Assembly (NCBI RefSeq): GCF_000381965.1
Contig: NZ_KB908454.1
Coordinates: 186,001 to 250,000, forward strand
Direction: 5' to 3'
DNA length: 64,000 bases
Source of the DNA: Oceanimonas smirnovii ATCC BAA-899
GTDB lineage: Bacteria > Pseudomonadota > Gammaproteobacteria > Enterobacterales > Aeromonadaceae
Positions 1-64,000 of the stretch are shown here, piece after piece. How positions within the stretch are numbered: the first letter of the stretch is position 1; each line of letters opens with the position of its first letter. The translations under genes and the position numbers were made by a program. Below the pieces are notes generated by a model. The model made no database searches, was not told the DNA's origin, and saw only the letters and a list, made by a program, of their open reading frames with translations.

Positions 1-792
1 GCCTACCCAGTCCCAAAACTCAAACATGTTTTCGGCCGCAATGCCAAACTCCACCACCTTACGATGGTTGGTAGACACCGCCACAAAATGCTGCTGAATA
101 AGGCTGTCGTCACCACAAGCACTCAGCAACCACTGGCGGGCAGCCACCGCGTTAGACATGGTCTCATCCGTGCCAAAGCTTTTGGACGACACCACAAACA
201 AAGTGGTGGCCGGGTTAAGCGGCTCAAGAGTGGTGGCCAAATGAGCAGGGTCAATATTCGACACAAAATGCGCGCGAATGCCGGTGGTGCAATAGGGCTT
301 AAGCGCCTCGCACACCATGGCCGGGCCCAGGTCAGAGCCACCAATGCCAATGTTGACCACATCCGTCACGGGCAGTCCGGTGTAACCCCGCCATTCGCCA
401 TTGTGTATGCGCTGGCAAAACCGGCGCATCTTGGCCAGCTCTGCATGCACAACGGGGATGATATTTTCCCCGTTACGCATCAGCACGGCACCGGCCGGCA
501 TACGCAGTGCTGTGTGCAGCACGGCGCGTTGCTCGGTGGGGTTAAACTGGTTATCTGCAAACAGGCCGGCAATGGCTGCGGGCAGGTTTATGTGCCGGGC
601 CAGCTCGCACAGCTGCTGCAGCACAGCAGGGCACACCTGCTGGCGAGAAAGGTCCACCAGCAACTCGTCACCAACATGAAAAGTAAGCTGCTGCACGCGC
701 TGGCTGTTTTCAGCAAAGCGTTCTGCCAGCGTGGGCATGGATTCAGCGCTGCGTTGCAGCGCCTTAAACAAAGGAAGTGTAGATAACGGCAC
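1..792 (-). CDS. pgi: Glucose-6-phosphate isomerase, N-terminal part (runs off the window)
   Basis: This is the first 264 codons of phosphoglucose isomerase, which interconverts glucose-6-phosphate and fructose-6-phosphate in the cytoplasm. The family is about 550 residues, so roughly half is missing beyond position 1. The translation contains the family segments GEWRGYTG, VVNIGIGGSDLGP and, close to the window edge, MFEFWDWVG. I chose the GTG at 792 because the reading gives VPLSTLPLFKALQ, close to where relatives begin; a TTG two codons upstream is the alternative. It lies 16 bases after galU on the same strand, so the two are probably co-transcribed. Together with galU and ugd it supplies sugar-nucleotide precursors for the polysaccharide genes upstream. 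Confidence 0.93.
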   Translation of the reverse strand, partial: MPLSTLPLFKALQRSAESMPTLAERFAENSQRVQQLTFHVGDELLVDLSRQQVCPAVLQQLCELARHINLPAAIAGLFADNQFNPTEQRAVLHTALRMPAGAVLMRNGENIIPVVHAELAKMRRFCQRIHNGEWRGYTGLPVTDVVNIGIGGSDLGPAMVCEALKPYCTTGIRAHFVSNIDPAHLATTLEPLNPATTLFVVSSKSFGTDETMSNAVAARQWLLSACGDDSLIQQHFVAVSTNHRKVVEFGIAAENMFEFWDWVG

Positions 793-808
793 AATCAATC
801 CAGTTCGG

Positions 809-1738
809 TTATTCACCAGCAGCAAACGGTACTACCTTATTGCCGGTATAAGTTGCAAGCATGCTGGCAAACTCCTCACCCAGCTCGGGGTGGCGCAGAG
901 CATATTCTACATTAGCTTTCATATAGCCCAGCTTGCTGCCACAGTCGTGGCTTTTGCCCACCATGCGGTAAGCATCTACCCGCTCTTGTTGCATAAGCTC
1001 GGCAATGGCGTCAGTAAGCTGAATTTCATCCCCGGCACCGGGAGGTGTTTTGGCCAGCAACGGCCAAATGGCTTTGCTCAGTACGTAGCGTCCAACCACA
1101 GCCAGGTTGGACGGCGCCTGCTCGGCAGCAGGTTTTTCCACAATGCCGGTCATGGGTTTGCTCTGATCAACCTCCACTTCGTGGCCCATGCAATCCACCA
1201 CACCATACTGGCTTACCAGTTGCTCTGGCACCGGCTCCACCATAATCTGGCTGTTGCCTGCTTCCTCAAAGCGCTCACGCATACGGGCCAGGTTATCTTG
1301 CGCCAGGTTGCAGGCAGCATCGTCAATTAATACGTCTGGCAAAATAACCGCAAAGGGCCCATTACCCACCATGGGCTGAGCACAAAGCACAGCATGGCCC
1401 AGCCCTTTGGCGGCACCCTGGCGCACATGCATAATGGTTACATTGGCCGGGCAAATGGAACGCACCTCATCCAGCAGCTGACGTTTTACCCGTTTTTCCA
1501 GCGTGGCTTCCAGCTCAAAGCTGGTGTCAAAGTGGTTTTCAATAGAGTTTTTACTGGAATGAGTAACCAGCACAATTTCTTTAAAGCCGGCAGCCACTGC
1601 CTCGGTTACCACATATTGAATAAGCGGTTTATCCACAATGGGCAGCATTTCCTTTGGGATTGCCTTGGTGGCAGGCAGCATACGAGTGCCAAGGCCTGCT
1701 ACGGGGATGATAGCTTTCATTAGTTTTTGATCCTGCAT
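809..1738 (-). CDS. galU: UTP-glucose-1-phosphate uridylyltransferase
   Basis: GalU makes UDP-glucose from UTP and glucose-1-phosphate in the cytoplasm. The nucleotidyltransferase signature is near the N-terminus ([17 protein letters not shown], about residues 9-26), followed by [19 protein letters not shown] and further on GLGHAVLCA. Length (309 aa) is normal. The first ATG (1738) adds six residues before the usual start MKAIIPVAG at 1720, which is the more likely start. It follows the truncated glycosyltransferase by 33 bases and precedes pgi by 16 bases. UDP-glucose from this enzyme feeds Ugd and GalE, both encoded in the window. Confidence 0.96.
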
Positions 1739-1771
1739 CGCGCTCTGCTTTTTAACGTGTTCAGGTTTTCT

Positions 1772-3340
1772 TTATTTGGTAAACAACAAAAATTGGCGAA
1801 GGTCGCTTATTGCACTGTGAGAAAAAATACCGTTTATCCCCAACAGGTGAGCAAGCTCAAGCACCCGTAAATGGTGTGTGACAGTGTTTTGAACATAAAC
1901 AAACTCTATTGACCATTGCATAAGCCAGCTGGCTATTACCGCATCATATTCTTCATGCTGGTGTGATAATGACTTGAGAGGTTGGGTCAGGGTATGAATG
2001 GCGAGCTGAGTATACACGCCCTTTGCATAGTGCCCCAGTGTCATTTTTTGAGCATTGCAGCTAAGAACCATGGTTTCTGTCTTGGCTGATAGTTCCTGCA
2101 TCAGGTGCATTTTATTAACTGTAGTAACACACAGTACTCTTGGCAGGATCCGGCTGTTTATGTTGGTGCACTGCGTTAGTGCGGCATCAACTCTGTTACG
2201 TGCCTGTTGCAGTATAGGGGCAGAAAATGCCTGGCGTACCTGATGGGTGTAGTGTGGGTAACGAGAGTTCACAACAGCACCGCCTGCCCGCAACAAAGCC
2301 TCTTTATTAGAGCCGAAACTAGCCGAGCGTTGATGCTCGATATAGGTACTGTCATCAATTAAATGCAGCCAGCCTTGAGCACCGGCACGCATGCAAAAGT
2401 CGTTTTCTTCTCCATAACCCCGAGGAAAGGCCTGTTCATCAAAGCAGCCAATATCGTCAAGGCAGGCGCGGCGAATATACATGCAAAAGCCGTTTCCGGT
2501 AGGCACTTGTGGCAAATAACGACCGGATGCCTGTGCAATGGCTCGGGCACACTCGGCAAGGCTTGTGCCCTGCGGTAGCGGATTAACACCGGGAGCCGGG
2601 GCCGAAAATGCCCCCGCGTTATTGGAAAAAGGGGTCACCGTTGCCACTTTGGGATGGGAGCAGGCAGCCCAGCGCAGCCGTTGCACCCAGCCGGCGGAGA
2701 CGCAGGTGTCGGAATTTAACAAAATAACATCGGCCTGACCGGCCAGTGCTATGCCCTCGTTTACCGTAGGGGTGTAGCCTTTGTTGTGAGCATGTGTGAA
2801 CACCTCAAAGCCGGGCACCGCTTCATACTGTTTCAGTAAAGGGATTATGGCAGGGTCTGTGCTGGCATCGTTTATTATTAACACCCTGCAGCCAGAATGA
2901 GTAAAGGCCTGTACCGAGTCCAGGCACTTTTTAACCGCTAAAGCAGCGTTATAAACCGGTATAATCACAGTTGGCCAAGCGGTAAGGCGTGCTAGCCTGG
3001 CTGTGCATGAGGGGGGCTCAGCTGATGTTGGTGTTATGCTCCACCACCAGGGAGTATTGCACCAATGCGGTTTGGCTATGGCACCCTGTGCTTTGCCATA
3101 CAACAAATAATGCAGCAGTGGAGCCATATTAACGGCCGGTTGCTGTACTAAATAATATCGGGTGTCAAACTCAGGGCCTGGCTCCCGACCCTCGTGCCAT
3201 CCGTAATGCAAGTAGTGATGTATCGGCTCCATGCCTGCCGCCGCAACATCAGGATTTTGTAGTAAATACCAGTGGGTATTGAACAGACTACTTTCCTGAA
3301 GCAGCCGTTCTTCTGCGCTCTGTCTGGAATCTTTAGTCAC
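1772..3340 (-). CDS. Family 2 glycosyltransferase, apparently truncated at its C-terminus
   Basis: The N-terminal 90 residues carry the repeat seen in many O-antigen glycosyltransferases ([31 protein letters not shown]). A GT2 catalytic domain follows (TVIIPVYNA; the DxD-like [18 protein letters not shown]). After it a second domain begins ([14 protein letters not shown], then [13 protein letters not shown] near the end), but the protein stops about 30 residues later, where relatives continue into a complete second transferase domain. I infer loss of the 3' end at the junction with galU. The open frame extends up to an ATG at 3379, inside ugd, but a GTG at 3340 forms a GTGACTAA overlap with the ugd stop and is more likely. 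Its GT2 domain closely resembles the one in the 736-residue fusion at 9102-11312 (shared [20 protein letters not shown]), so the two are paralogues. Confidence 0.8.
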
Positions 3341-4517
3341 TGCCAAATAGATCCCGGGTATATACCTTGCTGGCCACATCCTGCAATTGCTCGGTCATAC
3401 GATTGGCCAGGATCACATCCGCCGTTTGTTTAAACTCGTCAAGATGGGTGATCACACGAGAGTGGAAAAACTCGGGTTGGTGCAGCTCGGGCTCATACAC
3501 CACCACTTCTATGCCTTTGCCTTTAAGGCGCTTCATAATGCCCTGAATGGCTGATGCGCGAAAGTTGTCTGATCCGGACTTCATCACCAAACGATACACA
3601 CCCACAACCTGAGGATTGCGTTTGATTACCGATTCGGCAATAAAATCCTTGCGGGTGCGGTTGGCATCCACAATGGCCTGGATAATGTTGTTGGGCACAT
3701 CCTTGTAATTGGCCAGCAGTTGTTTGGTGTCTTTGGGCAGGCAATAACCACCGTAGCCAAAACTGGGGTTGTTGTAGTGGCTGCCAATGCGAGGATCAAG
3801 CCCGACCCCTTCAATAATCTGGCGGCTGTTCAACCCATGGCTTTCGGCATAGCTGTCCAGCTCATTGAAGTAGGCTACACGCATGGCCAGGTAGGTATTG
3901 GAGAACAGCTTGATGGCTTCGGCCTCGGTACTGTCGGTAAACAGCACTGGCACATCTTTCTTTATCGCACCTTGCTGTAATAACGCGGCAAACTGCTCGG
4001 CGCGCGTACTGCGCTCACCCACAATAATCCGGCTGGGGTAAAGGTTATCGTAAAGCGCCTTGCCTTCACGCAAAAACTCGGGGGAAAAAATAATATTATC
4101 CGAGCCAAACTTCTCTTTTACCGATGAGGTATAGCCCACAGGCACCGTGGATTTAATGACCATCACGGCGTTGGGGTTTATTGATATAACCTGTTCAATT
4201 ACTGCCTCCACACTGTTGGTGTTGAAGTAATTGGTCTCGGGATCATAATCTGTTGGAGTGGCAATAATCACAAAATCGGCATCGCGATATGCCTGCACTG
4301 CATCCAGAGTTGCAGTGAAGTCAAGCTCTTTATTAGCAAGAAAGTCACTGATCTCATTGTCTTCTATTGGAGAAGTTCTGCTATTCAGCAACTGTACTTT
4401 TTCTGACACTATGTCGACGGCAATAACTTTATTGTGTTGTGCCAGTAACATGGCATTGGATAGGCCAACATAGCCGGTGCCGGCAATAGCAATGTTTTTT
4501 TTCATTTGATTGCTCAT
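3333..4517 (-). CDS. ugd: UDP-glucose 6-dehydrogenase
   Basis: This enzyme oxidises UDP-glucose to UDP-glucuronate using two NAD+. It shows the N-terminal Rossmann motif [15 protein letters not shown], the central block [19 protein letters not shown], and the catalytic cysteine in [15 protein letters not shown] (about residue 260). Length (394 aa) fits the short bacterial class typified by E. coli Ugd. The start may be the second methionine (MKKNIAIAG, position 4505). Its stop overlaps the likely GTG start of the next glycosyltransferase. UDP-glucuronate is a usual building block of acidic capsules, which fits the kps-type exporter in the same locus. Confidence 0.95.
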
Positions 4518-4848
4518 GGGTATTGATTAAAAAAGAGAATATTTTTGTGAAGTAGATAAAATTAAACGTACGTACAGTCTAGACTGGCTTGAAAAAGCCA
4601 GCCGATCTTGCAAATTATCAGTTTTGCTACGTTTAATGTCAGTCTTAGAACTGACTTTATCACCCTGTGCTCTGAACCCATGTAATGAGCAAGTTGCCAT
4701 GTCTTCACTGGCGTGCTCAGGGTAAATTCGGCAATCACTTTTTCATATATTTCACCCAGCTACTGAGTTTCTTAACCTTCCTAGCTAGACAGATGAACAG
4801 TGCAAAAGTCGGCACTCAGTACTCTTTCCCCCGAGGGAATAGCGGTTA
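4518..4848. other. 331-base intergenic gap with no convincing gene
   Basis: The stretch between the aminotransferase and ugd is AT-rich. It holds a 7-bp stem hairpin at 4584-4601 (CTGGCTT-gaaa-AAGCCAG) and a 6-bp stem around 4638-4655 (GTCAGT/ACTGAC), neither followed by a T-run. On the minus strand one frame stays open for about 60 codons between roughly 4760 and 4570 but lacks a good start and ribosome-binding site, so it may be a gene relic. The promoter of ugd could lie here; no clear -35/-10 pair was identified. Confidence 0.4.
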
Positions 4849-5970
4849 TTAACGCAGGGATAGGATGATTTGACAAATGCGTTCAACATCATCCAACTGT
4901 AAGTCGCCATAAAAGGGTAGGCATAACACCTGTTTTTCTGCCACTTCAGCAACCGGCAATTTGTCCGGGCTGGCTGAAGGAAGATTAGTATAACATGGAT
5001 ATTTACTAATCAATGGGTAAAAGTATTTTCGTGAATAAACATTGAATTCTTTTAATTTATGATAAATAGCATCCCGAGACAGACCGAACTGGCGCTCATC
5101 GACCCTGATGCAAAAATACTGTTCACTTTGTGATGCATTGGCCCCCACACCAAGCACAGTAATACCAGGAGCATTACCCAAATACGTCGTATACACAGAT
5201 CTAATCTTGCTTCGTTTGGCTTTTTCGTCAGAAATTAAAGGTAAAACCTGCAACCCCATCGCAGCTTGCAGCTCACTCATTTTTCCATTTATGCCAGGTA
5301 AAATAACTTCGTCTTCGTTCTTAATGCCAAAGTTTTTTAAGTATTCGATCCGTTCTTTTAAAGTGCTGTCATTATAAACCAGTGCGCCTCCTTCTCCGGT
5401 ATGGAACAGTTTAGTAGGATGGAAACTAAACATGGAGATATCACCATAGTGTGCGATCTCTTTTTCGTTAACCTGAGTGGTAAAGGCATGTGCTGCGTCG
5501 TATATTACACGCAAACCATGGCGTGCTGCTATCTGATCAATTTCTTCAACGTGGCAGGGGATTCCATAAACATGTACGCCTAAAATAGCTGTTGTTCTGG
5601 CTGTTATTAAACTTTCAATTTTTTCAGGATCAATGGTTAAGGTTTCTGGATGAATGTCACAAAATACTGGTGTAATACCATTCCAAGCAAGAACATGTGT
5701 AGTGGCAGGGAAGCTAAATGGTGTAGTTATAACCTCGCCTTGTAGCCTAAGACTTTGTACTGCTGTTTGTAGTGCTACAGTGCCGTTATTGAAAAGTGAA
5801 ATGTTAGGTGCACTGATATAATTTTTAATTTTAGACTCTAACTCTTTATGCTTAGGCCCATTGTTAGATAACCATTTACTCTCCCATATATCGTGCAATT
5901 GATCTTTATAGCCGTCAATATCTGGGAATATAGGTCTGGTTACTAATATTGGCTTTTCAAAAGGTTGCAT
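4849..5970 (-). CDS. DegT/DnrJ/EryC1/StrS-family sugar aminotransferase
   Basis: This is a PLP-dependent aminotransferase that adds an amino group to a nucleotide-linked keto-sugar. Family features are NNGTVALQTAVQSL, EVITTPFSFPATTHV, VIYDAAHAF (the PLP-contacting Asp) and SMFSFHPTKLFHTGEGG, where the lysine (about residue 187) should carry the PLP. Length (373 aa) is normal. Together with rmlA/rmlB, which make dTDP-4-keto-6-deoxyglucose, and the WbqC-like gene two genes upstream, it may produce a dTDP-4-amino-4,6-dideoxyhexose (viosamine type); that substrate is inference. It starts an AT-rich block of four genes (to about 9.1 kb) whose composition differs from the flanks. Confidence 0.88.
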   Translation of the reverse strand: MQPFEKPILVTRPIFPDIDGYKDQLHDIWESKWLSNNGPKHKELESKIKNYISAPNISLFNNGTVALQTAVQSLRLQGEVITTPFSFPATTHVLAWNGITPVFCDIHPETLTIDPEKIESLITARTTAILGVHVYGIPCHVEEIDQIAARHGLRVIYDAAHAFTTQVNEKEIAHYGDISMFSFHPTKLFHTGEGGALVYNDSTLKERIEYLKNFGIKNEDEVILPGINGKMSELQAAMGLQVLPLISDEKAKRSKIRSVYTTYLGNAPGITVLGVGANASQSEQYFCIRVDERQFGLSRDAIYHKLKEFNVYSRKYFYPLISKYPCYTNLPSASPDKLPVAEVAEKQVLCLPFYGDLQLDDVERICQIILSLR

Positions 5971-6000
5971 GAGTTTTACTTTCCAGAAGATGAGTTGGTT

Positions 6001-6801
6001 TTAAAGGAAGTGTTGTAAGTTGTTTTCTTTTAACGATGCTACAATACTGTTGTAGATAGAATCACTAACAACATGCTTCCACTTGTCATCATCTTGATTT
6101 TTTCTGTATACGGAGTAAGTATCATATACTTGTTTTATTTTGCTCTCAGAGATAAAGTCTAACACTTTTTTTTCATAATCAAGTTCAACAAAATCAAATA
6201 GATCTTTTACAGTGTCATCTGTATTGCTCGTTAATTCAGAATACTTGACAAGTTTAAATTGTTCTGGGTGTTTGTCTTGGAGTTTGGTGAAAAGCTTAGC
6301 TGCAGCTAACCAACGTTCAAACCCGAAAAATTCTTCTTTTCGGCCCTGGTTTTTAAGCTCAGCACTAAACCACTGATCTTCTATACTCCATTCTGGATTA
6401 AATTCTTTAGGGGCCTTAAACCAAGAAGCCATAACAGATAGCGGGTTTCTGACCAAGCCAATAATCTTTATTTCTTTATCGGAATTTAACAGGTTTTCAA
6501 TAATGTTTATGTATCTCACTTCCTTAAACACAATTGCTGATAACTCTGATTTCTTACTGAATTGTGGCAAAATACCATCGATTCTTTTTTGTGTTTGGCA
6601 GATGAATTCATCGTCTGAATCTACTAGTTTTTTATAAAATTCGTCAATTTCCTCAGCTGTTGAATCTTCACTTAAATAGCTTTTTAGGCTATATGAAAAT
6701 AACGGCTGAAAGCAGTACTTGGTATTTGTGCTGCTATTGAATATTTCTCCAAGCCATGTAGAGCCTGAACGTGGCACGCTGAATATTGCTATTTTCTTCA
6801 T
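6001..6801 (-). CDS. Sulfotransferase-family protein
   Basis: The protein has the PAPS-dependent sulfotransferase signatures: a 5'-phosphosulfate-binding loop VPRSGSTWLG at residues 9-18 and a 3'-phosphate-binding region IIGLVRNPLSVMASW at about residues 133-147. It should move sulfate from PAPS to a hydroxyl, here probably on a sugar. There is no signal peptide, so it acts in the cytoplasm before export. It starts 2 bases after the WbqC-like gene and ends 30 bases before the aminotransferase gene, so these are likely one transcript. It is the first of four sulfotransferase domains in the window. Confidence 0.85.
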   Translation of the reverse strand: MKKIAIFSVPRSGSTWLGEIFNSSTNTKYCFQPLFSYSLKSYLSEDSTAEEIDEFYKKLVDSDDEFICQTQKRIDGILPQFSKKSELSAIVFKEVRYINIIENLLNSDKEIKIIGLVRNPLSVMASWFKAPKEFNPEWSIEDQWFSAELKNQGRKEEFFGFERWLAAAKLFTKLQDKHPEQFKLVKYSELTSNTDDTVKDLFDFVELDYEKKVLDFISESKIKQVYDTYSVYRKNQDDDKWKHVVSDSIYNSIVASLKENNLQHFL

Positions 6802-6803
6802 AG

Positions 6804-7532
6804 TTAAACTAGCTCATATCTATTAATGAGGTTTTTTATTTCATCAATGTTGTTGTTCATAACTACATCGATAATTGAAAGTCCTGGAATAAAATCACAC
6901 TGTCCTGGCTGTTGATATGGCCATAAAGATGGTTTTAAAAACTTCAGGTTGATATTTCCTGATTGTTTGAAGTGCTCTTTGCTGTATAGTTCCTGCCCAC
7001 CAATAGCATTAACGTAGGTGTTTGCACTGACATATTTACACATGTCAATTAGACGCTCTGCTCTTTCTAAACCTTTGCTTTCACAAAAACTTATCGACGA
7101 AAATCTAAATTCTTTTTTCTGGTCTATATGGTTATAAAAATCGGTTACGGATTTTGCAGCCAACTCTGAAATACTATCGCCATCATACGCCAGCACTTTT
7201 TCTACATATGCCATACCAAAATCTAAATTTCTAGATTTAGCATAAGCTTGTTTAAGCTGTTTAAGAAATTTATCTCTAAAGCGTGTGAAGCCGCTACATT
7301 TTACATTTATGATAAGTTCGTTCGAACTGCCATTAGCAAGAGGAATAGTAAAGGTATGTGCAGCACCATTAATTAATATGCGATTTCGATTAATCCACCC
7401 CTGTTTTATATAGTTAACATCATCATAAAAGACAAAAATATCGGATGATTGAACTAATGAGAAATAACCGATATAAGGAAAAAGGTAAGGCTGCATTACT
7501 GCTAGTGACTTATTTTGATTAATATCAATCAA
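6804..7532 (-). CDS. WbqC-like protein of polysaccharide loci
   Basis: The sequence matches the WbqC family: AVMQPYLFPYIGYFSLVQ close to the N-terminus, then FYDDVNYIKQGWINRNRIL and, further on, GGQELYSKEHF. The family's biochemical role is not firmly established; its genes sit beside amino-dideoxysugar genes, and the DegT aminotransferase is nearby here. The start is uncertain. The open frame runs back to an ATG at 7595, which would overlap the upstream gene by 61 bases, while relatives start only a few residues before the MQPYxFPYxGY motif. I favour the TTG at 7532, just after the upstream stop; an ATG at 7496 lies within the conserved motif and is probably too late. Confidence 0.75.
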   Translation of the reverse strand: MIDINQNKSLAVMQPYLFPYIGYFSLVQSSDIFVFYDDVNYIKQGWINRNRILINGAAHTFTIPLANGSSNELIINVKCSGFTRFRDKFLKQLKQAYAKSRNLDFGMAYVEKVLAYDGDSISELAAKSVTDFYNHIDQKKEFRFSSISFCESKGLERAERLIDMCKYVSANTYVNAIGGQELYSKEHFKQSGNINLKFLKPSLWPYQQPGQCDFIPGLSIIDVVMNNNIDEIKNLINRYELV

Positions 7533-7534
7533 TT

Positions 7535-9109
7535 TTAAACTCTCATCAACCTTGATTTGCCAAAAGATGATGCCTTTAACAGGGAAAGAAACCACGCATC
7601 TCCGACTGACTCAAAGGAATTATTTTTCTTTTTATTTTCAATGTCACTTTTCAAAGTTGCGTAGAAATCCATACTATTTATGGACAATTCCAGCTTTAAG
7701 ACACACTCTTCAACCGTGCTATAAACTCCTGATTCAGGAACAGTACTAGTTGCATCGCTAATGATAGGTATAATAGCGGGTACACCCTCTGTTATAAGAG
7801 CTTGAACACCTCCGGCTCCACCAGCAACATTGGGTGGCATAAAAGTGATCTTCACTTGGTCCTTTAGACCTCGTAGTGAATCAATGTAGCCAAGAAATCG
7901 CAGTCTTTTTAGATTCTCTAACTCTTTGAGCTCTGGCCATATATTAAATAAATTATCTCGATTAACTTCACCAGCGAATGCCCAAGCAATATTATTCTGG
8001 ATGATTGTTTTTAAAATAAAATTACGCTCAGTATTAGAGAGATTAGAAAAGGACACCTCTAATCTATTTGATTGAAGAGGGGTGAAAATCCAGAAAAAAT
8101 CATCATCAAGTGGTTGGCCAACATATTCTTTAAATGGCAGGGGTGTTTGCATAAACGCTGGAACCACATCAACCAAACAACGTGCTTTATAATCCGCTTG
8201 AACTCGCTCCAAAAATGAAACACTACCTCTAGAAATGATTGAATCAACAAACCCTTTCGGGTCATTAGTTGATGTACCATAAGTATAGGCAACTGGAAAG
8301 TAATCGTAAGTTAAGCGTCTAAATAATTTACTTTCAAAAATGTCACCTAAAAAAAGCATGACATCCGTTTCAACTCTTTCAGCGAAATCTATAAAGCTAT
8401 CAAATTTATTGTCATACAGTTCAGAACAGCCGATATATAATTCACCATTTCCACCTTCGTTTTTCCATTTTATTTTATGACTCGTAATCTTTTTGTTGTC
8501 TAGGAAAGATATATTGCCAAAAGATGTTTTAACCGTTCCTTCTCCAGTTAACGCAAGGTTAACAATAACATCCTTTTGATGACTAGATATCAACCCTTTT
8601 ATTATATTGTAAACTACACCTAAATGAGCCCCCGTTCGATGCGGTGAAAGTATTGATGCAACGATCGTAATGGATAAGTGTTTTTTATTGGAAAGATTGA
8701 ACTGCCTAACTAATGGTTTATTTTTTATTGTTGAGTTAAGGTGTTTTTGTATATAAATTAGAACTTCGGAGATATAAGATGATTTTATTTTTTTGTGTAA
8801 AATAGTTCCCTTAATTAGAGATTTTGTAATGGAGTATATTCTTCGTGAACTTTCAAAGTCAGGGTTGATAATATTGCAATCTTTAATAAAGTTCCAATAT
8901 CGTGCTGTGTCGCCACCGAATGCTTCATCAATTAAAAAAAGCGAAAGTATATATTTATCCTCAGCTGTGATTTTTATTTTTGAGAATAACTCTACAGGGT
9001 TAATAGCAGCTTGGGAGAAGCTAATGCTATAACTTATAGCTTTTTTTACACTCTCAGGAATACACTCGTTCTCTTTAATCTCACTGATTAATTTAATAAA
9101 GTCATTCAT
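7535..9109 (-). CDS. Unrecognised protein, possibly a GT-B glycosyltransferase
   Basis: I do not recognise the family of this 524-residue protein. The first 140 residues look helical and carry no known motif. From about residue 145 a Rossmann-like start appears (LSITIVASILSPHRTGAHLGVVYNI). Near the C-terminus KITFMPPNVAGGAGGVQALITEGVPAIIPIISD resembles the donor-binding part of GT-B transferases, where a protein is recalled as an 'AGG' patch followed by EGVP. There is no signal peptide. It overlaps the end of the upstream GT2-GT4 fusion by 8 bases and is clearly AT-rich relative to the flanks, suggesting lateral arrival. A cytoplasmic glycosyltransferase of the capsule pathway is the likeliest role, at low certainty. 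Confidence 0.6.
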   Translation of the reverse strand: MNDFIKLISEIKENECIPESVKKAISYSISFSQAAINPVELFSKIKITAEDKYILSLFLIDEAFGGDTARYWNFIKDCNIINPDFESSRRIYSITKSLIKGTILHKKIKSSYISEVLIYIQKHLNSTIKNKPLVRQFNLSNKKHLSITIVASILSPHRTGAHLGVVYNIIKGLISSHQKDVIVNLALTGEGTVKTSFGNISFLDNKKITSHKIKWKNEGGNGELYIGCSELYDNKFDSFIDFAERVETDVMLFLGDIFESKLFRRLTYDYFPVAYTYGTSTNDPKGFVDSIISRGSVSFLERVQADYKARCLVDVVPAFMQTPLPFKEYVGQPLDDDFFWIFTPLQSNRLEVSFSNLSNTERNFILKTIIQNNIAWAFAGEVNRDNLFNIWPELKELENLKRLRFLGYIDSLRGLKDQVKITFMPPNVAGGAGGVQALITEGVPAIIPIISDATSTVPESGVYSTVEECVLKLELSINSMDFYATLKSDIENKKKNNSFESVGDAWFLSLLKASSFGKSRLMRV

Positions 9110-11312
9110 GGAGAACCTTCAGTTCTGAAATGCAAGCTTTATGGATAGAATATTCAGCAGCAGTAGAAATAGCGTTTACTCTAAGAGTGTTATATTGTGA
9201 TGTTTCCACTATGTCAATAATGCTCTTCAATACACAGCTCTCGTTAAATGGATCAACAAGATAAGAATTAATTTTATCTATAACATATTCATAAACACCA
9301 CCGAACTTTGTAGACAGTAGTGTAGCACCGCACGCCATTGCCTCAAGTCCAGTACGACCAAATGCTTGATAATCTGAAATGTCGATAAAAAAATCAGATT
9401 TTTTCAACACCGCTGCTACATCTAATCGTGTTAGCTCACCGTTGTTATTGTATTTAAAGCCACGCTCTAATTGCTGAAATAACGGGTCATCTTCTGTACA
9501 ACCGAATAACTCAATATGTACCTTATCACCAAAGTGATCAGACACCCGCTTTAACACACGCATGGTCCGCTCAGCCCCCCGACGTGGTGTTTTAGGTCTA
9601 ATCATTGCCGAGATAACTATTTTATCTTCAAGACCTGCACGTTTCTTTGCCAGTGGATCAGGTTTATATACATCATGGTCAATACTCGGTGATACCTTGC
9701 GTACATGTACACCATGTTCTTCATACACCTTCTGGCAGATCCAGTCTGTTTTGGCAAACAGTATCGCATTTGGTACTAAGGTATAAGAGTCACGTGCCTC
9801 TTGCCACTCAGGAGTGCCAGGCTCAGAAAATAACGGTTCGTAATCCTGTACATAGTAAGCAGGTTGAATTTCTGGGTTGGCATCTACGACTTCTTTAACC
9901 AGTTTCATTGAGGTATAAATAGTGCCCACAATAACATCAAACTTTTTCGAAAGCTCACCCAGCTCATGAGGTTCAAATCCTACGAACAAGTCTTCTACAA
10001 CATCAATGTCTTCGTATCTCTTAATAAATTTAGGACGATGCTTTTTCGGTACTGCAATTTTAGCCAGTAAACCAATACGGCGCATGCCCATGGTTTCTTG
10101 GACGATGGAATGCACGCCACCACCACCGCCAGACACTGGTAACAAAAATAAAATTCTGTTTAGTAAAAGATCTTTAACTGGTTTGTTAAATGACTTTGTT
10201 AAAGTCTGTTGAACCTGCTCGCGTATGTCATTAAATATTGGCATGTCACGAATTTTGCCAGCCAGTTTATTTACTTTATCTTTGCCATGTTTTGTTTTCA
10301 GCGCATTCGAACCTATTTTTGATAGCTTTTTTCTTTTTTCATGACCGAAACTTTTGGACTTGGCATGAAAAACATAAGTGTCGTCACAGATTGCTAATTT
10401 GAAGCCTGCTTGCGCAACCCTTATGCAGTAGTCGTTTTCTTCACCATAACCCGTTGGAAAGGTCGCTTCATCTAATAGGCCAACTTTGTCAAATGCAGCT
10501 TTGGCAATCATAAAGCAAAAGCCATTTACAAAAGGTACTTGTGGGTAATAACGTTTGCTGGCATTACGTACCAGTAAGGCCATATCATCTGCACTCCAGC
10601 CTTGTGGTAATTCATTTACAGCAAACTGATTGTGTTCATCCAGCAATATCGGAACATTTTGCCAGCTGGCAGCATTTGATAACGGGCCGGCAACACCTAA
10701 GTCAGGATTAGCTTTGAAGCAGCGTACCAAGCCACTTAACCATCCTTTGGTGACAATAGTGTCGCTGTTTAACGTAACAATATAGTCACTTTTGCACTGG
10801 CGAAGCCCTACGTTTACTGTTGGCGTATAACCTTTGTTTTTCTCGTTTTCCGTTAAAACAAACATCGGCTTATTCTTACAAAACGCTCTTAGCCATTTAG
10901 TTGTAGGTGCTTCAGAGCCATCGTTAACAATATATACATTAACCTTAAAGCCATCAGTGTTGCGCTCTATTGCTTCTAAACAGCGCTGCACATCTTCATA
11001 GGCGTTATATACAGGCACAACAATGTCTACCGTACAGCTTTCGCTATTAATGCCATACAACTGTGCAGGTGATGAGCTAACACTTTTGGTCGATGGCTTT
11101 CCAAGTTTGGCAGGAGTAGTTTTACCAAGTTTTTGCTGCGCCAGCTGTATATTAAATTCAATTACCTTCGCCAATGCTGGTGACTGTTTTAATGCCTGTT
11201 CAAACAGCGCCAGTGCCTGGCTGTAATGGCCAGCTCGCATGGCCGAATTACCTTGTGCCAGATACGTTTGTGTTATGCTTCTGGTGGCCGGGGCTTGTGT
11301 ATTCACTGCCAT
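9102..11312 (-). CDS. Bifunctional glycosyltransferase (TPR-like segment, GT2, GT4)
   Basis: Three parts are visible. Residues about 15-60 look like a single TPR-type repeat (AMRAGHYSQALALFEQALKQSP). Residues about 95-330 are a GT2 domain (TVDIVVPVYNAYEDV, TLNSDT, FVNGFCFMI, PTGYGEENDYCIR). Residues about 385-735 are a GT4/GT1-like domain (ILFLLPVSGGGGGVHSIVQE, AYYVQDYEPLF, and the donor-binding FGRTGLEAMACGATLLSTK). The protein probably adds two sugars in sequence while the chain is built in the cytoplasm. Its GT2 part is paralogous to the truncated transferase at 1772-3340, and the intact second domain here shows what that gene may have lost. It ends with an 8-base overlap into the next gene. 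Confidence 0.88.
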   Translation of the reverse strand: MAVNTQAPATRSITQTYLAQGNSAMRAGHYSQALALFEQALKQSPALAKVIEFNIQLAQQKLGKTTPAKLGKPSTKSVSSSPAQLYGINSESCTVDIVVPVYNAYEDVQRCLEAIERNTDGFKVNVYIVNDGSEAPTTKWLRAFCKNKPMFVLTENEKNKGYTPTVNVGLRQCKSDYIVTLNSDTIVTKGWLSGLVRCFKANPDLGVAGPLSNAASWQNVPILLDEHNQFAVNELPQGWSADDMALLVRNASKRYYPQVPFVNGFCFMIAKAAFDKVGLLDEATFPTGYGEENDYCIRVAQAGFKLAICDDTYVFHAKSKSFGHEKRKKLSKIGSNALKTKHGKDKVNKLAGKIRDMPIFNDIREQVQQTLTKSFNKPVKDLLLNRILFLLPVSGGGGGVHSIVQETMGMRRIGLLAKIAVPKKHRPKFIKRYEDIDVVEDLFVGFEPHELGELSKKFDVIVGTIYTSMKLVKEVVDANPEIQPAYYVQDYEPLFSEPGTPEWQEARDSYTLVPNAILFAKTDWICQKVYEEHGVHVRKVSPSIDHDVYKPDPLAKKRAGLEDKIVISAMIRPKTPRRGAERTMRVLKRVSDHFGDKVHIELFGCTEDDPLFQQLERGFKYNNNGELTRLDVAAVLKKSDFFIDISDYQAFGRTGLEAMACGATLLSTKFGGVYEYVIDKINSYLVDPFNESCVLKSIIDIVETSQYNTLRVNAISTAAEYSIHKACISELKVLHE

Positions 11313-11344
11313 TTTTACTCTCTGAAATTTGCTGAAAATAATAA

Positions 11345-13141
11345 TTATGCGTTAAATTCTACGTCTAGAATACAAATAGGCTTTACGACGTTAGCATGGC
11401 CAATGTCGTGGTTGGGCTGGTCGTTATGTTGCAGCAACAGGCTTAATACTTGCTGTTGCTGCCAGCGAAGCCGGTCTATTACCGGTTCGGTCAGGCCTAA
11501 TGGCTCGGGGTGCAGTATTTTTTGATTTGCCGGATAATAAGTGTAATTTGGTGCCTTTAAACACAGCGCAGCCATGCAGTCGCCGGTTAAATCCCCACGG
11601 TAAATAACAAATACATTATCCTGCTTGTCTATTATAATATCCGGGCGTGAAATAGGTATACGTAAGGTACCACCACCACATAAATCAAAGCCTGATATAC
11701 GGTTTGAAATAGTCTGGTGTTGCCATTTACTACCGTCAAACCATAGATGTTGATATTGCACTATGTCGTTTTCATCGTTGGCGTAAAACACAATATGCGG
11801 CCGGTTACGGCTGTCTACTGCCATGCTGCACTGGTTAATCAGGTTGCTGGCCGGAGATATTGGCCAAACCACTTCGGCATTCACTTGAGTAATGGGTAAC
11901 TGAAAGGGCTTAAGATTTGATGAATGCCAGCTTTGGCCATTATCAAAAGATTGGGCGTAGCAGACATTTAGATTATTAATCTGCTGTTCTTCACCAATGC
12001 TATGTGTACGCCAGACAAAGCTTAAATGTAAGGTTCCATTATCATCCCGCACAGGATGGTTCCAGTAAGCATTACTGGTCCAGGGGCTATTGGTTGATCC
12101 TGATAAAATGGCTGTATCAGAGTCTTGCCAGCATTGCTCTGCTTCAGAGTATTGTTTGATAAAGGCTGAGCCTTTTTGATGATTTCCATCACGATACAGT
12201 AATTGTAGCGGCGCATTTTCGGACGGCATTAAAAAGGCCGGATAGGTGACCTTTGTTTCTCGCTGGCCGGTCATGGCCAGCTCATCACTCCAGTTTGCTA
12301 TGCACTCCGGTGCCAGGCTGCGACGATATTTTAACTGGGTGCCATGGTGATCGTAGCTGATATGGAGATAGCCGTCTCTGTCCATGCCCAGGCTGATGCT
12401 GTTGTGGGCGTCCTTAATGTTGTAATCGCCCTTTATATCACTCTGCAGCATTTCGCCGTTGTTCAGGTTTCGCTGTACTACGCGCAGGGTATGCTGGTCT
12501 ACATAAAAGGTGGTATATTGCCAGCCGTTACGAGTAAAAATGCCATGGTGGCGAAAGATTACCGTGTTCACGGTGTTACCGGCCCAAGCATCACCCAGTG
12601 CTATTTTATTAATGGTTTTTACACTGAATGTGGTTTCTTCAGTGCTTATGCCAAGCTGAGAAAGTTGTTGAATCCAACGGGCCTGGGTTAGTATCTGGTT
12701 TTGAGTAAATGAAGCAGTTATTGCTGCCTGCTCAAAGTGTTTTTTAGCGTTCTGCATATGATCCAAGGTCACTCTTGATCTTGCAAGACTGTTAAAAACA
12801 CCGGATATTAGAATGCATATGGCATTTTTATTTTTATGAGGCAAGGTTTTTAATAACTTGCTTGCCTCATTCATATTTCCTAACTGACAATTGGCAACAA
12901 CCTTAATGCTTGTTAACTCAATAAATTGAGGGTGTTTTTTAAGATTTACTATATTCAGCTCTGCCAGTGCCTGCCACTCACCGGCATGCCATAGCATCAT
13001 TGCTTCAAGATAAACCTGCTGCTCACTATTTGGCTGGAGACGTTCTGCACGGTTATCACACAGGCTATGAGGCGTTTGGTTTTCATCTGAACTGCGTATG
13101 GTTTTTTTGTTTTGTTTGACGTTTTTTTTAACTTCAGTCAT
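11345..13141 (-). CDS. TPR-like plus BNR-4-type beta-propeller protein
   Basis: Residues about 40-170 form a helical, TPR-like region (AMMLWHAGEWQALAELN; KKHFEQAAITASF). From about residue 185 the protein resembles the BNR-4 family (GDAWAGNTVNTVIFRHHG; DAHNSISLGMDRDGYLHISY with HH after it; NSPWTSNAYWNHP; RPDIIIDKQDNVFVIYRG). Proteins with this fold include ulvan and other polysaccharide lyases. There is no signal peptide, so it would be cytoplasmic, which is odd for a lyase. It may instead be a chain-modifying or chain-binding protein acting during assembly. It sits between rmlB and the GT2-GT4 fusion, inside the biosynthetic operon. Enzyme activity cannot be decided from the sequence. Confidence 0.7.
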   Translation of the reverse strand: MTEVKKNVKQNKKTIRSSDENQTPHSLCDNRAERLQPNSEQQVYLEAMMLWHAGEWQALAELNIVNLKKHPQFIELTSIKVVANCQLGNMNEASKLLKTLPHKNKNAICILISGVFNSLARSRVTLDHMQNAKKHFEQAAITASFTQNQILTQARWIQQLSQLGISTEETTFSVKTINKIALGDAWAGNTVNTVIFRHHGIFTRNGWQYTTFYVDQHTLRVVQRNLNNGEMLQSDIKGDYNIKDAHNSISLGMDRDGYLHISYDHHGTQLKYRRSLAPECIANWSDELAMTGQRETKVTYPAFLMPSENAPLQLLYRDGNHQKGSAFIKQYSEAEQCWQDSDTAILSGSTNSPWTSNAYWNHPVRDDNGTLHLSFVWRTHSIGEEQQINNLNVCYAQSFDNGQSWHSSNLKPFQLPITQVNAEVVWPISPASNLINQCSMAVDSRNRPHIVFYANDENDIVQYQHLWFDGSKWQHQTISNRISGFDLCGGGTLRIPISRPDIIIDKQDNVFVIYRGDLTGDCMAALCLKAPNYTYYPANQKILHPEPLGLTEPVIDRLRWQQQQVLSLLLQHNDQPNHDIGHANVVKPICILDVEFNA

Positions 13142-13241
13142 TCACAACTCCAGCCATTAATAAGGCAAGATGCCACTTCAGATTGAGAATATTATTGCTC
13201 TAGCTGTGTATAAGAAATGGCATCAATATATGAATGAAAAC

Positions 13242-14309
13242 TTACGCGCCCGCTCCCAAGCGTCCACCCTGATAACTGCCATTTTGCACTCGTTGCCACC
13301 AGTCTTTGTTATTAAGATACCATTCCATGGTTTTACGCAATCCGGTTTCAAATGTTTCAACTGGTTTCCAGCCGAGCTCACGTTCTATTTTTGAGGCATC
13401 AATGGCATAGCGCACATCGTGGCCCGGGCGATCTTTTACATAAGTTATCAACTCACGGTAACTGCGTTCTTGCGGTACCAGCTCCTGCAGAATGTCACAA
13501 AGGGTGTGCACCACCTCTATGTTCTGCTTTTCGTTATGGCCGCCAATGTTGTAGGTGTCACCAATGACACCTTGCTGGGCCACCAGGATCAGGGCGCGGG
13601 CATGGTCTTCCACAAACAGCCAGTCGCGAATTTGTTTGCCGTCGCCATACACCGGCAGGGGTTTACCGGCCAGGGCGTTAAGTATCATCAGCGGGATCAG
13701 CTTTTCCGGGAAGTGGTAAGGGCCGTAGTTGTTGGAGCAGTTGGTTACCAGAGTAGGCAGGCTAAAGGTGCGCTGCCAGGCCCGCACCATGTGATCGGAG
13801 CTGGCCTTGCTGGCGGAGTAGGGCGAGCTGGGCGCGTAAGAGGTGGTTTCGGTAAACAGATCATCAGTGCCGTGCAGGTCACCGTATACTTCGTCGGTAG
13901 AGATATGATGAAAACGGAATCCGGCGGCTTTTTCCGGCGCGGAAGTTTTAAGCGCGCTCCAGTAACTGCGAGCAGCTTCCAGCAGGGTGTAGGTGCCTAC
14001 AATGTTGGTTTGAATAAACTCGGCGGGGCCGTCTATAGAGCGGTCTACGTGGCTTTCTGCAGCCAGGTGCATCACTATGTCGGGCTGGTGCTGTGAAAAC
14101 ACTGTCTGCATGGCGGCTGCATCGCAAATATCCGCCTGAACAAAGGTATAGCGCGGGTTGTTTTCTACACTGGCCAGCGACTCCAGGTTGCCGGCGTAGG
14201 TAAGTTTGTCCAGATTTACTACTTTATGTTTGGTGTTGTTGATTAGCTCACGTACCACGGCCGAGCCGATAAAGCCGGCGCCGCCAGTGATCAAAAAAGT
14301 TTTAGTCAT
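13242..14309 (-). CDS. rmlB: dTDP-glucose 4,6-dehydratase
   Basis: RmlB converts dTDP-glucose to dTDP-4-keto-6-deoxyglucose, the second step of dTDP-rhamnose synthesis. It is an extended SDR enzyme with the NAD-binding start [15 protein letters not shown], the catalytic region [13 protein letters not shown] and the YSASK motif ([14 protein letters not shown]). Length (355 aa) is normal. The gene is separated from rmlD by the coiled-coil repeat gene, an unusual order compared with the common rmlBDAC run. Its product can also feed the DegT aminotransferase nearby. Confidence 0.97.
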
Positions 14310-14319
14310 GTTTTTTCCG

Positions 14320-15399
14320 TTAAATAGTGTTGCCGCTGAACATAAGTTCTTTAATTAGTTCTATTTGTGACTCTGCTTTAAGTAGCTCATTTTCCAGTAA
14401 TTTTTGGCGAGATTGCACTCTCTGATGATCACTTTGTAGTTTCTGGTGCTTTTCACACAGAGCAATATGTTTTTTCTGTAGGTCTGAAAGTGTTGTTTCT
14501 TTGTTCTTCAGCTGCTTGTTTTGTTGCTGCTGCTCGGTGAGTTGAGCGTTGCTTTGCTCTAGTTTGGTGGCTAGCTGCTTGGTGTGTTGCTGCTGCTCGG
14601 TGAGTTGAGCGTTGCTTTGCTCGAGCTTAGTTTGCAGCTGTTTGGTGTGTTGCTGCTGCTCGGTGAGTTGAGCGTTGCTTTGCTCTAGCTTGGTTTGCAG
14701 TTGCTTGTTTTGTTGCTGCTGTTCGGCAAGCTGGGTGTTGCTTTGCTCGAGTTTGGTTTGCAGCTGCGTTAACTCTTGCTGAAGTAAGTTGCTGGTTATT
14801 TTATGCTGGTTTTTCTGCCAGTGCTGAACAGTCACTTCAGGATCATTTTGAGTGCTTTTTACCAGATCATACTCTTGCTCAAGCAGTGTGCTGAGTTCAG
14901 CTGCTGTTATTTCTTGATGATAAAGCTCGCTGGCAAGGTTTATTTCCAGCTCGGCAAACAGTGTTAGCTGGCCTTGTGCCGCCAGAGCATGGGCTATGGC
15001 GGCTGTTTCTCCGTTGGCGTGAATAATCAGCTTGTTATGTTCTTGTGCCACCAGTTGCAGCTTGTCTAACAGCGCAGCAGGAGTGAGTGTGGTTACGGTG
15101 TGCTGCTGCATAACCTTAATGCCCGGATAAAGCTCACTCAGGTTATTGTCTGCTTGCAGGCCGCTATAATCAGCAAGGTTATATTCGGTAAATGGTGCTG
15201 GCTGGTTGTTGCCATGGCAGCTTATGGCCAACTCCCATACTTCAGTGTTTGGCTCAGTCTTGGTAGCGGTGCGTAGTGCTTCTGCGGCAGAGGGCAGTGG
15301 CTCTATTAATATTTGTTTTTGCCAGGCGGTGTTTTCTGTATTGTCGCTGCCGTTACCTGCGCCAATATGCACTAACGTATGGGGTTGCATTTGCGTCAT
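14320..15399 (-). CDS. FkbM-methyltransferase-like N-terminus with a tandem-repeat coiled coil
   Basis: The first 200 residues resemble the FkbM methyltransferase fold: [10 protein letters not shown] like a SAM-binding motif [15 protein letters not shown] like the second motif, then [10 protein letters not shown] and YSGLQADNN. From residue 213 comes a glutamine-rich coiled coil of four near-identical 21-residue repeats (consensus [21 protein letters not shown] is split here as [10 protein letters not shown] and [11 protein letters not shown]), followed by more coiled coil to the end. The protein lies between rmlB and rmlD, in the same direction with 10-base and shorter gaps. A scaffolding or chain-length-measuring role is possible by analogy with coiled-coil regulators of polysaccharide length, but this is speculation. 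The repeats are probably prone to copy-number change. Confidence 0.65.
14512..14763 (-). repeat. Four tandem 63-bp in-frame repeats
   Basis: Four consecutive copies of a 63-base unit encode the 21-residue coiled-coil repeats of the gene at 14320-15399. The middle two copies encode identical residues; the outer two differ at a few positions. Because the unit is a multiple of three, gain or loss of a copy would keep the reading frame. Confidence 0.9.
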
Positions 15400-15408
15400 A
15401 TCGTTCTC

Positions 15409-16266
15409 TTAAAGCTCGTTTAACATGGCGTTAAGTTGCTCCCGCCAGTGTATTTGGCCTATGCCCAGTGCCTGGCACAGCTGTTTGCTGCTTAACACGC
15501 TGTAACTGGGGCGTTTAGCCGGAGTGGGGTAGTCTGCGGTGGCTATGGCATTAACCGGAATCTGCTTGTTAAGCAGCCCCTTGCATCGTGCCAAAGACTG
15601 AATAGCCACCGCAAAGTCATACCAGCTGGCTACACCGGCATCGCTCCAGTGAAAAATGCCTGCCGGTTTTTGCTGTGCGGCCTGCCAGCAAACTCGTGCC
15701 AGGCCGGCAGCCCAGGTGGGGGCACCAATTTGATCGGCCACTACGCCCAGCTGTTCTTTTTCTTTCATTAACCGCAGCATGGTTTTTACAAAGTTATTGC
15801 CGTGGCTGCTATATACCCAGCTGGTGCGAATAATGGTGGCAGAGGGCAGAGCTTGTTGCACGCCTCGTTCACCGGCCAGCTTGCTGCTGCCATATACGCT
15901 TACCGGGTTGGTGGTGCTGTTCGGCAAATAAGGGGTGTTGGCGGTGCCGTCAAATACAAAGTCGGTAGACACCTGCACCAGGTGAGCGCCCACTGCCCGG
16001 CAGGCTTCAGCCAGATATTGCGGCCCTTTGGCGTTTACCGCAAAAGCCTGCTCTTGTTCGGTTTCGGCTTTGTCTACGGCAGTGTAGGCGGCGGCGTTGA
16101 TTACAGCGTCTGGCTGCTCGGTAGCAATAAGGGTATGCACTGCAGCCTGGTTGCTTATGTCCAGATCGTGGCTGGATAAAAACTTTGCGGTTATGCCGGC
16201 AGGAATGCTGTTGGCCAGTTCATGGGCAAGCTGGCCGTTTTTGCCGATGATTAGAATGTACATCAA
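15409..16266 (-). CDS. rmlD: dTDP-4-dehydrorhamnose reductase
   Basis: RmlD reduces dTDP-4-keto-rhamnose to dTDP-L-rhamnose, the last step of the pathway. It has the SDR start ILIIGKNGQLAHEL, the AYTAVDKAE segment, VSTDFVFDG, and the YGSSKLAGE catalytic motif (Tyr and Lys). Length (285 aa) is normal. Two methionines stand at the start; the second (MYILIIG, 16263) matches relatives best. A 63-base gap holding a family-B repeat separates it from rmlC. Confidence 0.96.
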   Translation of the reverse strand: MMYILIIGKNGQLAHELANSIPAGITAKFLSSHDLDISNQAAVHTLIATEQPDAVINAAAYTAVDKAETEQEQAFAVNAKGPQYLAEACRAVGAHLVQVSTDFVFDGTANTPYLPNSTTNPVSVYGSSKLAGERGVQQALPSATIIRTSWVYSSHGNNFVKTMLRLMKEKEQLGVVADQIGAPTWAAGLARVCWQAAQQKPAGIFHWSDAGVASWYDFAVAIQSLARCKGLLNKQIPVNAIATADYPTPAKRPSYSVLSSKQLCQALGIGQIHWREQLNAMLNEL

Positions 16267-16285
16267 AATGCCCCTTCGGGGGTGT

Positions 16286-16317
16286 TAGCTGTCAGCCTTA
16301 AGCTATCAGCTGTAAGT
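16286..16317. repeat. Family B repeat (AGCTGTAAGCTT-like)
   Basis: The rmlC-rmlD gap holds a short run of the repeat built on AGCTGT-CAGC and TAAGCTATCAGCTGTAAG. The same motif recurs near 18961, 22440, 22637 and 24580. A small CCCCTTCGGGGG hairpin lies just before it at about 16271-16282. Confidence 0.65.
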
Positions 16318-16329
16318 AAAAAATAAGCT

Positions 16330-16875
16330 TTAAAATGTATCAGCTTCGGCCAGCAGGGGGGCCTTGGTGTCTTTTTCGGAGAGGGTGGGTTGTTCTCCGT
16401 TTACCAGGGGCCAGTTTATGTTCAGCTCCGGGTCGTTCCAGCGCAGGCTGCGGTCGTGCTCGGGAGCGTAGTAGTTGGTGCACTTGTAAACAAAGTCTGC
16501 ACTGTCGCTCATTACATAAAAGCCATGAGCAAAGCCTTCGGGCACCCAGAACTGGCGTTTATTCTCTGCAGAAAGCACCACACCCACATGCTGGCCAAAG
16601 GTGGGGGAGTTTTTGCGCATGTCTACGGCCACGTCATAGACTTCGCCGCTTACCACCCGCACCAGTTTGCCCTGAGGCTGCTGAATTTGATAATGCAAAC
16701 CACGTAAAATGCCCTGCACTGAGCGCGAGTGGTTGTCTTGCACAAAGGGTTTGCCACCGGTCAGCTCATCAAAAAAGTTCTGGCGAAAGGTTTCCATAAA
16801 AAAGCCACGCTCATCACCAAATACGGTGGCTTCAATGATTTTTACCTCAGGAATGGCGGTGTCGATCATCTTCAT
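16330..16875 (-). CDS. rmlC: dTDP-4-dehydrorhamnose 3,5-epimerase
   Basis: RmlC epimerises dTDP-4-keto-6-deoxyglucose at C3 and C5. The cupin-fold protein shows the family blocks FGDERGFFMETFRQ, FVQDNHSRSVQGILRGLHYQ (with the catalytic His), and WVPEGFAHGFYVMSD. Length (181 aa) is normal. It starts 2 bases after rmlA ends, so the two genes are translated from one message. Confidence 0.97.
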   Translation of the reverse strand: MKMIDTAIPEVKIIEATVFGDERGFFMETFRQNFFDELTGGKPFVQDNHSRSVQGILRGLHYQIQQPQGKLVRVVSGEVYDVAVDMRKNSPTFGQHVGVVLSAENKRQFWVPEGFAHGFYVMSDSADFVYKCTNYYAPEHDRSLRWNDPELNINWPLVNGEQPTLSEKDTKAPLLAEADTF

Positions 16876-16877
16876 GA

Positions 16878-17807
16878 TTAAGCCTTATAACTTCTTTTAA
16901 AACCGGTTTCTTTAAGCAGGTTAAGCAAGTACTGGCCATAACCGTTTTTCTTCATGGGGTCGGCCAGGGCTTTTAGCTGAGCATCGTCGATATAACCAAA
17001 ACGCCAGGCAATTTCTTCCGGGCAGCACACTTTAAGACCCTGGCGTTTTTCTATGGTGGAAATAAAGTGGCCGGCTTCCAGCAGATCGTCGTGGGTGCCG
17101 GTGTCCAGCCAGGCGCTGCCGCGGCCCAGCGGCTCTACGTTCAGCAGTCCGTCTTGTAAATAGGCTTTGTTTACGTCGGTAATTTCCAGCTCGCCCCGGG
17201 CAGAGGGTTTAATAGATTTGGCAATGTTCACTACGTTGTTGTCGTAGAAATAAAGGCCGGGCACCGCAAAGTTGGACTTGGGCTGAGCAGGTTTTTCTTC
17301 CAGAGACAGTACTTTGCCGTTTTCGTCGAATTCGGCCACACCGTAAGCGGTGGGGTTTTGCACATGGTAGCCAAAAATGGTAGCACCTTGCTGTTGCTGG
17401 TTAGCTCTGTTCAGCGAGTCGGTGAGGTTATGGCCAAAGAAGAGGTTGTCTCCCAGGATCAAACACACAGGCGAGTCGCCAATAAACTCTTCGCCCAGAA
17501 TAAAGGCCTGAGCCAGGCCATCTGGCGTGGGTTGCACTTTATAGCTGAGGTTAATACCCCATTCGCTGCCGTCTCCTAACAGATCCTGAAAGCGGGGCAA
17601 GTCGGTAGGCGTGGAGATAATTAAAATATCTTTAATGCCGGCCAGCATCAGGGTGCTGAGCGGGTAGTAGATCATGGGTTTGTCATATACCGGCATCAGC
17701 TGTTTGCTGACCGCTTTAGTCAGCGGGTAGAGCCGGGTGCCCGAGCCACCGGCCAGAATAATGCCTTTGCGCTGAACGGAAGATGAAGTCTTTTTAATGT
17801 TTAGCAT
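16878..17807 (-). CDS. rmlA: Glucose-1-phosphate thymidylyltransferase
   Basis: RmlA couples dTTP and glucose-1-phosphate to give dTDP-glucose, starting the dTDP-rhamnose route. It carries the nucleotidyltransferase signature [19 protein letters not shown], then [20 protein letters not shown] and [10 protein letters not shown]. Length is 309 aa, with about 15 extra residues before the usual start. It begins 17 bases after kpsE, which ties rhamnose synthesis to the capsule export operon. Confidence 0.97.
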
Positions 17808-17824
17808 TTGGGGTACCTGTGTAC

Positions 17825-18907
17825 TTAGTCGCGGTGGTCACGAATGATCAGCATCATCATGTTGGCAATAAAGGCCAGAAACAGGGTGATGAGTGCAAAA
17901 ATGGTGGTGTTGTAAAGCCGCTCGGGCTGAGTGGCATACTCCGGCTGCAGCGGGCTTTGCAGCACGCTCACCTGCTTGAGCTTGCGGGCGGCTTCTATGC
18001 GGGTGCTTTCCAGTGCGGCCAGGGCGCTGGAGTAGGTTTGCTGAGCAAACTGGGCTTTCAGCTCCAAGGCCTGATAGCCGGCAGAAATCTGGTTAAGGGC
18101 ACTGCCGGTTTCTTTGGCCAGGCGGTTTTGCTCTTTGCCAATTTGCTGTTGCAGGGCGTTTATTTCGGCTTTTATTTGCACCAGCTCGGCAGAGCGCACG
18201 CTCTGGTAGCTTTGTGCAGCTGTGTAGCGGGCCTGCAGGCGGGCCAGTTCGCCTTCCAGCGTGCCCACTACCTGGTTAAGGCTTTCTACGGTATGAATGG
18301 GTGAGATAAGACCATGTTCGTTCTGGAAGGCCAGCAGGTTGGCACGGGCTTCATCCAGCCGGTCACCCAGGCGGTCGGTTTGTTTTTCCAGGAATTTAAC
18401 CTGCTCTTCTGCCAGGCGCTGGCCCATGTCGTTCATGTGGTTTTCGCCGGCGCTGAGCAGCAATTGAGCCAGATCGTGAGCAAACTGAGGGGTAAAGGCC
18501 TGTACTTCTATGTTCAGCACGCCGGCGTATTCGTCCAGCTCTACGCTTACGCGCTTTTTATAGTATTTGTGCAGCTCTTCTATGGGGGCGTCTTTGTTCC
18601 ACAGGCTGGCAAACAGGTCGCCATTTTCGCTGTAGTGCTCGCGAAAGGGCAGTTGCTTGAGCACTGTGTTAAGCATGTCGGTAGAGAGCAGGTGTTCGCG
18701 CAGCAGTAACAAATCGCCGTGGCCGCCATTGCCAGTTATTAAGCTGTCAAAACTGAACTCGGGAGCGGCTATTTGCGGGCTTTCCAGCACTACGGTGGCG
18801 CGGGATACATATCTGTCTGATGCCCAGGCAAACCAGTAGAAGGCAACGGCGATGATGGCCGCAAGGGCGAGTGCCCAGTGGGGATTTCGTTTAACAAAGT
18901 GCTTCAT
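17825..18907 (-). CDS. kpsE: Capsule export inner-membrane protein, KpsE/CtrB/BexC type
   Basis: This polysaccharide co-polymerase-type protein has one transmembrane segment near each end ([19 protein letters not shown] at about residues 11-29; [19 protein letters not shown] near the C-terminus) and a long periplasmic coiled coil between them. That layout is typical of the KpsE/CtrB/BexC family, which links the ABC transporter to the outer-membrane channel. Length (360 aa) is normal. It follows kpsT in the same direction but is separated by 259 bases containing repeat elements, an unusual interruption in an export operon. Confidence 0.92.
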
Positions 18908-18960
18908 GGGATCTCAGTTCTAAATTTGAGTAAGAAGATGTTCTATAGCCGCGGTGACAT

Positions 18961-18990
18961 AGCTGTAAGCTTTAAGCTGTCAGCTTTAAG
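18961..18990. repeat. Family B repeat
   Basis: A run of AGCTGTAAGCTTTAAGCTGT-type motifs lies upstream of kpsE, next to the family-A array that follows. The core is partly self-complementary. Confidence 0.6.
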
Positions 18991-19050
18991 TTGCGCGGCG
19001 TTGTTTGTGGCTTCTGCGTTGTGCTTGTTTGTTCTGTGTTGTTTGTTTTA

Positions 19051-19166
19051 ACCCCACCCCAACCCTCCCCTTAAAAAGGGGAGGGAGCAAAGCGTTTGGC
19101 CCCCCTTAAAAAGGGGAGGGAGTTTTTGCTCCTCCCCCTTATCAAGGGGGAGGGTGGGAGGGGGTT
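19051..19166. repeat. Family A G/C-rich palindromic array between kpsT and kpsE
   Basis: Alternating C-rich and G-rich blocks such as CTCCCCTTAAAAAGGGGAG form hairpins, preceded by CCCCACCCCAACCCTCCCC, whose complement contains four G-runs separated by short loops. The array runs up to the kpsT stop codon. It could attenuate transcription inside the capsule operon. Confidence 0.8.
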
Positions 19167-19850
19167 TTACCCCGCCGGAGGCGGGGACGTTTCTTCGTGA
19201 TAAGCCGCTATGGCGTCATTTATGTCGTCATACCAATGGGCCTGGCCGTTTTTAAGGTATATGCCGGCCTGGCAGAGCTCTTTTAGAATGCCTTCTGCGT
19301 GCGAGACAATAATCAGGCTGGACTGGCCTACTTTATCTTTAAAGGCTTTACTGGCTTTTGCTTTAAAAGCCCGGTCACCTACGGCGGTGGCTTCGTCCGA
19401 GAGGTACACATCAAAGTCAAACGCCAGAGACAAGCCAAAGTTCAGCCGCGAGCGCATGCCGGAAGAATACGTCTTGATGGGCCGGTCGAACGCTGCCCCC
19501 AGCTCAGAGAATTCTTCTACATAGCGAATAATACGCTGCACTTCTTCATGGCGGGCACCGTGCACTCTGGCCACAAATTTTACGTTTTGCCGCCCGGTCA
19601 TGGTGCCCTGAAAACCACCCGCAAGGCCAATGGGCCAGGATACTTTGCAGTGGCGCTGTACTGTGCCTTTTTCCGGGTTGTCCATGCCGGCAATTAAGCG
19701 CAGCAGGGTACTTTTGCCAGCACCATTGCGGCCCAGCAGGCCGACGCTTACGTTGGTGGGAATGGTGAGGTTAATGTCTTGCAATACCCAGGGGGCCTCA
19801 CGACCGTCACGGCTGTTGTAGCGTTTATAAAGATTGCTGATTTCGATCAT
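19167..19850 (-). CDS. kpsT: Capsule export ABC transporter ATP-binding protein
   Basis: This is the ATPase that drives capsular polysaccharide across the inner membrane together with KpsM. It has Walker A GRNGAGKST (residues 40-48), the signature YSSGMRSRLNFGLS, and Walker B VYLSDEAT with the family's divergent residues. Length (227 aa) fits the short KpsT/CtrD/BexA class without the C-terminal glycan-binding domain of Wzt. Its start overlaps the end of kpsM by 4 bases (ATGA), so translation is probably coupled. Confidence 0.95.
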   Translation of the reverse strand: MIEISNLYKRYNSRDGREAPWVLQDINLTIPTNVSVGLLGRNGAGKSTLLRLIAGMDNPEKGTVQRHCKVSWPIGLAGGFQGTMTGRQNVKFVARVHGARHEEVQRIIRYVEEFSELGAAFDRPIKTYSSGMRSRLNFGLSLAFDFDVYLSDEATAVGDRAFKAKASKAFKDKVGQSSLIIVSHAEGILKELCQAGIYLKNGQAHWYDDINDAIAAYHEETSPPPAG

Positions 19851-20644
19851 TGTGCTTTCAGCCTTTCTTTATAGCGAACATGCAAAAGCAGGCCCAGCGA
19901 GTTTAAAGATAACGCCCATAGCCATAAGTAAGTTTCACTGGTGCCATATACTACTCTGTAGTTTTCAAAAAAGCCGGCACGAATAAACTCCAGCCCGTGA
20001 GCGATGGGGTTGAGCATTAAGTATTCAAGCAGATAATGAGGTAGCATGTTCAGCGGTAAAATTACACCAGAAACAAAAAGCAGTGGCATGGTCAGCATGC
20101 TGATTATTTTTGCTGTTTCCGGAATAAGTGGGCCTGTAACGGATAAAACTAAACCAAACCCTAGCCCTAAAATCCACAGCGAGAGCCAGCCAAACAGTGC
20201 TTTTATGGCGTTATCCGGAAAAAGGTCTAACCCCAGCAGCAGGCCACCCAATATAAACAGCAGGAATACAACGGTTCTGAGCATGCCGTCCAGGTATACC
20301 CTTACAAACACAGCATCACTGGGGTGAACCTGGCGATAGGCAAACAGCGCTTTGCTGGCGTTTATTGCGCCTTGGCTGCGTGTCATACTCTCTCGAACCA
20401 TATAGAAGCCCATCATGCCTACTATCATCCAGGGGGTAAAATCAGCTCCAATAATGAAGTTGTTGCCTCCTTTTAGAAAAGAACGTACGAAAGACATGAT
20501 AGTGATCATGGCCAGTGGCTCTGCAATCATCCAGAACCAGCCCATGCGATTGGCCATGGTGCGCGAAACGGCTTCGCGCACAAACATGGCAAACCACACG
20601 CTGCGGGTTACCTGCCAGGGGGTGCGGCTTTGCATGGTGCTCAT
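19847..20644 (-). CDS. kpsM: Capsule export ABC transporter permease
   Basis: KpsM is the membrane subunit of the capsule ABC exporter. The protein (265 aa) has six or so hydrophobic segments and the ABC-2 family profile, including FVREAVSRTMANRMGWFWMIAEPLAM at the N-terminus and LPLNMLPHYLLEYLMLNPIAHGLEFIRA-like text (written as PHYLLEYLMLNPIAHGLE) near the C-terminus. It shares one base with the stop of kpsD (TAATG-type junction) and overlaps kpsT by 4 bases. Confidence 0.94.
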   Translation of the reverse strand: MSTMQSRTPWQVTRSVWFAMFVREAVSRTMANRMGWFWMIAEPLAMITIMSFVRSFLKGGNNFIIGADFTPWMIVGMMGFYMVRESMTRSQGAINASKALFAYRQVHPSDAVFVRVYLDGMLRTVVFLLFILGGLLLGLDLFPDNAIKALFGWLSLWILGLGFGLVLSVTGPLIPETAKIISMLTMPLLFVSGVILPLNMLPHYLLEYLMLNPIAHGLEFIRAGFFENYRVVYGTSETYLWLWALSLNSLGLLLHVRYKERLKAQ

Positions 20645-22341
20645 TAAATATCTACCGCTACTTTGGCAGCAATGGCAATCTGGTAAAGAATTTGGGTAAT
20701 GGTGCCGGCCAGTTGCAGGTTTTTGGTGGGGGCCTTGGGCAGCACCAGAATTTCATCACCCGGGCGCAGGGTTACGTCGTCTGCTTCGCGCACTTCGCCG
20801 TTCTGGCGCACTACCAGAATGCGGCTTTCGTTAGCATGGTCAGTAAAGCCGCCGGCTCCTTCTATATAGTCTCTGGCACTGCGGTTGGCGTTAAACACCA
20901 CAGACTGGGGCACCAGTACTTCACCGCTTATCAGCACCGAATCGGAGGTTTCGGGAATGGTGATTACGTCACCGTCTTGCAGGCGAATGTCACTGATGGT
21001 GCCGTTGTTGGCCAGCACCAGCCGGCCGCTGGGCTCTACTTGCCGGGCGCGTTCAATAAACTGGCTGATAAGCTCTGCCTCGCGCACTCGAATTTCGGCT
21101 TCTTCTGCGGTAGAAGATGAGGCACCCATATAGGTGGTTTCCAGCCGGGCCAGGCTTTCATCCAGGGCCTGTTTCTGGCGCTCGGCCACGCTTACCCGCT
21201 TCAGCGAGATGCTGTTGGTGTCGGTCATGTTTTGTGGCACGGCCACGGCGTTCAGCAGCTCGTGCAGGCGGGCATCACGGGGCAGGGCAAAGCGGGACGG
21301 GCCGTAATAGCTGCCTTCCAGCTGCACTACTATAGTGTTGTCGCGCATGTCGCTGCTGAAAATAACCTGATCACCGCTTTTAAGTTGCTGCTGGCTGAGT
21401 TCGTCCAGTTTTACGTAGCGCGAAATGGGGCCCTGCGTGCGGGCACCGCGCAGAAGCACGTGAGTGACGTTAGATTTGAGCCGGGCCAGATTAAGCAGCT
21501 CTTGCCCGGTCATTTGGTTGGGCTGCAGCTCATAGCGGTAGGGGCGGGCTACGTCACCGTCTACGATAACGGTAGGGCCGCGCTCTTCTACTACTATGGT
21601 GTCGCCGTCTTTCAGCTGCACATTGGGCAGGGTGCCGTTCAGCAAAAAGGCGTAGAGATCGGCGGTGGCAATGGTTTTGCCGTGGCGCTTGAGGTGCACT
21701 TTACGATAGCTGCCGGTGGCGCTGTCTATGCCGCCGGCCTGATCAATAAAATAAAGCAGCGAGTCGCTGGGAGTGCCGGCAAAACGGCCGGGGTTTTGCA
21801 CATATCCGGTGACAAACACGGAGACCGGCTGCACGCCCTGCAGGTTGGTGTATACCTGCACGTTATTGGAATAAATGGAGTTAACGGCGTTGCGCACTTT
21901 GGCATCCAGCTGGCCGTGCTTTATGCCCTGCACTTTAATGGGGCCCACGCCGGGAATGAAAATATTGCCCTGTGCATCAACCGGCAGCACTCTGTCTATT
22001 TCTACTGCGCCCCACACCCGCAGGGTGACCTGATCACCGGGAGTAATAATGTAGTCGGGGTTCAGGCCATCGGCACGCACACCGCTGAAACCACCGGTAA
22101 ACAGGTGGCTGCCAAAGCTCGGATAGTCTTGTTGTGCCATGGTGGCACCTGGCACGCCGTAGCGGGCATTGTGCCATTGGGTGTTGCTGTTTTGTGCGGC
22201 CTTGTCCGACTCGGACGGTGCGTTAAAGCGGCTTTGTTGTTCAGCAGGCAGTTCGCCGGCGTTTATACCAATGAGTTGGGCGTGGGACTGACCCGCCAGC
22301 ATGAGTAACCCCAGGGGCATGATGAGTTTTTTTAGTGACAT
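20644..22341 (-). CDS. kpsD: Outer-membrane polysaccharide export protein, KpsD/Wza-like
   Basis: This is the OPX-family protein that carries capsule through the periplasm and outer membrane. A signal peptide is clear (MSLKKLIMPLGLLMLAGQSHA). A Poly_export domain starts around residue 80 (YIITPGDQVTLRVWGAVEID) and several SLBB-type domains follow (VFVTGYVQNPGRF, VIVDGDVARPYRYEL, VLISGEVLVPQS). Length (565 aa) matches the long KpsD form that has no lipobox. It heads the kpsD-kpsM-kpsT run; the gene before it encodes a small lipoprotein behind an ops site. Confidence 0.93.
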   Translation of the reverse strand: MSLKKLIMPLGLLMLAGQSHAQLIGINAGELPAEQQSRFNAPSESDKAAQNSNTQWHNARYGVPGATMAQQDYPSFGSHLFTGGFSGVRADGLNPDYIITPGDQVTLRVWGAVEIDRVLPVDAQGNIFIPGVGPIKVQGIKHGQLDAKVRNAVNSIYSNNVQVYTNLQGVQPVSVFVTGYVQNPGRFAGTPSDSLLYFIDQAGGIDSATGSYRKVHLKRHGKTIATADLYAFLLNGTLPNVQLKDGDTIVVEERGPTVIVDGDVARPYRYELQPNQMTGQELLNLARLKSNVTHVLLRGARTQGPISRYVKLDELSQQQLKSGDQVIFSSDMRDNTIVVQLEGSYYGPSRFALPRDARLHELLNAVAVPQNMTDTNSISLKRVSVAERQKQALDESLARLETTYMGASSSTAEEAEIRVREAELISQFIERARQVEPSGRLVLANNGTISDIRLQDGDVITIPETSDSVLISGEVLVPQSVVFNANRSARDYIEGAGGFTDHANESRILVVRQNGEVREADDVTLRPGDEILVLPKAPTKNLQLAGTITQILYQIAIAAKVAVDI

Positions 22342-22360
22342 GTGGTGTTCTCGGAATTTT

Positions 22361-22432
22361 GTAGGCCCGAATTTATTCGGGCGATGTTTAGCGCGTGTGG
22401 TGGTGTTGCCCCAATAAATTGGGGCCTACAGG
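22361..22432. repeat. Inverted pair of family C repeats (TAGGCCC...GGGCCTA)
   Basis: Two copies of a REP-like palindrome face each other: GTAGGCCCGAATTTATTCGGGC at the left end (22361-22382, given here as GTAGGCCCGAAT and TTATTCGGGC) and GCCCCAATAAATTGGGGCC followed by TACA at 22408-22430. Each copy can fold on its own, and the pair can fold together. A third copy is at 50621-50642. Confidence 0.8.
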
Positions 22433-22439
22433 GCTCAAA

Positions 22440-22700
22440 GCAGCTATAAGCCGTAAGCTATCAGCTGTAAGTTAACCCCCTCCCAGCCTCCCCCTTAAAA
22501 AGGGGGAGGAGCAAAACGTGTGCTGCCTACCTTAAAAGGGGGAGGAGCAAAACGTGTGCTGCCTACCTTAAAAAGGGGGAGGAGCAATACTCTCCCTCCC
22601 CTTGTTAAGGGGAGGGCCGGGGTGGGGTTTGGTGTTTTAACTTACAGCTGACAGCTTATAGCTTACAGCTCCCGAAGGGGTTAGCTTACAGCTCCCGAAG
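22440..22700. repeat. Composite repeat: family A array flanked by inverted family B ends
   Basis: The gap between kpsD and the lipoprotein gene is filled by repeats. A family-B segment (TAAGCTATCAGCTGTAAGTT, 22455-22474) stands at the left and its inverted counterpart (AACTTACAGCTGACAGCTTA, about 22640-22660) at the right. Between them (22475-22633) lie G/C-rich family-A blocks, including two direct copies of AGGAGCAAAACGTGTGCTGC. The whole could fold as one large stem and behaves like a small non-coding mobile repeat, though no transposase is seen. Confidence 0.75.
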
Positions 22701-23018
22701 GGATCGGGTGAGTTGCCATTCCCCGTTTTTAGCCTGGCAGGCTATTTGTTCTTGCTGGCTGCCGGCTGGCAGCGTTATCTGCAGCGGACGGCAGGTTTTG
22801 CCGCTGGCCGCGAAGTAAGTGGCACCGGCGGTTATCTGCACATTGGGGCCCCAGGGGCTGGTGGCCAGCTGGGTGGCGCTGTGGCTGGCGGCGTTGCTTA
22901 AAAATTCATTAAGCGGCGTGCTGTTTACGGTGTTTGCGCTGGTGGTGGCAGCAGGCTGGCTGGCGCAGCCGGCCAGAGCAAGGCTCAGAGCCACCAGAGT
23001 TGTGCGTATCAAAGACAT
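22686..23018 (-). CDS. Small outer-membrane lipoprotein of the capsule operon
   Basis: The frame is open back to 23123, but the ops element at 23058-23069 lies in that extension, and the methionine at 23018 is followed directly by a lipoprotein signal peptide (MSLIRTTLVALSLALAGCAS, lipobox LAGC). I therefore start at 23018, giving 110 residues. The C-terminal half (AGATYFAASGKTCRPLQI, then EWQLTRSL) resembles small lipoproteins found in capsule loci of Vibrio and relatives, possibly the DVU3141-like family; the function is unknown. It is the first gene after the ops element and precedes kpsD, separated by the repeat region. Confidence 0.75.
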   Translation of the reverse strand: MSLIRTTLVALSLALAGCASQPAATTSANTVNSTPLNEFLSNAASHSATQLATSPWGPNVQITAGATYFAASGKTCRPLQITLPAGSQQEQIACQAKNGEWQLTRSLREL

Positions 23019-23057
23019 GGTGCTACTCGCTTTAACTGAAGATTTCTGTAAAAAAGG

Positions 23058-23097
23058 CACGCTACCGCCCTTGGGGTGCGGCTCCCAATTCGCCGAT
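23058..23097 (-). promoter_or_regulatory. JUMPStart/ops element in front of the capsule operon
   Basis: On the minus strand the sequence reads GGCGGTAGCGTG at 23069-23058, a perfect ops core, preceded by GGGAGCCGCACCCCAAG, which resembles the rest of the JUMPStart element. In enterobacteria ops pauses RNA polymerase and recruits the antiterminator RfaH. It lies 40 bases before the lipoprotein start, and kpsD, kpsM, kpsT, kpsE and rml genes follow. Confidence 0.88.
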
Positions 23098-23197
23098 TGA
23101 GTGTTATTTAAACGCTTTCGCATTTTGCATGGTCAGCGTTATTTTTTGCGGGCTGAATACTACCATTTTGTTTGTGGCGTTGCGATCAGCCCTTGGT

Positions 23198-24472
23198 TCA
23201 GGCCACCTCTTGCTTGGTTTTGGTGGCTAAAACTTGTTCTTTTTCTATAACCAGTTTGGGCCGCTGGCGTATGGGCGGTTGTGCCTGCTGCTGCAGCCGT
23301 TGCCAAATTTGCCGGCAGGTGCTGTGGGGCCGGCAATAAAAGCTGCCGTTCAGCTGAGTGTGTTTTAATAAAAACGCGCGCAGGCGTTTAAACAGGTCAT
23401 CACTTACCGGCTGCGGTGCTTGCCAAAATTCATCTAGCGTGCACTGGCTGGTGAGGCCGGGCACGTCATACAGGGCTTTGCCCAGGGTAATGGTGGGCAC
23501 ATGGTGCAACAGGGCCGACATGCCCACTGTGCTGTTTACTGTTACCACGCCCTTGCAGTGCCGATATACCTCGGGCAGAGGCAGCTCATAGCCGTAGAAC
23601 ACGCGGCCGGTTAATCCGTGCTCTGCAGCCAGGTTATGAATGAGCCTGGTATAGTTGGTGTAGCCCCTGTCCATGGGGTGGTGCTTGAACAAGAGCACGT
23701 CATTGGGTGACGCATTTGCTGCAAATGAGTCCATTATGTGAATAATGGATTCTGCCACATCGTTAAAGTGCGAGTGTTCACGGATCTGAAAGTCGTCTGC
23801 CACCTGCAGGGGCACCAGAAATATGTGCTTTGAGTGATGGTCTGCCAGGGTTTGCAGCAGCCCCTTGTCGTGGGCGGTGTGGGTATATTTGGTATACCAG
23901 CCTTTAAGCCAGGCTATGCCTTCTTTCCAGTAGGGGCGGTGACGATGGTGTACATAATGCCGAAAGCGCCAGCGCCGGCAGTGCATGCTGGCGTAGTAGC
24001 GCATGGCAAAATAAATGCGGCGCTTGAAGTTGGCTTTTATATCAAACTCATGGTGCACCCGCTCGGGGCTTTGTTTGGGCAGCTCTTGTGCCAGTTTGCC
24101 ATACCAGGGGCTGTGGGCGTTTACACCGTGCTGCTCCAGCGTGATGTAGTGCGGGCGCAGGTAGCCTTCTTCAAATACAAAAAAGCGTATGTTGTGGCTT
24201 TGGCAATAAATGCGGGCTATTGCGTGATATTCGCGGCAGTCGCTGTAGCAGAAAACGGTGTCAATTTCGTTTTTGCTAATGTAGTTGTGCAGAAAATGCC
24301 GCCATTCGGGCAGGCTGCCGGTGTAGTGAATATTTTCACCGCGGCAGGGCCAGCAGCCGTCGCCACCATTGAAGTGAATTTTGTGTACAGCTACGCCTTG
24401 CTCGCTGAGGAAGCGAGAGAAATGCTGGAAGAAAGGTCCTAGTGGTCCCTGGAGTAGCAAGGCTGATTTCAT
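23198..24472 (-). CDS. kpsS: Capsule beta-Kdo transferase, KpsS type
   Basis: KpsS adds the first beta-Kdo residue to lyso-phosphatidylglycerol, starting the Kdo linker of group 2 capsules. The match to E. coli KpsS is clear from memory: LLLQGPLGPFFQHFSRFL, VHKIHFNGGD, FFVFEEGYLRPHYITLEQHG, VLLFKHHPMDRGYTNYTRLI and VVTVNSTVGMSALLHH. Length (424 aa) is normal. The partner KpsC is not in the window. The gene lies just upstream of the ops element, in the same direction, so it has its own promoter or is read from further upstream. Confidence 0.93.
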   Translation of the reverse strand: MKSALLLQGPLGPFFQHFSRFLSEQGVAVHKIHFNGGDGCWPCRGENIHYTGSLPEWRHFLHNYISKNEIDTVFCYSDCREYHAIARIYCQSHNIRFFVFEEGYLRPHYITLEQHGVNAHSPWYGKLAQELPKQSPERVHHEFDIKANFKRRIYFAMRYYASMHCRRWRFRHYVHHRHRPYWKEGIAWLKGWYTKYTHTAHDKGLLQTLADHHSKHIFLVPLQVADDFQIREHSHFNDVAESIIHIMDSFAANASPNDVLLFKHHPMDRGYTNYTRLIHNLAAEHGLTGRVFYGYELPLPEVYRHCKGVVTVNSTVGMSALLHHVPTITLGKALYDVPGLTSQCTLDEFWQAPQPVSDDLFKRLRAFLLKHTQLNGSFYCRPHSTCRQIWQRLQQQAQPPIRQRPKLVIEKEQVLATKTKQEVA

Positions 24473-24579
24473 TCAAATCCTGTGAAATTTTTTTGATGAT
24501 GCTCACTTTCTTGGCGGCGGGATAATAGCACAACTGAAATTTGGTATTAATGAAAAAGTGATCCCGTCCTTCGGACGGG

Positions 24580-24860
24580 AGCTGTAAGCCGTAAGCTGTA
24601 AGTTAACCCCCTCTCGGCCTTCACCCTTAGAAAGGGGGAGGGGCAGAAACGATTCCCTCCCCTTTTTAAGGGGAGGGTCAGGGTGGGGTCTGTTGCAACC
24701 CCCTCCCAGCCTCCCCCTTGAAAATGGGGAGGAGCAAAGATGGCTTACCTTAAAAAGGGGGAGTGGCAGAAACGATTCCCTCCCCTTTTTAAGGGGAGGG
24801 TCAGGGTGGGGTCTGTTGCAGCCCCCTCCCGGCCTTCACCCTTAGAAAGGGGGAGGAGCA
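24580..24860. repeat. Family B segment followed by a long family A array
   Basis: This fills most of the 395-base gap between kpsS and the P450 operon. A family-B motif (GCTGTAAGCCGTAAGCTGTA) at 24580-24600 is followed by family-A blocks. A 55-base stretch is repeated exactly at 24643-24697 and 24766-24820 and contains GGGGAGGGTCAGGGTGGGG, four G-runs with short loops. Hairpins of the CCCTCCCCTTTTTAAGGGG type could act as terminators for the operon reading toward kpsS. Confidence 0.8.
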
Positions 24861-24867
24861 AATGCTG

Positions 24868-25215
24868 TTACTTGATCGTTTGTTTGTGCAGTCCCTTCTG
24901 CAGCATTAAATCTACCAGGGGCTGTTCGCGTTTGTTGGCGCGCCGGCAGTGGTCTTGCTGAAATTTATTTGTGACCCAAATCACGAACATGGCCCATTTT
25001 TTATTGTCGCGCTCGCGCCAGGCGTGGGATGAAATGGATTCCCATGCGTAGCCGTTAAAAACGGAGGCGTTTACAAAGTGATCCAGCGCGCGCACGCCGC
25101 TGCGGGCGCGTTCGGTTTTACCTAAAAAGCCTACATAACAAATGATGAGATAGCCTAATACGGCCAGAGGCACTACGGCGCACATTAAAATAAAGCCGGC
25201 TATGCGTTCTTTCAT
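24868..25215 (-). CDS. Small membrane protein of unknown function
   Basis: This 115-residue protein begins with one long hydrophobic segment (FILMCAVVPLAVLGYLIICYV, shown here up to VPLAVLGYLIICYV) at about residues 8-28. A soluble part follows with several tryptophans and a basic C-terminus. I do not recognise the family. Its ATG overlaps the stop of the P450 gene (ATGA), so it is the third member of a tightly coupled operon. A role as membrane anchor or partner of the P450 is possible but unsupported. Confidence 0.65.
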   Translation of the reverse strand: MKERIAGFILMCAVVPLAVLGYLIICYVGFLGKTERARSGVRALDHFVNASVFNGYAWESISSHAWRERDNKKWAMFVIWVTNKFQQDHCRRANKREQPLVDLMLQKGLHKQTIK

Positions 25216-26621
25216 GGTTCTTGCTTGTTCCTTGGTGTGAGAATTAGCTGCAGCCCGTTTTCGGATCGAATGGTGAGCCGGCCCACGGGCTGTGGCTCAA
25301 AGCCTTGTGGCATGGATATGTGGTAGTGCTGCAAAATGCTGGCCAGTATCAGGCTGGATTCCTGCTGGGCAAAGGCGGCACCAATGCACACCCGCGGGCC
25401 GGCACCAAAGGGCAGGTAAGATTTGCTGAGCGGCGTTTTCAGCTCTTTGCTGGTAAAGCGATAGGGGTCAAAGCTGTGCGGGTTGTGCCAGTAGTCTTTA
25501 TGGCGGTGAATAAGCCAGGGCGAGACCATAACGGTGCTGCCGGCTTTCATTTTTTTGTCTCGCATTTCGGTGGCGTGAGCGCACTCGCGTGATAAAAACC
25601 CGACCGGCGGATAGAGCCGCAGGGCTTCCCGGAAGACGTCCCGCACCAGCACCATTTTGCGAATGGCTGCCACGCTCATGGGCTGCTCTGCCAGCACTCT
25701 GGCTACTTCTTCATAGGCGTCTTGCTGCACCTGCGGGTGCAGGGCCAGTAAATAGAGTGACCAGGTGAGTGAACTGGCGGTGGTTTCGTGGCCGGCCAGA
25801 AACAGCATGGATATTTGATCCACTATTTCGTTGAAGTTAAAGGGCTGGCCAGTGCTCTGGTCTGTGGTGAGCAGCAGGGAAGAGAGAATATCCTGCTGGT
25901 TTTCCAGCTCTGCCCTGGCGTTGGGGCAGCCGGCGCGGGCGGCCTCGGCCTGCTGATAGCGCGGGCGGATAATGTCTTCTATGGTGCCGCGAATTTCTTT
26001 GGCAGCGGCCATGCGCTGGCGCTCACTGGCGCCACGCTGCATAAAGCCGGGCAGACGGAACATTTTTTTTAAGGCCAGTTTGGGCGACTCGGCCTGAAAG
26101 CGCACAAACGCCTCAAGAATGCGGTTGGCCTGCGCTTCGTTCAGTTTGGCCGACATAATGGTGCGAAAAATAATGTCGGCAGTCACAAAGGTCATTTCCG
26201 GATCTATATCTTGCCCGGGCTGGTGGTTTTTAAGCCGTGCCAGCATGTCTTGAGCGGCGTTTTGCATCAGCCCGAACACTTGCTGCACCCGGGCGTGTTT
26301 AAAGGCCGGATCGAGCATGTCTCGCTGTTTTTGCCATTGCTCACCGTTGGTGGTGAAAATACTTTCGCCCAGCAGCGGCTCTAAAATATCGCCCAGCATC
26401 TGGTTTTTAGGAAAGTTGGCCATGTTTTGCACCATGACGTTTCTTACCAGTTCGGGCTGGTTCACCATATACAGGGTAAGGCCGGGCAGTTTGTATTCGC
26501 CCATTTTCATGCCGTAGCTGCGCTCATAGAGTGCATCCAGCCAGGAGTGACGCTTGGTGAAAAACACTTTCCACAGCGAGGCTTTGCTTTTGGCGGGTTT
26601 GGGAAATACCGGGCAGCTCAT
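25212..26621 (-). CDS. Cytochrome P450
   Basis: The protein (469 aa) has all P450 hallmarks: the I-helix oxygen-activation motif AGHETTASS at about residue 275, the ExxR pair in FREALRLYPPVGF, and the heme-binding loop FGAGPRVCIGAAF near residue 400 with its cysteine ligand. It should hydroxylate or otherwise oxidise a lipophilic substrate; the sequence does not say which. It has no transmembrane anchor. Its start overlaps the hydrolase-like gene by 4 bases and its stop overlaps the small membrane protein by 4 bases. Redox partners (ferredoxin, reductase) are not encoded nearby. Confidence 0.92.
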   Translation of the reverse strand: MSCPVFPKPAKSKASLWKVFFTKRHSWLDALYERSYGMKMGEYKLPGLTLYMVNQPELVRNVMVQNMANFPKNQMLGDILEPLLGESIFTTNGEQWQKQRDMLDPAFKHARVQQVFGLMQNAAQDMLARLKNHQPGQDIDPEMTFVTADIIFRTIMSAKLNEAQANRILEAFVRFQAESPKLALKKMFRLPGFMQRGASERQRMAAAKEIRGTIEDIIRPRYQQAEAARAGCPNARAELENQQDILSSLLLTTDQSTGQPFNFNEIVDQISMLFLAGHETTASSLTWSLYLLALHPQVQQDAYEEVARVLAEQPMSVAAIRKMVLVRDVFREALRLYPPVGFLSRECAHATEMRDKKMKAGSTVMVSPWLIHRHKDYWHNPHSFDPYRFTSKELKTPLSKSYLPFGAGPRVCIGAAFAQQESSLILASILQHYHISMPQGFEPQPVGRLTIRSENGLQLILTPRNKQEP

Positions 26622-27757
26622 GTTCGCTCCTTCAGTTGGCTGGCAATGGCGAGAGGCCCTGCAGTAAAGGCAAAAAAGTCGTAAGGGCCGGGCTTGTCGG
26701 TGGCCATTAAGTATAAAAAGTGCATGGTATACCAGGCGCGCCGCAGTTTTTTATAACGCGGCGGATGAAATAGCGTAAAAAAGCGCGGAGAGAGCATGCG
26801 CGGCCCAGCGTTGGGGGCGCAGGTTTCGCCGCAGGACGTTACCGGGTTCAGCAGCGGAAAGCAGGCTCCGTCGGTGGGGGCTGTGTAGTCGAGCCACAGC
26901 AGCTCGGGCGTGTGCCCCAGTGCGCGCATGTCGGCACGAAAGGTGCTGGCCTTGCGATGAAAGCTTACCAGCGGAATGCAGTGCCCAAGCGTGATCAGCA
27001 CCACGCGTTGGTTGGCCAGCCTGGCTTTGTTGCTAATCAGCTCCAGCGCCCGTGCCATGGCGGGCATGGCCACCATGGTGCCCACGCTGTGGGCGATGAC
27101 CACCACTTCCTGGTTACGCTCATCGTTAATGGCATTGGCAATCTGGCCGGCAAAGTGATTAATGCGGGGTTCCAGTTCTGGCACCCTGCCGTTGGCCCAG
27201 CGCGCCGAGAATGCATAAATGCGCAACAGCCAGAACACCGCCATTTTGTTGCCCAGCCATTTGCTGCCGTGCATGAGGGCTGCAAACAACACCAGCCCGG
27301 CGGGCCATTGCGCCATTTGCCAGGGTAGCTGGCCGGCGGCCATGCCCGACAGCCATAAAGACGCAAACACACTCAGCAGTAAAAAAATAAGCGGATAAAG
27401 CCCTGCCATCAGCTGCTTGGGAGAGGCTTTGGCAAAGCGGAATATTTTTCCGGAAAGTAAATAAGCGCTAACAAAACACAGGGCATCACTTACTATTTGC
27501 CGCCAGCCTTTGGCCCAGTGCCGGCGCACTATGTCGTCCCAGCTTAAAAAGCAGTAGTTGCTTTGCGTGCCGCTGGCATTCAGCTGCCACTGGTGGCTGT
27601 GGCTGCTGTGGCGTTTGCGGTCAGCCACGTTAATATTCAGGCCGGTTACCTTGCCTTGCTGCGCTGCCTGCTCGCGATAGAGCCGGTGATAGTGGGCGGC
27701 TCCGCGAGGGTCAAAGCCGTGAAGATAAAATACCTGGCGTTGTTTAATGGCGGTCAA
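26618..27757 (-). CDS. Membrane-associated alpha/beta-hydrolase-like protein
   Basis: The N-terminus FYLHGFDPRGAAHYHRLY resembles the oxyanion-hole region of alpha/beta hydrolases, and VVVIAHSVGTMVAM (about residues 217-230) has a serine in a nucleophile-elbow-like context. Two or three hydrophobic segments lie between them (LYPLIFLLLSVFASLWL; WPAGLVLFAALMHG). It may be a lipase- or esterase-like enzyme acting on a membrane lipid. It is the first gene of a three-gene operon with the P450 and is divergent from the JUMPStart-led secretion operon. Confidence 0.7.
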   Translation of the reverse strand: MTAIKQRQVFYLHGFDPRGAAHYHRLYREQAAQQGKVTGLNINVADRKRHSSHSHQWQLNASGTQSNYCFLSWDDIVRRHWAKGWRQIVSDALCFVSAYLLSGKIFRFAKASPKQLMAGLYPLIFLLLSVFASLWLSGMAAGQLPWQMAQWPAGLVLFAALMHGSKWLGNKMAVFWLLRIYAFSARWANGRVPELEPRINHFAGQIANAINDERNQEVVVIAHSVGTMVAMPAMARALELISNKARLANQRVVLITLGHCIPLVSFHRKASTFRADMRALGHTPELLWLDYTAPTDGACFPLLNPVTSCGETCAPNAGPRMLSPRFFTLFHPPRYKKLRRAWYTMHFLYLMATDKPGPYDFFAFTAGPLAIASQLKERT

Positions 27758-27951
27758 TCCGTTGTTCCTGAGCTGGATGGGGCGCGCATAGGGTACTTAA
27801 AAACCATGCCCGAGTCATTTTAACCGCTGGTTTTTATGCCATGGGGCATGTGGTAGTATTCGCCCGCCTGTTTGAGCTGGCCTTGTGTTGGTATTTTTGG
27901 CCAGTAACTGGTTGTTGTTATTGCTGTTTTACATGGCGTGTTGCAAAAAGT

Positions 27952-27989
27952 CAGCGCTCTGGGGGCTGCAACCCAGGGGCGGTAGCGTG
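27952..27989 (+). promoter_or_regulatory. Full JUMPStart element with ops core, leading the Wzm-T2SS operon
   Basis: The sequence runs CAGCGCTCTGGGGGCTGCAA, then CCCAGGGGCGGTAGCGTG, matching the JUMPStart consensus as I recall it almost throughout, with a perfect ops core GGCGGTAGCGTG at 27978-27989. In enterobacteria this element recruits RfaH to suppress polarity in long surface-polysaccharide operons. The first start codon is 45 bases downstream, and the transcript would run about 11.5 kb to the terminator at 39550. Confidence 0.93.
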
Positions 27990-28034
27990 CCCGACGCATT
28001 TCGGGTTTAGCAGAGTGTAGCAGGAGCGCAGTTA

Positions 28035-28826
28035 ATGGGGTTTGGCGGAGTAAAACAAAAGGTGTCTGTGCTGCAGTCGTTGGTGGTGCGTGAGCTGCAT
28101 TCGCGTTTTAAAGGCACCAGCCTGGGCTTTTTGTGGACCATTCTTAATCCGCTGATGATGCTGGCTATTTATTCTACTGTGTTTGTGTTGGTGTTTAAGG
28201 CCAAGTGGTTGCTGCCCGACGGCAACACGGCCAATTATGGCTTAATGCTGTTTGTGGGCATTTTGTGTCACATTTGTCTGACCGATGTGATTTCTGCATC
28301 CAGCATGATTATTCGCTCCAATACCAACCTGGTCAAAAAAGTCATTTTTCCGGTGGAGCTGTTGCCCTTGTCTTGCGTGCTGGTAGCGTGCGTTAACTTG
28401 TTAATTGGCCTGGCGCTGGTGTGTGCATATGCTCTGTTAAGCGGAGCTGAGCTGTCTTGGCTGAGCCTGGGCTATATGGCGCTGGCAGTGTTTGTGTATT
28501 TTTTTACGCTGGCGGCGTTTGCATTTTTGCTGGCTACCCTGGGCGTGTTTTTTAAAGATGTGGCACAAATTACTCCTGTGCTGGGTATGATACTGCTGTT
28601 TACCAGCACGGTATTTTTCTCAGTGGAAACGGCCCCGGATGAGCTGGCCACGTTTTTGTATCTTAACCCTATCAGTAGCGTGGCCGACACCATAAGAGCC
28701 GGCTTTACCGGCCAGCATATTATGATGGAACACTTGGCTGTGCAGTTTGGTTGCTCGTTGCTGGCATTGTTGCTTGCTTACGTTTTCTTTAAAAAAATGA
28801 AAGTGGTTTTTGCAGATTTGCTGTAA
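28035..28826 (+). CDS. wzm: Polysaccharide ABC exporter permease, Wzm type
   Basis: This 263-residue membrane protein belongs to the ABC-2 permease family of O-polysaccharide exporters. It starts with LQSLVVRELHSRFKGTSLGF, LWTILNPLMMLAIYSTVF, and contains six hydrophobic segments; the C-terminal LNPISSVADTIRAGFTG is typical. The ATPase partner is not adjacent: the Wzt-type gene at 41858 is the best candidate, on the far side of the secretion genes and S-layer-like gene. It is the first gene behind the JUMPStart element and precedes gspE by 23 bases. Confidence 0.92.
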   Translation: MGFGGVKQKVSVLQSLVVRELHSRFKGTSLGFLWTILNPLMMLAIYSTVFVLVFKAKWLLPDGNTANYGLMLFVGILCHICLTDVISASSMIIRSNTNLVKKVIFPVELLPLSCVLVACVNLLIGLALVCAYALLSGAELSWLSLGYMALAVFVYFFTLAAFAFLLATLGVFFKDVAQITPVLGMILLFTSTVFFSVETAPDELATFLYLNPISSVADTIRAGFTGQHIMMEHLAVQFGCSLLALLLAYVFFKKMKVVFADLL

Positions 28827-28849
28827 GGCTGCCTGAAGGTGACTTTTGA

Positions 28850-30526
28850 ATGACTTTGTTTCTTGGTGAAATTTTGTGTGAGCAGGGTTTGCTCACGCAA
28901 AGCGATGTAGACAATGTGTTAAGCATTCAGCAGCAGGCAACTTCTGTGAAGCGCCCCTATTTTGGGGAAATTTGTGTTTCTCAGGGGTATTGCACAGAGG
29001 CCGATATTTTGCAGGCGCTGTCGGTGCAGCTGGAGCTGCCGCTGTTACAGCCGTTTTTGGATGAACACTGCGGTGGCGAGGCACCTGCCGATGAGTTGCT
29101 GGGCCAGTTCTTTAATGAAGAATGGTGGAGCCAGCAGCAGGCGTTTCCGGTACTGCTGAACAAGCAGCAGAACATCCTTTATATTGCTCAGCTGGATATC
29201 TGGGATGAGTTTGTTGCCAGCTCGGTAGAGCAGAATTATGGCCTGCAGGCACATCCGCTGTTGTGCTCCAACTATGAGTTGCGCCAGTTGTTTTCTAATG
29301 TGGAAGAACACGGCAGCATGCACGGTGGCAGTGTGCTGGAGCAGGAGAGCTCTACCGCCCCCGTGGTAAAGTTTGTGAATGAGTGTGTGCAGCGGGCCAT
29401 TAAGGAAAAAGCCTCAGACATTCACTTTGAGATTAACCGTAACAAGTTCAGTGTGCGTTATCGGGTGGATGGTGTGTTGCGCACCGTGGATCAGCCCAGT
29501 GTGTCTCAGCATGCGGCTGTGCTGTCGCGCATTAAGCTGATGGCCGGGTTGGATATTTCTGAGAAGCGTCTGCCTCAGGATGGCCGCATTCGAGTGCGTT
29601 TGTCGGGCATGCAGGTGGATATTCGGGTGGCTACCACGCCCACCGTTTATGGTGAGAACGCCGTGCTGCGTTTGCTTAGCAACGAGCAGCAAGAGCCTGC
29701 TGCTGCGGTGAAAAAGCTGGATATGTTTCCGGATCACCTGGTTGCCATCGACAAGATTATTTCGCTTAAAAACGGCATTTTTTTGATCACCGGCCCCACC
29801 GGCAGTGGTAAAACTACCTCGCTTTACACCATTTTGCACAGCCTTAACGACGACAATAACAAGATTATTACCGTTGAAGATCCGGTTGAATATCAGATGA
29901 AGGGGCTGACGCAAATTCAGGTGAACAGCGACATTGGCCTGGACTTTGCCACCGTGCTGCGCTCGGCGCTGCGGCAAGATCCCGACATTATGCTGATTGG
30001 TGAAATGCGGGATAAAGAAACCGCACAAATTGCCATTCAGTCGGCTCTTACCGGCCACTTTGTATTGTCTACTTTGCATACCAATGACGCCCCCAGCAGC
30101 TTTGTGCGTCTTAAAGATATTGGCATTCCCGATTATTTGATTAAATCCACCCTGGTGGGCGTAATGGCGCAGCGGCTGGTAAGAAAACTGTGCCCGGTGT
30201 GCAGCACGGCCGAGCATCACCAGGCAGCGCGGGCGGCCGAGCTTGGCTGGCAAGAGGTAAGCGAGTGCTGGCCACAGATTGCGCCGGCCAACCCCGAGTG
30301 GCGGGTGCCGGTGGGGTGCGATCATTGTAACGGCACCGGTTATAAAGGGCGGTTGGCCATTTTTGAGCTGATGGAGTGGTCACCCGATTACGACGTGAAC
30401 ATAGACATGCAGGCACTGCAGAGCATTGCCAACCAGCAGAATATGCGTAATTTGCGCCAGGATGCATTGCTCAGAGCTGCCTTTGGTGAAACCTCCATTG
30501 ATGAAGTGCTGCGGGTAGTGGGATGA
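28850..30526 (+). CDS. gspE: Type II secretion ATPase, GspE
   Basis: GspE powers assembly of the pseudopilus from the cytoplasmic side of the inner membrane. An N-terminal T2SSE_N/MshEN-like domain (FLGEILCEQGLLTQ, residues 3-16) is followed by the ATPase core: Walker A GPTGSGKTTS at about residue 315, Asp box TVEDPVEYQ, Walker B IMLIGEMRD, and a zinc-binding pair CPVC and CDHC. Length (558 aa) is slightly above the usual 500. It overlaps gspF by 4 bases (ATGA). Confidence 0.95.
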   Translation: MTLFLGEILCEQGLLTQSDVDNVLSIQQQATSVKRPYFGEICVSQGYCTEADILQALSVQLELPLLQPFLDEHCGGEAPADELLGQFFNEEWWSQQQAFPVLLNKQQNILYIAQLDIWDEFVASSVEQNYGLQAHPLLCSNYELRQLFSNVEEHGSMHGGSVLEQESSTAPVVKFVNECVQRAIKEKASDIHFEINRNKFSVRYRVDGVLRTVDQPSVSQHAAVLSRIKLMAGLDISEKRLPQDGRIRVRLSGMQVDIRVATTPTVYGENAVLRLLSNEQQEPAAAVKKLDMFPDHLVAIDKIISLKNGIFLITGPTGSGKTTSLYTILHSLNDDNNKIITVEDPVEYQMKGLTQIQVNSDIGLDFATVLRSALRQDPDIMLIGEMRDKETAQIAIQSALTGHFVLSTLHTNDAPSSFVRLKDIGIPDYLIKSTLVGVMAQRLVRKLCPVCSTAEHHQAARAAELGWQEVSECWPQIAPANPEWRVPVGCDHCNGTGYKGRLAIFELMEWSPDYDVNIDMQALQSIANQQNMRNLRQDALLRAAFGETSIDEVLRVVG

Positions 30527-31704
30527 AGCAATTTCGGTATATTGCCAGAAAAAAGGACGGCAGCCTGCTGGATGGCTGGCTGAACGAGGCATCTGAGCAA
30601 GAGGCGCGTAAGGTGCTGGGCCGCCGGCAGCTGAATATTGTGCTGCTGAAGCAGGAAGACCGCAGCGCTACGTTTAAAATCAGCCGCGAGTCGTTAATGA
30701 CCACGCTGCGGGAGCTGGCTACGCTGCGCGCCAGTGGCATGGCCATTGATGCCTGTTTGTTTTTGCTTACCGATACGGCGGAAGATAAAAACGTATATAG
30801 AGTATTCAAGCGGCTTTATGATGACGTATCTTCCGGCATGAGCTTTTCTGATGCGGTGGCCGCTCAGCCTGATGCCTTTCCGTTTTATGTGAGCTCCATG
30901 CTGCGCCTGGGTGAGGCCAACGGTAATATGTCGGAGGCGCTGCTGAGTGTGGCCGAGCGTATTGAGCGGGAAGAGAATCTGGTGTCTGAGGTTAAATCGG
31001 CGCTGACTTATCCGGCTTTTCTTATTTTTATTTGTGTGGCGGTAGTATTTTTTCTGTTCTCTTATGTGATCCCCAACTTCGAGAGCATGGTATCAAACGA
31101 CTCACAGCAGGGCGCGCTGGTGCGTCTGTTGAGCTGGGCCCGGTTCTTTAATGAGAATGCCACTGTGATTTATGGCCTGCTGATGGTGCTGGTGGGCGTG
31201 TTGTTTCATCTTTACCGCCAGGGCGTGTTGCAGAGCAAGCTGATGGTAGTGATTGGCCGGCTGCCGTTTTTAAGAGATTTGGTGTCGGCCTGGCAGATTG
31301 TTAACTTTTCCAGCAGCATGCAGAAGCTGCTGGAATCGAGAGTGGAAATTACCGAAGCGGTAGAAATTACGCTTAGCAACGTTTCCGACGCCAACATGGC
31401 AAGAAAACTGCACCGGGTGGTGGGTATGATCAAAGAAGGCCAGACCCTGGGCAGTGCGCTGGAGCAGCAGAATATTTTTCCACCCATGGTGATCCGTCTG
31501 GTTAAATCGGGTGAGGCCGGGGCCTCGCTGCCCAAGAGTTTTAAAGAGATCAATAACCTGTATGAGCGCCGCTTGACCAGAGGCATTAAGCGGGCGTTGT
31601 CTATTCTGGAGCCGGCCATCATCATGATAATGGGGCTGCTGGTGGGCTCTATTATGGTGGTACTTATTTCCGGCATTATTTCTGTTAACGATATTGGATG
31701 GTAA
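30523..31704 (+). CDS. gspF: Type II secretion inner-membrane platform protein, GspF
   Basis: GspF is the polytopic platform protein that GspE turns or pushes to extrude the pseudopilus. Two copies of the T2SSF domain are visible, each with three-helix repeats (LRELATLRASGMAIDACLFL and VNFSSSMQKLLESRVEITEA), and three transmembrane segments (FLIFICVAVVFFLFSYVIP; ATVIYGLLMVLVGVLFHLY; IIMIMGLLVGSIMVVLISGI). Length (393 aa) is normal. It starts inside the end of gspE. Confidence 0.95.
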   Translation: MKQFRYIARKKDGSLLDGWLNEASEQEARKVLGRRQLNIVLLKQEDRSATFKISRESLMTTLRELATLRASGMAIDACLFLLTDTAEDKNVYRVFKRLYDDVSSGMSFSDAVAAQPDAFPFYVSSMLRLGEANGNMSEALLSVAERIEREENLVSEVKSALTYPAFLIFICVAVVFFLFSYVIPNFESMVSNDSQQGALVRLLSWARFFNENATVIYGLLMVLVGVLFHLYRQGVLQSKLMVVIGRLPFLRDLVSAWQIVNFSSSMQKLLESRVEITEAVEITLSNVSDANMARKLHRVVGMIKEGQTLGSALEQQNIFPPMVIRLVKSGEAGASLPKSFKEINNLYERRLTRGIKRALSILEPAIIMIMGLLVGSIMVVLISGIISVNDIGW

Positions 31705-31708
31705 ATAG

Positions 31709-32131
31709 ATGAAAGTGGCAAAGCAGATGAAGAAAAATAGCGGCTTTACCTTGATTGAGCTGCTGGTGGTACTGGTACTGATTTCTTTGCTGGCGGGCCT
31801 GGTGGGTCCCAGCCTGTTTAACAAGGTGGGCTCTTCCAAAAGCAAGGTGGCCGAAGCCCAGATTGAGCTGCTGACCTCTGCCATTAATACTTATCGCCTT
31901 GATAATGGTGATTTTCCTACCACTCAGCAGGGCTTGCAGGCGCTGATGACAGAGCCTCAGGATGCCCCTTCCTGGGATGGCCCTTACCTGAGCAAGGATG
32001 TGCCGCTCGACCCCTGGGACAAGCCTTATGTCTATGAGCTGAAAGACAATGGCCAGTTTGCATTGTATACCCTTGGCAAAGACGGCCAGAAAGGCGGTGA
32101 AGACGAAAACCAGGATATTGGTAAATTCTGA
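31709..32131 (+). CDS. gspG: Major pseudopilin, GspG
   Basis: GspG is the main subunit of the pseudopilus. The prepilin signal is clear (KKNSG/FTLIELLVVLVLIS, cleavage after Gly12 with Glu at +5). The C-terminus has the calcium-binding end typical of GspG (LGKDGQKGGEDENQDIGKF). Length (140 aa) is normal. No prepilin peptidase is encoded in the window, so a housekeeping PilD must process it. The start could also be the second methionine at residue 7. Confidence 0.95.
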   Translation: MKVAKQMKKNSGFTLIELLVVLVLISLLAGLVGPSLFNKVGSSKSKVAEAQIELLTSAINTYRLDNGDFPTTQQGLQALMTEPQDAPSWDGPYLSKDVPLDPWDKPYVYELKDNGQFALYTLGKDGQKGGEDENQDIGKF

Positions 32132-32136
32132 TCTCG

Positions 32137-32526
32137 ATGATTCGGCATAAGGGATTTACCCTCATTGAGCTGCTGGTGGTGATGGCCCTTCTGGCCATCA
32201 CGGCCGCTGTAGTAGTGCCCGGTTTGTGGGGGCAATATACCCGCTTTCAGGAGCAGCAGCAGGTAGAGCAGTTTTGGCAGCAAGTGTCTGCTCACATACG
32301 CCATGAGCGCAGGCAGGGGCATAATGTGACCCTGCGTCAGAATACTGATGTGCTTGAACAGGCCGCGGCAAGGCATGAGCTGGTGGCCAGTATTAAGGTG
32401 CCGGTGATGTTTCGCAGTGACGGCATGGTGTCGGGCGGAGAAATTAACCTGACCACGGCTGCTGGCCGGCATTGGGTGATTTTTGTGTTAATGCCCGACG
32501 GAGAGGTGTTGATTGAAAAGCGCTAA
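32137..32526 (+). CDS. gspH: Minor pseudopilin, GspH-like
   Basis: A short prepilin with the signal RHKG/FTLIELLVVMALLAITAA at the N-terminus and a beta-rich remainder of about 110 residues, ending in WVIFVLMPDGEVLIEKR. Size and position after gspG match GspH, a minor pseudopilin near the pseudopilus tip. It starts 5 bases after gspG ends and overlaps gspI by 14 bases. Confidence 0.88.
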   Translation: MIRHKGFTLIELLVVMALLAITAAVVVPGLWGQYTRFQEQQQVEQFWQQVSAHIRHERRQGHNVTLRQNTDVLEQAAARHELVASIKVPVMFRSDGMVSGGEINLTTAAGRHWVIFVLMPDGEVLIEKR

Positions 32527-32917
32527 GCACAGCTCCGGCTTTACCCTTATTGAAGTGCTGGTGGCCATTACCATTATGGTGACGGTCATTTCGGTGGTGT
32601 TTCCTATGTTCAATCAGGCACAACTGCAGCATGCCAAGGCCGATGCTGTCCGTGAAAAAGCCATGATTGAGGAAAATATGCGCAATCAGATTGCGTTAAT
32701 TAATCCGGGTGAGCAACAAGAAGGTGCCGGTGATCTGGGTGAAGCGCTGCAGTTTGAGTGGAAAGCTGAGCCGGTGAGTGCAGCCATGCTGATCCGGGGC
32801 GAGCTGACTGCCGACTCTGATCAATTTTTGCAGTTGTATAAAATTGCGGTGGCTTACCGCAGCGGTAGTAATAGTGGTGCCTTTGAGTTTGAGCAGCTTG
32901 GCTGGTATGACAAATAA
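32513..32917 (+). CDS. gspI: Minor pseudopilin, GspI-like
   Basis: This 134-residue prepilin has the signal KHSSG/FTLIEVLVAITIMVTVIS, and its place between gspH and gspJ fits GspI, which nucleates the tip complex with J and K. The start is a TTG inside the end of gspH, giving MKSAKHSSG; no better start lies near. It overlaps gspJ by 11 bases, keeping the pseudopilin genes translationally linked. Confidence 0.87.
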   Translation: MKSAKHSSGFTLIEVLVAITIMVTVISVVFPMFNQAQLQHAKADAVREKAMIEENMRNQIALINPGEQQEGAGDLGEALQFEWKAEPVSAAMLIRGELTADSDQFLQLYKIAVAYRSGSNSGAFEFEQLGWYDK

Positions 32918-33599
32918 ACATAAGGGTTTTACGCTTATTGAGCTGCTGGTGGCCCTGGCGGTGTTTTCCATGGCCATTTCTTTGATTATGCTGGGCTTTG
33001 AGCAGGGCAGGCTTAACTGGAGCAAGAGCATAGATAACACCAGTGAAGTCAGAAAAATGTATAACCGCTATCAGTGGATTCAAAACACCTTTGCCCAGGC
33101 CAATACCTCCAATTTTGTGACTGCCATTGCCGAGGCCATGCCTTACTTTGAAGGCGATCAATATGTGCTTGCCTTTTTGTCTAATGCGCCTGCTATTAGT
33201 GGGCCGGGCACTTATGCCAAAGTGGAGTTTGAGTTTCAAAGTGAAGGCAGTGCCTATGCATTGGTATATCGTGAAAGCGTAAATCAGGATCCTTACCTTG
33301 GCTTTTATGGCGACACCGAGCCCAAAGAGCTGGTGTTGTTTGACAAGATAAAAAGCTACCGCATTGACTATTTGGCTCCGCCCAATTTTGAAGATGCGCT
33401 GTCGCGCTTCAGAGATGCCTCTGACATTCGTTATGAGCCCACTTGGTTGAAAGCCTACCAGGCTGATGAAGAAGGCTTGCTGCCACTGAGTGTTCATTTT
33501 GAGCTGCATTTTACCAGCGGAGAGGTAAAAGACTGGTTTTTCCCCATTCCGGTTTATCAGATGAGTGCCGACATTAATGCAGACACGGTGGTGATGTGA
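32907..33599 (+). CDS. gspJ: Minor pseudopilin, GspJ-like
   Basis: The open frame extends upstream to 32844, but the prepilin signal sits right after the ATG at 32907 (MTNKHKG/FTLIELLVALAVFSMAI), so that start is chosen; it gives 230 residues, the usual GspJ size. The remainder is soluble and beta-rich, without other motifs I recognise. It overlaps gspI by 11 bases and gspK by 4. Confidence 0.88.
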   Translation: MTNKHKGFTLIELLVALAVFSMAISLIMLGFEQGRLNWSKSIDNTSEVRKMYNRYQWIQNTFAQANTSNFVTAIAEAMPYFEGDQYVLAFLSNAPAISGPGTYAKVEFEFQSEGSAYALVYRESVNQDPYLGFYGDTEPKELVLFDKIKSYRIDYLAPPNFEDALSRFRDASDIRYEPTWLKAYQADEEGLLPLSVHFELHFTSGEVKDWFFPIPVYQMSADINADTVVM

Positions 33600-34477
33600 A
33601 TAAGCAGCAAGGCGTGGTGCTGCCGCTGGCACTGATTGTGATCACCATTATGGTGACCATGGCGAGCATTTTGCTGGTGCGCTCCAATGCCGAGATTGAT
33701 GAAGCGGCCCTGGTGCAGGAGCAGTGGCAGGCCAGGCTGAAAATTAACGATGCCGAGCAAGAACTGCTGCTGTCTATGTTTGCCGGCGAGCAGTTACCCG
33801 GTGGTTATAATGTGGGCGATTTGTTTATTCCTACCGATGGTACCTTCATCAAACTGAAAAACGGCGTAGAGGTAGCGGTGCAGGATCTGGCCGGTTTGCT
33901 GAGTTTGCACTATTTACGCAGGGCCGAGCTGGTAAGGTTGTTTACCGGCTATACCGATGAACAGCAGGCAACCGACATTGTTAACCATATTATTCGCTGG
34001 CAGCGTCAGAATGCCGACGGAGAAGCGCTGGCACTGGAGCGCAATGCGCCATTCAGAAGCCTGGATGAATTAATGCTTATTCCTGGCATTACTCCCGACA
34101 TGTTCAACGACAACGACGAGCGCCCGGGCCTGCGCTCTGTGCTGGCGCTTTCTGGCTCCAGTTTTGTTAACTTTGCTGCTGTGCCCGATTTTTTGCTGGT
34201 GCATGCCTTTGGCCTCACCGATAACGATGTGTCGCGGGTAACCAGCCTGAAAGAGCGCAGAAAGTGGGACGATATTTCTGCCATGATTTTTGATTTGGGT
34301 ATTGCTGTGGATCAGTCTTTGATCCCCAGCTCCCGCTATCGGGTTTTGTATAAATATAACGGCGTTAGCGCCCGTGCTGAGTATCAGGTAAGAACCACTA
34401 TTCCGCTGCCACCCAGAAAGCGTCTCTGGTACTTTCCGGATCATGAGCGGCATTTTTTAATGAGCACGGCACAGTAG
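33596..34477 (+). CDS. gspK: Minor pseudopilin, GspK-like
   Basis: GspK caps the pseudopilus tip. The N-terminus (MNKQQGVVLPLALIVITIMVTM) is a prepilin-like signal without the canonical +5 Glu, as is usual for GspK. The body shows the helical domain expected of the family (LLSLHYLRRAELVRLF; SLDELMLIPGITPDMF). Length (293 aa) is normal. The start is a GTG overlapping the gspJ stop (GTGA). Confidence 0.9.
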   Translation: MNKQQGVVLPLALIVITIMVTMASILLVRSNAEIDEAALVQEQWQARLKINDAEQELLLSMFAGEQLPGGYNVGDLFIPTDGTFIKLKNGVEVAVQDLAGLLSLHYLRRAELVRLFTGYTDEQQATDIVNHIIRWQRQNADGEALALERNAPFRSLDELMLIPGITPDMFNDNDERPGLRSVLALSGSSFVNFAAVPDFLLVHAFGLTDNDVSRVTSLKERRKWDDISAMIFDLGIAVDQSLIPSSRYRVLYKYNGVSARAEYQVRTTIPLPPRKRLWYFPDHERHFLMSTAQ

Positions 34478-34491
34478 GCTAAGAGGTAGTT

Positions 34492-35586
34492 GTGTTAAAT
34501 AAAATTCAGAAAGAGCACTTGCTGTGGCCCTTGTCCTGCTCTGGCAAGCCAACCACGCCGGCTGGCAAGGTGGGGCGTTTTGATCGGGTAATTGGCCTGG
34601 TGCCCCAGAGTGTGTGCCTGTTCAAGCAGTTTCAGTATGAAACCGACATTATTGCCAAAGACGACATTGCCGGCTGTGTAGAAAATGAGCTGAAAACCCT
34701 GGTGGAGTGGCCGGATTATGATTTTTATTATCTGGTTAACGAAATAAGCCACCACTGGCAGGTGTCGGTATGGATTTGGCAAAAGCAGCAGGCAGAGTTT
34801 GCCGATGGCATTACGCATATTGTTCCGGCCATGGCTTATTACCTGGGCATGATGAATGCAACAGGCCAGAAAAGTGTGCTGTTTTACAAAGAAGATAACG
34901 CCACCTTTACCTGCACTGTGTCTGCGCTGGATGTGATTGAACGCATTGGATCGTTGCGCATGGCGCACCAGCGTCATTTGGTGCTATCTTGCCAGCGCGA
35001 CAAGGTGGTGTGCTTTACCAATGACGCTGAGCACATTGGTATTGATCTGGAATGGAGTGAGTTAAAGCCAAACACCAGCTGGCGTGTGCTGCAAGCCGGC
35101 AAGCGTGCCGACAAGCTCGACCTCACCAACCCTGTGCCGCTTTATCGTGCTGTTGGGGTGTTGTCTGTGCTATGGCTGGGTTATATGGGGCTGGATTATG
35201 CCTGGCTGAACAGCAAGCATAGTGCCATTAAAGACGAGGTAAATGTGCTGCAGGCCGAGGTGCAGGATGTGCTGGATGCGCGCAGCCATTTTCAGGATGT
35301 GTCTAAAAATATGGACCAGATTAATGCTGCACTGAACCAGCAGCAGCAGCTGGTGGGCTATTTGGATGAGCTGCTGAAAGCGCTGTCTCCAGAGGTGGTA
35401 ATTGAGCGTATTTCTTATAAAGACCGCGTGGTAACACTGAGAGGAGCGGCCACCGACAGTAATCAGTTTCTTGAAAGCCTGACCTCCATGAACACGGTAG
35501 ATACTGCCCGCCTGCTGGGGGAAATTACCTTTAACAATGAGGGCATGCAGGTGTTTCGTGCAGAAGTAAGGCTGAAAAACTCATGA
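34492..35586 (+). CDS. gspL: Type II secretion assembly protein, GspL-like
   Basis: GspL is a single-pass protein that ties GspE to the inner membrane. The first 220 residues form an actin-like cytoplasmic domain (RFDRVIGLVPQSVCLFK), the transmembrane segment is VGVLSVLWLGYMGLDYAWL (about residues 221-239), and the periplasmic part begins with a coiled coil and ends in a ferredoxin-like domain (VVIERISYKDRVVTLRGAA). At 364 aa it is near normal. The start is a GTG with AAGAGG upstream. It also resembles PilN in its last third. Confidence 0.83.
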   Translation: MLNKIQKEHLLWPLSCSGKPTTPAGKVGRFDRVIGLVPQSVCLFKQFQYETDIIAKDDIAGCVENELKTLVEWPDYDFYYLVNEISHHWQVSVWIWQKQQAEFADGITHIVPAMAYYLGMMNATGQKSVLFYKEDNATFTCTVSALDVIERIGSLRMAHQRHLVLSCQRDKVVCFTNDAEHIGIDLEWSELKPNTSWRVLQAGKRADKLDLTNPVPLYRAVGVLSVLWLGYMGLDYAWLNSKHSAIKDEVNVLQAEVQDVLDARSHFQDVSKNMDQINAALNQQQQLVGYLDELLKALSPEVVIERISYKDRVVTLRGAATDSNQFLESLTSMNTVDTARLLGEITFNNEGMQVFRAEVRLKNS

Positions 35587-36209
35587 ATATCATTGACCGT
35601 TTACCCCTTAAGAACAAGGAAGAACTGAAACGTGAGCTGTCTAGCCCTCTGGTGCAATGGGCGGGCTTGGCCATTTTGCTGATTGTGGTGTTTATGTTTT
35701 TGGTACTGCCTTATATGCAGTGGCGTGGCCAGTTTATTGACACCATTAAAGTAGACTCGGCGCAGCTGATTAAACTTGAGTCGTTAAACGCCAAGCGCGA
35801 CAGCGTGAACACTATTCGTGAAAAAGTGGATGCCATTCACCAAAAGGCTCAGAGCCATTTGCTGCAGGCGCGCACCTATAATGGTGCTATTTCTGAGCAA
35901 TTAAGCACCCTTGAGGGCATTTTTAACCCCTTGAACATTACTTTTGAGTCACGCCGTTTTGGCGATGGTGCTTATGAAAGCTGGCTGGGCGAGCGCATTC
36001 ATACCGAGTGGGGATTTGTAGGCAGCAGCCAGAGTCTGATGGACTTCCTGTATCGTATTGCCGATGCAGACATCATTATTATTCCCGATGAGATAGAGAT
36101 GATCCCTTATCAGGTGAGAGGCGAGGCTAAATACAAGCTCTCGGGCAAGTTCATTTCATACCGAAAGCTGGCTCTTGATCAGATTAAGCAGCAGGAGCGT
36201 TTAAGATGA
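35583..36209 (+). CDS. gspM: Type II secretion assembly protein, GspM-like
   Basis: This 208-residue protein has one transmembrane segment at about residues 25-43 (WAGLAILLIVVFMFLVLPY) and a periplasmic coiled coil followed by a small ferredoxin-like domain. That is the GspM/PilO layout; GspM pairs with GspL. It overlaps gspL and the GspC-like gene by 4 bases each. Confidence 0.82.
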   Translation: MNIIDRLPLKNKEELKRELSSPLVQWAGLAILLIVVFMFLVLPYMQWRGQFIDTIKVDSAQLIKLESLNAKRDSVNTIREKVDAIHQKAQSHLLQARTYNGAISEQLSTLEGIFNPLNITFESRRFGDGAYESWLGERIHTEWGFVGSSQSLMDFLYRIADADIIIIPDEIEMIPYQVRGEAKYKLSGKFISYRKLALDQIKQQERLR

Positions 36210-36697
36210 GCCTGTTAACGCCGTTTGATATAAGGCTGATTGCCGGCTTTGCAGCCTGTGCCGTGCTGGCTACTGTGGTGACTGCCTGGTCTATTAGCAG
36301 TGATGCGGAAGACGATGCGGCCAGTGGCAATAATTTTCGGTTTGCGCTGAACGAGTATGAGCCCTGGCCAGATTTGGCACCGGGCAACCTGTTTGTGAGC
36401 GGACGCAGCCGAAATGATGCAGATAAAAAAGCAGAAAAGCAGGAAGTTGCAGAAGAAGTGGTCTCTTCCGAGCCGGTGCTGACCACCATTATTACCCGTG
36501 GCAGCGAGAAATTTGCTGTTTTTCTGATCGGCAAGACCAAGAAAATGGTGCAGGTGGGCGACAACCTGAATGAGGTTGCTAAAGTGACGGCAATTAATGA
36601 CTATACCGTCACCATTTCCACTGCTGATGGCACCAGCGATTTTGTTATTTTCCCATCCTCCAGTGACAAGCTGAACCAGGTTTCTACAGATGCGTAA
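36206..36697 (+). CDS. gspC: GspC/XpsN-like inner-membrane protein
   Basis: A single transmembrane segment (IAGFAACAVLATVVTAW, about residues 12-28) is followed by a proline-containing linker and a short beta domain (TTIITRGSEKFAVFLIGKTKKMVQVGD, shown here as FAVFLIGKTKKMVQVGD) like the homology region of GspC or PilP. It should link the inner-membrane platform to the secretin. There is no PDZ domain; at 163 aa it is shorter than GspC of classical systems and closer to XpsN. It directly precedes gspD with an 8-base overlap. Confidence 0.78.
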   Translation: MSLLTPFDIRLIAGFAACAVLATVVTAWSISSDAEDDAASGNNFRFALNEYEPWPDLAPGNLFVSGRSRNDADKKAEKQEVAEEVVSSEPVLTTIITRGSEKFAVFLIGKTKKMVQVGDNLNEVAKVTAINDYTVTISTADGTSDFVIFPSSSDKLNQVSTDA

Positions 36698-38840
36698 ATT
36701 TAGTAAAAAGGAATATACCCCCGCATACAGCAAGTTGGCGCTCTGTGTGCTCTCCGGTCTGGTGTTGTCTGGCTGTGTTACTCAGCCAGATATGACAGTA
36801 AAACCCGTGCAGGCCACCAAAATGAGTGATGCCTCCAGCCAGGTGATTGTAAACGAGACTGAAGGTGCCTTGTCTGGCCAGGGCGGGCGCTTTATTAATC
36901 CGCGCAGCAATGTGCCGGCAGCACCCTTGTTGCGACAGGCTGAGTCTGGCACTGCTGAGCGTAACAACATTGCCCTGCCTGAAGAAAAAGTAAGCATTAA
37001 TGCCGATGGCATGCCGCTTAACTATTTTATTAACCTGGCGCTGGGGGACGTGCTGGGGCTGGATTATATTGTTGACGAGTCTTTGGCAAACAATGAACAG
37101 CTGGTAACCCTGCGGGTAACCCAGCCGGTGAGCAGTGATCGTATGCTGGGCTTGATTGAAGAAGCCCTGCAGGTAAATGGCGTGATGCTGACGGTTTCTG
37201 ATGGTCTGGTTACGGTGATTCCTTCTTCCAAGGGCGAAAAAGGGAATATTTCTCTGCTGGCTGAAACAGTGGGTCCCAAGCTGAAGTATGGCAACGTGGT
37301 AGAGATTATTCCTATTTACTATTTGCCCATGATTGAAGCCAGCAGCATGGCCGAGCGTATTGTGCGCGAGAGCCAGGGAACTGTGCTTATTCAGAACAAC
37401 CTGAATGCCCTTATGGTGATCTCTCGACGGGATGATATTGAGAAAATCCATCAGCTGCTGACAAAACTTGACGTACCCAAACGGGTATCTAGCCATATGA
37501 CGGTGGTGCAGCCTTCTTATCTTACTCAGCAAGAGCTGATGGAAGATTTGCAGCGTGCACTGAAAGCTGCCGGCGTGCCGGTGTATGAAGAAGAAGGCAA
37601 TAACGGTGTGGTGCTGGTGCCCATGTCCAATAATATTCTGCTGATCTCATCATCTACCCGGGCCTGGCTGGATTATACCCAAGATTGGGTAACGCGGCTG
37701 GATCGGCCTAAACCAGTGGGCAGCGGCGATGGCGTATATGCCTATTATATGAAGAACACCAAAGCAGCAGACGCCTGGGAGGTGGTGTCGGCTATTTTTG
37801 GTGCCCAGAAAGAAATGGGCGAGGGCGAGCAGCCCGGTGTTGACCTGCTGGCCAATGCAAACAAAGAGATTGAGCGCAACAACACCAATATGGTGACGCC
37901 CACCTATCCATTGCCCGGCAACCGTGGCGGCATGCGTGATAATAACAATAATGCCCGCGCCCAGAGCATGAGCGTGGTAACTGATGAATATAGAGTAGTG
38001 GTGGATGCCAAGCGTAACGCACTGATCTTTACCGGTCGCTACAGCGACTATCAGCGTCTGGTGGAACTGCTCAAGTTTGTGGATCAGCGCCCGCGGCAGG
38101 TGCTGCTGCAGGCTGTTATTGCCGAGGTGTCTTTGCAAGACAGCACCAGTTTGGGTGTGTCCTGGGATATTACTGACGGTGACATAACCGGCGGCACCAG
38201 TGCGCTGGCAAGCTCTGGCTTTCTTAACCTGACGGGTGTGTTCTCTGATGTAACCGCCCGGCTGAACGCCGCTCTGACTAATAGCCAGGCGCGTATTTTG
38301 TCTACGCCGCGCATTATTGCGCTGGATCAGGAGTCGGCCAGCATTAACGTGGGTGACCAGATAGCGGTGAAAACCGGCCAGATTGGCGGCTCTGATAACA
38401 ACCAGGAAGTGGCCACATTTCAGTATATTTCTGTAGGCCTGACGTTGGATATTACGCCTTCCATTAACCAGAATGGCCTGGTGGAGCTGACTATCAGTCA
38501 GGAAGTAAGTGTTCCCGGCACCGGTGGCGGTGGTGACACACCGCCCATACAAACCCGCTCCCTTAACACCAAGCTGCTGGCCGACAGCGGCGACACTGTA
38601 TATATGGGGGGGTTGATCCGGCGTAACACCACCACCACAGAGCGCAAGGTGCCTTTCTTTGGTGATATTCCCGGACTGGGCTATTTGTTCAAGTCTCAGG
38701 AAGACGACGTTAACATTACCGAGCTGGTACTGCTGATCACGCCTTATGTGATTAACTCCCGGGAAGACGCCGGCTTCTATACCAATGAGTTCCGTACCAT
38801 TACAGGTTGGAACCCGTTTGAGCCGCAAGGGCAAAGCTGA
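36690..38840 (+). CDS. gspD: Secretin, GspD
   Basis: GspD forms the outer-membrane channel. The N-terminus is a lipoprotein signal (SGLVLSGC, Cys29), so this secretin may be self-targeted through lipidation; no pilotin gene is seen. N0-N1-N2-N3 domains follow (NYFINLALGDVLGLDYIVDE; VVEIIPIYYLPMIEA), then the secretin core (RQVLLQAVIAEVSLQDSTSL, ARILSTPRIIALDQESASI, VYMGGLIRRNTTTTERKVPF). An Asn-rich insert lies in the N3 loop (about residues 395-425). Length (716 aa) is normal. Its stop and the start of the sulfotransferase share one base. Confidence 0.95.
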   Translation: MRKFSKKEYTPAYSKLALCVLSGLVLSGCVTQPDMTVKPVQATKMSDASSQVIVNETEGALSGQGGRFINPRSNVPAAPLLRQAESGTAERNNIALPEEKVSINADGMPLNYFINLALGDVLGLDYIVDESLANNEQLVTLRVTQPVSSDRMLGLIEEALQVNGVMLTVSDGLVTVIPSSKGEKGNISLLAETVGPKLKYGNVVEIIPIYYLPMIEASSMAERIVRESQGTVLIQNNLNALMVISRRDDIEKIHQLLTKLDVPKRVSSHMTVVQPSYLTQQELMEDLQRALKAAGVPVYEEEGNNGVVLVPMSNNILLISSSTRAWLDYTQDWVTRLDRPKPVGSGDGVYAYYMKNTKAADAWEVVSAIFGAQKEMGEGEQPGVDLLANANKEIERNNTNMVTPTYPLPGNRGGMRDNNNNARAQSMSVVTDEYRVVVDAKRNALIFTGRYSDYQRLVELLKFVDQRPRQVLLQAVIAEVSLQDSTSLGVSWDITDGDITGGTSALASSGFLNLTGVFSDVTARLNAALTNSQARILSTPRIIALDQESASINVGDQIAVKTGQIGGSDNNQEVATFQYISVGLTLDITPSINQNGLVELTISQEVSVPGTGGGGDTPPIQTRSLNTKLLADSGDTVYMGGLIRRNTTTTERKVPFFGDIPGLGYLFKSQEDDVNITELVLLITPYVINSREDAGFYTNEFRTITGWNPFEPQGQS

Positions 38841-39523
38841 TGAAGCTGATTTCTCTTCATTTGCCTAAAACTGCAGGGTCCAGCTTCAGAACTACGCTGG
38901 AAGAGGTGTTTGGTGAGCGCCTGCTGTGTGATTATGGTGACAGAAGCATCAGCAAGCCACCTGTGCAGCGACACAGAGAAGTGCTGTCATCAGCGCTTGC
39001 TGTGGCTGAGCAGGGAGTAGAAGCCCATGATTGTATTCATGGCCACTTTTTGCCGGTGAAATATTTGCCACTGGCCGATAGTGAGCCTTGTACCTTTATT
39101 ACCTGGATGCGCCATCCTGTTGAACGGTTGATATCTCATTATCATTATTGGCAGCAGACCTATGATCCCATGCTTTCAGCGCCGCACCATAAGCGAGTGA
39201 TAGAAGAAAAATGGTCATTGGAGCAGTTTTGCCTTAGTAAGCAGTTTCGTAACATTTACACTCAGTATTTGTGGGGGTTTCCCCAGAGTAACTTCAGTTT
39301 TGTGGGCATAACAGAGCATTACAGTGAAGATATGGATTACTTCTCTCAGTATGTATTAAAACACCCTGTTAACAAGCACACAGTGAATGTGACCAGCGGC
39401 GGTCAAGCCCGTGAGCAGCTGCCTCCAAGCATACAAGAAGCTGTGGAGCGCTTTCATGCCGCAGATATGCAGCTTTATGAGCAGGCACTACGAAGGCGGG
39501 CAAAAAGACATCACATTAACTAA
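38840..39523 (+). CDS. Sulfotransferase-family protein at the end of the secretion operon
   Basis: The protein (227 aa) begins with LISLHLPKTAGSSFRTTLEE, the 5'-phosphosulfate loop of sulfotransferase family 2-like enzymes, and continues with FITWMRHPVERLISHYHYW, the 3'-phosphate-binding region. It lacks a signal peptide and so acts in the cytoplasm. The start overlaps the gspD stop by one base (TGATG), meaning translation is coupled to the secretin gene; this is unusual company for a sulfotransferase. The target may be the O-polysaccharide exported by Wzm/Wzt. A terminator follows at once. Confidence 0.85.
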   Translation: MKLISLHLPKTAGSSFRTTLEEVFGERLLCDYGDRSISKPPVQRHREVLSSALAVAEQGVEAHDCIHGHFLPVKYLPLADSEPCTFITWMRHPVERLISHYHYWQQTYDPMLSAPHHKRVIEEKWSLEQFCLSKQFRNIYTQYLWGFPQSNFSFVGITEHYSEDMDYFSQYVLKHPVNKHTVNVTSGGQAREQLPPSIQEAVERFHAADMQLYEQALRRRAKRHHIN

Positions 39524-39555
39524 AAAAGCGGACCTCAGGGTCCGCTTTTTTGTTT
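39524..39555 (+). terminator. Intrinsic terminator of the Wzm-T2SS operon
   Basis: An AAAAGCGGACC stem, TCAG loop and GGTCCGCTTTT stem are followed by a T-run (39524-39552), right after the TAA of the sulfotransferase gene. It separates the secretion operon from the S-layer-like gene. Confidence 0.93.
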
Positions 39556-39791
39556 CCGTGTTGTTAATAAATGGATAAAGCCTGAGGGGCTCGATTGGGG
39601 CTTTTTTTACATTTTAGTAGTGCGGGATTTTGTCGCAAAAATCCTCCTATATTCCTTATTTTTAGCATAAAAGCTAATTGAAATTTCTTCTGGATCTAGA
39701 TATGGCGTCATTTTTTTTGCGTTTTGCAATAAATGTGATCTGAGTGAGTCTTTCAGGTGATGCAAGACGAAATTTTTCAGCGCTTAGCTTG

Positions 39792-39821
39792 TTGACACTC
39801 GCGCCAGATTTCTACTATCCT
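39792..39821 (+). promoter_or_regulatory. Strong sigma-70-type promoter for the S-layer-like gene
   Basis: A perfect -35 TTGACA stands at 39792-39797, followed after 18 bases by TATCCT at 39816-39821 (or TACTAT at 39813 with 15-base spacing). AT-rich tracts lie upstream. Transcription from here would give a leader of about 140 bases before the ATG at 39970, as often seen for stable S-layer messages. Between 39556 and 39791 I see no gene. Confidence 0.7.
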
Positions 39822-39969
39822 CACTGCGCGCACTTCGGGGTGCTGTGTTACATATGCTTATCATTGTGACCTTCACAGTGCGCCGAAGGTTGATGAGGAA
39901 CAGGGAGCGCTTGCAGTGGTGTAAGTGACTCATTTCCAAAAAGCAAAATGGATCCAAAAGGAAACAATA

Positions 39970-41715
39970 ATGTTTAAAAAGACTCTGATCGCTGCAGCGG
40001 TCTCTATGGTTGCAACTGCTCCTGCTTTTGCTGATGTTGATATCGTTAATGAAAACTCCTGGCAGATCACCAAGATTGCCAACGTGTCCAAGCAGTCTGC
40101 ACTGGACTTCTCTACTGCTGTTGAGGACGTAGAACTGCGTTTTGACAACGGTACTGTGCCTGCTGACCGCGAGCTGCGTAACAATGGTTTCCTGGTAATT
40201 GAAATCAACGAAGAGTCTGGTGCTACCTTTAACGCACCTGAAGTTCGTCAGTGGCTGACTACCGATGCTCCCAACGCTGCTTCTCTGGACGGTCTGGCTG
40301 TTTCTACCGACCTGGGTGGTTCTGAGTCTGTTGTGACTTCTAACGCTCTTGCTGAACTTGAGCGTTTCTTCCAGACTACTCTGGACAATGGTTATACCAC
40401 TATCGTTCATAACCTGGACAAAGATGGCCGCCGCCTGCGTATTGCTCTGAAAAACGACGTTGAAACTGCCGTTTTCTCCGACGCCCGTGTAGATGTGAAC
40501 CTGTCTGAAGGTAATAACATTTTCCGTCTGATTGAAGCCTACAACACCGACGTTGAAGATGTGCTGCTGACTGTTGGTGCCCAGCAAAACGGCTCTTACA
40601 CTCACGACATTCTGGAAACTCCGGTTGTATTTGATCAGTCTGCTGAGCTGTATTCTCTGACCCGCACCAAACAGGGCCAGGCCACTGCGCTGGTTGATAC
40701 CTTCTTTGAAAACTACAAGCTGGGTCTGAACAACGCAGCCTCTAACCACGATGGCTATGATTCAATCCGCCCTTCTTATGAAGGTGAAGACACTGACATC
40801 GTTGGTCGTTTCGTAATTGCTAACGAAACCAGCAACCAGAACATTCAGAAAGGTCAGGTTCGTCTGACCATGACTGGTGATTTCTCTGGTTTCCAGCGTA
40901 ATGCTCAAAACTTCCTGCTGAAAGCTGATGGTACTGCCACTGAATGGAAAATCACCTCTGCCGGCACCGCTCGTCGTCTGGTTGATACTGTAGGTACTCT
41001 GCAGAGCCCGACTCAGCCTTCTCAGGTTATTGAGTCTATTCTGTATAACTTCACTCCGAATGATGGTACCGGCACTACTGGCTCTACCAATGGTGATAAC
41101 ACTGGTAACAACAACGACATTCGCCCGGGTTATGGTGACGTTCAGAACAACGGTGCCATCAACGGTGGTAACTACAACATTACTGCTGATATCGGTCAGT
41201 TCAACCGTGAAACTCTGGAAGCAGAAGCTAACGAAACTGACTCTTACTACCCGTTCGATGCTAACCTGGCCAACATCATCATTGTTGACCGTGACGGCAT
41301 GAAGTTTGACACCATCACCACCGGTAGCTCTTCCGCTAACAAGATCTTCATCCGTGATGTGTCCAACCGTCTGGGTACCAGCGGTGGCAAGATCCTGGTA
41401 ACTCTGGTTGAGTACGACAAGCACGGTGCCCACCAGGGTGGTAAAGGTACTGTTCGCGCTGACCGTCAGTTGCTGAAAAACGTAACCCTGCCCAGCGGCG
41501 GTGCTGTTACCCTGACCCCCGCTTCTGTTGCTGCAGACCTGGGCATTCAGATCGCTCCTTCTCACCAGGCCCGCTTCATCTTTGAAGTGCAGACCAACCA
41601 GGGTGAAGTGGCTATCAAGAAGTCCAACTCTGAAGGCGTAGACATCAAGAACGGTACCCGTAACGTTAACCAGCGTGACGGTGACAACGGCAATCTGGTT
41701 GACTTTACTCTGTAA
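39970..41715 (+). CDS. Secreted S-layer-like surface protein (VapA/AhsA-like context)
   Basis: The protein has 581 residues with a Sec signal peptide (MFKKTLIAAAVSMVATAPAFA, cut before DVD). The mature part has no cysteine, very few methionines, is acidic, and is rich in Thr, Asn, Asp, Gly and Val, with a Gly/Asn-rich linker at about residues 358-400. Codon use is strongly biased (GGT, CGT, CTG, AAC, GAC), unlike its neighbours, pointing to very high expression. AAGG stands 9 bases before the ATG. The gene has its own promoter and terminator, follows a complete T2SS operon and precedes a Wzt-type ATPase, which is the vapA-abcA order known from Aeromonas salmonicida. S-layer subunit is therefore my best call, but I cannot prove sequence homology to VapA. 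Confidence 0.75.
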   Translation: MFKKTLIAAAVSMVATAPAFADVDIVNENSWQITKIANVSKQSALDFSTAVEDVELRFDNGTVPADRELRNNGFLVIEINEESGATFNAPEVRQWLTTDAPNAASLDGLAVSTDLGGSESVVTSNALAELERFFQTTLDNGYTTIVHNLDKDGRRLRIALKNDVETAVFSDARVDVNLSEGNNIFRLIEAYNTDVEDVLLTVGAQQNGSYTHDILETPVVFDQSAELYSLTRTKQGQATALVDTFFENYKLGLNNAASNHDGYDSIRPSYEGEDTDIVGRFVIANETSNQNIQKGQVRLTMTGDFSGFQRNAQNFLLKADGTATEWKITSAGTARRLVDTVGTLQSPTQPSQVIESILYNFTPNDGTGTTGSTNGDNTGNNNDIRPGYGDVQNNGAINGGNYNITADIGQFNRETLEAEANETDSYYPFDANLANIIIVDRDGMKFDTITTGSSSANKIFIRDVSNRLGTSGGKILVTLVEYDKHGAHQGGKGTVRADRQLLKNVTLPSGGAVTLTPASVAADLGIQIAPSHQARFIFEVQTNQGEVAIKKSNSEGVDIKNGTRNVNQRDGDNGNLVDFTL

Positions 41716-41733
41716 AGATAATTGGTTTGTTGC

Positions 41734-41760
41734 AAAGGGAGCTTCGGCTCCCTTTTTTTA
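41734..41760 (+). terminator. Intrinsic terminator of the S-layer-like gene
   Basis: A 9-bp stem AAAGGGAGC with a TTCG tetraloop and GCTCCCTTT is followed by a T-run, 19 bases after the stop codon. A second hairpin (TGCCTGCCAAA / TTTGGCAGGCA) stands directly after it at 41761-41783. Confidence 0.95.
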
Positions 41761-41797
41761 TGCCTGCCAAATTTTGGCAGGCACTATTTTTGCCGGC

Positions 41798-41826
41798 TCA
41801 ACATGGCTGTTGTGCTCTGGTATACT
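41798..41826 (+). promoter_or_regulatory. Promoter candidate for the wzt operon
   Basis: TCAACA at 41798-41803 and TATACT at 41821-41826 are separated by 17 bases, and the wzt ATG lies about 32 bases further on. It is placed after the S-layer terminator, so wzt and the genes after it can be expressed independently. Confidence 0.55.
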
Positions 41827-41857
41827 GCTTCCTTTTGTGGGGCTAAGAGCGGTTTAT

Positions 41858-43174
41858 ATGGCGGTTATCAGGGTAGAGCAGGTATGCAAGTCGTTTGTGA
41901 CTACCCAGTCACCCTGGGCGCTGATTAAAAAGCACCTGTTTAACTCTGTAAATGTTCCTTATTTTCAGGCGCTTAAAGGTATCAGCTTTCATGCTGAAGC
42001 AGGGGAAACCATCGGCATTGTGGGCCATAATGGCTCGGGTAAGTCGACCCTGCTGCAAATTATTTGCGGAGTAATGCAGCCAGACAGCGGCAAGGTAACC
42101 GTAGAAGGCCGGGTAGCGGCGCTGCTTGAGCTGGGCTCTGGCTTTAATCCCGAGTTTACCGGCCGTGAAAATGTCTATTTTAATGCCATGCTGTTGGGCC
42201 TGAGCCGGCAGGAAGTGGATGCTTCTTTTGATCAGGTTGTTGCGTTTTCCGGCATTGGCGACTTTCTGGAGCAGCCGGTAAAGACCTATTCCAGTGGCAT
42301 GATGTTACGTTTGGCTTTTTCGGTCATTATTCACAGCAACCCACAGATATTAATTGTGGATGAAGCGTTAGCCGTGGGTGATGAAGCATTTCAAAGAAAG
42401 TGTTATGCCAGGCTTAAACAGTTACAGGCCGCAGGTGTTACTTTGCTGTTTGTCTCTCACTCTGCCGGCCAGGTTATTGAGCTGTGTGATCGTGCTGTGT
42501 TGCTGGACCATGGTGAGATGTTAATGATAGGTGAGCCCAAGCAGGTGGTGCATCATTATCATAAGCTGTTGCATATGGAGCAGGGGGAGCGAGAGCGTTT
42601 TCGTCTGCATTTGCAGCAATTTGGCCATACTGACAGCTATGTTCCTACAGATGAAGAGTCTGAAAATTCACCTGCTCCTGTTATCTCTGAAGCGGTTTTT
42701 AATGCAGAACTGCAACCCGAAACCACTGTCTGGTATTCCTCTCGCGGTGCTGTGCTTAGTGCACCTCATTTACAGAATTTAAACGGCGAAAAGGTTAATT
42801 TGCTGGAGTCGGGCCAGCGCTACCGTTATTGTTATCATGTCACCTTTGAACAGGATGCGTTTGAAGTTGGTTTTGGCATGATGATTAAAACGCTGAGTGG
42901 CATACCCATTAGCGGTGCTACAACCACCCGAAATCATCAGCATCGCATTCCGTTTGTGGCGGCTGGCAGTTGTTTTACCATTAAGTTTGAGTTTGTATGT
43001 GCATTGCGAAATGGCACTTATTTTCTTAATTGTGGCTGCTCTGCACTGATTAATGGTGAGCGTGAGTTTTTACACAGAGGGGTTGATGTAGCCATGTTTC
43101 AGGTGATTGCCGAATCTGAAGATGCTACCGGAATGATTGATTTGTGTGCTGGCTTTATGGCCGAAGAAGTTTGA
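41858..43174 (+). CDS. wzt: O-polysaccharide ABC exporter ATPase, Wzt type with glycan-binding domain
   Basis: The N-terminal 240 residues are an ABC ATPase: Walker A GHNGSGKST (about residues 55-63), signature YSSGMMLRLAFS, Walker B ILIVDEALAVGDEAF. The C-terminal part (about residues 285-435; VGFGMMIKTLSGIPISGATT, GTYFLNCGCSAL) resembles the Wzt carbohydrate-binding domain that recognises the finished O-chain. At 438 aa it is a long-form Wzt. The open frame starts at 41675 inside the S-layer gene; I chose the ATG at 41858 because MAVIRVEQVCKSF is the normal ABC start. Its likely permease is wzm at 28035. AbcA of A. salmonicida holds the same place after vapA. Confidence 0.9.
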   Translation: MAVIRVEQVCKSFVTTQSPWALIKKHLFNSVNVPYFQALKGISFHAEAGETIGIVGHNGSGKSTLLQIICGVMQPDSGKVTVEGRVAALLELGSGFNPEFTGRENVYFNAMLLGLSRQEVDASFDQVVAFSGIGDFLEQPVKTYSSGMMLRLAFSVIIHSNPQILIVDEALAVGDEAFQRKCYARLKQLQAAGVTLLFVSHSAGQVIELCDRAVLLDHGEMLMIGEPKQVVHHYHKLLHMEQGERERFRLHLQQFGHTDSYVPTDEESENSPAPVISEAVFNAELQPETTVWYSSRGAVLSAPHLQNLNGEKVNLLESGQRYRYCYHVTFEQDAFEVGFGMMIKTLSGIPISGATTTRNHQHRIPFVAAGSCFTIKFEFVCALRNGTYFLNCGCSALINGEREFLHRGVDVAMFQVIAESEDATGMIDLCAGFMAEEV

Positions 43175-43184
43175 GATTATAAAT

Positions 43185-43928
43185 ATGCCAAAGGTTAACC
43201 TTTTTATTGTCGGCACTCAGAAAGGGGGAACTACCGCCTTAGCCGAATTTATGTCTTTGCACCCTGATGTTTGCGTGGCTAAGAATAAAGAGGTGCATAT
43301 TTTTGATCATGAAGCAGCTCCAGGCATGAGTGCTGAAGAGATTGACGAAGCGTATTCTCAGCACTTTTCTCATTATGGTGGAGAGCGTTACCGCTGTGAT
43401 GCAACGCCGGTTTATATGTTTTTTTCCGACGTTGCTCGCCAGCTGTTGCAATATAACAAAGACGCTAAAGTAATAGTGTTGCTTCGTGACCCCGCAGAGC
43501 GGGCTTTGTCACATTTTCACATGCAAAAGCGACAGGGTAGTGAGCGTTTTTCTTTTCTTTCAGCCTTGTTAATAGAAAACCATCGTTTAAAAAAAGACAG
43601 TAAGCCTCGCTGTTTCAGCTCTGCCTGGCGCGCTTTTAGCTATAGAAGCAGAGGTTATTATAGCCGTCAGTTAGATGCTATATTTGACAATTTTAAAAAA
43701 GAACAGGTTCTTATATTGAGAAATAATGATCTTGTTTATGATCATTATGGCTCATTGAATAAAGTTGCTGAATTCTTGGGTGTGGAGCGTTTTTGTTGCG
43801 AGCCGCGTAAGGTTTTTTCTGGCGAGTACAAGAAAAGCGTTTTTCAACGACTTTTACTTACTTTTTTAAGGTTGAGTTACTTTCCTGAACGTGTTCGTTT
43901 ATATCGGCGTTACGGAATAAAGCTTTAA
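43185..43928 (+). CDS. Sulfotransferase-family protein
   Basis: The N-terminus MPKVNLFIVGTQKGGTTALAEFM (split: FIVGTQKGGTTALAEFM) is the 5'-phosphosulfate loop of PAPS-dependent sulfotransferases, and KVIVLLRDPAERALSHFHM is the 3'-phosphate region. The frame opens at 43137, but the ATG at 43185 directly before the motif is preferred; it gives 247 residues. It follows wzt by 10 bases and probably sulfates the polysaccharide that Wzt exports. Confidence 0.88.
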   Translation: MPKVNLFIVGTQKGGTTALAEFMSLHPDVCVAKNKEVHIFDHEAAPGMSAEEIDEAYSQHFSHYGGERYRCDATPVYMFFSDVARQLLQYNKDAKVIVLLRDPAERALSHFHMQKRQGSERFSFLSALLIENHRLKKDSKPRCFSSAWRAFSYRSRGYYSRQLDAIFDNFKKEQVLILRNNDLVYDHYGSLNKVAEFLGVERFCCEPRKVFSGEYKKSVFQRLLLTFLRLSYFPERVRLYRRYGIKL

Positions 43929-43975
43929 TGAAAGCAACTCTTTATAAAACCAACTAAAGCATAACAGGAAACCAG

Positions 43976-46900
43976 ATGACCAAGCAGTTAGTGGTGGTGT
44001 TGGGAATGCACCGTAGCGGAACCAGCGCCTTGACCAGAAGCTTGCAAGTGCTGGGTGTAGATTTAGGCGATAACCTTTTACCAGCAAATGCACAAGTTAA
44101 TGCCAAAGGCTTTTGGGAAGACAGAGAAATTCTGCAATTTAATGTTGAGCTGATGAGCGTGCTGGGCCTGGATTGGGACAATCTGGCCATTATTAGCCCT
44201 GAGCTTTGCAATAGTGAACAGGTGCGTGTTTATGTGCCTGGGGCGGTGGCTTTGCTTAAAAAGAAAATGCAGCATACCGCGTGTTTTGGGCTTAAAGATC
44301 CGCGCATGTCTGTGTTATTGCCTTTCTGGAAGCAGGTGTTTGATCTGCTTGGTCTTGATGTTTTCTATATTATTGCTGCTCGCCATCCGTTAAGCATAGT
44401 GCAGTCTCTTGCCAAAAGAGACAATATGCTGCCAGAGCAGACTCTGCCTTTGTGGCAAAATTATATGCTGTCTTGCCTGTGGTATACCAGAGGGGAGCGC
44501 TGCCTGGTGGTTGAGTATGAAAATATTCTCAAGGCTCCTGAGCAGCAGTTGTTGAGGCTGTCGGCACTTACTGGCTTAACGTTTGACGCCAAAAGTGATG
44601 CTTTCAAATTATATGCTTCTGATTTTATTAGCCCTGAATTAAGCCATAGTCACTTTGCTGCTGAGCAGTTTGAAGCAGCAGGCGCTGTGACTGCAGAGCA
44701 CGTAAAATTATATCACTTACTTGTTGCATTGGCGCATGATGAGTTTGACATTAATAATGAAGGCTGTCAGAAGAAAATAAAAAGACTTGTTGATGCAAGG
44801 AACAAAAAGTCTGATCTTTTATATCTTGCTGGCTTGCAGTCACGCTGGTTAAATGAAAAGAAGATTGAGCTTTCTTCTGCTTTGCAAGAGAAAGAAATAT
44901 TAAGTGACCATATCTCTGCTCTTGATAAGCAGATTGTGGAATTAAAAGATTATGTAAATGAGCTTGAGCCCTTAAAATTAAAAGTTGAGCAAGTTGTTTC
45001 TCATCATAAACTTGCGGAGCAAGAGCTTAATGAACGCTTTGTTACTATTAACGATCTTGAGTCTGAAGTTGAAAATTTGAGTCTTCAGTTGACATATTTA
45101 ACTGATCGTGAAGTGTGTTTAAATAATCAGCTAAATAGTAAAGATGAACTCATTATTGAATTATCTTATGAGTTACAGGAAGCAAGGCGAGAAGTTGAAC
45201 GGCTTGTTGTCGAGAAGAGTTGGCTGGCTGATTTTTCTGATAGTATTTTGAACAGCCGTTCCTGGAAGTTGACCAGACCCCTGAGAAAAATGGGAGAATT
45301 GGCTCGTAATGATAAAAGCGCCTTTGTTAAGCGGAACCTTAGCAGAGCCTTGGCGCTGCTTGATGCCTCACTCAGAAACCCCAGACTAATTACCAAAGCT
45401 TTTCATTACTATAAAGCGCATGGTGTTAAAGGCACTGTTGAGAGATTAAAACATTTCTCTCATTGCTCTCAGTCGGTCATGAGCCACGCCACCTGTGGTG
45501 AAAGCGAGCAAAAGTACATTATTTTAACTACGCCCCATTGCCATTACCTGGCCTTGTTAATCAGTGATGCACTTAGCAAGGCCGGAAAAGACAGCGAAAT
45601 AATCTTTGAAGAGCCTGCAGGTGGCTTTAATGAACAACTGCATTTTGTGATCTGTGCACAGATGTTTGAGCGTTTACCTCCGCTTTATGTTGCCTGGCAG
45701 ATGGAGCAGTCGGTCAGCTCCCGTTGGTTTACCGATGCTTATCTGAGTGCACTTGAAAATGCCTGGTGTGTATTTGACTACTCATTAAAAAATATTGAGT
45801 TTTTACAGGCTGAAAAAGGGATAGGATACAAACAGCTCTATTATCTTCCCGTTGGCTACCGTAAGCAACATCAGCTTGTTAAAAAAAATGAACAGGTAGA
45901 TGTTCTTTTTTATGGTGATGTTAATAATGAACGCCGTCGTTGTTATATAGAAAAACTTAAAGAGCACTTCACGGTTGAAGTTGTCAGTAATGTTTTTGGT
46001 GATGCGCTTTATGAGAAAATGGCTAAAGCCAAGGTCATTGTTAATATTCACTATTATGAAGGTGCCTTGCTCGAAACCACTCGAATTTATGAATGCCTGA
46101 GTCAGCAACAGATAGTGGTATCTGAAGAAGGTTCAGATATGGACGAGCATGCTGATTTGCTTAGCCGGGTTGATTTTGTACCCGTGAATGATATTGATGC
46201 CATGATCAGCCGCGTTGCATTCTGGGTTAACAATAGCAGTGCTGAGCGGGCGCTGCGTCGCAAAGAGATTGTCGCTGACTGCGAGTTAAAGCCGGACTGG
46301 TTTGAGTTTTACTTTATGCGCATGCTGCTTGCGGCAGAAATTATTGATTTTGAAGAGTTTTATGAGGTCGCTTCAAAGCACATTCATTTTCAAGGTGACT
46401 TTGTTTGTCTTGGTTTGCCTGAGACAGTATCAAGAAAGAAAGATTTTGATAAAGATAATATTTTCAACATAGAGTACTTCCCGGGTTTGCGTCACCGGCT
46501 GGGTTGGGTGGGTTGTGGCCTGAGCTACAAGTTCTTGATGCGTAAAGCCAGAGATGCGGGTTTACCTCATATCACTGTTTGTGAAGACGATGTTCAGTTT
46601 GAACCCGACTTTTGGAACCGCTATCAGCAGGTGATGGAGCATCTTGATACAAGAAAGGACTGGGATTTATTTGCTGGTCTTATTGCTCAGTTGCATAAAG
46701 AACTGCAGATTCTTGATGTGACCGATGAAAGGGGTGAACGCTTTATCACCATTGACAGCATGGTGAGTATGGTGATGAACGTTTACTCTTCCCGCTTTTA
46801 TGAAAAGCTACAAAACTGGGATCACCACAATCATAATGCTGACGAAAATACAATTGACAGGTTTATTGAGCAGCATGATGGAGTAAGAGCGGTGACTACA

Positions 46901-47056
46901 GCACGCTTTCTGGCCGGACATAAAGAAGAACTTGACTCTACTCTGTGGGGATTCAACAACAAAACCTATTCTCAGATGATTGCTGAAAGCGAGGCACAGC
47001 TTGGTGAATTGGTCGCTGATTTTGAACAAACCACTACTCCAGCCAGGGCCGTGTAG
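43976..47056 (+). CDS. Three-part fusion: sulfotransferase, coiled coil, two glycosyltransferase-like domains
   Basis: Residues 1-260 are a sulfotransferase-like domain (VVLGMHRSGTSALTRSLQVLG; GFWEDREILQFN; DPRMSVLLPFW). Residues about 295-430 are a coiled coil, ending in NSRSWKLTRPLRKMGE, a helical motif common in surface-glycan transferases. Residues about 510-770 look like a GT-B transferase (VDVLFYGDVNNERRRCYI; ALLETTRIYECLSQQ). Residues about 825-1005 resemble family 25 transferases (GWVGCGLSYKFLMRKA; ITVCEDDVQFEPDFW). No signal peptide is present. One chain thus combines sulfation with one or two glycosyl transfers. The start ATG is preceded by CAGGAA. The next gene begins right after the stop. 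Confidence 0.82.
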   Translation: MTKQLVVVLGMHRSGTSALTRSLQVLGVDLGDNLLPANAQVNAKGFWEDREILQFNVELMSVLGLDWDNLAIISPELCNSEQVRVYVPGAVALLKKKMQHTACFGLKDPRMSVLLPFWKQVFDLLGLDVFYIIAARHPLSIVQSLAKRDNMLPEQTLPLWQNYMLSCLWYTRGERCLVVEYENILKAPEQQLLRLSALTGLTFDAKSDAFKLYASDFISPELSHSHFAAEQFEAAGAVTAEHVKLYHLLVALAHDEFDINNEGCQKKIKRLVDARNKKSDLLYLAGLQSRWLNEKKIELSSALQEKEILSDHISALDKQIVELKDYVNELEPLKLKVEQVVSHHKLAEQELNERFVTINDLESEVENLSLQLTYLTDREVCLNNQLNSKDELIIELSYELQEARREVERLVVEKSWLADFSDSILNSRSWKLTRPLRKMGELARNDKSAFVKRNLSRALALLDASLRNPRLITKAFHYYKAHGVKGTVERLKHFSHCSQSVMSHATCGESEQKYIILTTPHCHYLALLISDALSKAGKDSEIIFEEPAGGFNEQLHFVICAQMFERLPPLYVAWQMEQSVSSRWFTDAYLSALENAWCVFDYSLKNIEFLQAEKGIGYKQLYYLPVGYRKQHQLVKKNEQVDVLFYGDVNNERRRCYIEKLKEHFTVEVVSNVFGDALYEKMAKAKVIVNIHYYEGALLETTRIYECLSQQQIVVSEEGSDMDEHADLLSRVDFVPVNDIDAMISRVAFWVNNSSAERALRRKEIVADCELKPDWFEFYFMRMLLAAEIIDFEEFYEVASKHIHFQGDFVCLGLPETVSRKKDFDKDNIFNIEYFPGLRHRLGWVGCGLSYKFLMRKARDAGLPHITVCEDDVQFEPDFWNRYQQVMEHLDTRKDWDLFAGLIAQLHKELQILDVTDERGERFITIDSMVSMVMNVYSSRFYEKLQNWDHHNHNADENTIDRFIEQHDGVRAVTTARFLAGHKEELDSTLWGFNNKTYSQMIAESEAQLGELVADFEQTTTPARAV

Positions 47057-47998
47057 GTGACTGTGCGTTTGACTGTGGTGGTTCCGCTGTTTAATGCCGC
47101 GCCTTATTTGCCGGCATTACTGCCTGTTCTGAAAGAGTGGGTTACGCGCGCCGAAGTTCGGGAGCTGTTGTTTGTAGATTCTTGCTCTGAGGACGATACC
47201 GCAGAGCAGCTGGCCGCATTTGGCCTTGGCCGTATACTCACGGTAAGTAGCAGTGAATTTGATCATGGTGGCACTCGCAGCTGGGCGGCGCAGCAGGTTA
47301 AGGCTGAAGTAGTGATATTTTTGACTCAGGATGCCTTACCAGCATCGGCCGACGATATTGAACGGTTAACCGCTGTGTTTGCAGATCCGCAAGTGGCAGC
47401 TGCTTATGGACGTCAGCTGCCTTATAAATGCTGCCATGTATTTGGCCGCCATTTGCGCATGTTTAACTATGGCGAATACTCTTATGTGCGTGGATTAGAT
47501 AACAGAAAGCAATTTGGTATTAAAACGGCATTTTTGTCTAATTCCTTTGCTGCTTACCGACGCTCTGCTCTGGAGCAGATTGGCTGGTTTAAAAATGATT
47601 TAATTCTGGGCGAAGACAGCTATGCCGGTGGCAAGCTGCTGCTGGCGGGCTGTAAGCTGGCTTATGTGGCAGAGGCGCAGGTTTATCATTCCCACAGTTA
47701 TACGGTGTGGCAGGAGTTTACACGCTATTTTGATATTGGTGTGTTCCATGCTGCCGAGGCCTGGTTGCTGAGAGAATTTGGTGCACCTGAAGGCGAGGGC
47801 CTGCGCTATATGCGCTCGGAATTTGACTTTTTATGTCGCGAGCAAGCCCTTGTTCTGCTGCCCGCTTTTTTGCTGCGCAATGCCATGAAGTGGCTGGGTT
47901 ACCGGCTGGGCAGGGGCTATCGTTGCCTGCCGTTGTGGTTGATATGCAAACTGAGTATGCATCGGCGCTGGTGGCAGCGCAGCCGTCCGCTTTGCTAG
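47057..47998 (+). CDS. Family 2 glycosyltransferase, rhamnosyltransferase-like
   Basis: This 313-residue GT2 enzyme has the fold start LTVVVPLFNAAPYLPALL, VDSCSEDDTAEQ, and EFDHGGTRSWAAQ, a segment typical of rhamnosyltransferases that use dTDP-rhamnose; ILGEDSYAGGKLLLAG follows. The rml genes in the same window can supply the donor. The start is a GTG that directly abuts the stop of the fusion gene. Two hydrophobic stretches near the C-terminus suggest membrane contact. Confidence 0.86.
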   Translation: MTVRLTVVVPLFNAAPYLPALLPVLKEWVTRAEVRELLFVDSCSEDDTAEQLAAFGLGRILTVSSSEFDHGGTRSWAAQQVKAEVVIFLTQDALPASADDIERLTAVFADPQVAAAYGRQLPYKCCHVFGRHLRMFNYGEYSYVRGLDNRKQFGIKTAFLSNSFAAYRRSALEQIGWFKNDLILGEDSYAGGKLLLAGCKLAYVAEAQVYHSHSYTVWQEFTRYFDIGVFHAAEAWLLREFGAPEGEGLRYMRSEFDFLCREQALVLLPAFLLRNAMKWLGYRLGRGYRCLPLWLICKLSMHRRWWQRSRPLC

Positions 47999-48031
47999 AA
48001 TGGCGTTCGCCTTTTCTGCGGATACGCTTTA

Positions 48032-49411
48032 ATGAACACATCCCGTAGCCTTACTGAACGTTACCCTGCCAGTGTGGTGGTGCCGCTGCTGGATGCACTG
48101 GCCCTGCTGGCGGGGGCGGTGGCAGCTCACACATGGCGCTTTGGCCACATTGACTTGCCTGATCGCTATTGGCTTGCCTCGGTAATGATGATTTTGCTGG
48201 TTACTCTGTGTAATACGGCAACCGGCGCTTATGAGCGTTGGCGCATTACCCGCTTGTCGTCACTACTGGCTCGCCAGTTTATGGTGTGGCTGGCCGTGGT
48301 GGTGGTGTTCACTTTTATTCTTTATATAACACACGCAGCAGACCGCTACTCCCGTTTATGGATGGGTGGCACTGTGTTGTTTTCATTTGGGTTGGCTGCT
48401 ACCGGGCGGATTATTATTCAGCTGCTGCTGCGGCAGGCCCGGCGCATGGGGCGCTCGGTGCGCTCTGTTTTTTTGGTTGGCCCGGCCAGTAATGTGCTGA
48501 AGGCTGGCCATGGCATGCGTAGTGCCCCGGAAGAGGGCTATTGCATTGCCGGCATACAAAGGCTGAAAGAGAGAGTTAACGAAGAAGACCTGATTAATCT
48601 TGCCCGGCGTGTGGCAGCCTCTGGCGCGCAGGAAGTGTGGATTTGTGTGCCGTTGGAAATGGGAGCGGCGGTGCGATCCATTTTTCAGGCGTTGCGCAAC
48701 CATATGGTGGAGGTGCGTTTCATTCCTGAATTCAGGGATATGCAGCTGCTTAATCATCGCACCAGTGAAGTGGCAGGGCAGTTTGCCTTTGATTTGAGTG
48801 TGACCCCCATGAAGGGGCTTGCCCACTTTCTAAAGCGTATGGAAGACATCGTGCTGGGCAGTGTTATCAGCATTTTGGTGTTGCCGGTGTGCCTTGTTAT
48901 TGCTGTGTGCATAAAGCTGAGCTCTCCTGGGCCTGTGCTGTTCAAACAGTATCGCACTGGAGTAAATGGCAAGGTGTTTAAGGTGTATAAGTTTCGCTCT
49001 ATGGTGGTGCATCAGGAGCAGACCGGTGGAGTAACACAGGCTTGCCGCCACGACAGCCGTTTTACGCCTGTAGGTGCCTTTTTGCGTCGCACCTCGCTGG
49101 ATGAGTTGCCTCAATTCTACAACGTGCTGCAGGGGCGTATGTCGATTGTGGGGCCCCGGCCTCATGCGCTGGCGCACAATGAGTATTATAAAGAGCTGGT
49201 TGAATCGTATATGCGCCGTCATAAGGTTAAACCCGGCATTACCGGCTGGGCTCAGGTGCACGGCTACCGGGGCGAAACAGATACCATAGAAAAGATGGAA
49301 GGCCGGGTTGAGCACGATCTCTGGTATATAGACAATTGGAGCCTGTGGCTGGATTTGCGCATTATCTTTTGGACGATTTTTAAAGGGTTTATTAATAAAA
49401 ATGCCTATTGA
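48032..49411 (+). CDS. Undecaprenyl-phosphate hexose-1-phosphate transferase, WbaP/WcaJ type
   Basis: This polyisoprenyl-phosphate sugar transferase starts chain synthesis by putting a sugar-1-phosphate on undecaprenyl phosphate. The N-terminal half has four or five transmembrane segments and a CoA-binding-like region; the catalytic C-terminal domain shows FKQYRTGVNGKVFKVYKFRS, TSLDELPQFYNVLQGRMSIV and GPRPHALAHNEYY, then KVKPGITGWAQVHGYRGET. Length (459 aa) is normal. Glucose or galactose is the likely substrate, given galU and galE, but the sequence alone does not decide. It overlaps the ligase gene by 11 bases. Confidence 0.94.
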   Translation: MNTSRSLTERYPASVVVPLLDALALLAGAVAAHTWRFGHIDLPDRYWLASVMMILLVTLCNTATGAYERWRITRLSSLLARQFMVWLAVVVVFTFILYITHAADRYSRLWMGGTVLFSFGLAATGRIIIQLLLRQARRMGRSVRSVFLVGPASNVLKAGHGMRSAPEEGYCIAGIQRLKERVNEEDLINLARRVAASGAQEVWICVPLEMGAAVRSIFQALRNHMVEVRFIPEFRDMQLLNHRTSEVAGQFAFDLSVTPMKGLAHFLKRMEDIVLGSVISILVLPVCLVIAVCIKLSSPGPVLFKQYRTGVNGKVFKVYKFRSMVVHQEQTGGVTQACRHDSRFTPVGAFLRRTSLDELPQFYNVLQGRMSIVGPRPHALAHNEYYKELVESYMRRHKVKPGITGWAQVHGYRGETDTIEKMEGRVEHDLWYIDNWSLWLDLRIIFWTIFKGFINKNAY

Positions 49412-50624
49412 GCGCACTTGGTTCAGCAGTTTTGCAGTGTTCTTGATGGGCGCACTGGCTCTGGTGGTGGACAGTGGTTATTCCTATGGTGCAGCTTTGT
49501 TATTGCTGGCCAGTGTGACTCTGTTGTGGCGTAGACCGGCATTGAACCTGACTCGCGAAGATAAATTGCTGATGGCGGTGCTGGCCGGTTACTCCCTGCT
49601 GTTTATGCTGCAGCTGGCGCTGGAAGGGGCGGGCGCATCGGCCTTTGACAGACCCAGCCGGTTTTTGTTTGCGGTGCCTGTGCTGCTGTTGGTGCTGGCC
49701 TTTCCGCCCCGCCTGAGCTGGCTGTGGAGCGGCCTGGTGGCGGGCAGTGTGGCCACTGCCGGCTGGGCGCTCTGGCAAAAGTGGTTGATGGGCATAGAAA
49801 GGGCCACCGGCCACACTTATGTGATTCAGTTTGGCAACATCAGCATGCTGTTTGGCCTGTTTTGCCTGGCCGGTCTGGGCTGGGCAGCGGTGCAGCCTAA
49901 TGCCCGCCGCTGGGTGGCTGTGTTGTTGCTGGGGGCGCTTTGTGGGGCGCTGTGCTCTTTATTATCTGGCAGCCGGGGCGGCTGGATTGGCCTGCCCTTT
50001 GTGTTTTTAGTGCTGTTTCGCGCCTATGGTGCTGTGCTGGGAAGACGGCTGGTGTTGCTGGCGCTGGCAGCGCTGCTGGGGCTGGGCGGGATTGTGTATG
50101 CGCTGCCCCAAACCGGGGTGCAGCAGCGGGTGCAGCAGGCCTTTGTGGATATTGAGCAATATCAGCAGGGCAATCGTAATACCTCTTTGGGTGCCCGTTT
50201 TGATATGTGGCAGGGGGCGTTAACCCTGATTGCCGAAAAGCCGTTAACCGGCTGGGGCTGGCAGGGATATAATGAAGGCATGCAGCAGCTGGCGGATGCG
50301 GGCCGGGTGATGCAGTTTGCCGCCGATAACCATGCTCATAATGAATATCTTGATAATTTTGCACGGCGCGGCGTGTTGGGCATTTTGTCGTTGCTGGCGT
50401 TGTATCTGGTGCCGCTGAAGCTGTTTGCCCGTCGCTTGAGCTGCACTAACCTGGAGCTGCGGGCGGTAGCCACCGCTGGTGCTATTCTGCCCGTGGCCTT
50501 TATGGATTTTGGCCTGTCGCAGGTGTTTTTTGGCCACAACAGCGGCGTAATGGTTTATGCCTTTTGGCTGGCGGTGCTGTGGGGCACCCTGCGGGCGATG
50601 GAACGAGCCCCTTTGGGGACGTAG
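49401..50624 (+). CDS. waaL: O-antigen ligase family protein, WaaL-like
   Basis: The protein (407 aa) has about ten to twelve transmembrane segments and the family's large periplasmic loop; SGSRGGWIGLPFVFLVLF and the loop-end HAHNEYLDNFARRGVLGIL are typical of the O-antigen ligase (Wzy_C) family, the histidine being the usual catalytic residue. It would join finished O-polysaccharide to the lipid A core. A Wzy polymerase cannot be fully excluded from sequence alone, but ABC-dependent export needs no Wzy. The stop codon TAG lies inside a family-C repeat. Confidence 0.8.
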   Translation: MPIERTWFSSFAVFLMGALALVVDSGYSYGAALLLLASVTLLWRRPALNLTREDKLLMAVLAGYSLLFMLQLALEGAGASAFDRPSRFLFAVPVLLLVLAFPPRLSWLWSGLVAGSVATAGWALWQKWLMGIERATGHTYVIQFGNISMLFGLFCLAGLGWAAVQPNARRWVAVLLLGALCGALCSLLSGSRGGWIGLPFVFLVLFRAYGAVLGRRLVLLALAALLGLGGIVYALPQTGVQQRVQQAFVDIEQYQQGNRNTSLGARFDMWQGALTLIAEKPLTGWGWQGYNEGMQQLADAGRVMQFAADNHAHNEYLDNFARRGVLGILSLLALYLVPLKLFARRLSCTNLELRAVATAGAILPVAFMDFGLSQVFFGHNSGVMVYAFWLAVLWGTLRAMERAPLGT

Positions 50625-50642
50625 GCCCCAATTTATTGGGGC
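50621..50642. repeat. Family C palindrome (TAGGCCCCAATTTATTGGGGC)
   Basis: A REP-like palindrome, GTAGGCCCCAATTTATTGGG followed by GC, begins within the last codons of the ligase gene and provides its TAG stop. It matches the two copies near 22361 and 22408 except for a few bases. Confidence 0.8.
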
Positions 50643-50711
50643 AACGGCATTGGATGTAGCACGGTTTGCCGAAGCCGGACCGATTAAATTAACGCATGTA
50701 AAGGAAAGTGA

Positions 50712-51725
50712 ATGACAGTGCTGGTAACCGGTGGCACCGGGTATATTGGCTCTCATGCCATTGTGGAGCTGCAGAACGCCGGCCATCAGGTGCTGGCGCT
50801 GGATAATCTTTGTAACTCGTCTCGTGAGTCTTTACTGCGTGTGGAGCAAATAACCGGCAAGCCGGTGCCCTTTGTTCAGGGTGATATTCGTGACGCAAGC
50901 CTGCTGAGCCGGGTGTTTCGTGATTATTCCATTACCGCCGTGATGCACTTTGCCGGTTTGAAGGCGGTGGGCGAGAGCGTGGCCAGGCCGCTTGAATATT
51001 ATGATGTGAATGTGAACGGCACCCTGATGCTGGCAAAAGCCATGAACGAAGCGGGTGTGTTTAATCTGGTGTTCAGCTCGTCGGCCACTGTGTATGGCAG
51101 CCCCGAGAGCATGCCCATTAATGAGCAGTGTGCGGTGGGCGGCACCACTAACCCTTATGGCACGTCCAAGCTGATGGTGGAGAAGATGCTGCAGGATGTG
51201 GCGGCTTCCGATGAGCGTTGGTCCATTGCCTTGCTGCGCTATTTTAATCCTGTTGGTGCTCATGAGTCGGGCCTGATTGGTGAAGATCCCAGTGGCGTGC
51301 CCAATAATCTTTTACCTTATGTGACCCAGGTGGCCGTTGGCCAGAGAGAGCGGCTGTCTGTTTTTGGTGGTGATTATCCGACTGAAGATGGCACCGGGGT
51401 GCGTGATTATATTCATGTTGTTGATCTGGCTGCCGGCCATTTGCGCGCCATTGAATATATTGCTGCCCGCAAGGGGGTGAGCATTTTTAATCTGGGAACC
51501 GGCAGGGGCTATTCTGTGCTGGAAATAGTGGCTGCGTTTGAGCGGGTAACCGGACGTAAGGTGCCTTATGCCATAATGCCGCGGCGCGCCGGTGATATTG
51601 CCGAGTGCTGGTCTGATCCTGCCAGAGCAAAGCAGGAGCTGGGCTGGGTGGCCAGGCGCAGCCTGGAGCAAATGCTGGCCGATGCCTGGCGCTGGCAATC
51701 GCAAAATCCAAATGGGTTTGTTTAA
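50712..51725 (+). CDS. galE: UDP-glucose 4-epimerase
   Basis: GalE interconverts UDP-glucose and UDP-galactose. It is an extended SDR enzyme with VLVTGGTGYIGSHAIVEL at the start, FSSSATVYGSPESMPINE and the catalytic YGTSKLMVEK motif, then LRYFNPVGAHESGLIGEDP. Length (337 aa) is normal. AAAGGAAAG precedes the ATG. It is the last gene of the plus-strand surface region; repeats follow. Confidence 0.97.
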   Translation: MTVLVTGGTGYIGSHAIVELQNAGHQVLALDNLCNSSRESLLRVEQITGKPVPFVQGDIRDASLLSRVFRDYSITAVMHFAGLKAVGESVARPLEYYDVNVNGTLMLAKAMNEAGVFNLVFSSSATVYGSPESMPINEQCAVGGTTNPYGTSKLMVEKMLQDVAASDERWSIALLRYFNPVGAHESGLIGEDPSGVPNNLLPYVTQVAVGQRERLSVFGGDYPTEDGTGVRDYIHVVDLAAGHLRAIEYIAARKGVSIFNLGTGRGYSVLEIVAAFERVTGRKVPYAIMPRRAGDIAECWSDPARAKQELGWVARRSLEQMLADAWRWQSQNPNGFV

Positions 51726-51901
51726 CCCTCTCCCAGCCTCTCCCTTGAAAGGGAGAGGGGCACAGAGCATTTATTCCCTCCCCTTTCTAAGGGGAGGGTT
51801 GGGGGGGGGTTAGCCTTCAACCCCCTCCCGACCTCCCCCTTAAAAAGGGGGAGGAGCGGATTGATTCCCTCCCCTTTGTAAGGGGAGGGTTAGGGTGGGG
51901 T
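51726..51901. repeat. Family A array between galE and the yjeH-like gene
   Basis: Convergent genes meet at a G/C-rich array: TCTCCCTTGAAAGGGAGAGG, CCCTCCCCTTTCTAAGGGGA and similar hairpins. At 51882-51900 the sequence is GGGGAGGGTTAGGGTGGGG, four G-runs with loops of 1, 3 and 1 bases. The hairpins could terminate transcription from both sides. Confidence 0.85.
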
Positions 51902-53176
51902 TTATTTGGCTGGGGGAGGAGCAGTTACGCCAGGTTGGGGTTGCCGAACCCGCCGCAGCAGCACAAAGCCTGCGCCCATGGCCAGGGCGTAGCCGGCTTC
52001 CAGCCCCAGATAAATAAATACGCCGGCGCACAGCAGGGTGGCCACCACGGCCAGGGCGCGCCAGAAACCCTGCAGCAGTTTTACCCCGGCCACCATGGCC
52101 AGCAGATACACCAGCACGAAGTTGCCGTTGGCGTAGCGCATTAAGGTTTCCAGCGGCAGCCTGAACAGCCAGGCGGCGAGCACACAAATGACGCTGGCTG
52201 CCACCACCCAGCACAGGGCGGCAAAGGGTGCGCCGTGGCGGTTAAGTTTGCTTAAGGTTGCCGGCAACTTGCCTTCGTCGGCCATGCTCCACAGCAGGCG
52301 GCCAAAGCCCTGCACATAGAGGTTGAGGCTGGCAAAGCAGGCGGCGTAGCCCACCAGGGCGGCGGCCCAGCGGCCTTTTTCACCAAACAGCATGGCCAGC
52401 AGCACCGGGAATGAGGTGGTGTTGGTGCGCTCGTCGCCAAACAGGCCAAATTTTACTACCGCCATGGCGTAGGCAAAATAGATAAAGCCTGCCAGCAGCA
52501 CGCCGAACAGCAGTGCCAGCGGAAAGTCCCGCTCCGGCCGGCGAAATTCCTCGCCCATGTGGGTAAAGGCTTCCAGACCCACAAAGCACCAGAACATCAC
52601 CGCCAGCACGGCGGGCAGGGCGCTCCAGCTGACTGTGGACGGGGCCGGCAGGGTGGCGGCGGCACTGGCCGACAGATCGCCTGCCAGCCACACTGCCACC
52701 AGCAGGCTGACAATGGTCACGGCAATTAATAACTGCACCAGGCCCGAGGCTCCGCTGGGGCGGCTGCCCAGCACCAGCACCAGACCAAGGGTGCCCAGCT
52801 GAATAAGCAGATCACCCGTGCTGTTCAGCGGAAACAGAGCATGCCAGAAGCCGGTGGTGAGGGTGAGCATGGCGGGCAGGCCCACGGGCAGCACCGCCAG
52901 AAACAAAAAGGCGGCGAGCTTTTCCATGGGCAGACCCAGCGCCCGGCCAATAAGGTGCGGTGCGCCACCGGCATGAGGAAAGGCGCGGCCCAGGCGGGCA
53001 AAGGTAAAGGCCACCGGCAGCACCAGCACCATGAGTAACAGCCAGGCCCAGAGTGAGTCGGCCCCGGCCAGGCTGGCCGCCACTGCCGGCACCACAAAAA
53101 TGCCGCTGCCCAGCAGCGAGGTGGCCATCATGCCGGTGCCGTAGCCCAGGCCCAGCTCTTTATGTAATCGTCCCAT
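51902..53176 (-). CDS. yjeH: Amino-acid exporter of the APC family, YjeH-like
   Basis: This 424-residue protein has about twelve transmembrane segments and the APC start ELGLGYGTGMMATSLLGSGIF (written as GYGTGMMATSLLGSGIF). Further on, MFWCFVGLEAFTHMGEEFRR and NRHGAPFAALCWVV resemble E. coli YjeH, an exporter of methionine and branched-chain amino acids. It is divergent from an Lrp-family regulator gene, an arrangement common for such exporters, so regulation by that protein is likely. Confidence 0.85.
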   Translation of the reverse strand: MGRLHKELGLGYGTGMMATSLLGSGIFVVPAVAASLAGADSLWAWLLLMVLVLPVAFTFARLGRAFPHAGGAPHLIGRALGLPMEKLAAFLFLAVLPVGLPAMLTLTTGFWHALFPLNSTGDLLIQLGTLGLVLVLGSRPSGASGLVQLLIAVTIVSLLVAVWLAGDLSASAAATLPAPSTVSWSALPAVLAVMFWCFVGLEAFTHMGEEFRRPERDFPLALLFGVLLAGFIYFAYAMAVVKFGLFGDERTNTTSFPVLLAMLFGEKGRWAAALVGYAACFASLNLYVQGFGRLLWSMADEGKLPATLSKLNRHGAPFAALCWVVAASVICVLAAWLFRLPLETLMRYANGNFVLVYLLAMVAGVKLLQGFWRALAVVATLLCAGVFIYLGLEAGYALAMGAGFVLLRRVRQPQPGVTAPPPAK

Positions 53177-53315
53177 CGAGTTTTAAATCCGTATTCAGTA
53201 ATTCTGATATATTACCGCCACATTCTTTCAACCCCACTTGGCACTATGCTGCTTTCAGCCGGCAAAACGTCGCTTTTACCCGGCGTTTGTCCGGCAGCGT
53301 GAAAATGAGGTAACA
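53177..53315. promoter_or_regulatory. Divergent promoter region between the exporter and the Lrp-family gene
   Basis: The 139 bases are AT-rich around 53185-53215 with TATATT at 53208-53213, which could be a -10 element for the regulator gene. GAGG at 53307-53310 is the ribosome-binding site of that gene. No -35 or Lrp-type palindrome could be pinned down. Confidence 0.4.
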
Positions 53316-53741
53316 GTGGACAAGTTCGACCAGAAAATTCTGTCTTTGCTCACGGAAAACGCCCGCATGGCGGTGGCCAGCATTGCCCGTGAGGTAAACC
53401 TGTCGCGTTCGGCGGTGTCGGAGCGCATCAAGAGCCTGGAAGAGCGGGGCATTATCAAGGGGTATCATGCCCGGGTGGGGCAGCCCAAGGGCGTGGTGCG
53501 GGCTTATTTTGCCCTTTGTTATCATGTGCGCCAGTGCGAGCAATATGCCGAGCCGCTGCGGGCCGTGCCGGAAATTAAGCTGTGCTACACCATCAGCGGC
53601 GAAACCGACATGCTGGTGTATGTGGAAGCCGAGTCAATGGAGCGGCTGGATGCCATTCGCCATATTATTGAGCACACACCTCATATTAAAACGGTGCGCA
53701 CTCACATGATTTTGGGCGAAGTGATTAATACCCTGTCTTAA
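53316..53741 (+). CDS. Lrp/AsnC-family transcriptional regulator
   Basis: The 141-residue protein has the Lrp-type DNA-binding domain at its start (DKFDQKILSLLTENARMAVA; VNLSRSAVSERIKSLEERGI) and a RAM ligand-binding domain after it (LCYTISGETDMLVYVEAESM). The frame is open back to 53238, but the GTG at 53316 with GAGG 5 bases upstream gives the normal family start. It likely controls the divergent amino-acid exporter. Confidence 0.92.
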   Translation: MDKFDQKILSLLTENARMAVASIAREVNLSRSAVSERIKSLEERGIIKGYHARVGQPKGVVRAYFALCYHVRQCEQYAEPLRAVPEIKLCYTISGETDMLVYVEAESMERLDAIRHIIEHTPHIKTVRTHMILGEVINTLS

Positions 53742-53750
53742 GGCCGTTTT

Positions 53751-55748
53751 ATGTTTATTTGCAAAGCGCATTGGCTGGGCCGGTTATTTAACCATCCGTT
53801 TGTGGCGGTAACTGCTTCGGCGCACGGTCCGGTGTTACATCTTAAGGATGAGCAGCATGCACTGGGCTGGCATGAGCTGCTGGCCCCGCCGCAGCTGGAG
53901 CAGGGGCGGTTGTTTCGCCAGCTGGTGCTGGACTGCCACGACGGCCAGCTGGTGTGCGCCTGGCTGCCTGCTGCCCGGGCCGGTGCGCTGGCACAACAGC
54001 TGGCGCTGGGCTGGTTTGAGTTTCACGGGGCGCGGGTGCTGCCGCTGGCGGAGCGCTGCCTGGCGCTGCTGGAAATGGGTTATTTGCGCTATTCCCGCTG
54101 GCAGCAGCTGAAGCTGTGGCTTGAAGACGAGCCGGTGCAGTGGCATGCCTTTACCCTGCCCGAGGGCCTGAGTGACCGTGTGTATGCGGCCTTTGAGCTG
54201 GTGGCCACCCTGCAGCAGGCAAATGACGACTGGCGTGAGCAGTGCACAGAGGAATATTGCCAGCAGGCGCTGAGAGAGCATAAAACGCTGTTTGATACTC
54301 TGGAGGCCCATCCGCTGACGGCTGCCCAGCGTCTGGCCTGCGTGACCGATGAAGATCATAACCTGGTGCTGGCCGGCGCCGGCTGCGGCAAAACCAGCGT
54401 GATGGCGGCGCGCACCGCGTTTTTGCTGGCATCCCATCAGGCCGATGCTCATGAGGTGCTGCTGCTGGCCTTTGGCAATGAGGCGGCGGCAGAAATGCGC
54501 CAGCGCCTGCCCGAACATGCCCGTGGTGTGCAGGTAAGCACCTTTCATGCCCTTGGGCTGAATATTATTACGCAGGCCACGGGGCGGGCTCCGGCACTGA
54601 GCGAGCTGGCCGGTAATGAGCAGCACAAACAGCGTGTGTTTGCCCGCTGGCTGGAGCAACTGGCCGGGGATGAAAGCTATGGCGTGCGCCTGCTGGCCTG
54701 GCTGCGCCAGCATCGTTTTCAGACGGTGCCAACCCCCGATTTTGCCCGCCTGGCCCGGGAGTGGGCCCCCCTGGTGGCGGCGCTTAAACTGTATGGCGCG
54801 CCCGAGCAGTTAACCCCGGAACAGGCTGAGCAGCTGGCACTGGTGCGGCCCTTGCTGGCGCGCTATCAGCAGCATTTATGCGAGCATAACGAAATTGACT
54901 TTGATGACATGATAGAGCAGGCCGCCGAGCTGGTGTACAGCGGCCGTTTTGTGGTGCCCTGGCGGCATGTGCTGGTGGATGAGTTTCAGGATATTTCTGA
55001 GCACAGGGCCGGCCTGCTGCTGGCACTGCGCAAGGCTGCCCCCGGGCTGGCACTGTTTTGCGTGGGCGACGACTGGCAGGCCATTTATCGCTTCACCGGG
55101 GCGGATGTGTCTGTGACCACCGGCTTTGCCGACTTTTTTGGAGCCAGTGCAGTAACGGCCCTTGATACTACCTTTCGTTTTAATAACGTGATTGAAAAGG
55201 TGGCCAGCCGCTTTGTTACCCGCAATCCGCAGCAGTTGCCCAAAACCCTGAGCACCCTTACCCGCACTGAAGGCCCCTGTGTGCATGTGCTGCCGGTTAC
55301 GGCCGATAACACCATGGATGCCGTGGCCCGCCTGCTGGGGCAAATTGCGGCGCAGCGGCCCGAGGCGAGTGTGTATGTGCTGTCTCGCTTTCGCTTTAGC
55401 CTGCCCGATGATGATCTGCTGGCCGGCTGGCGCAAACGCTTTGCCGGCCTGACCCTGAACGCCCAGACCCTGCACGGTGCCAAGGGCAAAGAGGCTGACT
55501 GTGTGATTGTGCTGGGCCTTGCCCGCGGCCACTACGGCTTTCCGCCTGAGAAAAAGCAGGCATCTTTGCTGGATGCACTGCTGCCCGCCGAAGAAGATTT
55601 TCCTCACGCCGAAGAGCGCCGGCTGTTTTATGTGGGCCTGACCCGCGCCCGCGAGCAGGTATTTCTGCTGGCCGACAGCCAACTGCCGTCACCTTTTGTA
55701 AAGGAGCTGCTGGAAGGCGGATATTCGGGAGTAAGCCGGTGGAAGTAA
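53751..55748 (+). CDS. helD: UvrD/Rep-family DNA helicase, HelD (helicase IV) type
   Basis: A superfamily 1 DNA helicase of 665 aa, close to E. coli helicase IV (684 aa). After a helD-type N-terminal region of about 190 residues come Walker A AGAGCGKTSVMAAR (about residue 203), VSTFHALGLNII, Walker B VLVDEFQDIS, GDDWQAIYRFTGADV, and C-terminal LHGAKGKEADCVIVLGLARG and LFYVGLTRAREQVFLL. It is a DNA repair and recombination enzyme unrelated to the surface genes. It begins 9 bases after the Lrp-family gene. Confidence 0.93.
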   Translation: MFICKAHWLGRLFNHPFVAVTASAHGPVLHLKDEQHALGWHELLAPPQLEQGRLFRQLVLDCHDGQLVCAWLPAARAGALAQQLALGWFEFHGARVLPLAERCLALLEMGYLRYSRWQQLKLWLEDEPVQWHAFTLPEGLSDRVYAAFELVATLQQANDDWREQCTEEYCQQALREHKTLFDTLEAHPLTAAQRLACVTDEDHNLVLAGAGCGKTSVMAARTAFLLASHQADAHEVLLLAFGNEAAAEMRQRLPEHARGVQVSTFHALGLNIITQATGRAPALSELAGNEQHKQRVFARWLEQLAGDESYGVRLLAWLRQHRFQTVPTPDFARLAREWAPLVAALKLYGAPEQLTPEQAEQLALVRPLLARYQQHLCEHNEIDFDDMIEQAAELVYSGRFVVPWRHVLVDEFQDISEHRAGLLLALRKAAPGLALFCVGDDWQAIYRFTGADVSVTTGFADFFGASAVTALDTTFRFNNVIEKVASRFVTRNPQQLPKTLSTLTRTEGPCVHVLPVTADNTMDAVARLLGQIAAQRPEASVYVLSRFRFSLPDDDLLAGWRKRFAGLTLNAQTLHGAKGKEADCVIVLGLARGHYGFPPEKKQASLLDALLPAEEDFPHAEERRLFYVGLTRAREQVFLLADSQLPSPFVKELLEGGYSGVSRWK

Positions 55749-55750
55749 TT

Positions 55751-55790
55751 AGCCCCTCTCCCTTTCAAGGGGGAGGTTGGGAGGGGGTTT
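55751..55790. repeat. Family A repeat, single unit
   Basis: One short unit, CCCCTCTCCCTTTCAAGGGG then GAGGTTGGGAGGGGG, lies between the convergent helD and DUF559 genes. Confidence 0.7.
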
Positions 55791-55796
55791 TCTCTC

Positions 55797-56168
55797 TTAG
55801 GGGGTTGTTGAAGAACGCACATATTCCATAATCACGGCCATCACGCCATCCAGATTCTGCATGACTTCCAGATTGGTAAACCGAAGCACATCAATACTCA
55901 AGCGGGATAAGTACAACGTTCTTTGCTGATCGTAGGCCAGCGCTGCTTCATTCAAAAAGTGGCTGTCACCATCAATTTCCAGTACCAGTTTTAAGCTTGG
56001 GCAGTAAAAATCAACGATATAGGGGCCAATGCCGTGCTGCCGCCGGAATTTGACGCCGGTTTGCCCGGCTCTGAGTTGCTGCCAGAGTATTCGTTCCGGT
56101 GCTGTCATTTCTTGCCGCAGTGCCCTGCGAAAGGGCAGCTGGGATTTGCGGTTGAAGGTGGTGCTCAT
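55797..56168 (-). CDS. DUF559 endonuclease-like protein
   Basis: This 123-residue protein matches the DUF559 family, a small PD-(D/E)XK-type fold related to very-short-patch repair endonucleases: TAPERILWQQLRAGQTGVKF, RRQHGIGPYIVDFYCPSLKL and VLEIDGDSH. The Asp and Glu of VDF and LEIDG are the expected metal ligands. No methylase accompanies it. Its cellular role is not known; it stands alone between repeat arrays. Confidence 0.85.
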   Translation of the reverse strand: MSTTFNRKSQLPFRRALRQEMTAPERILWQQLRAGQTGVKFRRQHGIGPYIVDFYCPSLKLVLEIDGDSHFLNEAALAYDQQRTLYLSRLSIDVLRFTNLEVMQNLDGVMAVIMEYVRSSTTP

Positions 56169-56196
56169 GGGAATAGTGTAGTGGAACCTGAAGCAA

Positions 56197-56410
56197 ACCC
56201 CTCCCTAGCCCTCCCCTTGAAAAGGGGAGGGAACAGTATGTGCTTCTCTCTCTTTTAAGGGGAGGCCGCTGTTTTGCTCCTCCCCCTTTTCAAGGGGGAG
56301 GGTGGGAGGGGGTTGAAGGCAAACCCCACCCTGACCCTTCACCTTGGAAAGGGGAGGGAACAGTATGTGCTCCTCTCCCCCTTGTTAAGGGTGAAGGCAG
56401 GGAGGGGGTG
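56197..56410. repeat. Family A array upstream of hpd
   Basis: This fills most of the 339-base gap between the DUF559 gene and hpd. It contains several hairpin units such as CCCTCCCCTTGAAAAGGGGA and CTCCCCCTTTTCAAGGGGGA, with G-rich spacers. No gene is visible in the gap. Confidence 0.8.
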
Positions 56411-56495
56411 TCTGTAATCATTTCTTTACACCTTCATTTCCTCCCCGGCTTCATTCTTCATCCCCGCCTCTATACTTAATCCGCCATGTTCGGGT

Positions 56496-56503
56496 GAGGA
56501 GGG
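56496..56503 (+). promoter_or_regulatory. Strong ribosome-binding site of hpd
   Basis: GAGGAGGG ends 4 bases before the ATG at 56508, a near-perfect Shine-Dalgarno sequence that fixes the start of hpd. Confidence 0.85.
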
Positions 56504-56507
56504 CGTT

Positions 56508-57584
56508 ATGGCGGCGAGTAACAATAATCTGTGGGAAAACCCGCTGGGCACTGACGGCTTTGAGTTTGTGGAATATGCCTCCACCGAGCCCGAGCGGCTG
56601 GCGCAGTTGTTTGAGCGGCTCGGGTTTGTGGCGGTATCGCGCCATCGCAGCAAAAATGTGACCCTGTATCGTCAGGGCGATATCAACTTTATTCTGAATG
56701 CCGAGCCCGACAGCCAGGCGGCGCGCTTTGCGCGGGAGCATGGCCCTTGTGCCAATGCCATGGCCTTTCGTGTGAAAGACGCAGCGGCGGCCATTCGCCG
56801 GCTGCAGGCCGACGGAGCCAAAGTTGTGCCGTCTGGTGCCGGCCCCATGGAGTTGCAGATCCCGGCCATTGAAGGCATAGGCGGCTCGCTTATTTATCTG
56901 GTAGACAGATACGGTGATCACAGCATTTATGATGTGGATTTTCGCCCCATTGAGGGCGTGGAGCGCCACCCGAAGGGCGTGGGGCTGACCTGCATTGATC
57001 ACCTTACTCATAATGTGGCCCGCGGCCATATGGACACCTGGTCCGGGTTTTATCAGCGGCTGTTTAATTTTCGCGAAATTCGCTATTTCGATATTGAAGG
57101 CAAGCTTACCGGGCTGCGCTCCCGGGCCATGACCAGCCCCTGCGGCAAAATTCGTATTCCCATTAATGAGTCTTCCGACGAGCACAGCCAGATTGAGGAG
57201 TTTTTGCGCCAGTATAAAGGCGAGGGCATTCAGCATATTGCTCTGGGCACCGGGGATATTTACCGCACGGTAGAGCAGCTGCGCGCCGGCGGCATGAGCT
57301 TTATGAGCACGCCCGACACTTACTATGAGCGTCTGAATGATCGCCTGCCCGGCCATGGTGAGGATGTGGCGCGCTTGCAACGCAATCGCATTTTAATGGA
57401 CGGTGCGCCTACTCAGGGGCAGGGGCTCTTGCTGCAGATTTTTACCGATACCGTGATTGGCCCCATTTTCTTTGAAATTATTCAGCGCAAGGGCAACGAG
57501 GGCTTTGGTGAAGGTAATTTTCAGGCGCTTTTTGAGTCTATTGAGGAGGATCAGATACGCAGAGGGGTGCTGAAGGCGGATTAG
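56508..57584 (+). CDS. hpd: 4-Hydroxyphenylpyruvate dioxygenase
   Basis: This non-heme iron enzyme converts 4-hydroxyphenylpyruvate to homogentisate in tyrosine breakdown. The iron ligands are recognisable: His in GLTCIDHLTHNVARG (about residue 164), His in GIQHIALGTGDI (about residue 245) and Glu in GPIFFEIIQRKGN (about residue 326). FGEGNFQALFESIE is the usual C-terminal end. Length (358 aa) is normal for bacteria. No other tyrosine-catabolic gene is adjacent. Confidence 0.96.
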   Translation: MAASNNNLWENPLGTDGFEFVEYASTEPERLAQLFERLGFVAVSRHRSKNVTLYRQGDINFILNAEPDSQAARFAREHGPCANAMAFRVKDAAAAIRRLQADGAKVVPSGAGPMELQIPAIEGIGGSLIYLVDRYGDHSIYDVDFRPIEGVERHPKGVGLTCIDHLTHNVARGHMDTWSGFYQRLFNFREIRYFDIEGKLTGLRSRAMTSPCGKIRIPINESSDEHSQIEEFLRQYKGEGIQHIALGTGDIYRTVEQLRAGGMSFMSTPDTYYERLNDRLPGHGEDVARLQRNRILMDGAPTQGQGLLLQIFTDTVIGPIFFEIIQRKGNEGFGEGNFQALFESIEEDQIRRGVLKAD

Positions 57585-57716
57585 TCTTCATTTTTTAATC
57601 CGATCCGTTTTTTATTTGAACGTAAGGTGGCAAAATAGCAGGACATGCTGTCAGCCATTCTTTACACCTTTAGCCGGGGTGGCTGATGATGCCAACAGGC
57701 TAAAACGAAAAACGGA

Positions 57717-59096
57717 GTGGGTGTGGTTAACAGTGTAAAGGGAGCCGGTGCCAGTCCGGCTCAGTGGTCCAGCCGGTTCGCTTTTATTATGGCGGCGGTG
57801 GGCTCGGCCGTGGGGCTTGGCAATATCTGGAAGTTTCCTTACATCACCGGCGAAAACGGCGGCGGTGCCTTTGTGCTGGTATATCTGGCCTGCATTGCCG
57901 TTATCGGCATTCCCATCATGATGGCAGAGGTAATGCTGGGCCGGCGCGGCGGCAAAAGCCCTATTGGCACCATGCAGGTGCTGGCTCAGGCCGAGGGCAA
58001 GTCTCGTGGCTGGGTGGGCATTGGCATTCTGGCCACTGTGGCCTCGTTTTTGATCCTGTCGTTTTACAGCGTGATTGCCGGCTGGACCATGCCCTATATC
58101 GTGTCGGCGGCCAGCGGTGAGCTGAGCAACATCAGTGCTGAACGCTCGGGTACCTTGTTTGATAACCTGCTGGCGTCGCCGGGGCAGCTGTTGCTGTGGC
58201 ACTCGGTATTTATGGGGTTAACCGTGCTGGTGTCGGCGGGCGGTGTGCGCCATGGTCTGGAGCGGGCGGTAACCAAGCTGATGCCGGCGCTGTTTGTGCT
58301 GCTGCTGATCCTGGTGGGTTATGCCACCACCACCGGGCATTTTGGTGAGGCGGTGGGCTTTTTGTTCCGGCCCGATTTTTCCAGCCTGACCGCCGAGGCG
58401 GTGCTGGTGGCGCTGGGCCATGCCTTTTTTACCCTGAGTCTGGCCAGCGGTGCCATGATGGCTTACGGCGCTTATCTCAACAAAAATGTGTCGATTGTGC
58501 GCACTTCCTTTACCGTGGCCATTCTTGATACCTGTGTGGCTCTGCTGGCGGGCCTGGCCATTTTTCCGGTGGTGTTTGCTAACGGTCTTGAAGCGGGTGC
58601 GGGGCCCGGTTTGATTTTTGTGACCCTGCCGGTGGCCTTTGGCCAGATGCCCGGCGGCAGCTTTTTTGCCCTGCTGTTTTTTGTGCTGCTGTTGTTTGCG
58701 GCCTGGAGTTCGTCTATTTCCATGCTGGAGTCGATGGTCAGCCACCTGCATGAGCGGGGCATCAGCCGGGTGAAAGCAGCCATTGGCGGCGGTGTTGTGG
58801 CCTGGCTGATTGGTATTACTACGCTGCTGTCGTTGAATATGTGGTCTGACTTTGCGCCGCTCAGCATGTTTGAGCGCTTTGAAGGCAAGACACTGTTTGA
58901 TTTGTACGACTATTTTACCGCCAACATCATGATGCCGCTGTGTGCGTTTCTTACCGCCATTTTCGCCGGCTGGGTAATGAAGCCGGCACACTCCGCCGCC
59001 GAGCTTGGCCAGCGCTGGCACGGCATTTGGTATGGCGTGATGCGCTATCTTACTCCCATTGCAGTGCTGATCGTGTTTTATACCAATTTGGGGTAA
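57717..59096 (+). CDS. Sodium-dependent transporter of the NSS family
   Basis: The protein has about eleven transmembrane segments and the NSS signature near its start (FIMAAVGSAVGLGNIWKFPY), then ENGGGAFVLVYLACIAVIG. Family members take up amino acids or similar compounds with Na+; the substrate here is not evident. Length (459 aa) is typical of bacterial members. The start is a GTG at 57717 (a second GTG is two codons on). It follows hpd by 132 bases, so a role in aromatic amino-acid uptake is possible but unproven. Confidence 0.92.
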   Translation: MGVVNSVKGAGASPAQWSSRFAFIMAAVGSAVGLGNIWKFPYITGENGGGAFVLVYLACIAVIGIPIMMAEVMLGRRGGKSPIGTMQVLAQAEGKSRGWVGIGILATVASFLILSFYSVIAGWTMPYIVSAASGELSNISAERSGTLFDNLLASPGQLLLWHSVFMGLTVLVSAGGVRHGLERAVTKLMPALFVLLLILVGYATTTGHFGEAVGFLFRPDFSSLTAEAVLVALGHAFFTLSLASGAMMAYGAYLNKNVSIVRTSFTVAILDTCVALLAGLAIFPVVFANGLEAGAGPGLIFVTLPVAFGQMPGGSFFALLFFVLLLFAAWSSSISMLESMVSHLHERGISRVKAAIGGGVVAWLIGITTLLSLNMWSDFAPLSMFERFEGKTLFDLYDYFTANIMMPLCAFLTAIFAGWVMKPAHSAAELGQRWHGIWYGVMRYLTPIAVLIVFYTNLG

Positions 59097-59192
59097 AGCT
59101 GGGGAGGTGTGAAGAGGGAGTAGTGACGAGTAGGTGAGGTGTGAAGAGGGAATAGTGAAGGGGCAGGGTAGTGAGCAGGGATGTGTGAAGAT

Positions 59193-59273
59193 CTCCTCCC
59201 CCTTTTTTAAGGGGGAGGCAGGGAGGGGGTGAAGCAAACCCCACCCTGGCCCTCCCCTTAAAAAGGGGAGGGA
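59193..59273. repeat. Family A array between the NSS gene and the chemotaxis receptor gene
   Basis: Two hairpin units (CTCCCCCTTTTTTAAGGGGG and CCTCCCCTTAAAAAGGGGAG) lie between convergent genes and could terminate both. The preceding stretch (59100-59190) is G/A-rich and holds two copies of AGGTGTGAAGAGGGA. Confidence 0.75.
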
Positions 59274-59299
59274 ATCTATGTGCCCCACTCCCTATCTCT

Positions 59300-60922
59300 T
59301 TAAACCTGAAACTTTTTCACCAGTTGGTTGAGTTGTTCGGCCAGGCGGGCCAGATCATTGCTGGAGGCGTTGGTCTGGTTGGCTCCGGCTGCTGTTTGCA
59401 CCGACAGATCCCGAATATTGACCAGGTTGCGGTCTACTTCCCGCGAGACCGAGGCCTGCTCTTCGGCGGCGCTGGCAATGGTCTGGTTTTGTTCGTTTAT
59501 CTGCATAATGGCTTCGGCAATCAGCTCCAGGGCTTCGCCGGCTTCCAGTGCAATTTGCCGGGTCTGGGCGCTGCGCTCGGTGCTGACCTGAATGGCGTTT
59601 ACCGTGTCGTTGGTTTCGCCCTGAATGGCGTGCATCATGGCCTCAATTTCTTTGGTGGAGTCCTGAGTGCGGTGCGCCAGTGCGCGTACTTCGTCGGCCA
59701 CCACGGCAAAGCCGCGGCCCGACTCACCGGCCCGGGCGGCTTCAATGGCGGCGTTCAGCGCCAGCAGGTTGGTTTGCTCGGCAATGCCGCGGATCACATC
59801 CAGCACGGTGCCAATGTCGCGCACCCGGGTTGCCAGGCTTTCTACCCCATGGCGGGTATTGGTAATTTCCTGCTCCAGCTCTGCCACCGTATTAATGGTG
59901 TGAGAAACCTTGTCGCGGCCAATGCGGGCCTTGTCGTCGGCGGTGTCTGAGTTCTGTGAGGTAGCGGCGGCATTGCGGGCCACTTCTTCCACGGCAGAGG
60001 TCATTTCGTTAACGGCGGTGGCGGCCTGCTCCAGTTCATCGCTTTGTTGCTGCAGGGTGCGGGTAGACTGATCCGTGACCACATTGAGCTCTTCGGCGGT
60101 GGAGGCCAGCTGGTTGGATGAGTCATTAATTTCCACTATGGTCTGCTTGAGCCGTTGCTGCATGTCCCGCAGGGCACGAATCATGTCGCCGGCTTCGTCG
60201 TTGGCATCGTCATTAAACTGGCTGGTGAGGTTGCCGGATGCGATGGTGCGGCTGACCTCTACCGCCTTGCGAATGGGCAGCAGCAGGCTGCGGCTGAACA
60301 ACAGGGCCAGCACTATCACCAGGGCAATGGCCACCAGAATGGCGACCACCATAATGGTGCTGGATGAAGAAATCATGTTATTGGTGACGGCGGCGGCGGT
60401 GTTGGCCCGGGTTCTCTGATCTGCGCCCAGCTCATTCAGATAATTGGTAACCTGCAGTCCGGTGCCGTCAAAGTCCTGATAACGGAACTGCTCTGCCAGC
60501 TCCAGCTGGCCGGCGTTGATCATGCCAATAAGCCGTTGTTGCAGCTGATCATATTTTTCTTTGCTGGCGCTGATATCGGCCATCAGCCGGCTGCCTGTTT
60601 CCGACTCGATATAACTGCTCATTTCCTGCATATTGCTTTGAAAACTGGACTCCAGCTCCTGCAGCCGGGAAAGGGCATTCTGGCGGCGCTGGGGCGTGTC
60701 GGCATAGAGGGCGTTAAGGGTGTAAAGCCGGATTAACAGAAAATCCCGGCGTATTTCACCCACCTTGATGGCGGCGGGAATGCGCCGGTCGGCCATGATG
60801 TTGACTTCATCGCCTACACGGCTGAATTGCAGTATGGCGGTTAACCCGAGCAGCAGGGTAACAAGACCCAGGGCGCTGAACGACAGAACCGAACGGGGGC
60901 CAATTTTCAGTTTTCTCAGCAT
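59300..60922 (-). CDS. Methyl-accepting chemotaxis protein
   Basis: A transmembrane chemoreceptor of 540 residues. An N-terminal transmembrane segment ([20 protein letters not shown]) is followed by a periplasmic four-helix-bundle ligand domain (about residues 35-185), a second transmembrane segment ([20 protein letters not shown]), a HAMP domain and the signalling hairpin with [17 protein letters not shown]. There is no C-terminal CheR-binding pentapeptide (it ends KKFQV). The ligand is unknown. Confidence 0.94.
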
Positions 60923-60958
60923 GGTGTTGCCTCTTTATTTGATAATGGCGCGCATCAT

Positions 60959-60978
60959 GACAGTGCTGTTGCACTGTC
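60959..60978. repeat. 8-bp perfect inverted repeat in the receptor leader
   Basis: GACAGTGC-tgtt-GCACTGTC lies 37 bases upstream of the chemoreceptor start. It may be an operator or a leader hairpin; no T-run follows in the direction of transcription. Confidence 0.5.
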
Positions 60979-61057
60979 TTTTTGCGAAGGATCAATAAAG
61001 GCAGTATAGGCACCAAAATGGTTTCATAGGGAACTTGAATACAGCTCTGAGTAAACC

Positions 61058-62431
61058 TTAACCCGGCGTCTGCAGGCCGTATCTTTCTATTTTCTTCAGC
61101 AGCCCCTGGCGGGACAGGCCCAGCGCCTGGGCGGCGTGAGTGCGGTTGTTGTCGTGGCTGGCCAGGGCGTTGGTGATCAGGGTGATTTCCAGTGCCCGCA
61201 CCTGGGCATCAAGAGTGTCGCCGGCGGGAAGCACCGAAAACGGGCTGCTGTTTCTGGCATCCGGATACAAGAGGGCAATGTCGTCCAGGGTGATAACCCC
61301 GCCCTGCGCAATGGCCGCCACGCTGTCCAGGGTGCTTTTCAGCTCGCGCACATTGCCCGGCCAGCGCCGCTGAATAAACCAGTTAAAGGCGGCGGTGTCG
61401 GGGTGCAGCGGTGGCCGGCCGCTGCCCTGGGCCTGTAGTTCCAGAAAGTGGCTGATCAGCAGCGGAATGTCTTCCGGGCGCTGATCCAGTGCCTGGGTTT
61501 CTATGGTCACGCCCTTGATGCGGTAGAACAAGTCTTCCCGGAATTCGCCGCTGGCCACTTTATCGGGCAGGCTGGCGTTAGTGGCGGAAATAAGCCGGAC
61601 GTTAATGGTTTCAAGCTCACGCCCGCCCACCGGATAAAAGCTGCCTTCCTGCAGTACTCTCAGCAGTTTTACCTGCATAGCCAGGGGCATATCGCCAATT
61701 TCATCCAGAAACAAGGTGCCGCCGTCGGCCAGCTTGAGCAGGCCGGCCTTGTTGCGATCGGCCCCGGTAAAGGCCCCTTTGGTATGGCCGAACAGCTCGC
61801 TTTCCAGCAGCTCGGCAGGAATGGCCCCGCAGTGCACGGAAATAAAAGGGCCATGAGCCCGGCTGCTGAGATCATGAATGGCGCGGGAGATCACTTCCTT
61901 GCCGGTGCCGGACGGGCCGGTGACCAGCACCCGTACATCGGTGGGAGCAATGCGGCTGACCAGCGCCCGTGTGTTGTTCATGGCCGGTGAAGCCCCAATC
62001 AGGGTGGTAATGGGGTGCTGTTTGCTGATGCGGGTTTTCAGGCTGTTGAGTTCGCGCACCAGCTGATGCTTGGTAATGGCCCGGCGGATCACCACTGCCA
62101 GCAGATCCGGATCCATGGGTTTGGCCAGCAGATCCCAGGCTCCCTGGCGCAGGGCTTCCAGTGCCAGTTCGCGCTCGCCGTGACCGGTCAGAATGATCAC
62201 CGGTCTGTCGGTAAATTCCGGCAGCGCGGCCAGCGTCTGGCGCGGATCAAAGGCTGGCGGCATAGAAAGATCCAGCAGGATCAAGTCGGCATCCACCCTG
62301 GTGAGCAGCTCACGCAGATCATCCAGGCTGGCCCCTGTGTGCACTTCATAGCCCTCAGCCTGCAGCCATTGGCTGCTCAGGGTGCGAAAGGCGGGTTCGT
62401 CGTCAATTACCACAATGCGGGCGTTGCTCAT
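61058..62431 (-). CDS. Sigma-54-dependent response regulator, NtrC family
   Basis: Three domains are clear. A receiver domain (residues about 5-120; acidic pocket VIDDEP, phospho-acceptor Asp in LILLDLSMP) is followed by an AAA+ domain (about 140-370; Walker [11 protein letters not shown], the sigma-54-contact loop [24 protein letters not shown]) and a Fis-type helix-turn-helix ([20 protein letters not shown]). It activates sigma-54 promoters when phosphorylated by the neighbouring kinase, whose gene it overlaps by 4 bases. The signal and targets are unknown. Confidence 0.95.
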
Positions 62432-64000
62432 GATGCGGGCTCCTCGGGAAAATAAAGCATAAAGCTCACCGGCCAGCCGGCGTTGTTATCAAACTGAATA
62501 TGACCGCCGTGGGCCTCCATAATGCGCTGCACTATGGCCAGCCCCAGACCGCTGCCGCCGGGACGGTGGCTGACAAAAGGCCGGAACAGTCTGGCCTGCA
62601 TATCGGGGGGAATGGCCGGGCCGTTGTTATGCAGCCACAGCTCGCCCGCCGACGTGCCGGCCGCCAGCACAATGCGGCCATCCGGCTGGTTGCGCACAAA
62701 CGACAGGGCGTTATCCAGCAGGTTGGTCAGCACTTGCTGCAGGCGGTAAGGATCGGCAAACACCTGATAGTCATCGGGCAGCGTCAGCTCAAGCTGCACG
62801 TCTTGCCAGTCGAACTGGGGCCTGAGGCTGTGCAGCAGCGGCAGCAGCGGCACGGCTCTGGGCTGAATATGCAGCTGACCGGAATAGGCCAGCATGTCTA
62901 CTATCAGCCGGTCGGCGCGTTTGAGCTGATCCTGAATCATGGCTTTGCGCTCGGCTTCCAGGCCGGCAGTGGCCATGGAAATAATATTAAGCGGGTTGCG
63001 CAGCTCATGGGCCATGGCCGCTGACAGACCGCCCAGCTCTACCAGATGCTGCTCTGATACCCGCTTGCGCTCGGCTTCGGCCAGCTGCAGCGAGCGTTCC
63101 AGCAGGCCACAGCGGGTGGCCAGCAAGGAGCCGAACACTTCGGCGGTAAGACGCATGCCCGGTGTGACATCATCAAAGCCCTTAAGCCGGAACTGCCAGT
63201 CTTGCTTATGATGCAGGCACCACAGCTCCAGCCCCGGGCCGGGCTCAAAGCGGGGAGCTGTGGTGAGCAGCCGCACGGTCACCGGCTGACCCATTTGCCG
63301 GGCCAGCAGCTGCTCGGCTTCCCGGGCCAGCGAGTGCCAGCTGTCGGTGTCTCTTAACTGTGCCAGCCAGGTGTCGAGCAGCTGCTCGTCAAGCCGGCTG
63401 CCCGGATAAATTAACCGCTCCACCAGGGCACTGACCGGGCGGTACAGGGCCAGCGCCAGCATCAGCAGCAGCAACGAATACAGCCACAGCTGCCACTGCG
63501 GCACCGCCGCCAGCGCCTGCATGCCCAGCTGGCCGGCCATGGCGCTGAACAGCGCCATCAGCCCCAGCAGCAGAGCCGTCATTAAAATCCACAGCAGGGC
63601 GCGGTTGGCCCAGGCATTGACCTCCAGCATCTGATAGCGCACCACCCCGTAGACCAGCAGCAGCACATAGCTTGGCAACAGCAGCATGGGCCAGGGATAC
63701 CAGTAGAGCCCCAGTGACGGAAAGATAAAACTGGTGGCCAGCAGCAGGCCCCAGGCACCAGCGGCAAACATGGCGGCAATGGAGCGGCGGCGGTTGCCCT
63801 GCTGGCGTATAAACCCCCACAGCAGCAGCGCATGGGCCAGCATGCCGATAAAAATGGTATAGCCAATGTTGAACCAGCCACTGCCGCGAAACACAAAATA
63901 ATGCTCAAAGGGGCCAAAGGCGATAATGCTGCCGCCCCCCAGCCACAGGGTGCCGAGGCTGACCAGCACGGCGGTGACATAAAGCAGACCGCGAAAGCGC
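62428..64000 (-). CDS. Sensor histidine kinase, 5' end beyond the window
   Basis: The partner kinase of the response regulator. The visible part starts with several transmembrane segments (LLYVTAVLVSLGTLWLGGGS and four or more others), goes through a GAF-like region, and ends in the kinase core: H-box LSAAMAHELRNPLNIISMAT, N-box LTNLLDNALSFV and G-box PGGSGLGLAIVQRIMEAHGG. A GTG at 63969 could be a start, but the frame remains open and hydrophobic to the window edge, so the real start probably lies outside. Confidence 0.92.
   Translation of the reverse strand, partial: RFRGLLYVTAVLVSLGTLWLGGGSIIAFGPFEHYFVFRGSGWFNIGYTIFIGMLAHALLLWGFIRQQGNRRRSIAAMFAAGAWGLLLATSFIFPSLGLYWYPWPMLLLPSYVLLLVYGVVRYQMLEVNAWANRALLWILMTALLLGLMALFSAMAGQLGMQALAAVPQWQLWLYSLLLLMLALALYRPVSALVERLIYPGSRLDEQLLDTWLAQLRDTDSWHSLAREAEQLLARQMGQPVTVRLLTTAPRFEPGPGLELWCLHHKQDWQFRLKGFDDVTPGMRLTAEVFGSLLATRCGLLERSLQLAEAERKRVSEQHLVELGGLSAAMAHELRNPLNIISMATAGLEAERKAMIQDQLKRADRLIVDMLAYSGQLHIQPRAVPLLPLLHSLRPQFDWQDVQLELTLPDDYQVFADPYRLQQVLTNLLDNALSFVRNQPDGRIVLAAGTSAGELWLHNNGPAIPPDMQARLFRPFVSHRPGGSGLGLAIVQRIMEAHGGHIQFDNNAGWPVSFMLYFPEEPAS

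Follow-up and report, generated by a model that had tools for sequence, protein, structure and literature searches.

The closest described counterpart of the locus reported here is the wbsalmo/A-layer cluster of Aeromonas salmonicida A450, for which the passages on gene content in PMC4483657 give the order rml-wzm-spsE..D-vapA-wzt-sulfotransferase-large 'WbbB', with an ops element upstream. According to the mutant descriptions in the same paper, deletion of vapA leads to loss of the layer, and deletion of wzt or wbbB leads to loss of the O-antigen. In A. hydrophila AH-1, a type II secretion system (T2SS) and the subunit gene also lie inside the O-antigen cluster by wzm/wzt; AH-1 differs in having a truncated wzm upstream and a complete wzm-wzt pair on the downstream side (PMC4413209). 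The subunits Slr4 (Pseudoalteromonas tunicata, PMC7821379) and NpdA (Paracidovorax, PMC10765051) belong to subunit families different from VapA, and their genes stand beside a T2SS cluster just as vapA does. For Oceanimonas, titles and the openings of abstracts on S-layers or surface layers contained no report of a lattice or of such a locus; in the portion of PMC4601865 on strain GK1, OmpAII is named a 'surface layer protein' and is, by name, not VapA.

We analyzed a 64,000-nucleotide stretch of Oceanimonas smirnovii ATCC BAA-899 DNA, hereafter the window. Gene calls combined with Pfam and NCBIfam profiles bear out the inventory given in an earlier note on this DNA, as the permease, the eleven T2SS genes, the sulfotransferase-like gene, the secreted protein, and the Wzt ATPase are all encoded on the + strand (Table 1). 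The layout runs from the ABC-2 permease gene wzm through 11 T2SS genes that span 28850-38840 (reading E F G H I J K L M orf2 D), sulf1, and vapA to the Wzt ATPase gene wzt. The split exporter is not a new arrangement: the same wzm/T2SS/vapA/wzt split and order is already published, having been described in 2015 in the cluster passages on A450 (PMC4483657). Because other genomes repeat this gene order, it is not due to chance. Building on directly observed gene identity, order, conservation, and co-occurrence, we consider it very likely that this is a VapA-type S-layer biogenesis locus in an Oceanimonas species, equipped with its own T2SS, an O-polysaccharide tether, and a single Wzm/Wzt pair flanking the T2SS-vapA block. 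By analogy with Aeromonas, VapA would use its signal peptide to cross the inner membrane and its own divergent SpsE-D T2SS, in which orf2 would serve as the GspC part, to cross the outer membrane. It would then form a lattice held by the O-polysaccharide of LPS. A single Wzm/Wzt transporter, with one gene on either side of the T2SS-vapA block, would in turn export this O-polysaccharide.

Table 1. Features of the locus, with positions in the window and the evidence for each assignment.
Feature	Position	Strand	Evidence
ops-like octamer GGCGGTAG	27978..27985	+	49 nt upstream of wzm
wzm, ABC-2 O-polysaccharide export permease	28035..28826	+	PF01061 66.5 bits, cut-off 26.9
spsE/gspE ATPase	28850..30526	+	TIGR02533 502 bits, below 630 equivalog cut-off; 59-94% to five other VapA loci
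spsF/gspF	30523..31704	+	TIGR02120 219 bits, below 424 cut-off
spsG/gspG major pseudopilin	31709..32131	+	TIGR01710 155 bits, cut-off 88.9
spsH/gspH pseudopilin	32137..32526	+	TIGR01708 37.9 bits (below cut-off); prepilin motif
spsI/gspI pseudopilin	32513..32917	+	TIGR01707 25 bits (below cut-off); prepilin motif
spsJ/gspJ pseudopilin	32907..33599	+	prepilin motif; 31-91% in five other loci
spsK/gspK	33596..34477	+	NF037980 33.6 bits (below cut-off)
spsL/gspL	34492..35586	+	position and A. salmonicida SpsL size; 28-90% in five other loci
spsM/gspM	35583..36209	+	NF040576 22.2 bits (below cut-off)
orf2, TM-like helix and GspC-HR/PilP-like domain	36206..36697	+	profile and structure-model matches
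spsD/gspD secretin	36690..38840	+	PF00263 157 bits; TIGR02517 334 bits, cut-off 351
sulf1, sulfotransferase-like	38840..39523	+	Sulfotransfer_2 PF03567 19.9 bits, below 22 cut-off
rho-independent-type terminator behind sulf1	39524..39555	+	hairpin read by eye
vapA promoter-like site TTGACA-18-TATCCT	39792..39821	+	10/12 consensus matches
structured 5' leader of vapA	39828..39969	+	fold z -3.0; 1/200 shuffles as stable
vapA, S-layer subunit, 581 aa	39970..41715	+	NF050048 691 bits, cut-off 200
two tandem terminators 3' of vapA	41734..41783	+	first one legible in G025 and G335 too
wzt, ATPase with C-terminal substrate-binding domain	41858..43174	+	ABC_tran PF00005 84.8 bits; Wzt_C PF14524 93.9 bits
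sulf2, glycan-sulfotransferase-like, start tentative	43185..43928	+	PF00685 69.9 bits
predicted O-chain terminator/polymerase	43976..47056	+	N domain resembling sulfotransferases, then a coiled coil and a C-terminal part resembling GT25 (below cut-off)
GT2 glycosyltransferase	47057..47998	+	PF00535 63.7 bits
bacterial sugar transferase (chain-initiating type)	48032..49411	+	PF02397 235 bits
O-antigen ligase/polymerase-type membrane protein	49401..50624	+	PF04932 81.5 bits

The family search upholds the earlier suggestion that the 581-residue protein is the S-layer subunit. The NCBIfam S_layer_VapA match (NF050048) spans positions 1-526 of the 526-position model well above its cut-off, and this one model together with 46% identity to an Aeromonas protein argues for its identity as VapA. 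Its start resembles a signal peptide by eye. No Pfam match was obtained at E≤0.001, and the Slr4 family (PF19526) has no match to VapA or elsewhere in the same genome. An AlphaFold model computed with six sequences had low confidence (mean pLDDT 49.9, pTM 0.33), too low to judge the fold by; PDB sequence matches to a lamin tail (E 0.03-0.07) were judged to be chance. The description of vapA as highly biased holds insofar as its effective codon number (34.8) is the lowest of the 32 window genes measured, but its lead over the next three (35.0-35.6) is only marginal. Given the terminators on both sides, the conserved TTGACA element, and the structured leader, vapA probably forms a transcription unit by itself. 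The TTGACA is invariant in all five aligned loci; promoter-like sites are not enriched in the region (12 versus 16.1 in shuffles), so what counts for the vapA site is its conservation alone.

To place the locus in context, we compared it with five further VapA loci from two families, all of which fit the gene order. Two are intact, two (G025 and G404) are cut by contig ends that leave wzm-T2SS and vapA-wzt on different contigs and are consistent with the split only, and one (G037) has its wzm-T2SS block in the opposite orientation to vapA-wzt. Among the genomes compared, the VapA/T2SS/O-antigen module reaches beyond Aeromonas to marine Oceanimonas and a second family. The earlier note further proposed that splitting the exporter keeps all parts together during transfer. 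Across three Oceanimonas genomes in which VapA is 86-98% identical, however, the glycan genes cease to agree at a point within wzt and differ from there on: the Wzt C-terminal half, sulf2, the O-chain-terminator homologue, and the glycosyltransferase region have diverged or been replaced, in contrast to wzm, the T2SS, and vapA. Together with the inversion in G037, this pattern speaks against the proposal.

The split may instead have no function, the S-layer block having entered between wzm and wzt a single time and been kept by descent, an account that is compatible with our reading of the locus and to which we give even chances. In G144, which lacks the S-layer genes, the order is rml-wzm-wzt-O-chain-terminator with nothing in between, showing that exporter and O-chain-terminator-like genes also occur without an S-layer. 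The hydrolase gene beside the locus is found in 16 of 23 genomes, three of them with VapA, and from these 16 we used four congener regions (G326, G413, G085, and G230) as an empty-site comparison. The first three have other neighbors beside the hydrolase gene; in G230, the flanking genes (51902, 53238, and 53751) lie about 7 kb from it, and of 30 window proteins only wzt finds a counterpart in the interval, a 26% ABC-ATPase match. A single insertion is also supported by the T2SSs of the six VapA loci, which group in a single clade that excludes the second T2SS of the genome (GspE tree 100/99; GspD tree 100/100, with the general secretins G260, G420, and G335 included, PilQ and MshL left out, and G220 on a long branch; midpoint roots are for drawing only). 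Pointing the other way, the Aeromonas genome G220 carries a Slr4-family subunit and a distant T2SS (26-51%) at the same place as vapA, which implies either two insertions at this place or an exchange of the subunit, and the left block in G037 is retained despite its inversion.

We regard it as improbable that wzm and wzt are not partners, although AH-1, with its truncated wzm and full downstream pair (PMC4413209), offers a precedent and wzm is less conserved between genera (32-42%) than wzt (57-63%). The wzm gene at 28035 is full length, no second wzm is located near wzt, and homologous wzm and wzt genes adjoin in G144. The genome contains three ABC2_membrane matches, of which the two other than wzm lie beside an ABC_tran gene at 19167 and on contig C5. 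The ABC-2 permease and an ATPase with a Wzt_C domain, the only Wzt_C match in the genome, are both present, as expected for a Wzm/Wzt exporter. Because the octamer upstream of wzm occurs in 8 copies in the window versus 1.6 expected, its reading as an ops element carries little weight.

The proposal that the T2SS is dedicated to the S-layer protein agrees with its distribution. SpsD-like secretins (57-100% identical) occur in exactly four of 75 family genomes, those with VapA, seven further genomes matching SpsD at just 29-33%; SpsE at E≤1e-125 occurs in exactly five of 394 sampled order genomes, those with VapA above cut-off. At the thresholds used in these two sets, the spsE-D-type T2SS is thus confined to genomes with the subunit gene. 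Nor is it the sole T2SS of its genome, as a second system elsewhere scores above the equivalog cut-offs for GspE and GspD, whereas the spsE-D system stays below them. That the T2SS next to vapA is a general exoenzyme system and a neighbor by accident is highly improbable, since its components do belong to the T2SS superfamily but it is present only with VapA in the sampled genomes and diverges from the equivalog models, and the other T2SS is common to six congeners without VapA, judged by the secretin.

Profile scores within the dedicated system are good for E, F, G, and D and weak for H-K and M; spsL matched no family in the profile scans, and neither did orf2. The ATG of spsJ falls within a longer ORF (32844-33599). 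No prepilin peptidase gene was seen among the genes of the spsE-D block, so this T2SS would have to borrow one. The product of orf2 is probably its GspC. Against the PDB, the orf2 profile gave three matches at E≤5, of which the best two are GspC (E 0.019 and 0.47). The structure model (pLDDT 63.5 overall, about 76-87 in the domain) shows the architecture of GspC, with a helix at residues 6-37 and an HR/PilP-like domain at 87-149; the latter matches 3oss_C with Z 9.7, PilP folds being nearly as near (Z 8.8). Matching folds are GspC, PilP, GspB, and one Dot/Icm row, followed by the next chain at Z 3.5. Foldseek alone returned nothing below E 0.001 (best 0.01, PilP), and neither Pfam nor NCBIfam, including the curated GspC family, gave a match at E≤0.001. 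We file orf2 as likely to work like GspC and do not claim family membership.

The glycan genes point to a further feature of these loci. By tblastn, sulf1 is found in the three Oceanimonas loci out of the six VapA loci, G404 having a contig gap there. All six loci have sulf2, which matches a PDB sulfotransferase (E 3e-21) and heparan sulfate 3-O-sulfotransferases (E ~4e-16). A sulfotransferase-like protein, the putative O-chain-terminator homologue, is encoded behind wzt in all eight loci considered, namely the six VapA loci, G220, and G144. Scanned alone, the N-terminal parts of these homologues match sulfotransferases in seven of eight cases; at full length, those of G077 and G144 match below cut-off, and those of G404 and G220 have no Pfam sulfotransferase match at E≤0.01. 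We tested for heptads by comparing the best 63-residue window per protein with 1000 shuffles. The signal was reached by 0 (G000), 1 (G335), 3 (G077), 8 (G037), 13 (G220), 16 (G404), 205 (G144), and 460 (G025) shuffles, counts that are flattered by the choice of the best of many windows. The G404 window, at 613, is outside its P-free stretch, and overall the coiled coil is clear in four of the eight proteins. Judged from sequence, the protein after wzt may end each O-chain and set its length, and the Wzt C-terminal domain may read that end.

These relatives raise the question of whether a protein coat depends on a special end of the sugar chains. We entertain, as a possibility that we think rather unlikely, that VapA S-layers need sulfate-ended O-chains of set length. 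The protein after wzt, with its sulfotransferase-like module, coiled-coil ruler, and often fused polymerase, would add the terminal sulfate; the Wzt C-terminal domain would export capped chains only; and VapA would bind the sulfated end, or else sulfate from sulf2. Such a cap would explain the homogeneous-length O-antigen said to be common to Aeromonas strains with an S-layer (PMC3658858), the presence of a sulfotransferase in the A. salmonicida cluster with no sulfate seen in the repeat unit in the corresponding passages of PMC4483657, and the occurrence of 98%-identical VapA beside different polymerase genes. Two observations count against it and led us to lower its probability slightly: one A. 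salmonicida O-polysaccharide was read as ending in an ordinary rhamnose and as having chains of mixed length, sulfate being unmentioned in the part of PMC11355949 that describes it, and the A450 wild type gives ladder repetitions on gels, according to the passage on its LPS (PMC4483657). If the cap exists, one enzyme would tie together S-layer anchoring, chain length, and export. With a subunit that is 98% constant and glycan polymerase genes that vary, these loci provide a natural experiment in which the anchoring question is testable.

Overall, a marine Oceanimonas holds the gene set by which a fish pathogen builds its protein coat, together with the secretion machine and the sugar-chain exporter. 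Relative to G404, whose gene sizes fit the A450 cluster, VapA is 46%, SpsD 56%, and Wzt 63% identical, and the Oceanimonas VapA is longer (581 versus 502 residues). The glycosyltransferases differ as well. Unlike A450, Oceanimonas has an added sulfotransferase-like gene between spsD and vapA, and divergently transcribed unrelated genes lie upstream in place of rml. In G220, E, F, G, and M are of the same size as in AH-1, and the subunit is of the Slr4 family; gspE and gspD are near the Slr4 gene in all 17 Slr4 genomes found, wzm/wzt in two of the 17, and split only in G220. Titles, abstract openings, and passages on O-chain terminators contained no published proposal of a sulfotransferase-type terminator. 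The predicted Oceanimonas O-chain terminator resembles WbdD, WbbB, and the Klebsiella pneumoniae O4 and O7 enzymes (PMC11231755; PMC3482155), which the passages on their architecture in the former paper describe as having an N-terminal transferase, a coiled coil, and optional C-terminal glycosyltransferases, encoded next to or near wzt as here. It differs from them in its N-terminal module, which is sulfotransferase-like, whereas the caps given in the corresponding passages are methyl, methylphosphate, and Kdo (PMC11231755).

The gene set that the earlier note had read from the window (wzm, a type II secretion system (T2SS), a sulfotransferase-like gene, a terminator, a secreted protein, and wzt) is present as described, and the secreted protein, there called S-layer-like, can now be assigned to a family. 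Its 581 residues match the whole NCBIfam model NF050048, "VapA family S-layer protein," at 691 bits against a cut-off of 200, a result that we consider decisive for its predicted identity; a Pfam search of VapA gave no match at E ≤ 0.001. The locus is a real, intact-looking S-layer locus of the published kind, and our literature search found no report of one in Oceanimonas. In an alignment of six VapA proteins, the invariant residues are concentrated in the C-terminal part (last ≈150 residues), and the final five, VDFTL, are identical in all six.

Features of the S-layer locus and its surroundings (window positions unless prefixed by another locus)
Feature	Position	Strand	Remark
Second polysaccharide locus	5000-24500	-	adjoins S-layer locus; also encodes Poly_export/SLBB and Capsule_synth proteins
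ABC_tran gene	19167	-	second polysaccharide locus
ABC-2 permease	19847	-	second polysaccharide locus
P450-like gene and weak lipid-hydrolase match	25212-27757	-	divergent from wzm
wzm	start 28035
Eleven T2SS genes	ending 38840
sulf1, sulfotransferase-like	ending 39523		followed by terminator
vapA leader	39828-39969		long, structured
vapA (581 residues)	39970-41715		signal-peptide-like start (by eye); tandem terminators between it and wzt
wzt	start 41858
O-chain terminator homologue	43976-47056		predicted; after sulf2
Two DUF7507 proteins, contig C14	L038:11370-15572		directly behind second T2SS secretin
Transposase fragment, G025	L033:973-1536		behind sulf1
Transposase fragment, G077	L028:15894-16565		between spsD and vapA

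The host genome (3.28 Mb, 26 contigs) shares one genus, a member of the Aeromonadaceae, with Oceanimonas sp. CHS3-5 and O. baumannii ATCC 700832, whose VapA proteins are 98% and 87% identical to that of the window. VapA was found in 3 of the 23 genomes sampled from the genus, and across the whole family 4 of 75 have it; G077 and G037 are VapA genomes from another family. G404 is read as A. salmonicida, since the sizes of its genes agree with Table 2 of PMC4483657.

The second T2SS that the earlier note had proposed looking for is found in the same genome, on contig C14. The genome's six secretins comprise that of the window, the C14 GspD, and four others whose neighbors suggest PilQ, MshL, and a pair belonging to Tad-like loci. 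The C14 system exceeds the equivalog cut-offs for GspE (674 versus 630 bits), GspD (501 versus 351), and GspM (174 versus 60) and stays under them for GspF, GspK, and GspB; in the window system, E (502 bits), F (219), and D (334) all fall short of them. At thresholds of our choosing, the family genomes with a window-type secretin (57–100% identity) are precisely the VapA carriers (4 of 75), with seven further genomes showing matches at 29–33% only, and the order genomes with a window-type ATPase (E ≤ 1e-125) are likewise precisely those in which VapA exceeds its cut-off (5 of 394); a sixth, G203, has a sub-threshold VapA match (19 bits). The six VapA-locus systems cluster together in trees of GspE (support 100/99) and GspD (100/100). 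The two DUF7507-matching C14 proteins, which also have sub-threshold Ig-like matches, are possible substrates of the second system.

The 163-residue orf2, between spsM and spsD, combines a TM-like helix with a small beta domain; its counterpart is annotated "hypothetical" in A. hydrophila AH-1 (excerpt of PMC4413209). GspC accounts for the two best of three PDB matches to its six-sequence profile (E 0.019 and 0.47), the modeled domain superposes on GspC HR with a Z of 9.7 and on PilP with 8.8 (first unrelated chain, 3.5), and the C14 system has in the same place a short protein that matches GspC weakly (32.6 bits versus a cut-off of 150). The GspC of the S-layer T2SS is therefore probably a reduced form that retains only the HR domain.

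Terminator-like sites flank vapA on both sides, and a TTGACA element before it is invariant in all five aligned loci. The leader, which begins with GCGCNCTNNGG in these five, gives a more stable fold than all but 1 of 200 shuffles and is a candidate for mRNA stability control. In G025 and G404 the contigs break in the spacer between spsD and vapA, which, with the transposase fragments of G025 and G077, makes this spacer a possible insertion hot spot.

DNA identity to the two other Oceanimonas VapA genomes, G025 and G335, is 77–91% and 75–88% per 500 bases at 25–40 kb (94–96% to G025 in vapA). It drops to 66–68% inside wzt, almost no DNA is alignable from 43.5 to 47 kb (G335) or 48 kb (G025), and identity is back at 72–89% by 48.5–50.5 kb. 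Within the genus, the Wzt ATPase half is 80–86% identical and its C-terminal half 58–64%, sulf2 53–60%, and the terminator homologue 25–45%; that of O. baumannii is 56% identical to the G404 protein across 1107 residues. The glycan stretch has a GC content of 0.41–0.43, against 0.55 in a 93-kb genome sample. The O-antigen genes were likely exchanged up to mid-wzt and the S-layer block retained. The proposal that the parts are kept together during transfer is not supported, as the glycan genes differ while VapA remains 86–98% identical; judged from sequence, VapA tolerates differing polymerase genes. The second polysaccharide locus, kps-like by our reading, descends to a GC content of 0.34–0.37 at 5–10 kb. 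The P450-like gene (named by reading) and the weak lipid-hydrolase match are kept in both other Oceanimonas VapA loci.

Behind wzt, all six VapA loci carry sulf2, and every one has the terminator homologue, whose first 245 residues are sulfotransferase-like. Sulfotransfer_3 is matched by 7 of 8 such N-terminal parts (E ≤ 0.01), with scores that approach the curated cut-off or fall short of it; in full length, the proteins of G404 and G220 have no sulfotransferase match in Pfam. With the N-terminal profile, 25 of 26 PDB matches (E ≤ 1) are named sulfotransferases; the other, labeled polyketide synthase, covers the same residues as the next match. A GMHRSGTS motif is invariant. A heptad test, lenient in that it uses the best window of many, supports a coiled coil behind this part in G000 (the window's genome), G335, G077, and G037; support is weaker for G404 and G220, and there is none for G025 (ORF of only 552 residues) or G144. 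Because the sulf2, Wzt, and wzm models were trained on the six loci and the terminator model on eight proteins, their matches there arise by construction; independent matches are G213 (terminator, wzm) and G302 (sulf2, 72 bits). Known enzymes with such an architecture, an N-terminal transferase ahead of a coiled coil, terminate O-chains and set their length (excerpt of PMC11231755), and in an excerpt of PMC4483657 the A. salmonicida sulfotransferase gene is left unexplained since no sulfate was seen in the repeat. That VapA-type S-layers need an O-polysaccharide with a sulfated end and set length is nevertheless rather unlikely: one A. salmonicida O-polysaccharide is reported to have terminal rhamnose and mixed chain lengths (excerpt of PMC11355949), and A450 gels show ladder repetitions (excerpt of PMC4483657).

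Synteny, a comparison also suggested earlier, finds the wzm/wzt split intact in G000, G335, and G077. G025 and G404, where contigs break within the locus, are compatible with it, and in G037 the wzm-T2SS block is inverted. Close Wzt homologs (E ≤ 1e-90) occur in 7 of 394 order genomes: the five VapA genomes of the sample, G144, and G220. G144 has the order rml-wzm-wzt-terminator homologue, a wzm-wzt gap of 10 bases, and no S-layer genes found in that stretch. G220, of the same family and read as Aeromonas (genus g2), has rml-wzm-T2SS-subunit-hexapeptide transferase-wzt, with a Pfam Slr4 subunit (56.7 bits, cut-off 25) in place of VapA. Seventeen of 388 genomes encode Slr4, each with gspE and gspD nearby (on the opposite strand in G075 and G150); within a sensitivity limited by the queries, G220 alone has the split, and of the other 16 only G213 has wzm-wzt nearby, adjacent. 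One T2SS is followed by three tandem Slr4-family genes in G374 (L100). In A. hydrophila AH-1, a truncated wzm lies upstream and a full wzm-wzt downstream (excerpt of PMC4413209). The split itself was already known, since in A. salmonicida A450 the T2SS-vapA block is directly preceded by wzm and directly followed by wzt (excerpt of PMC4483657).
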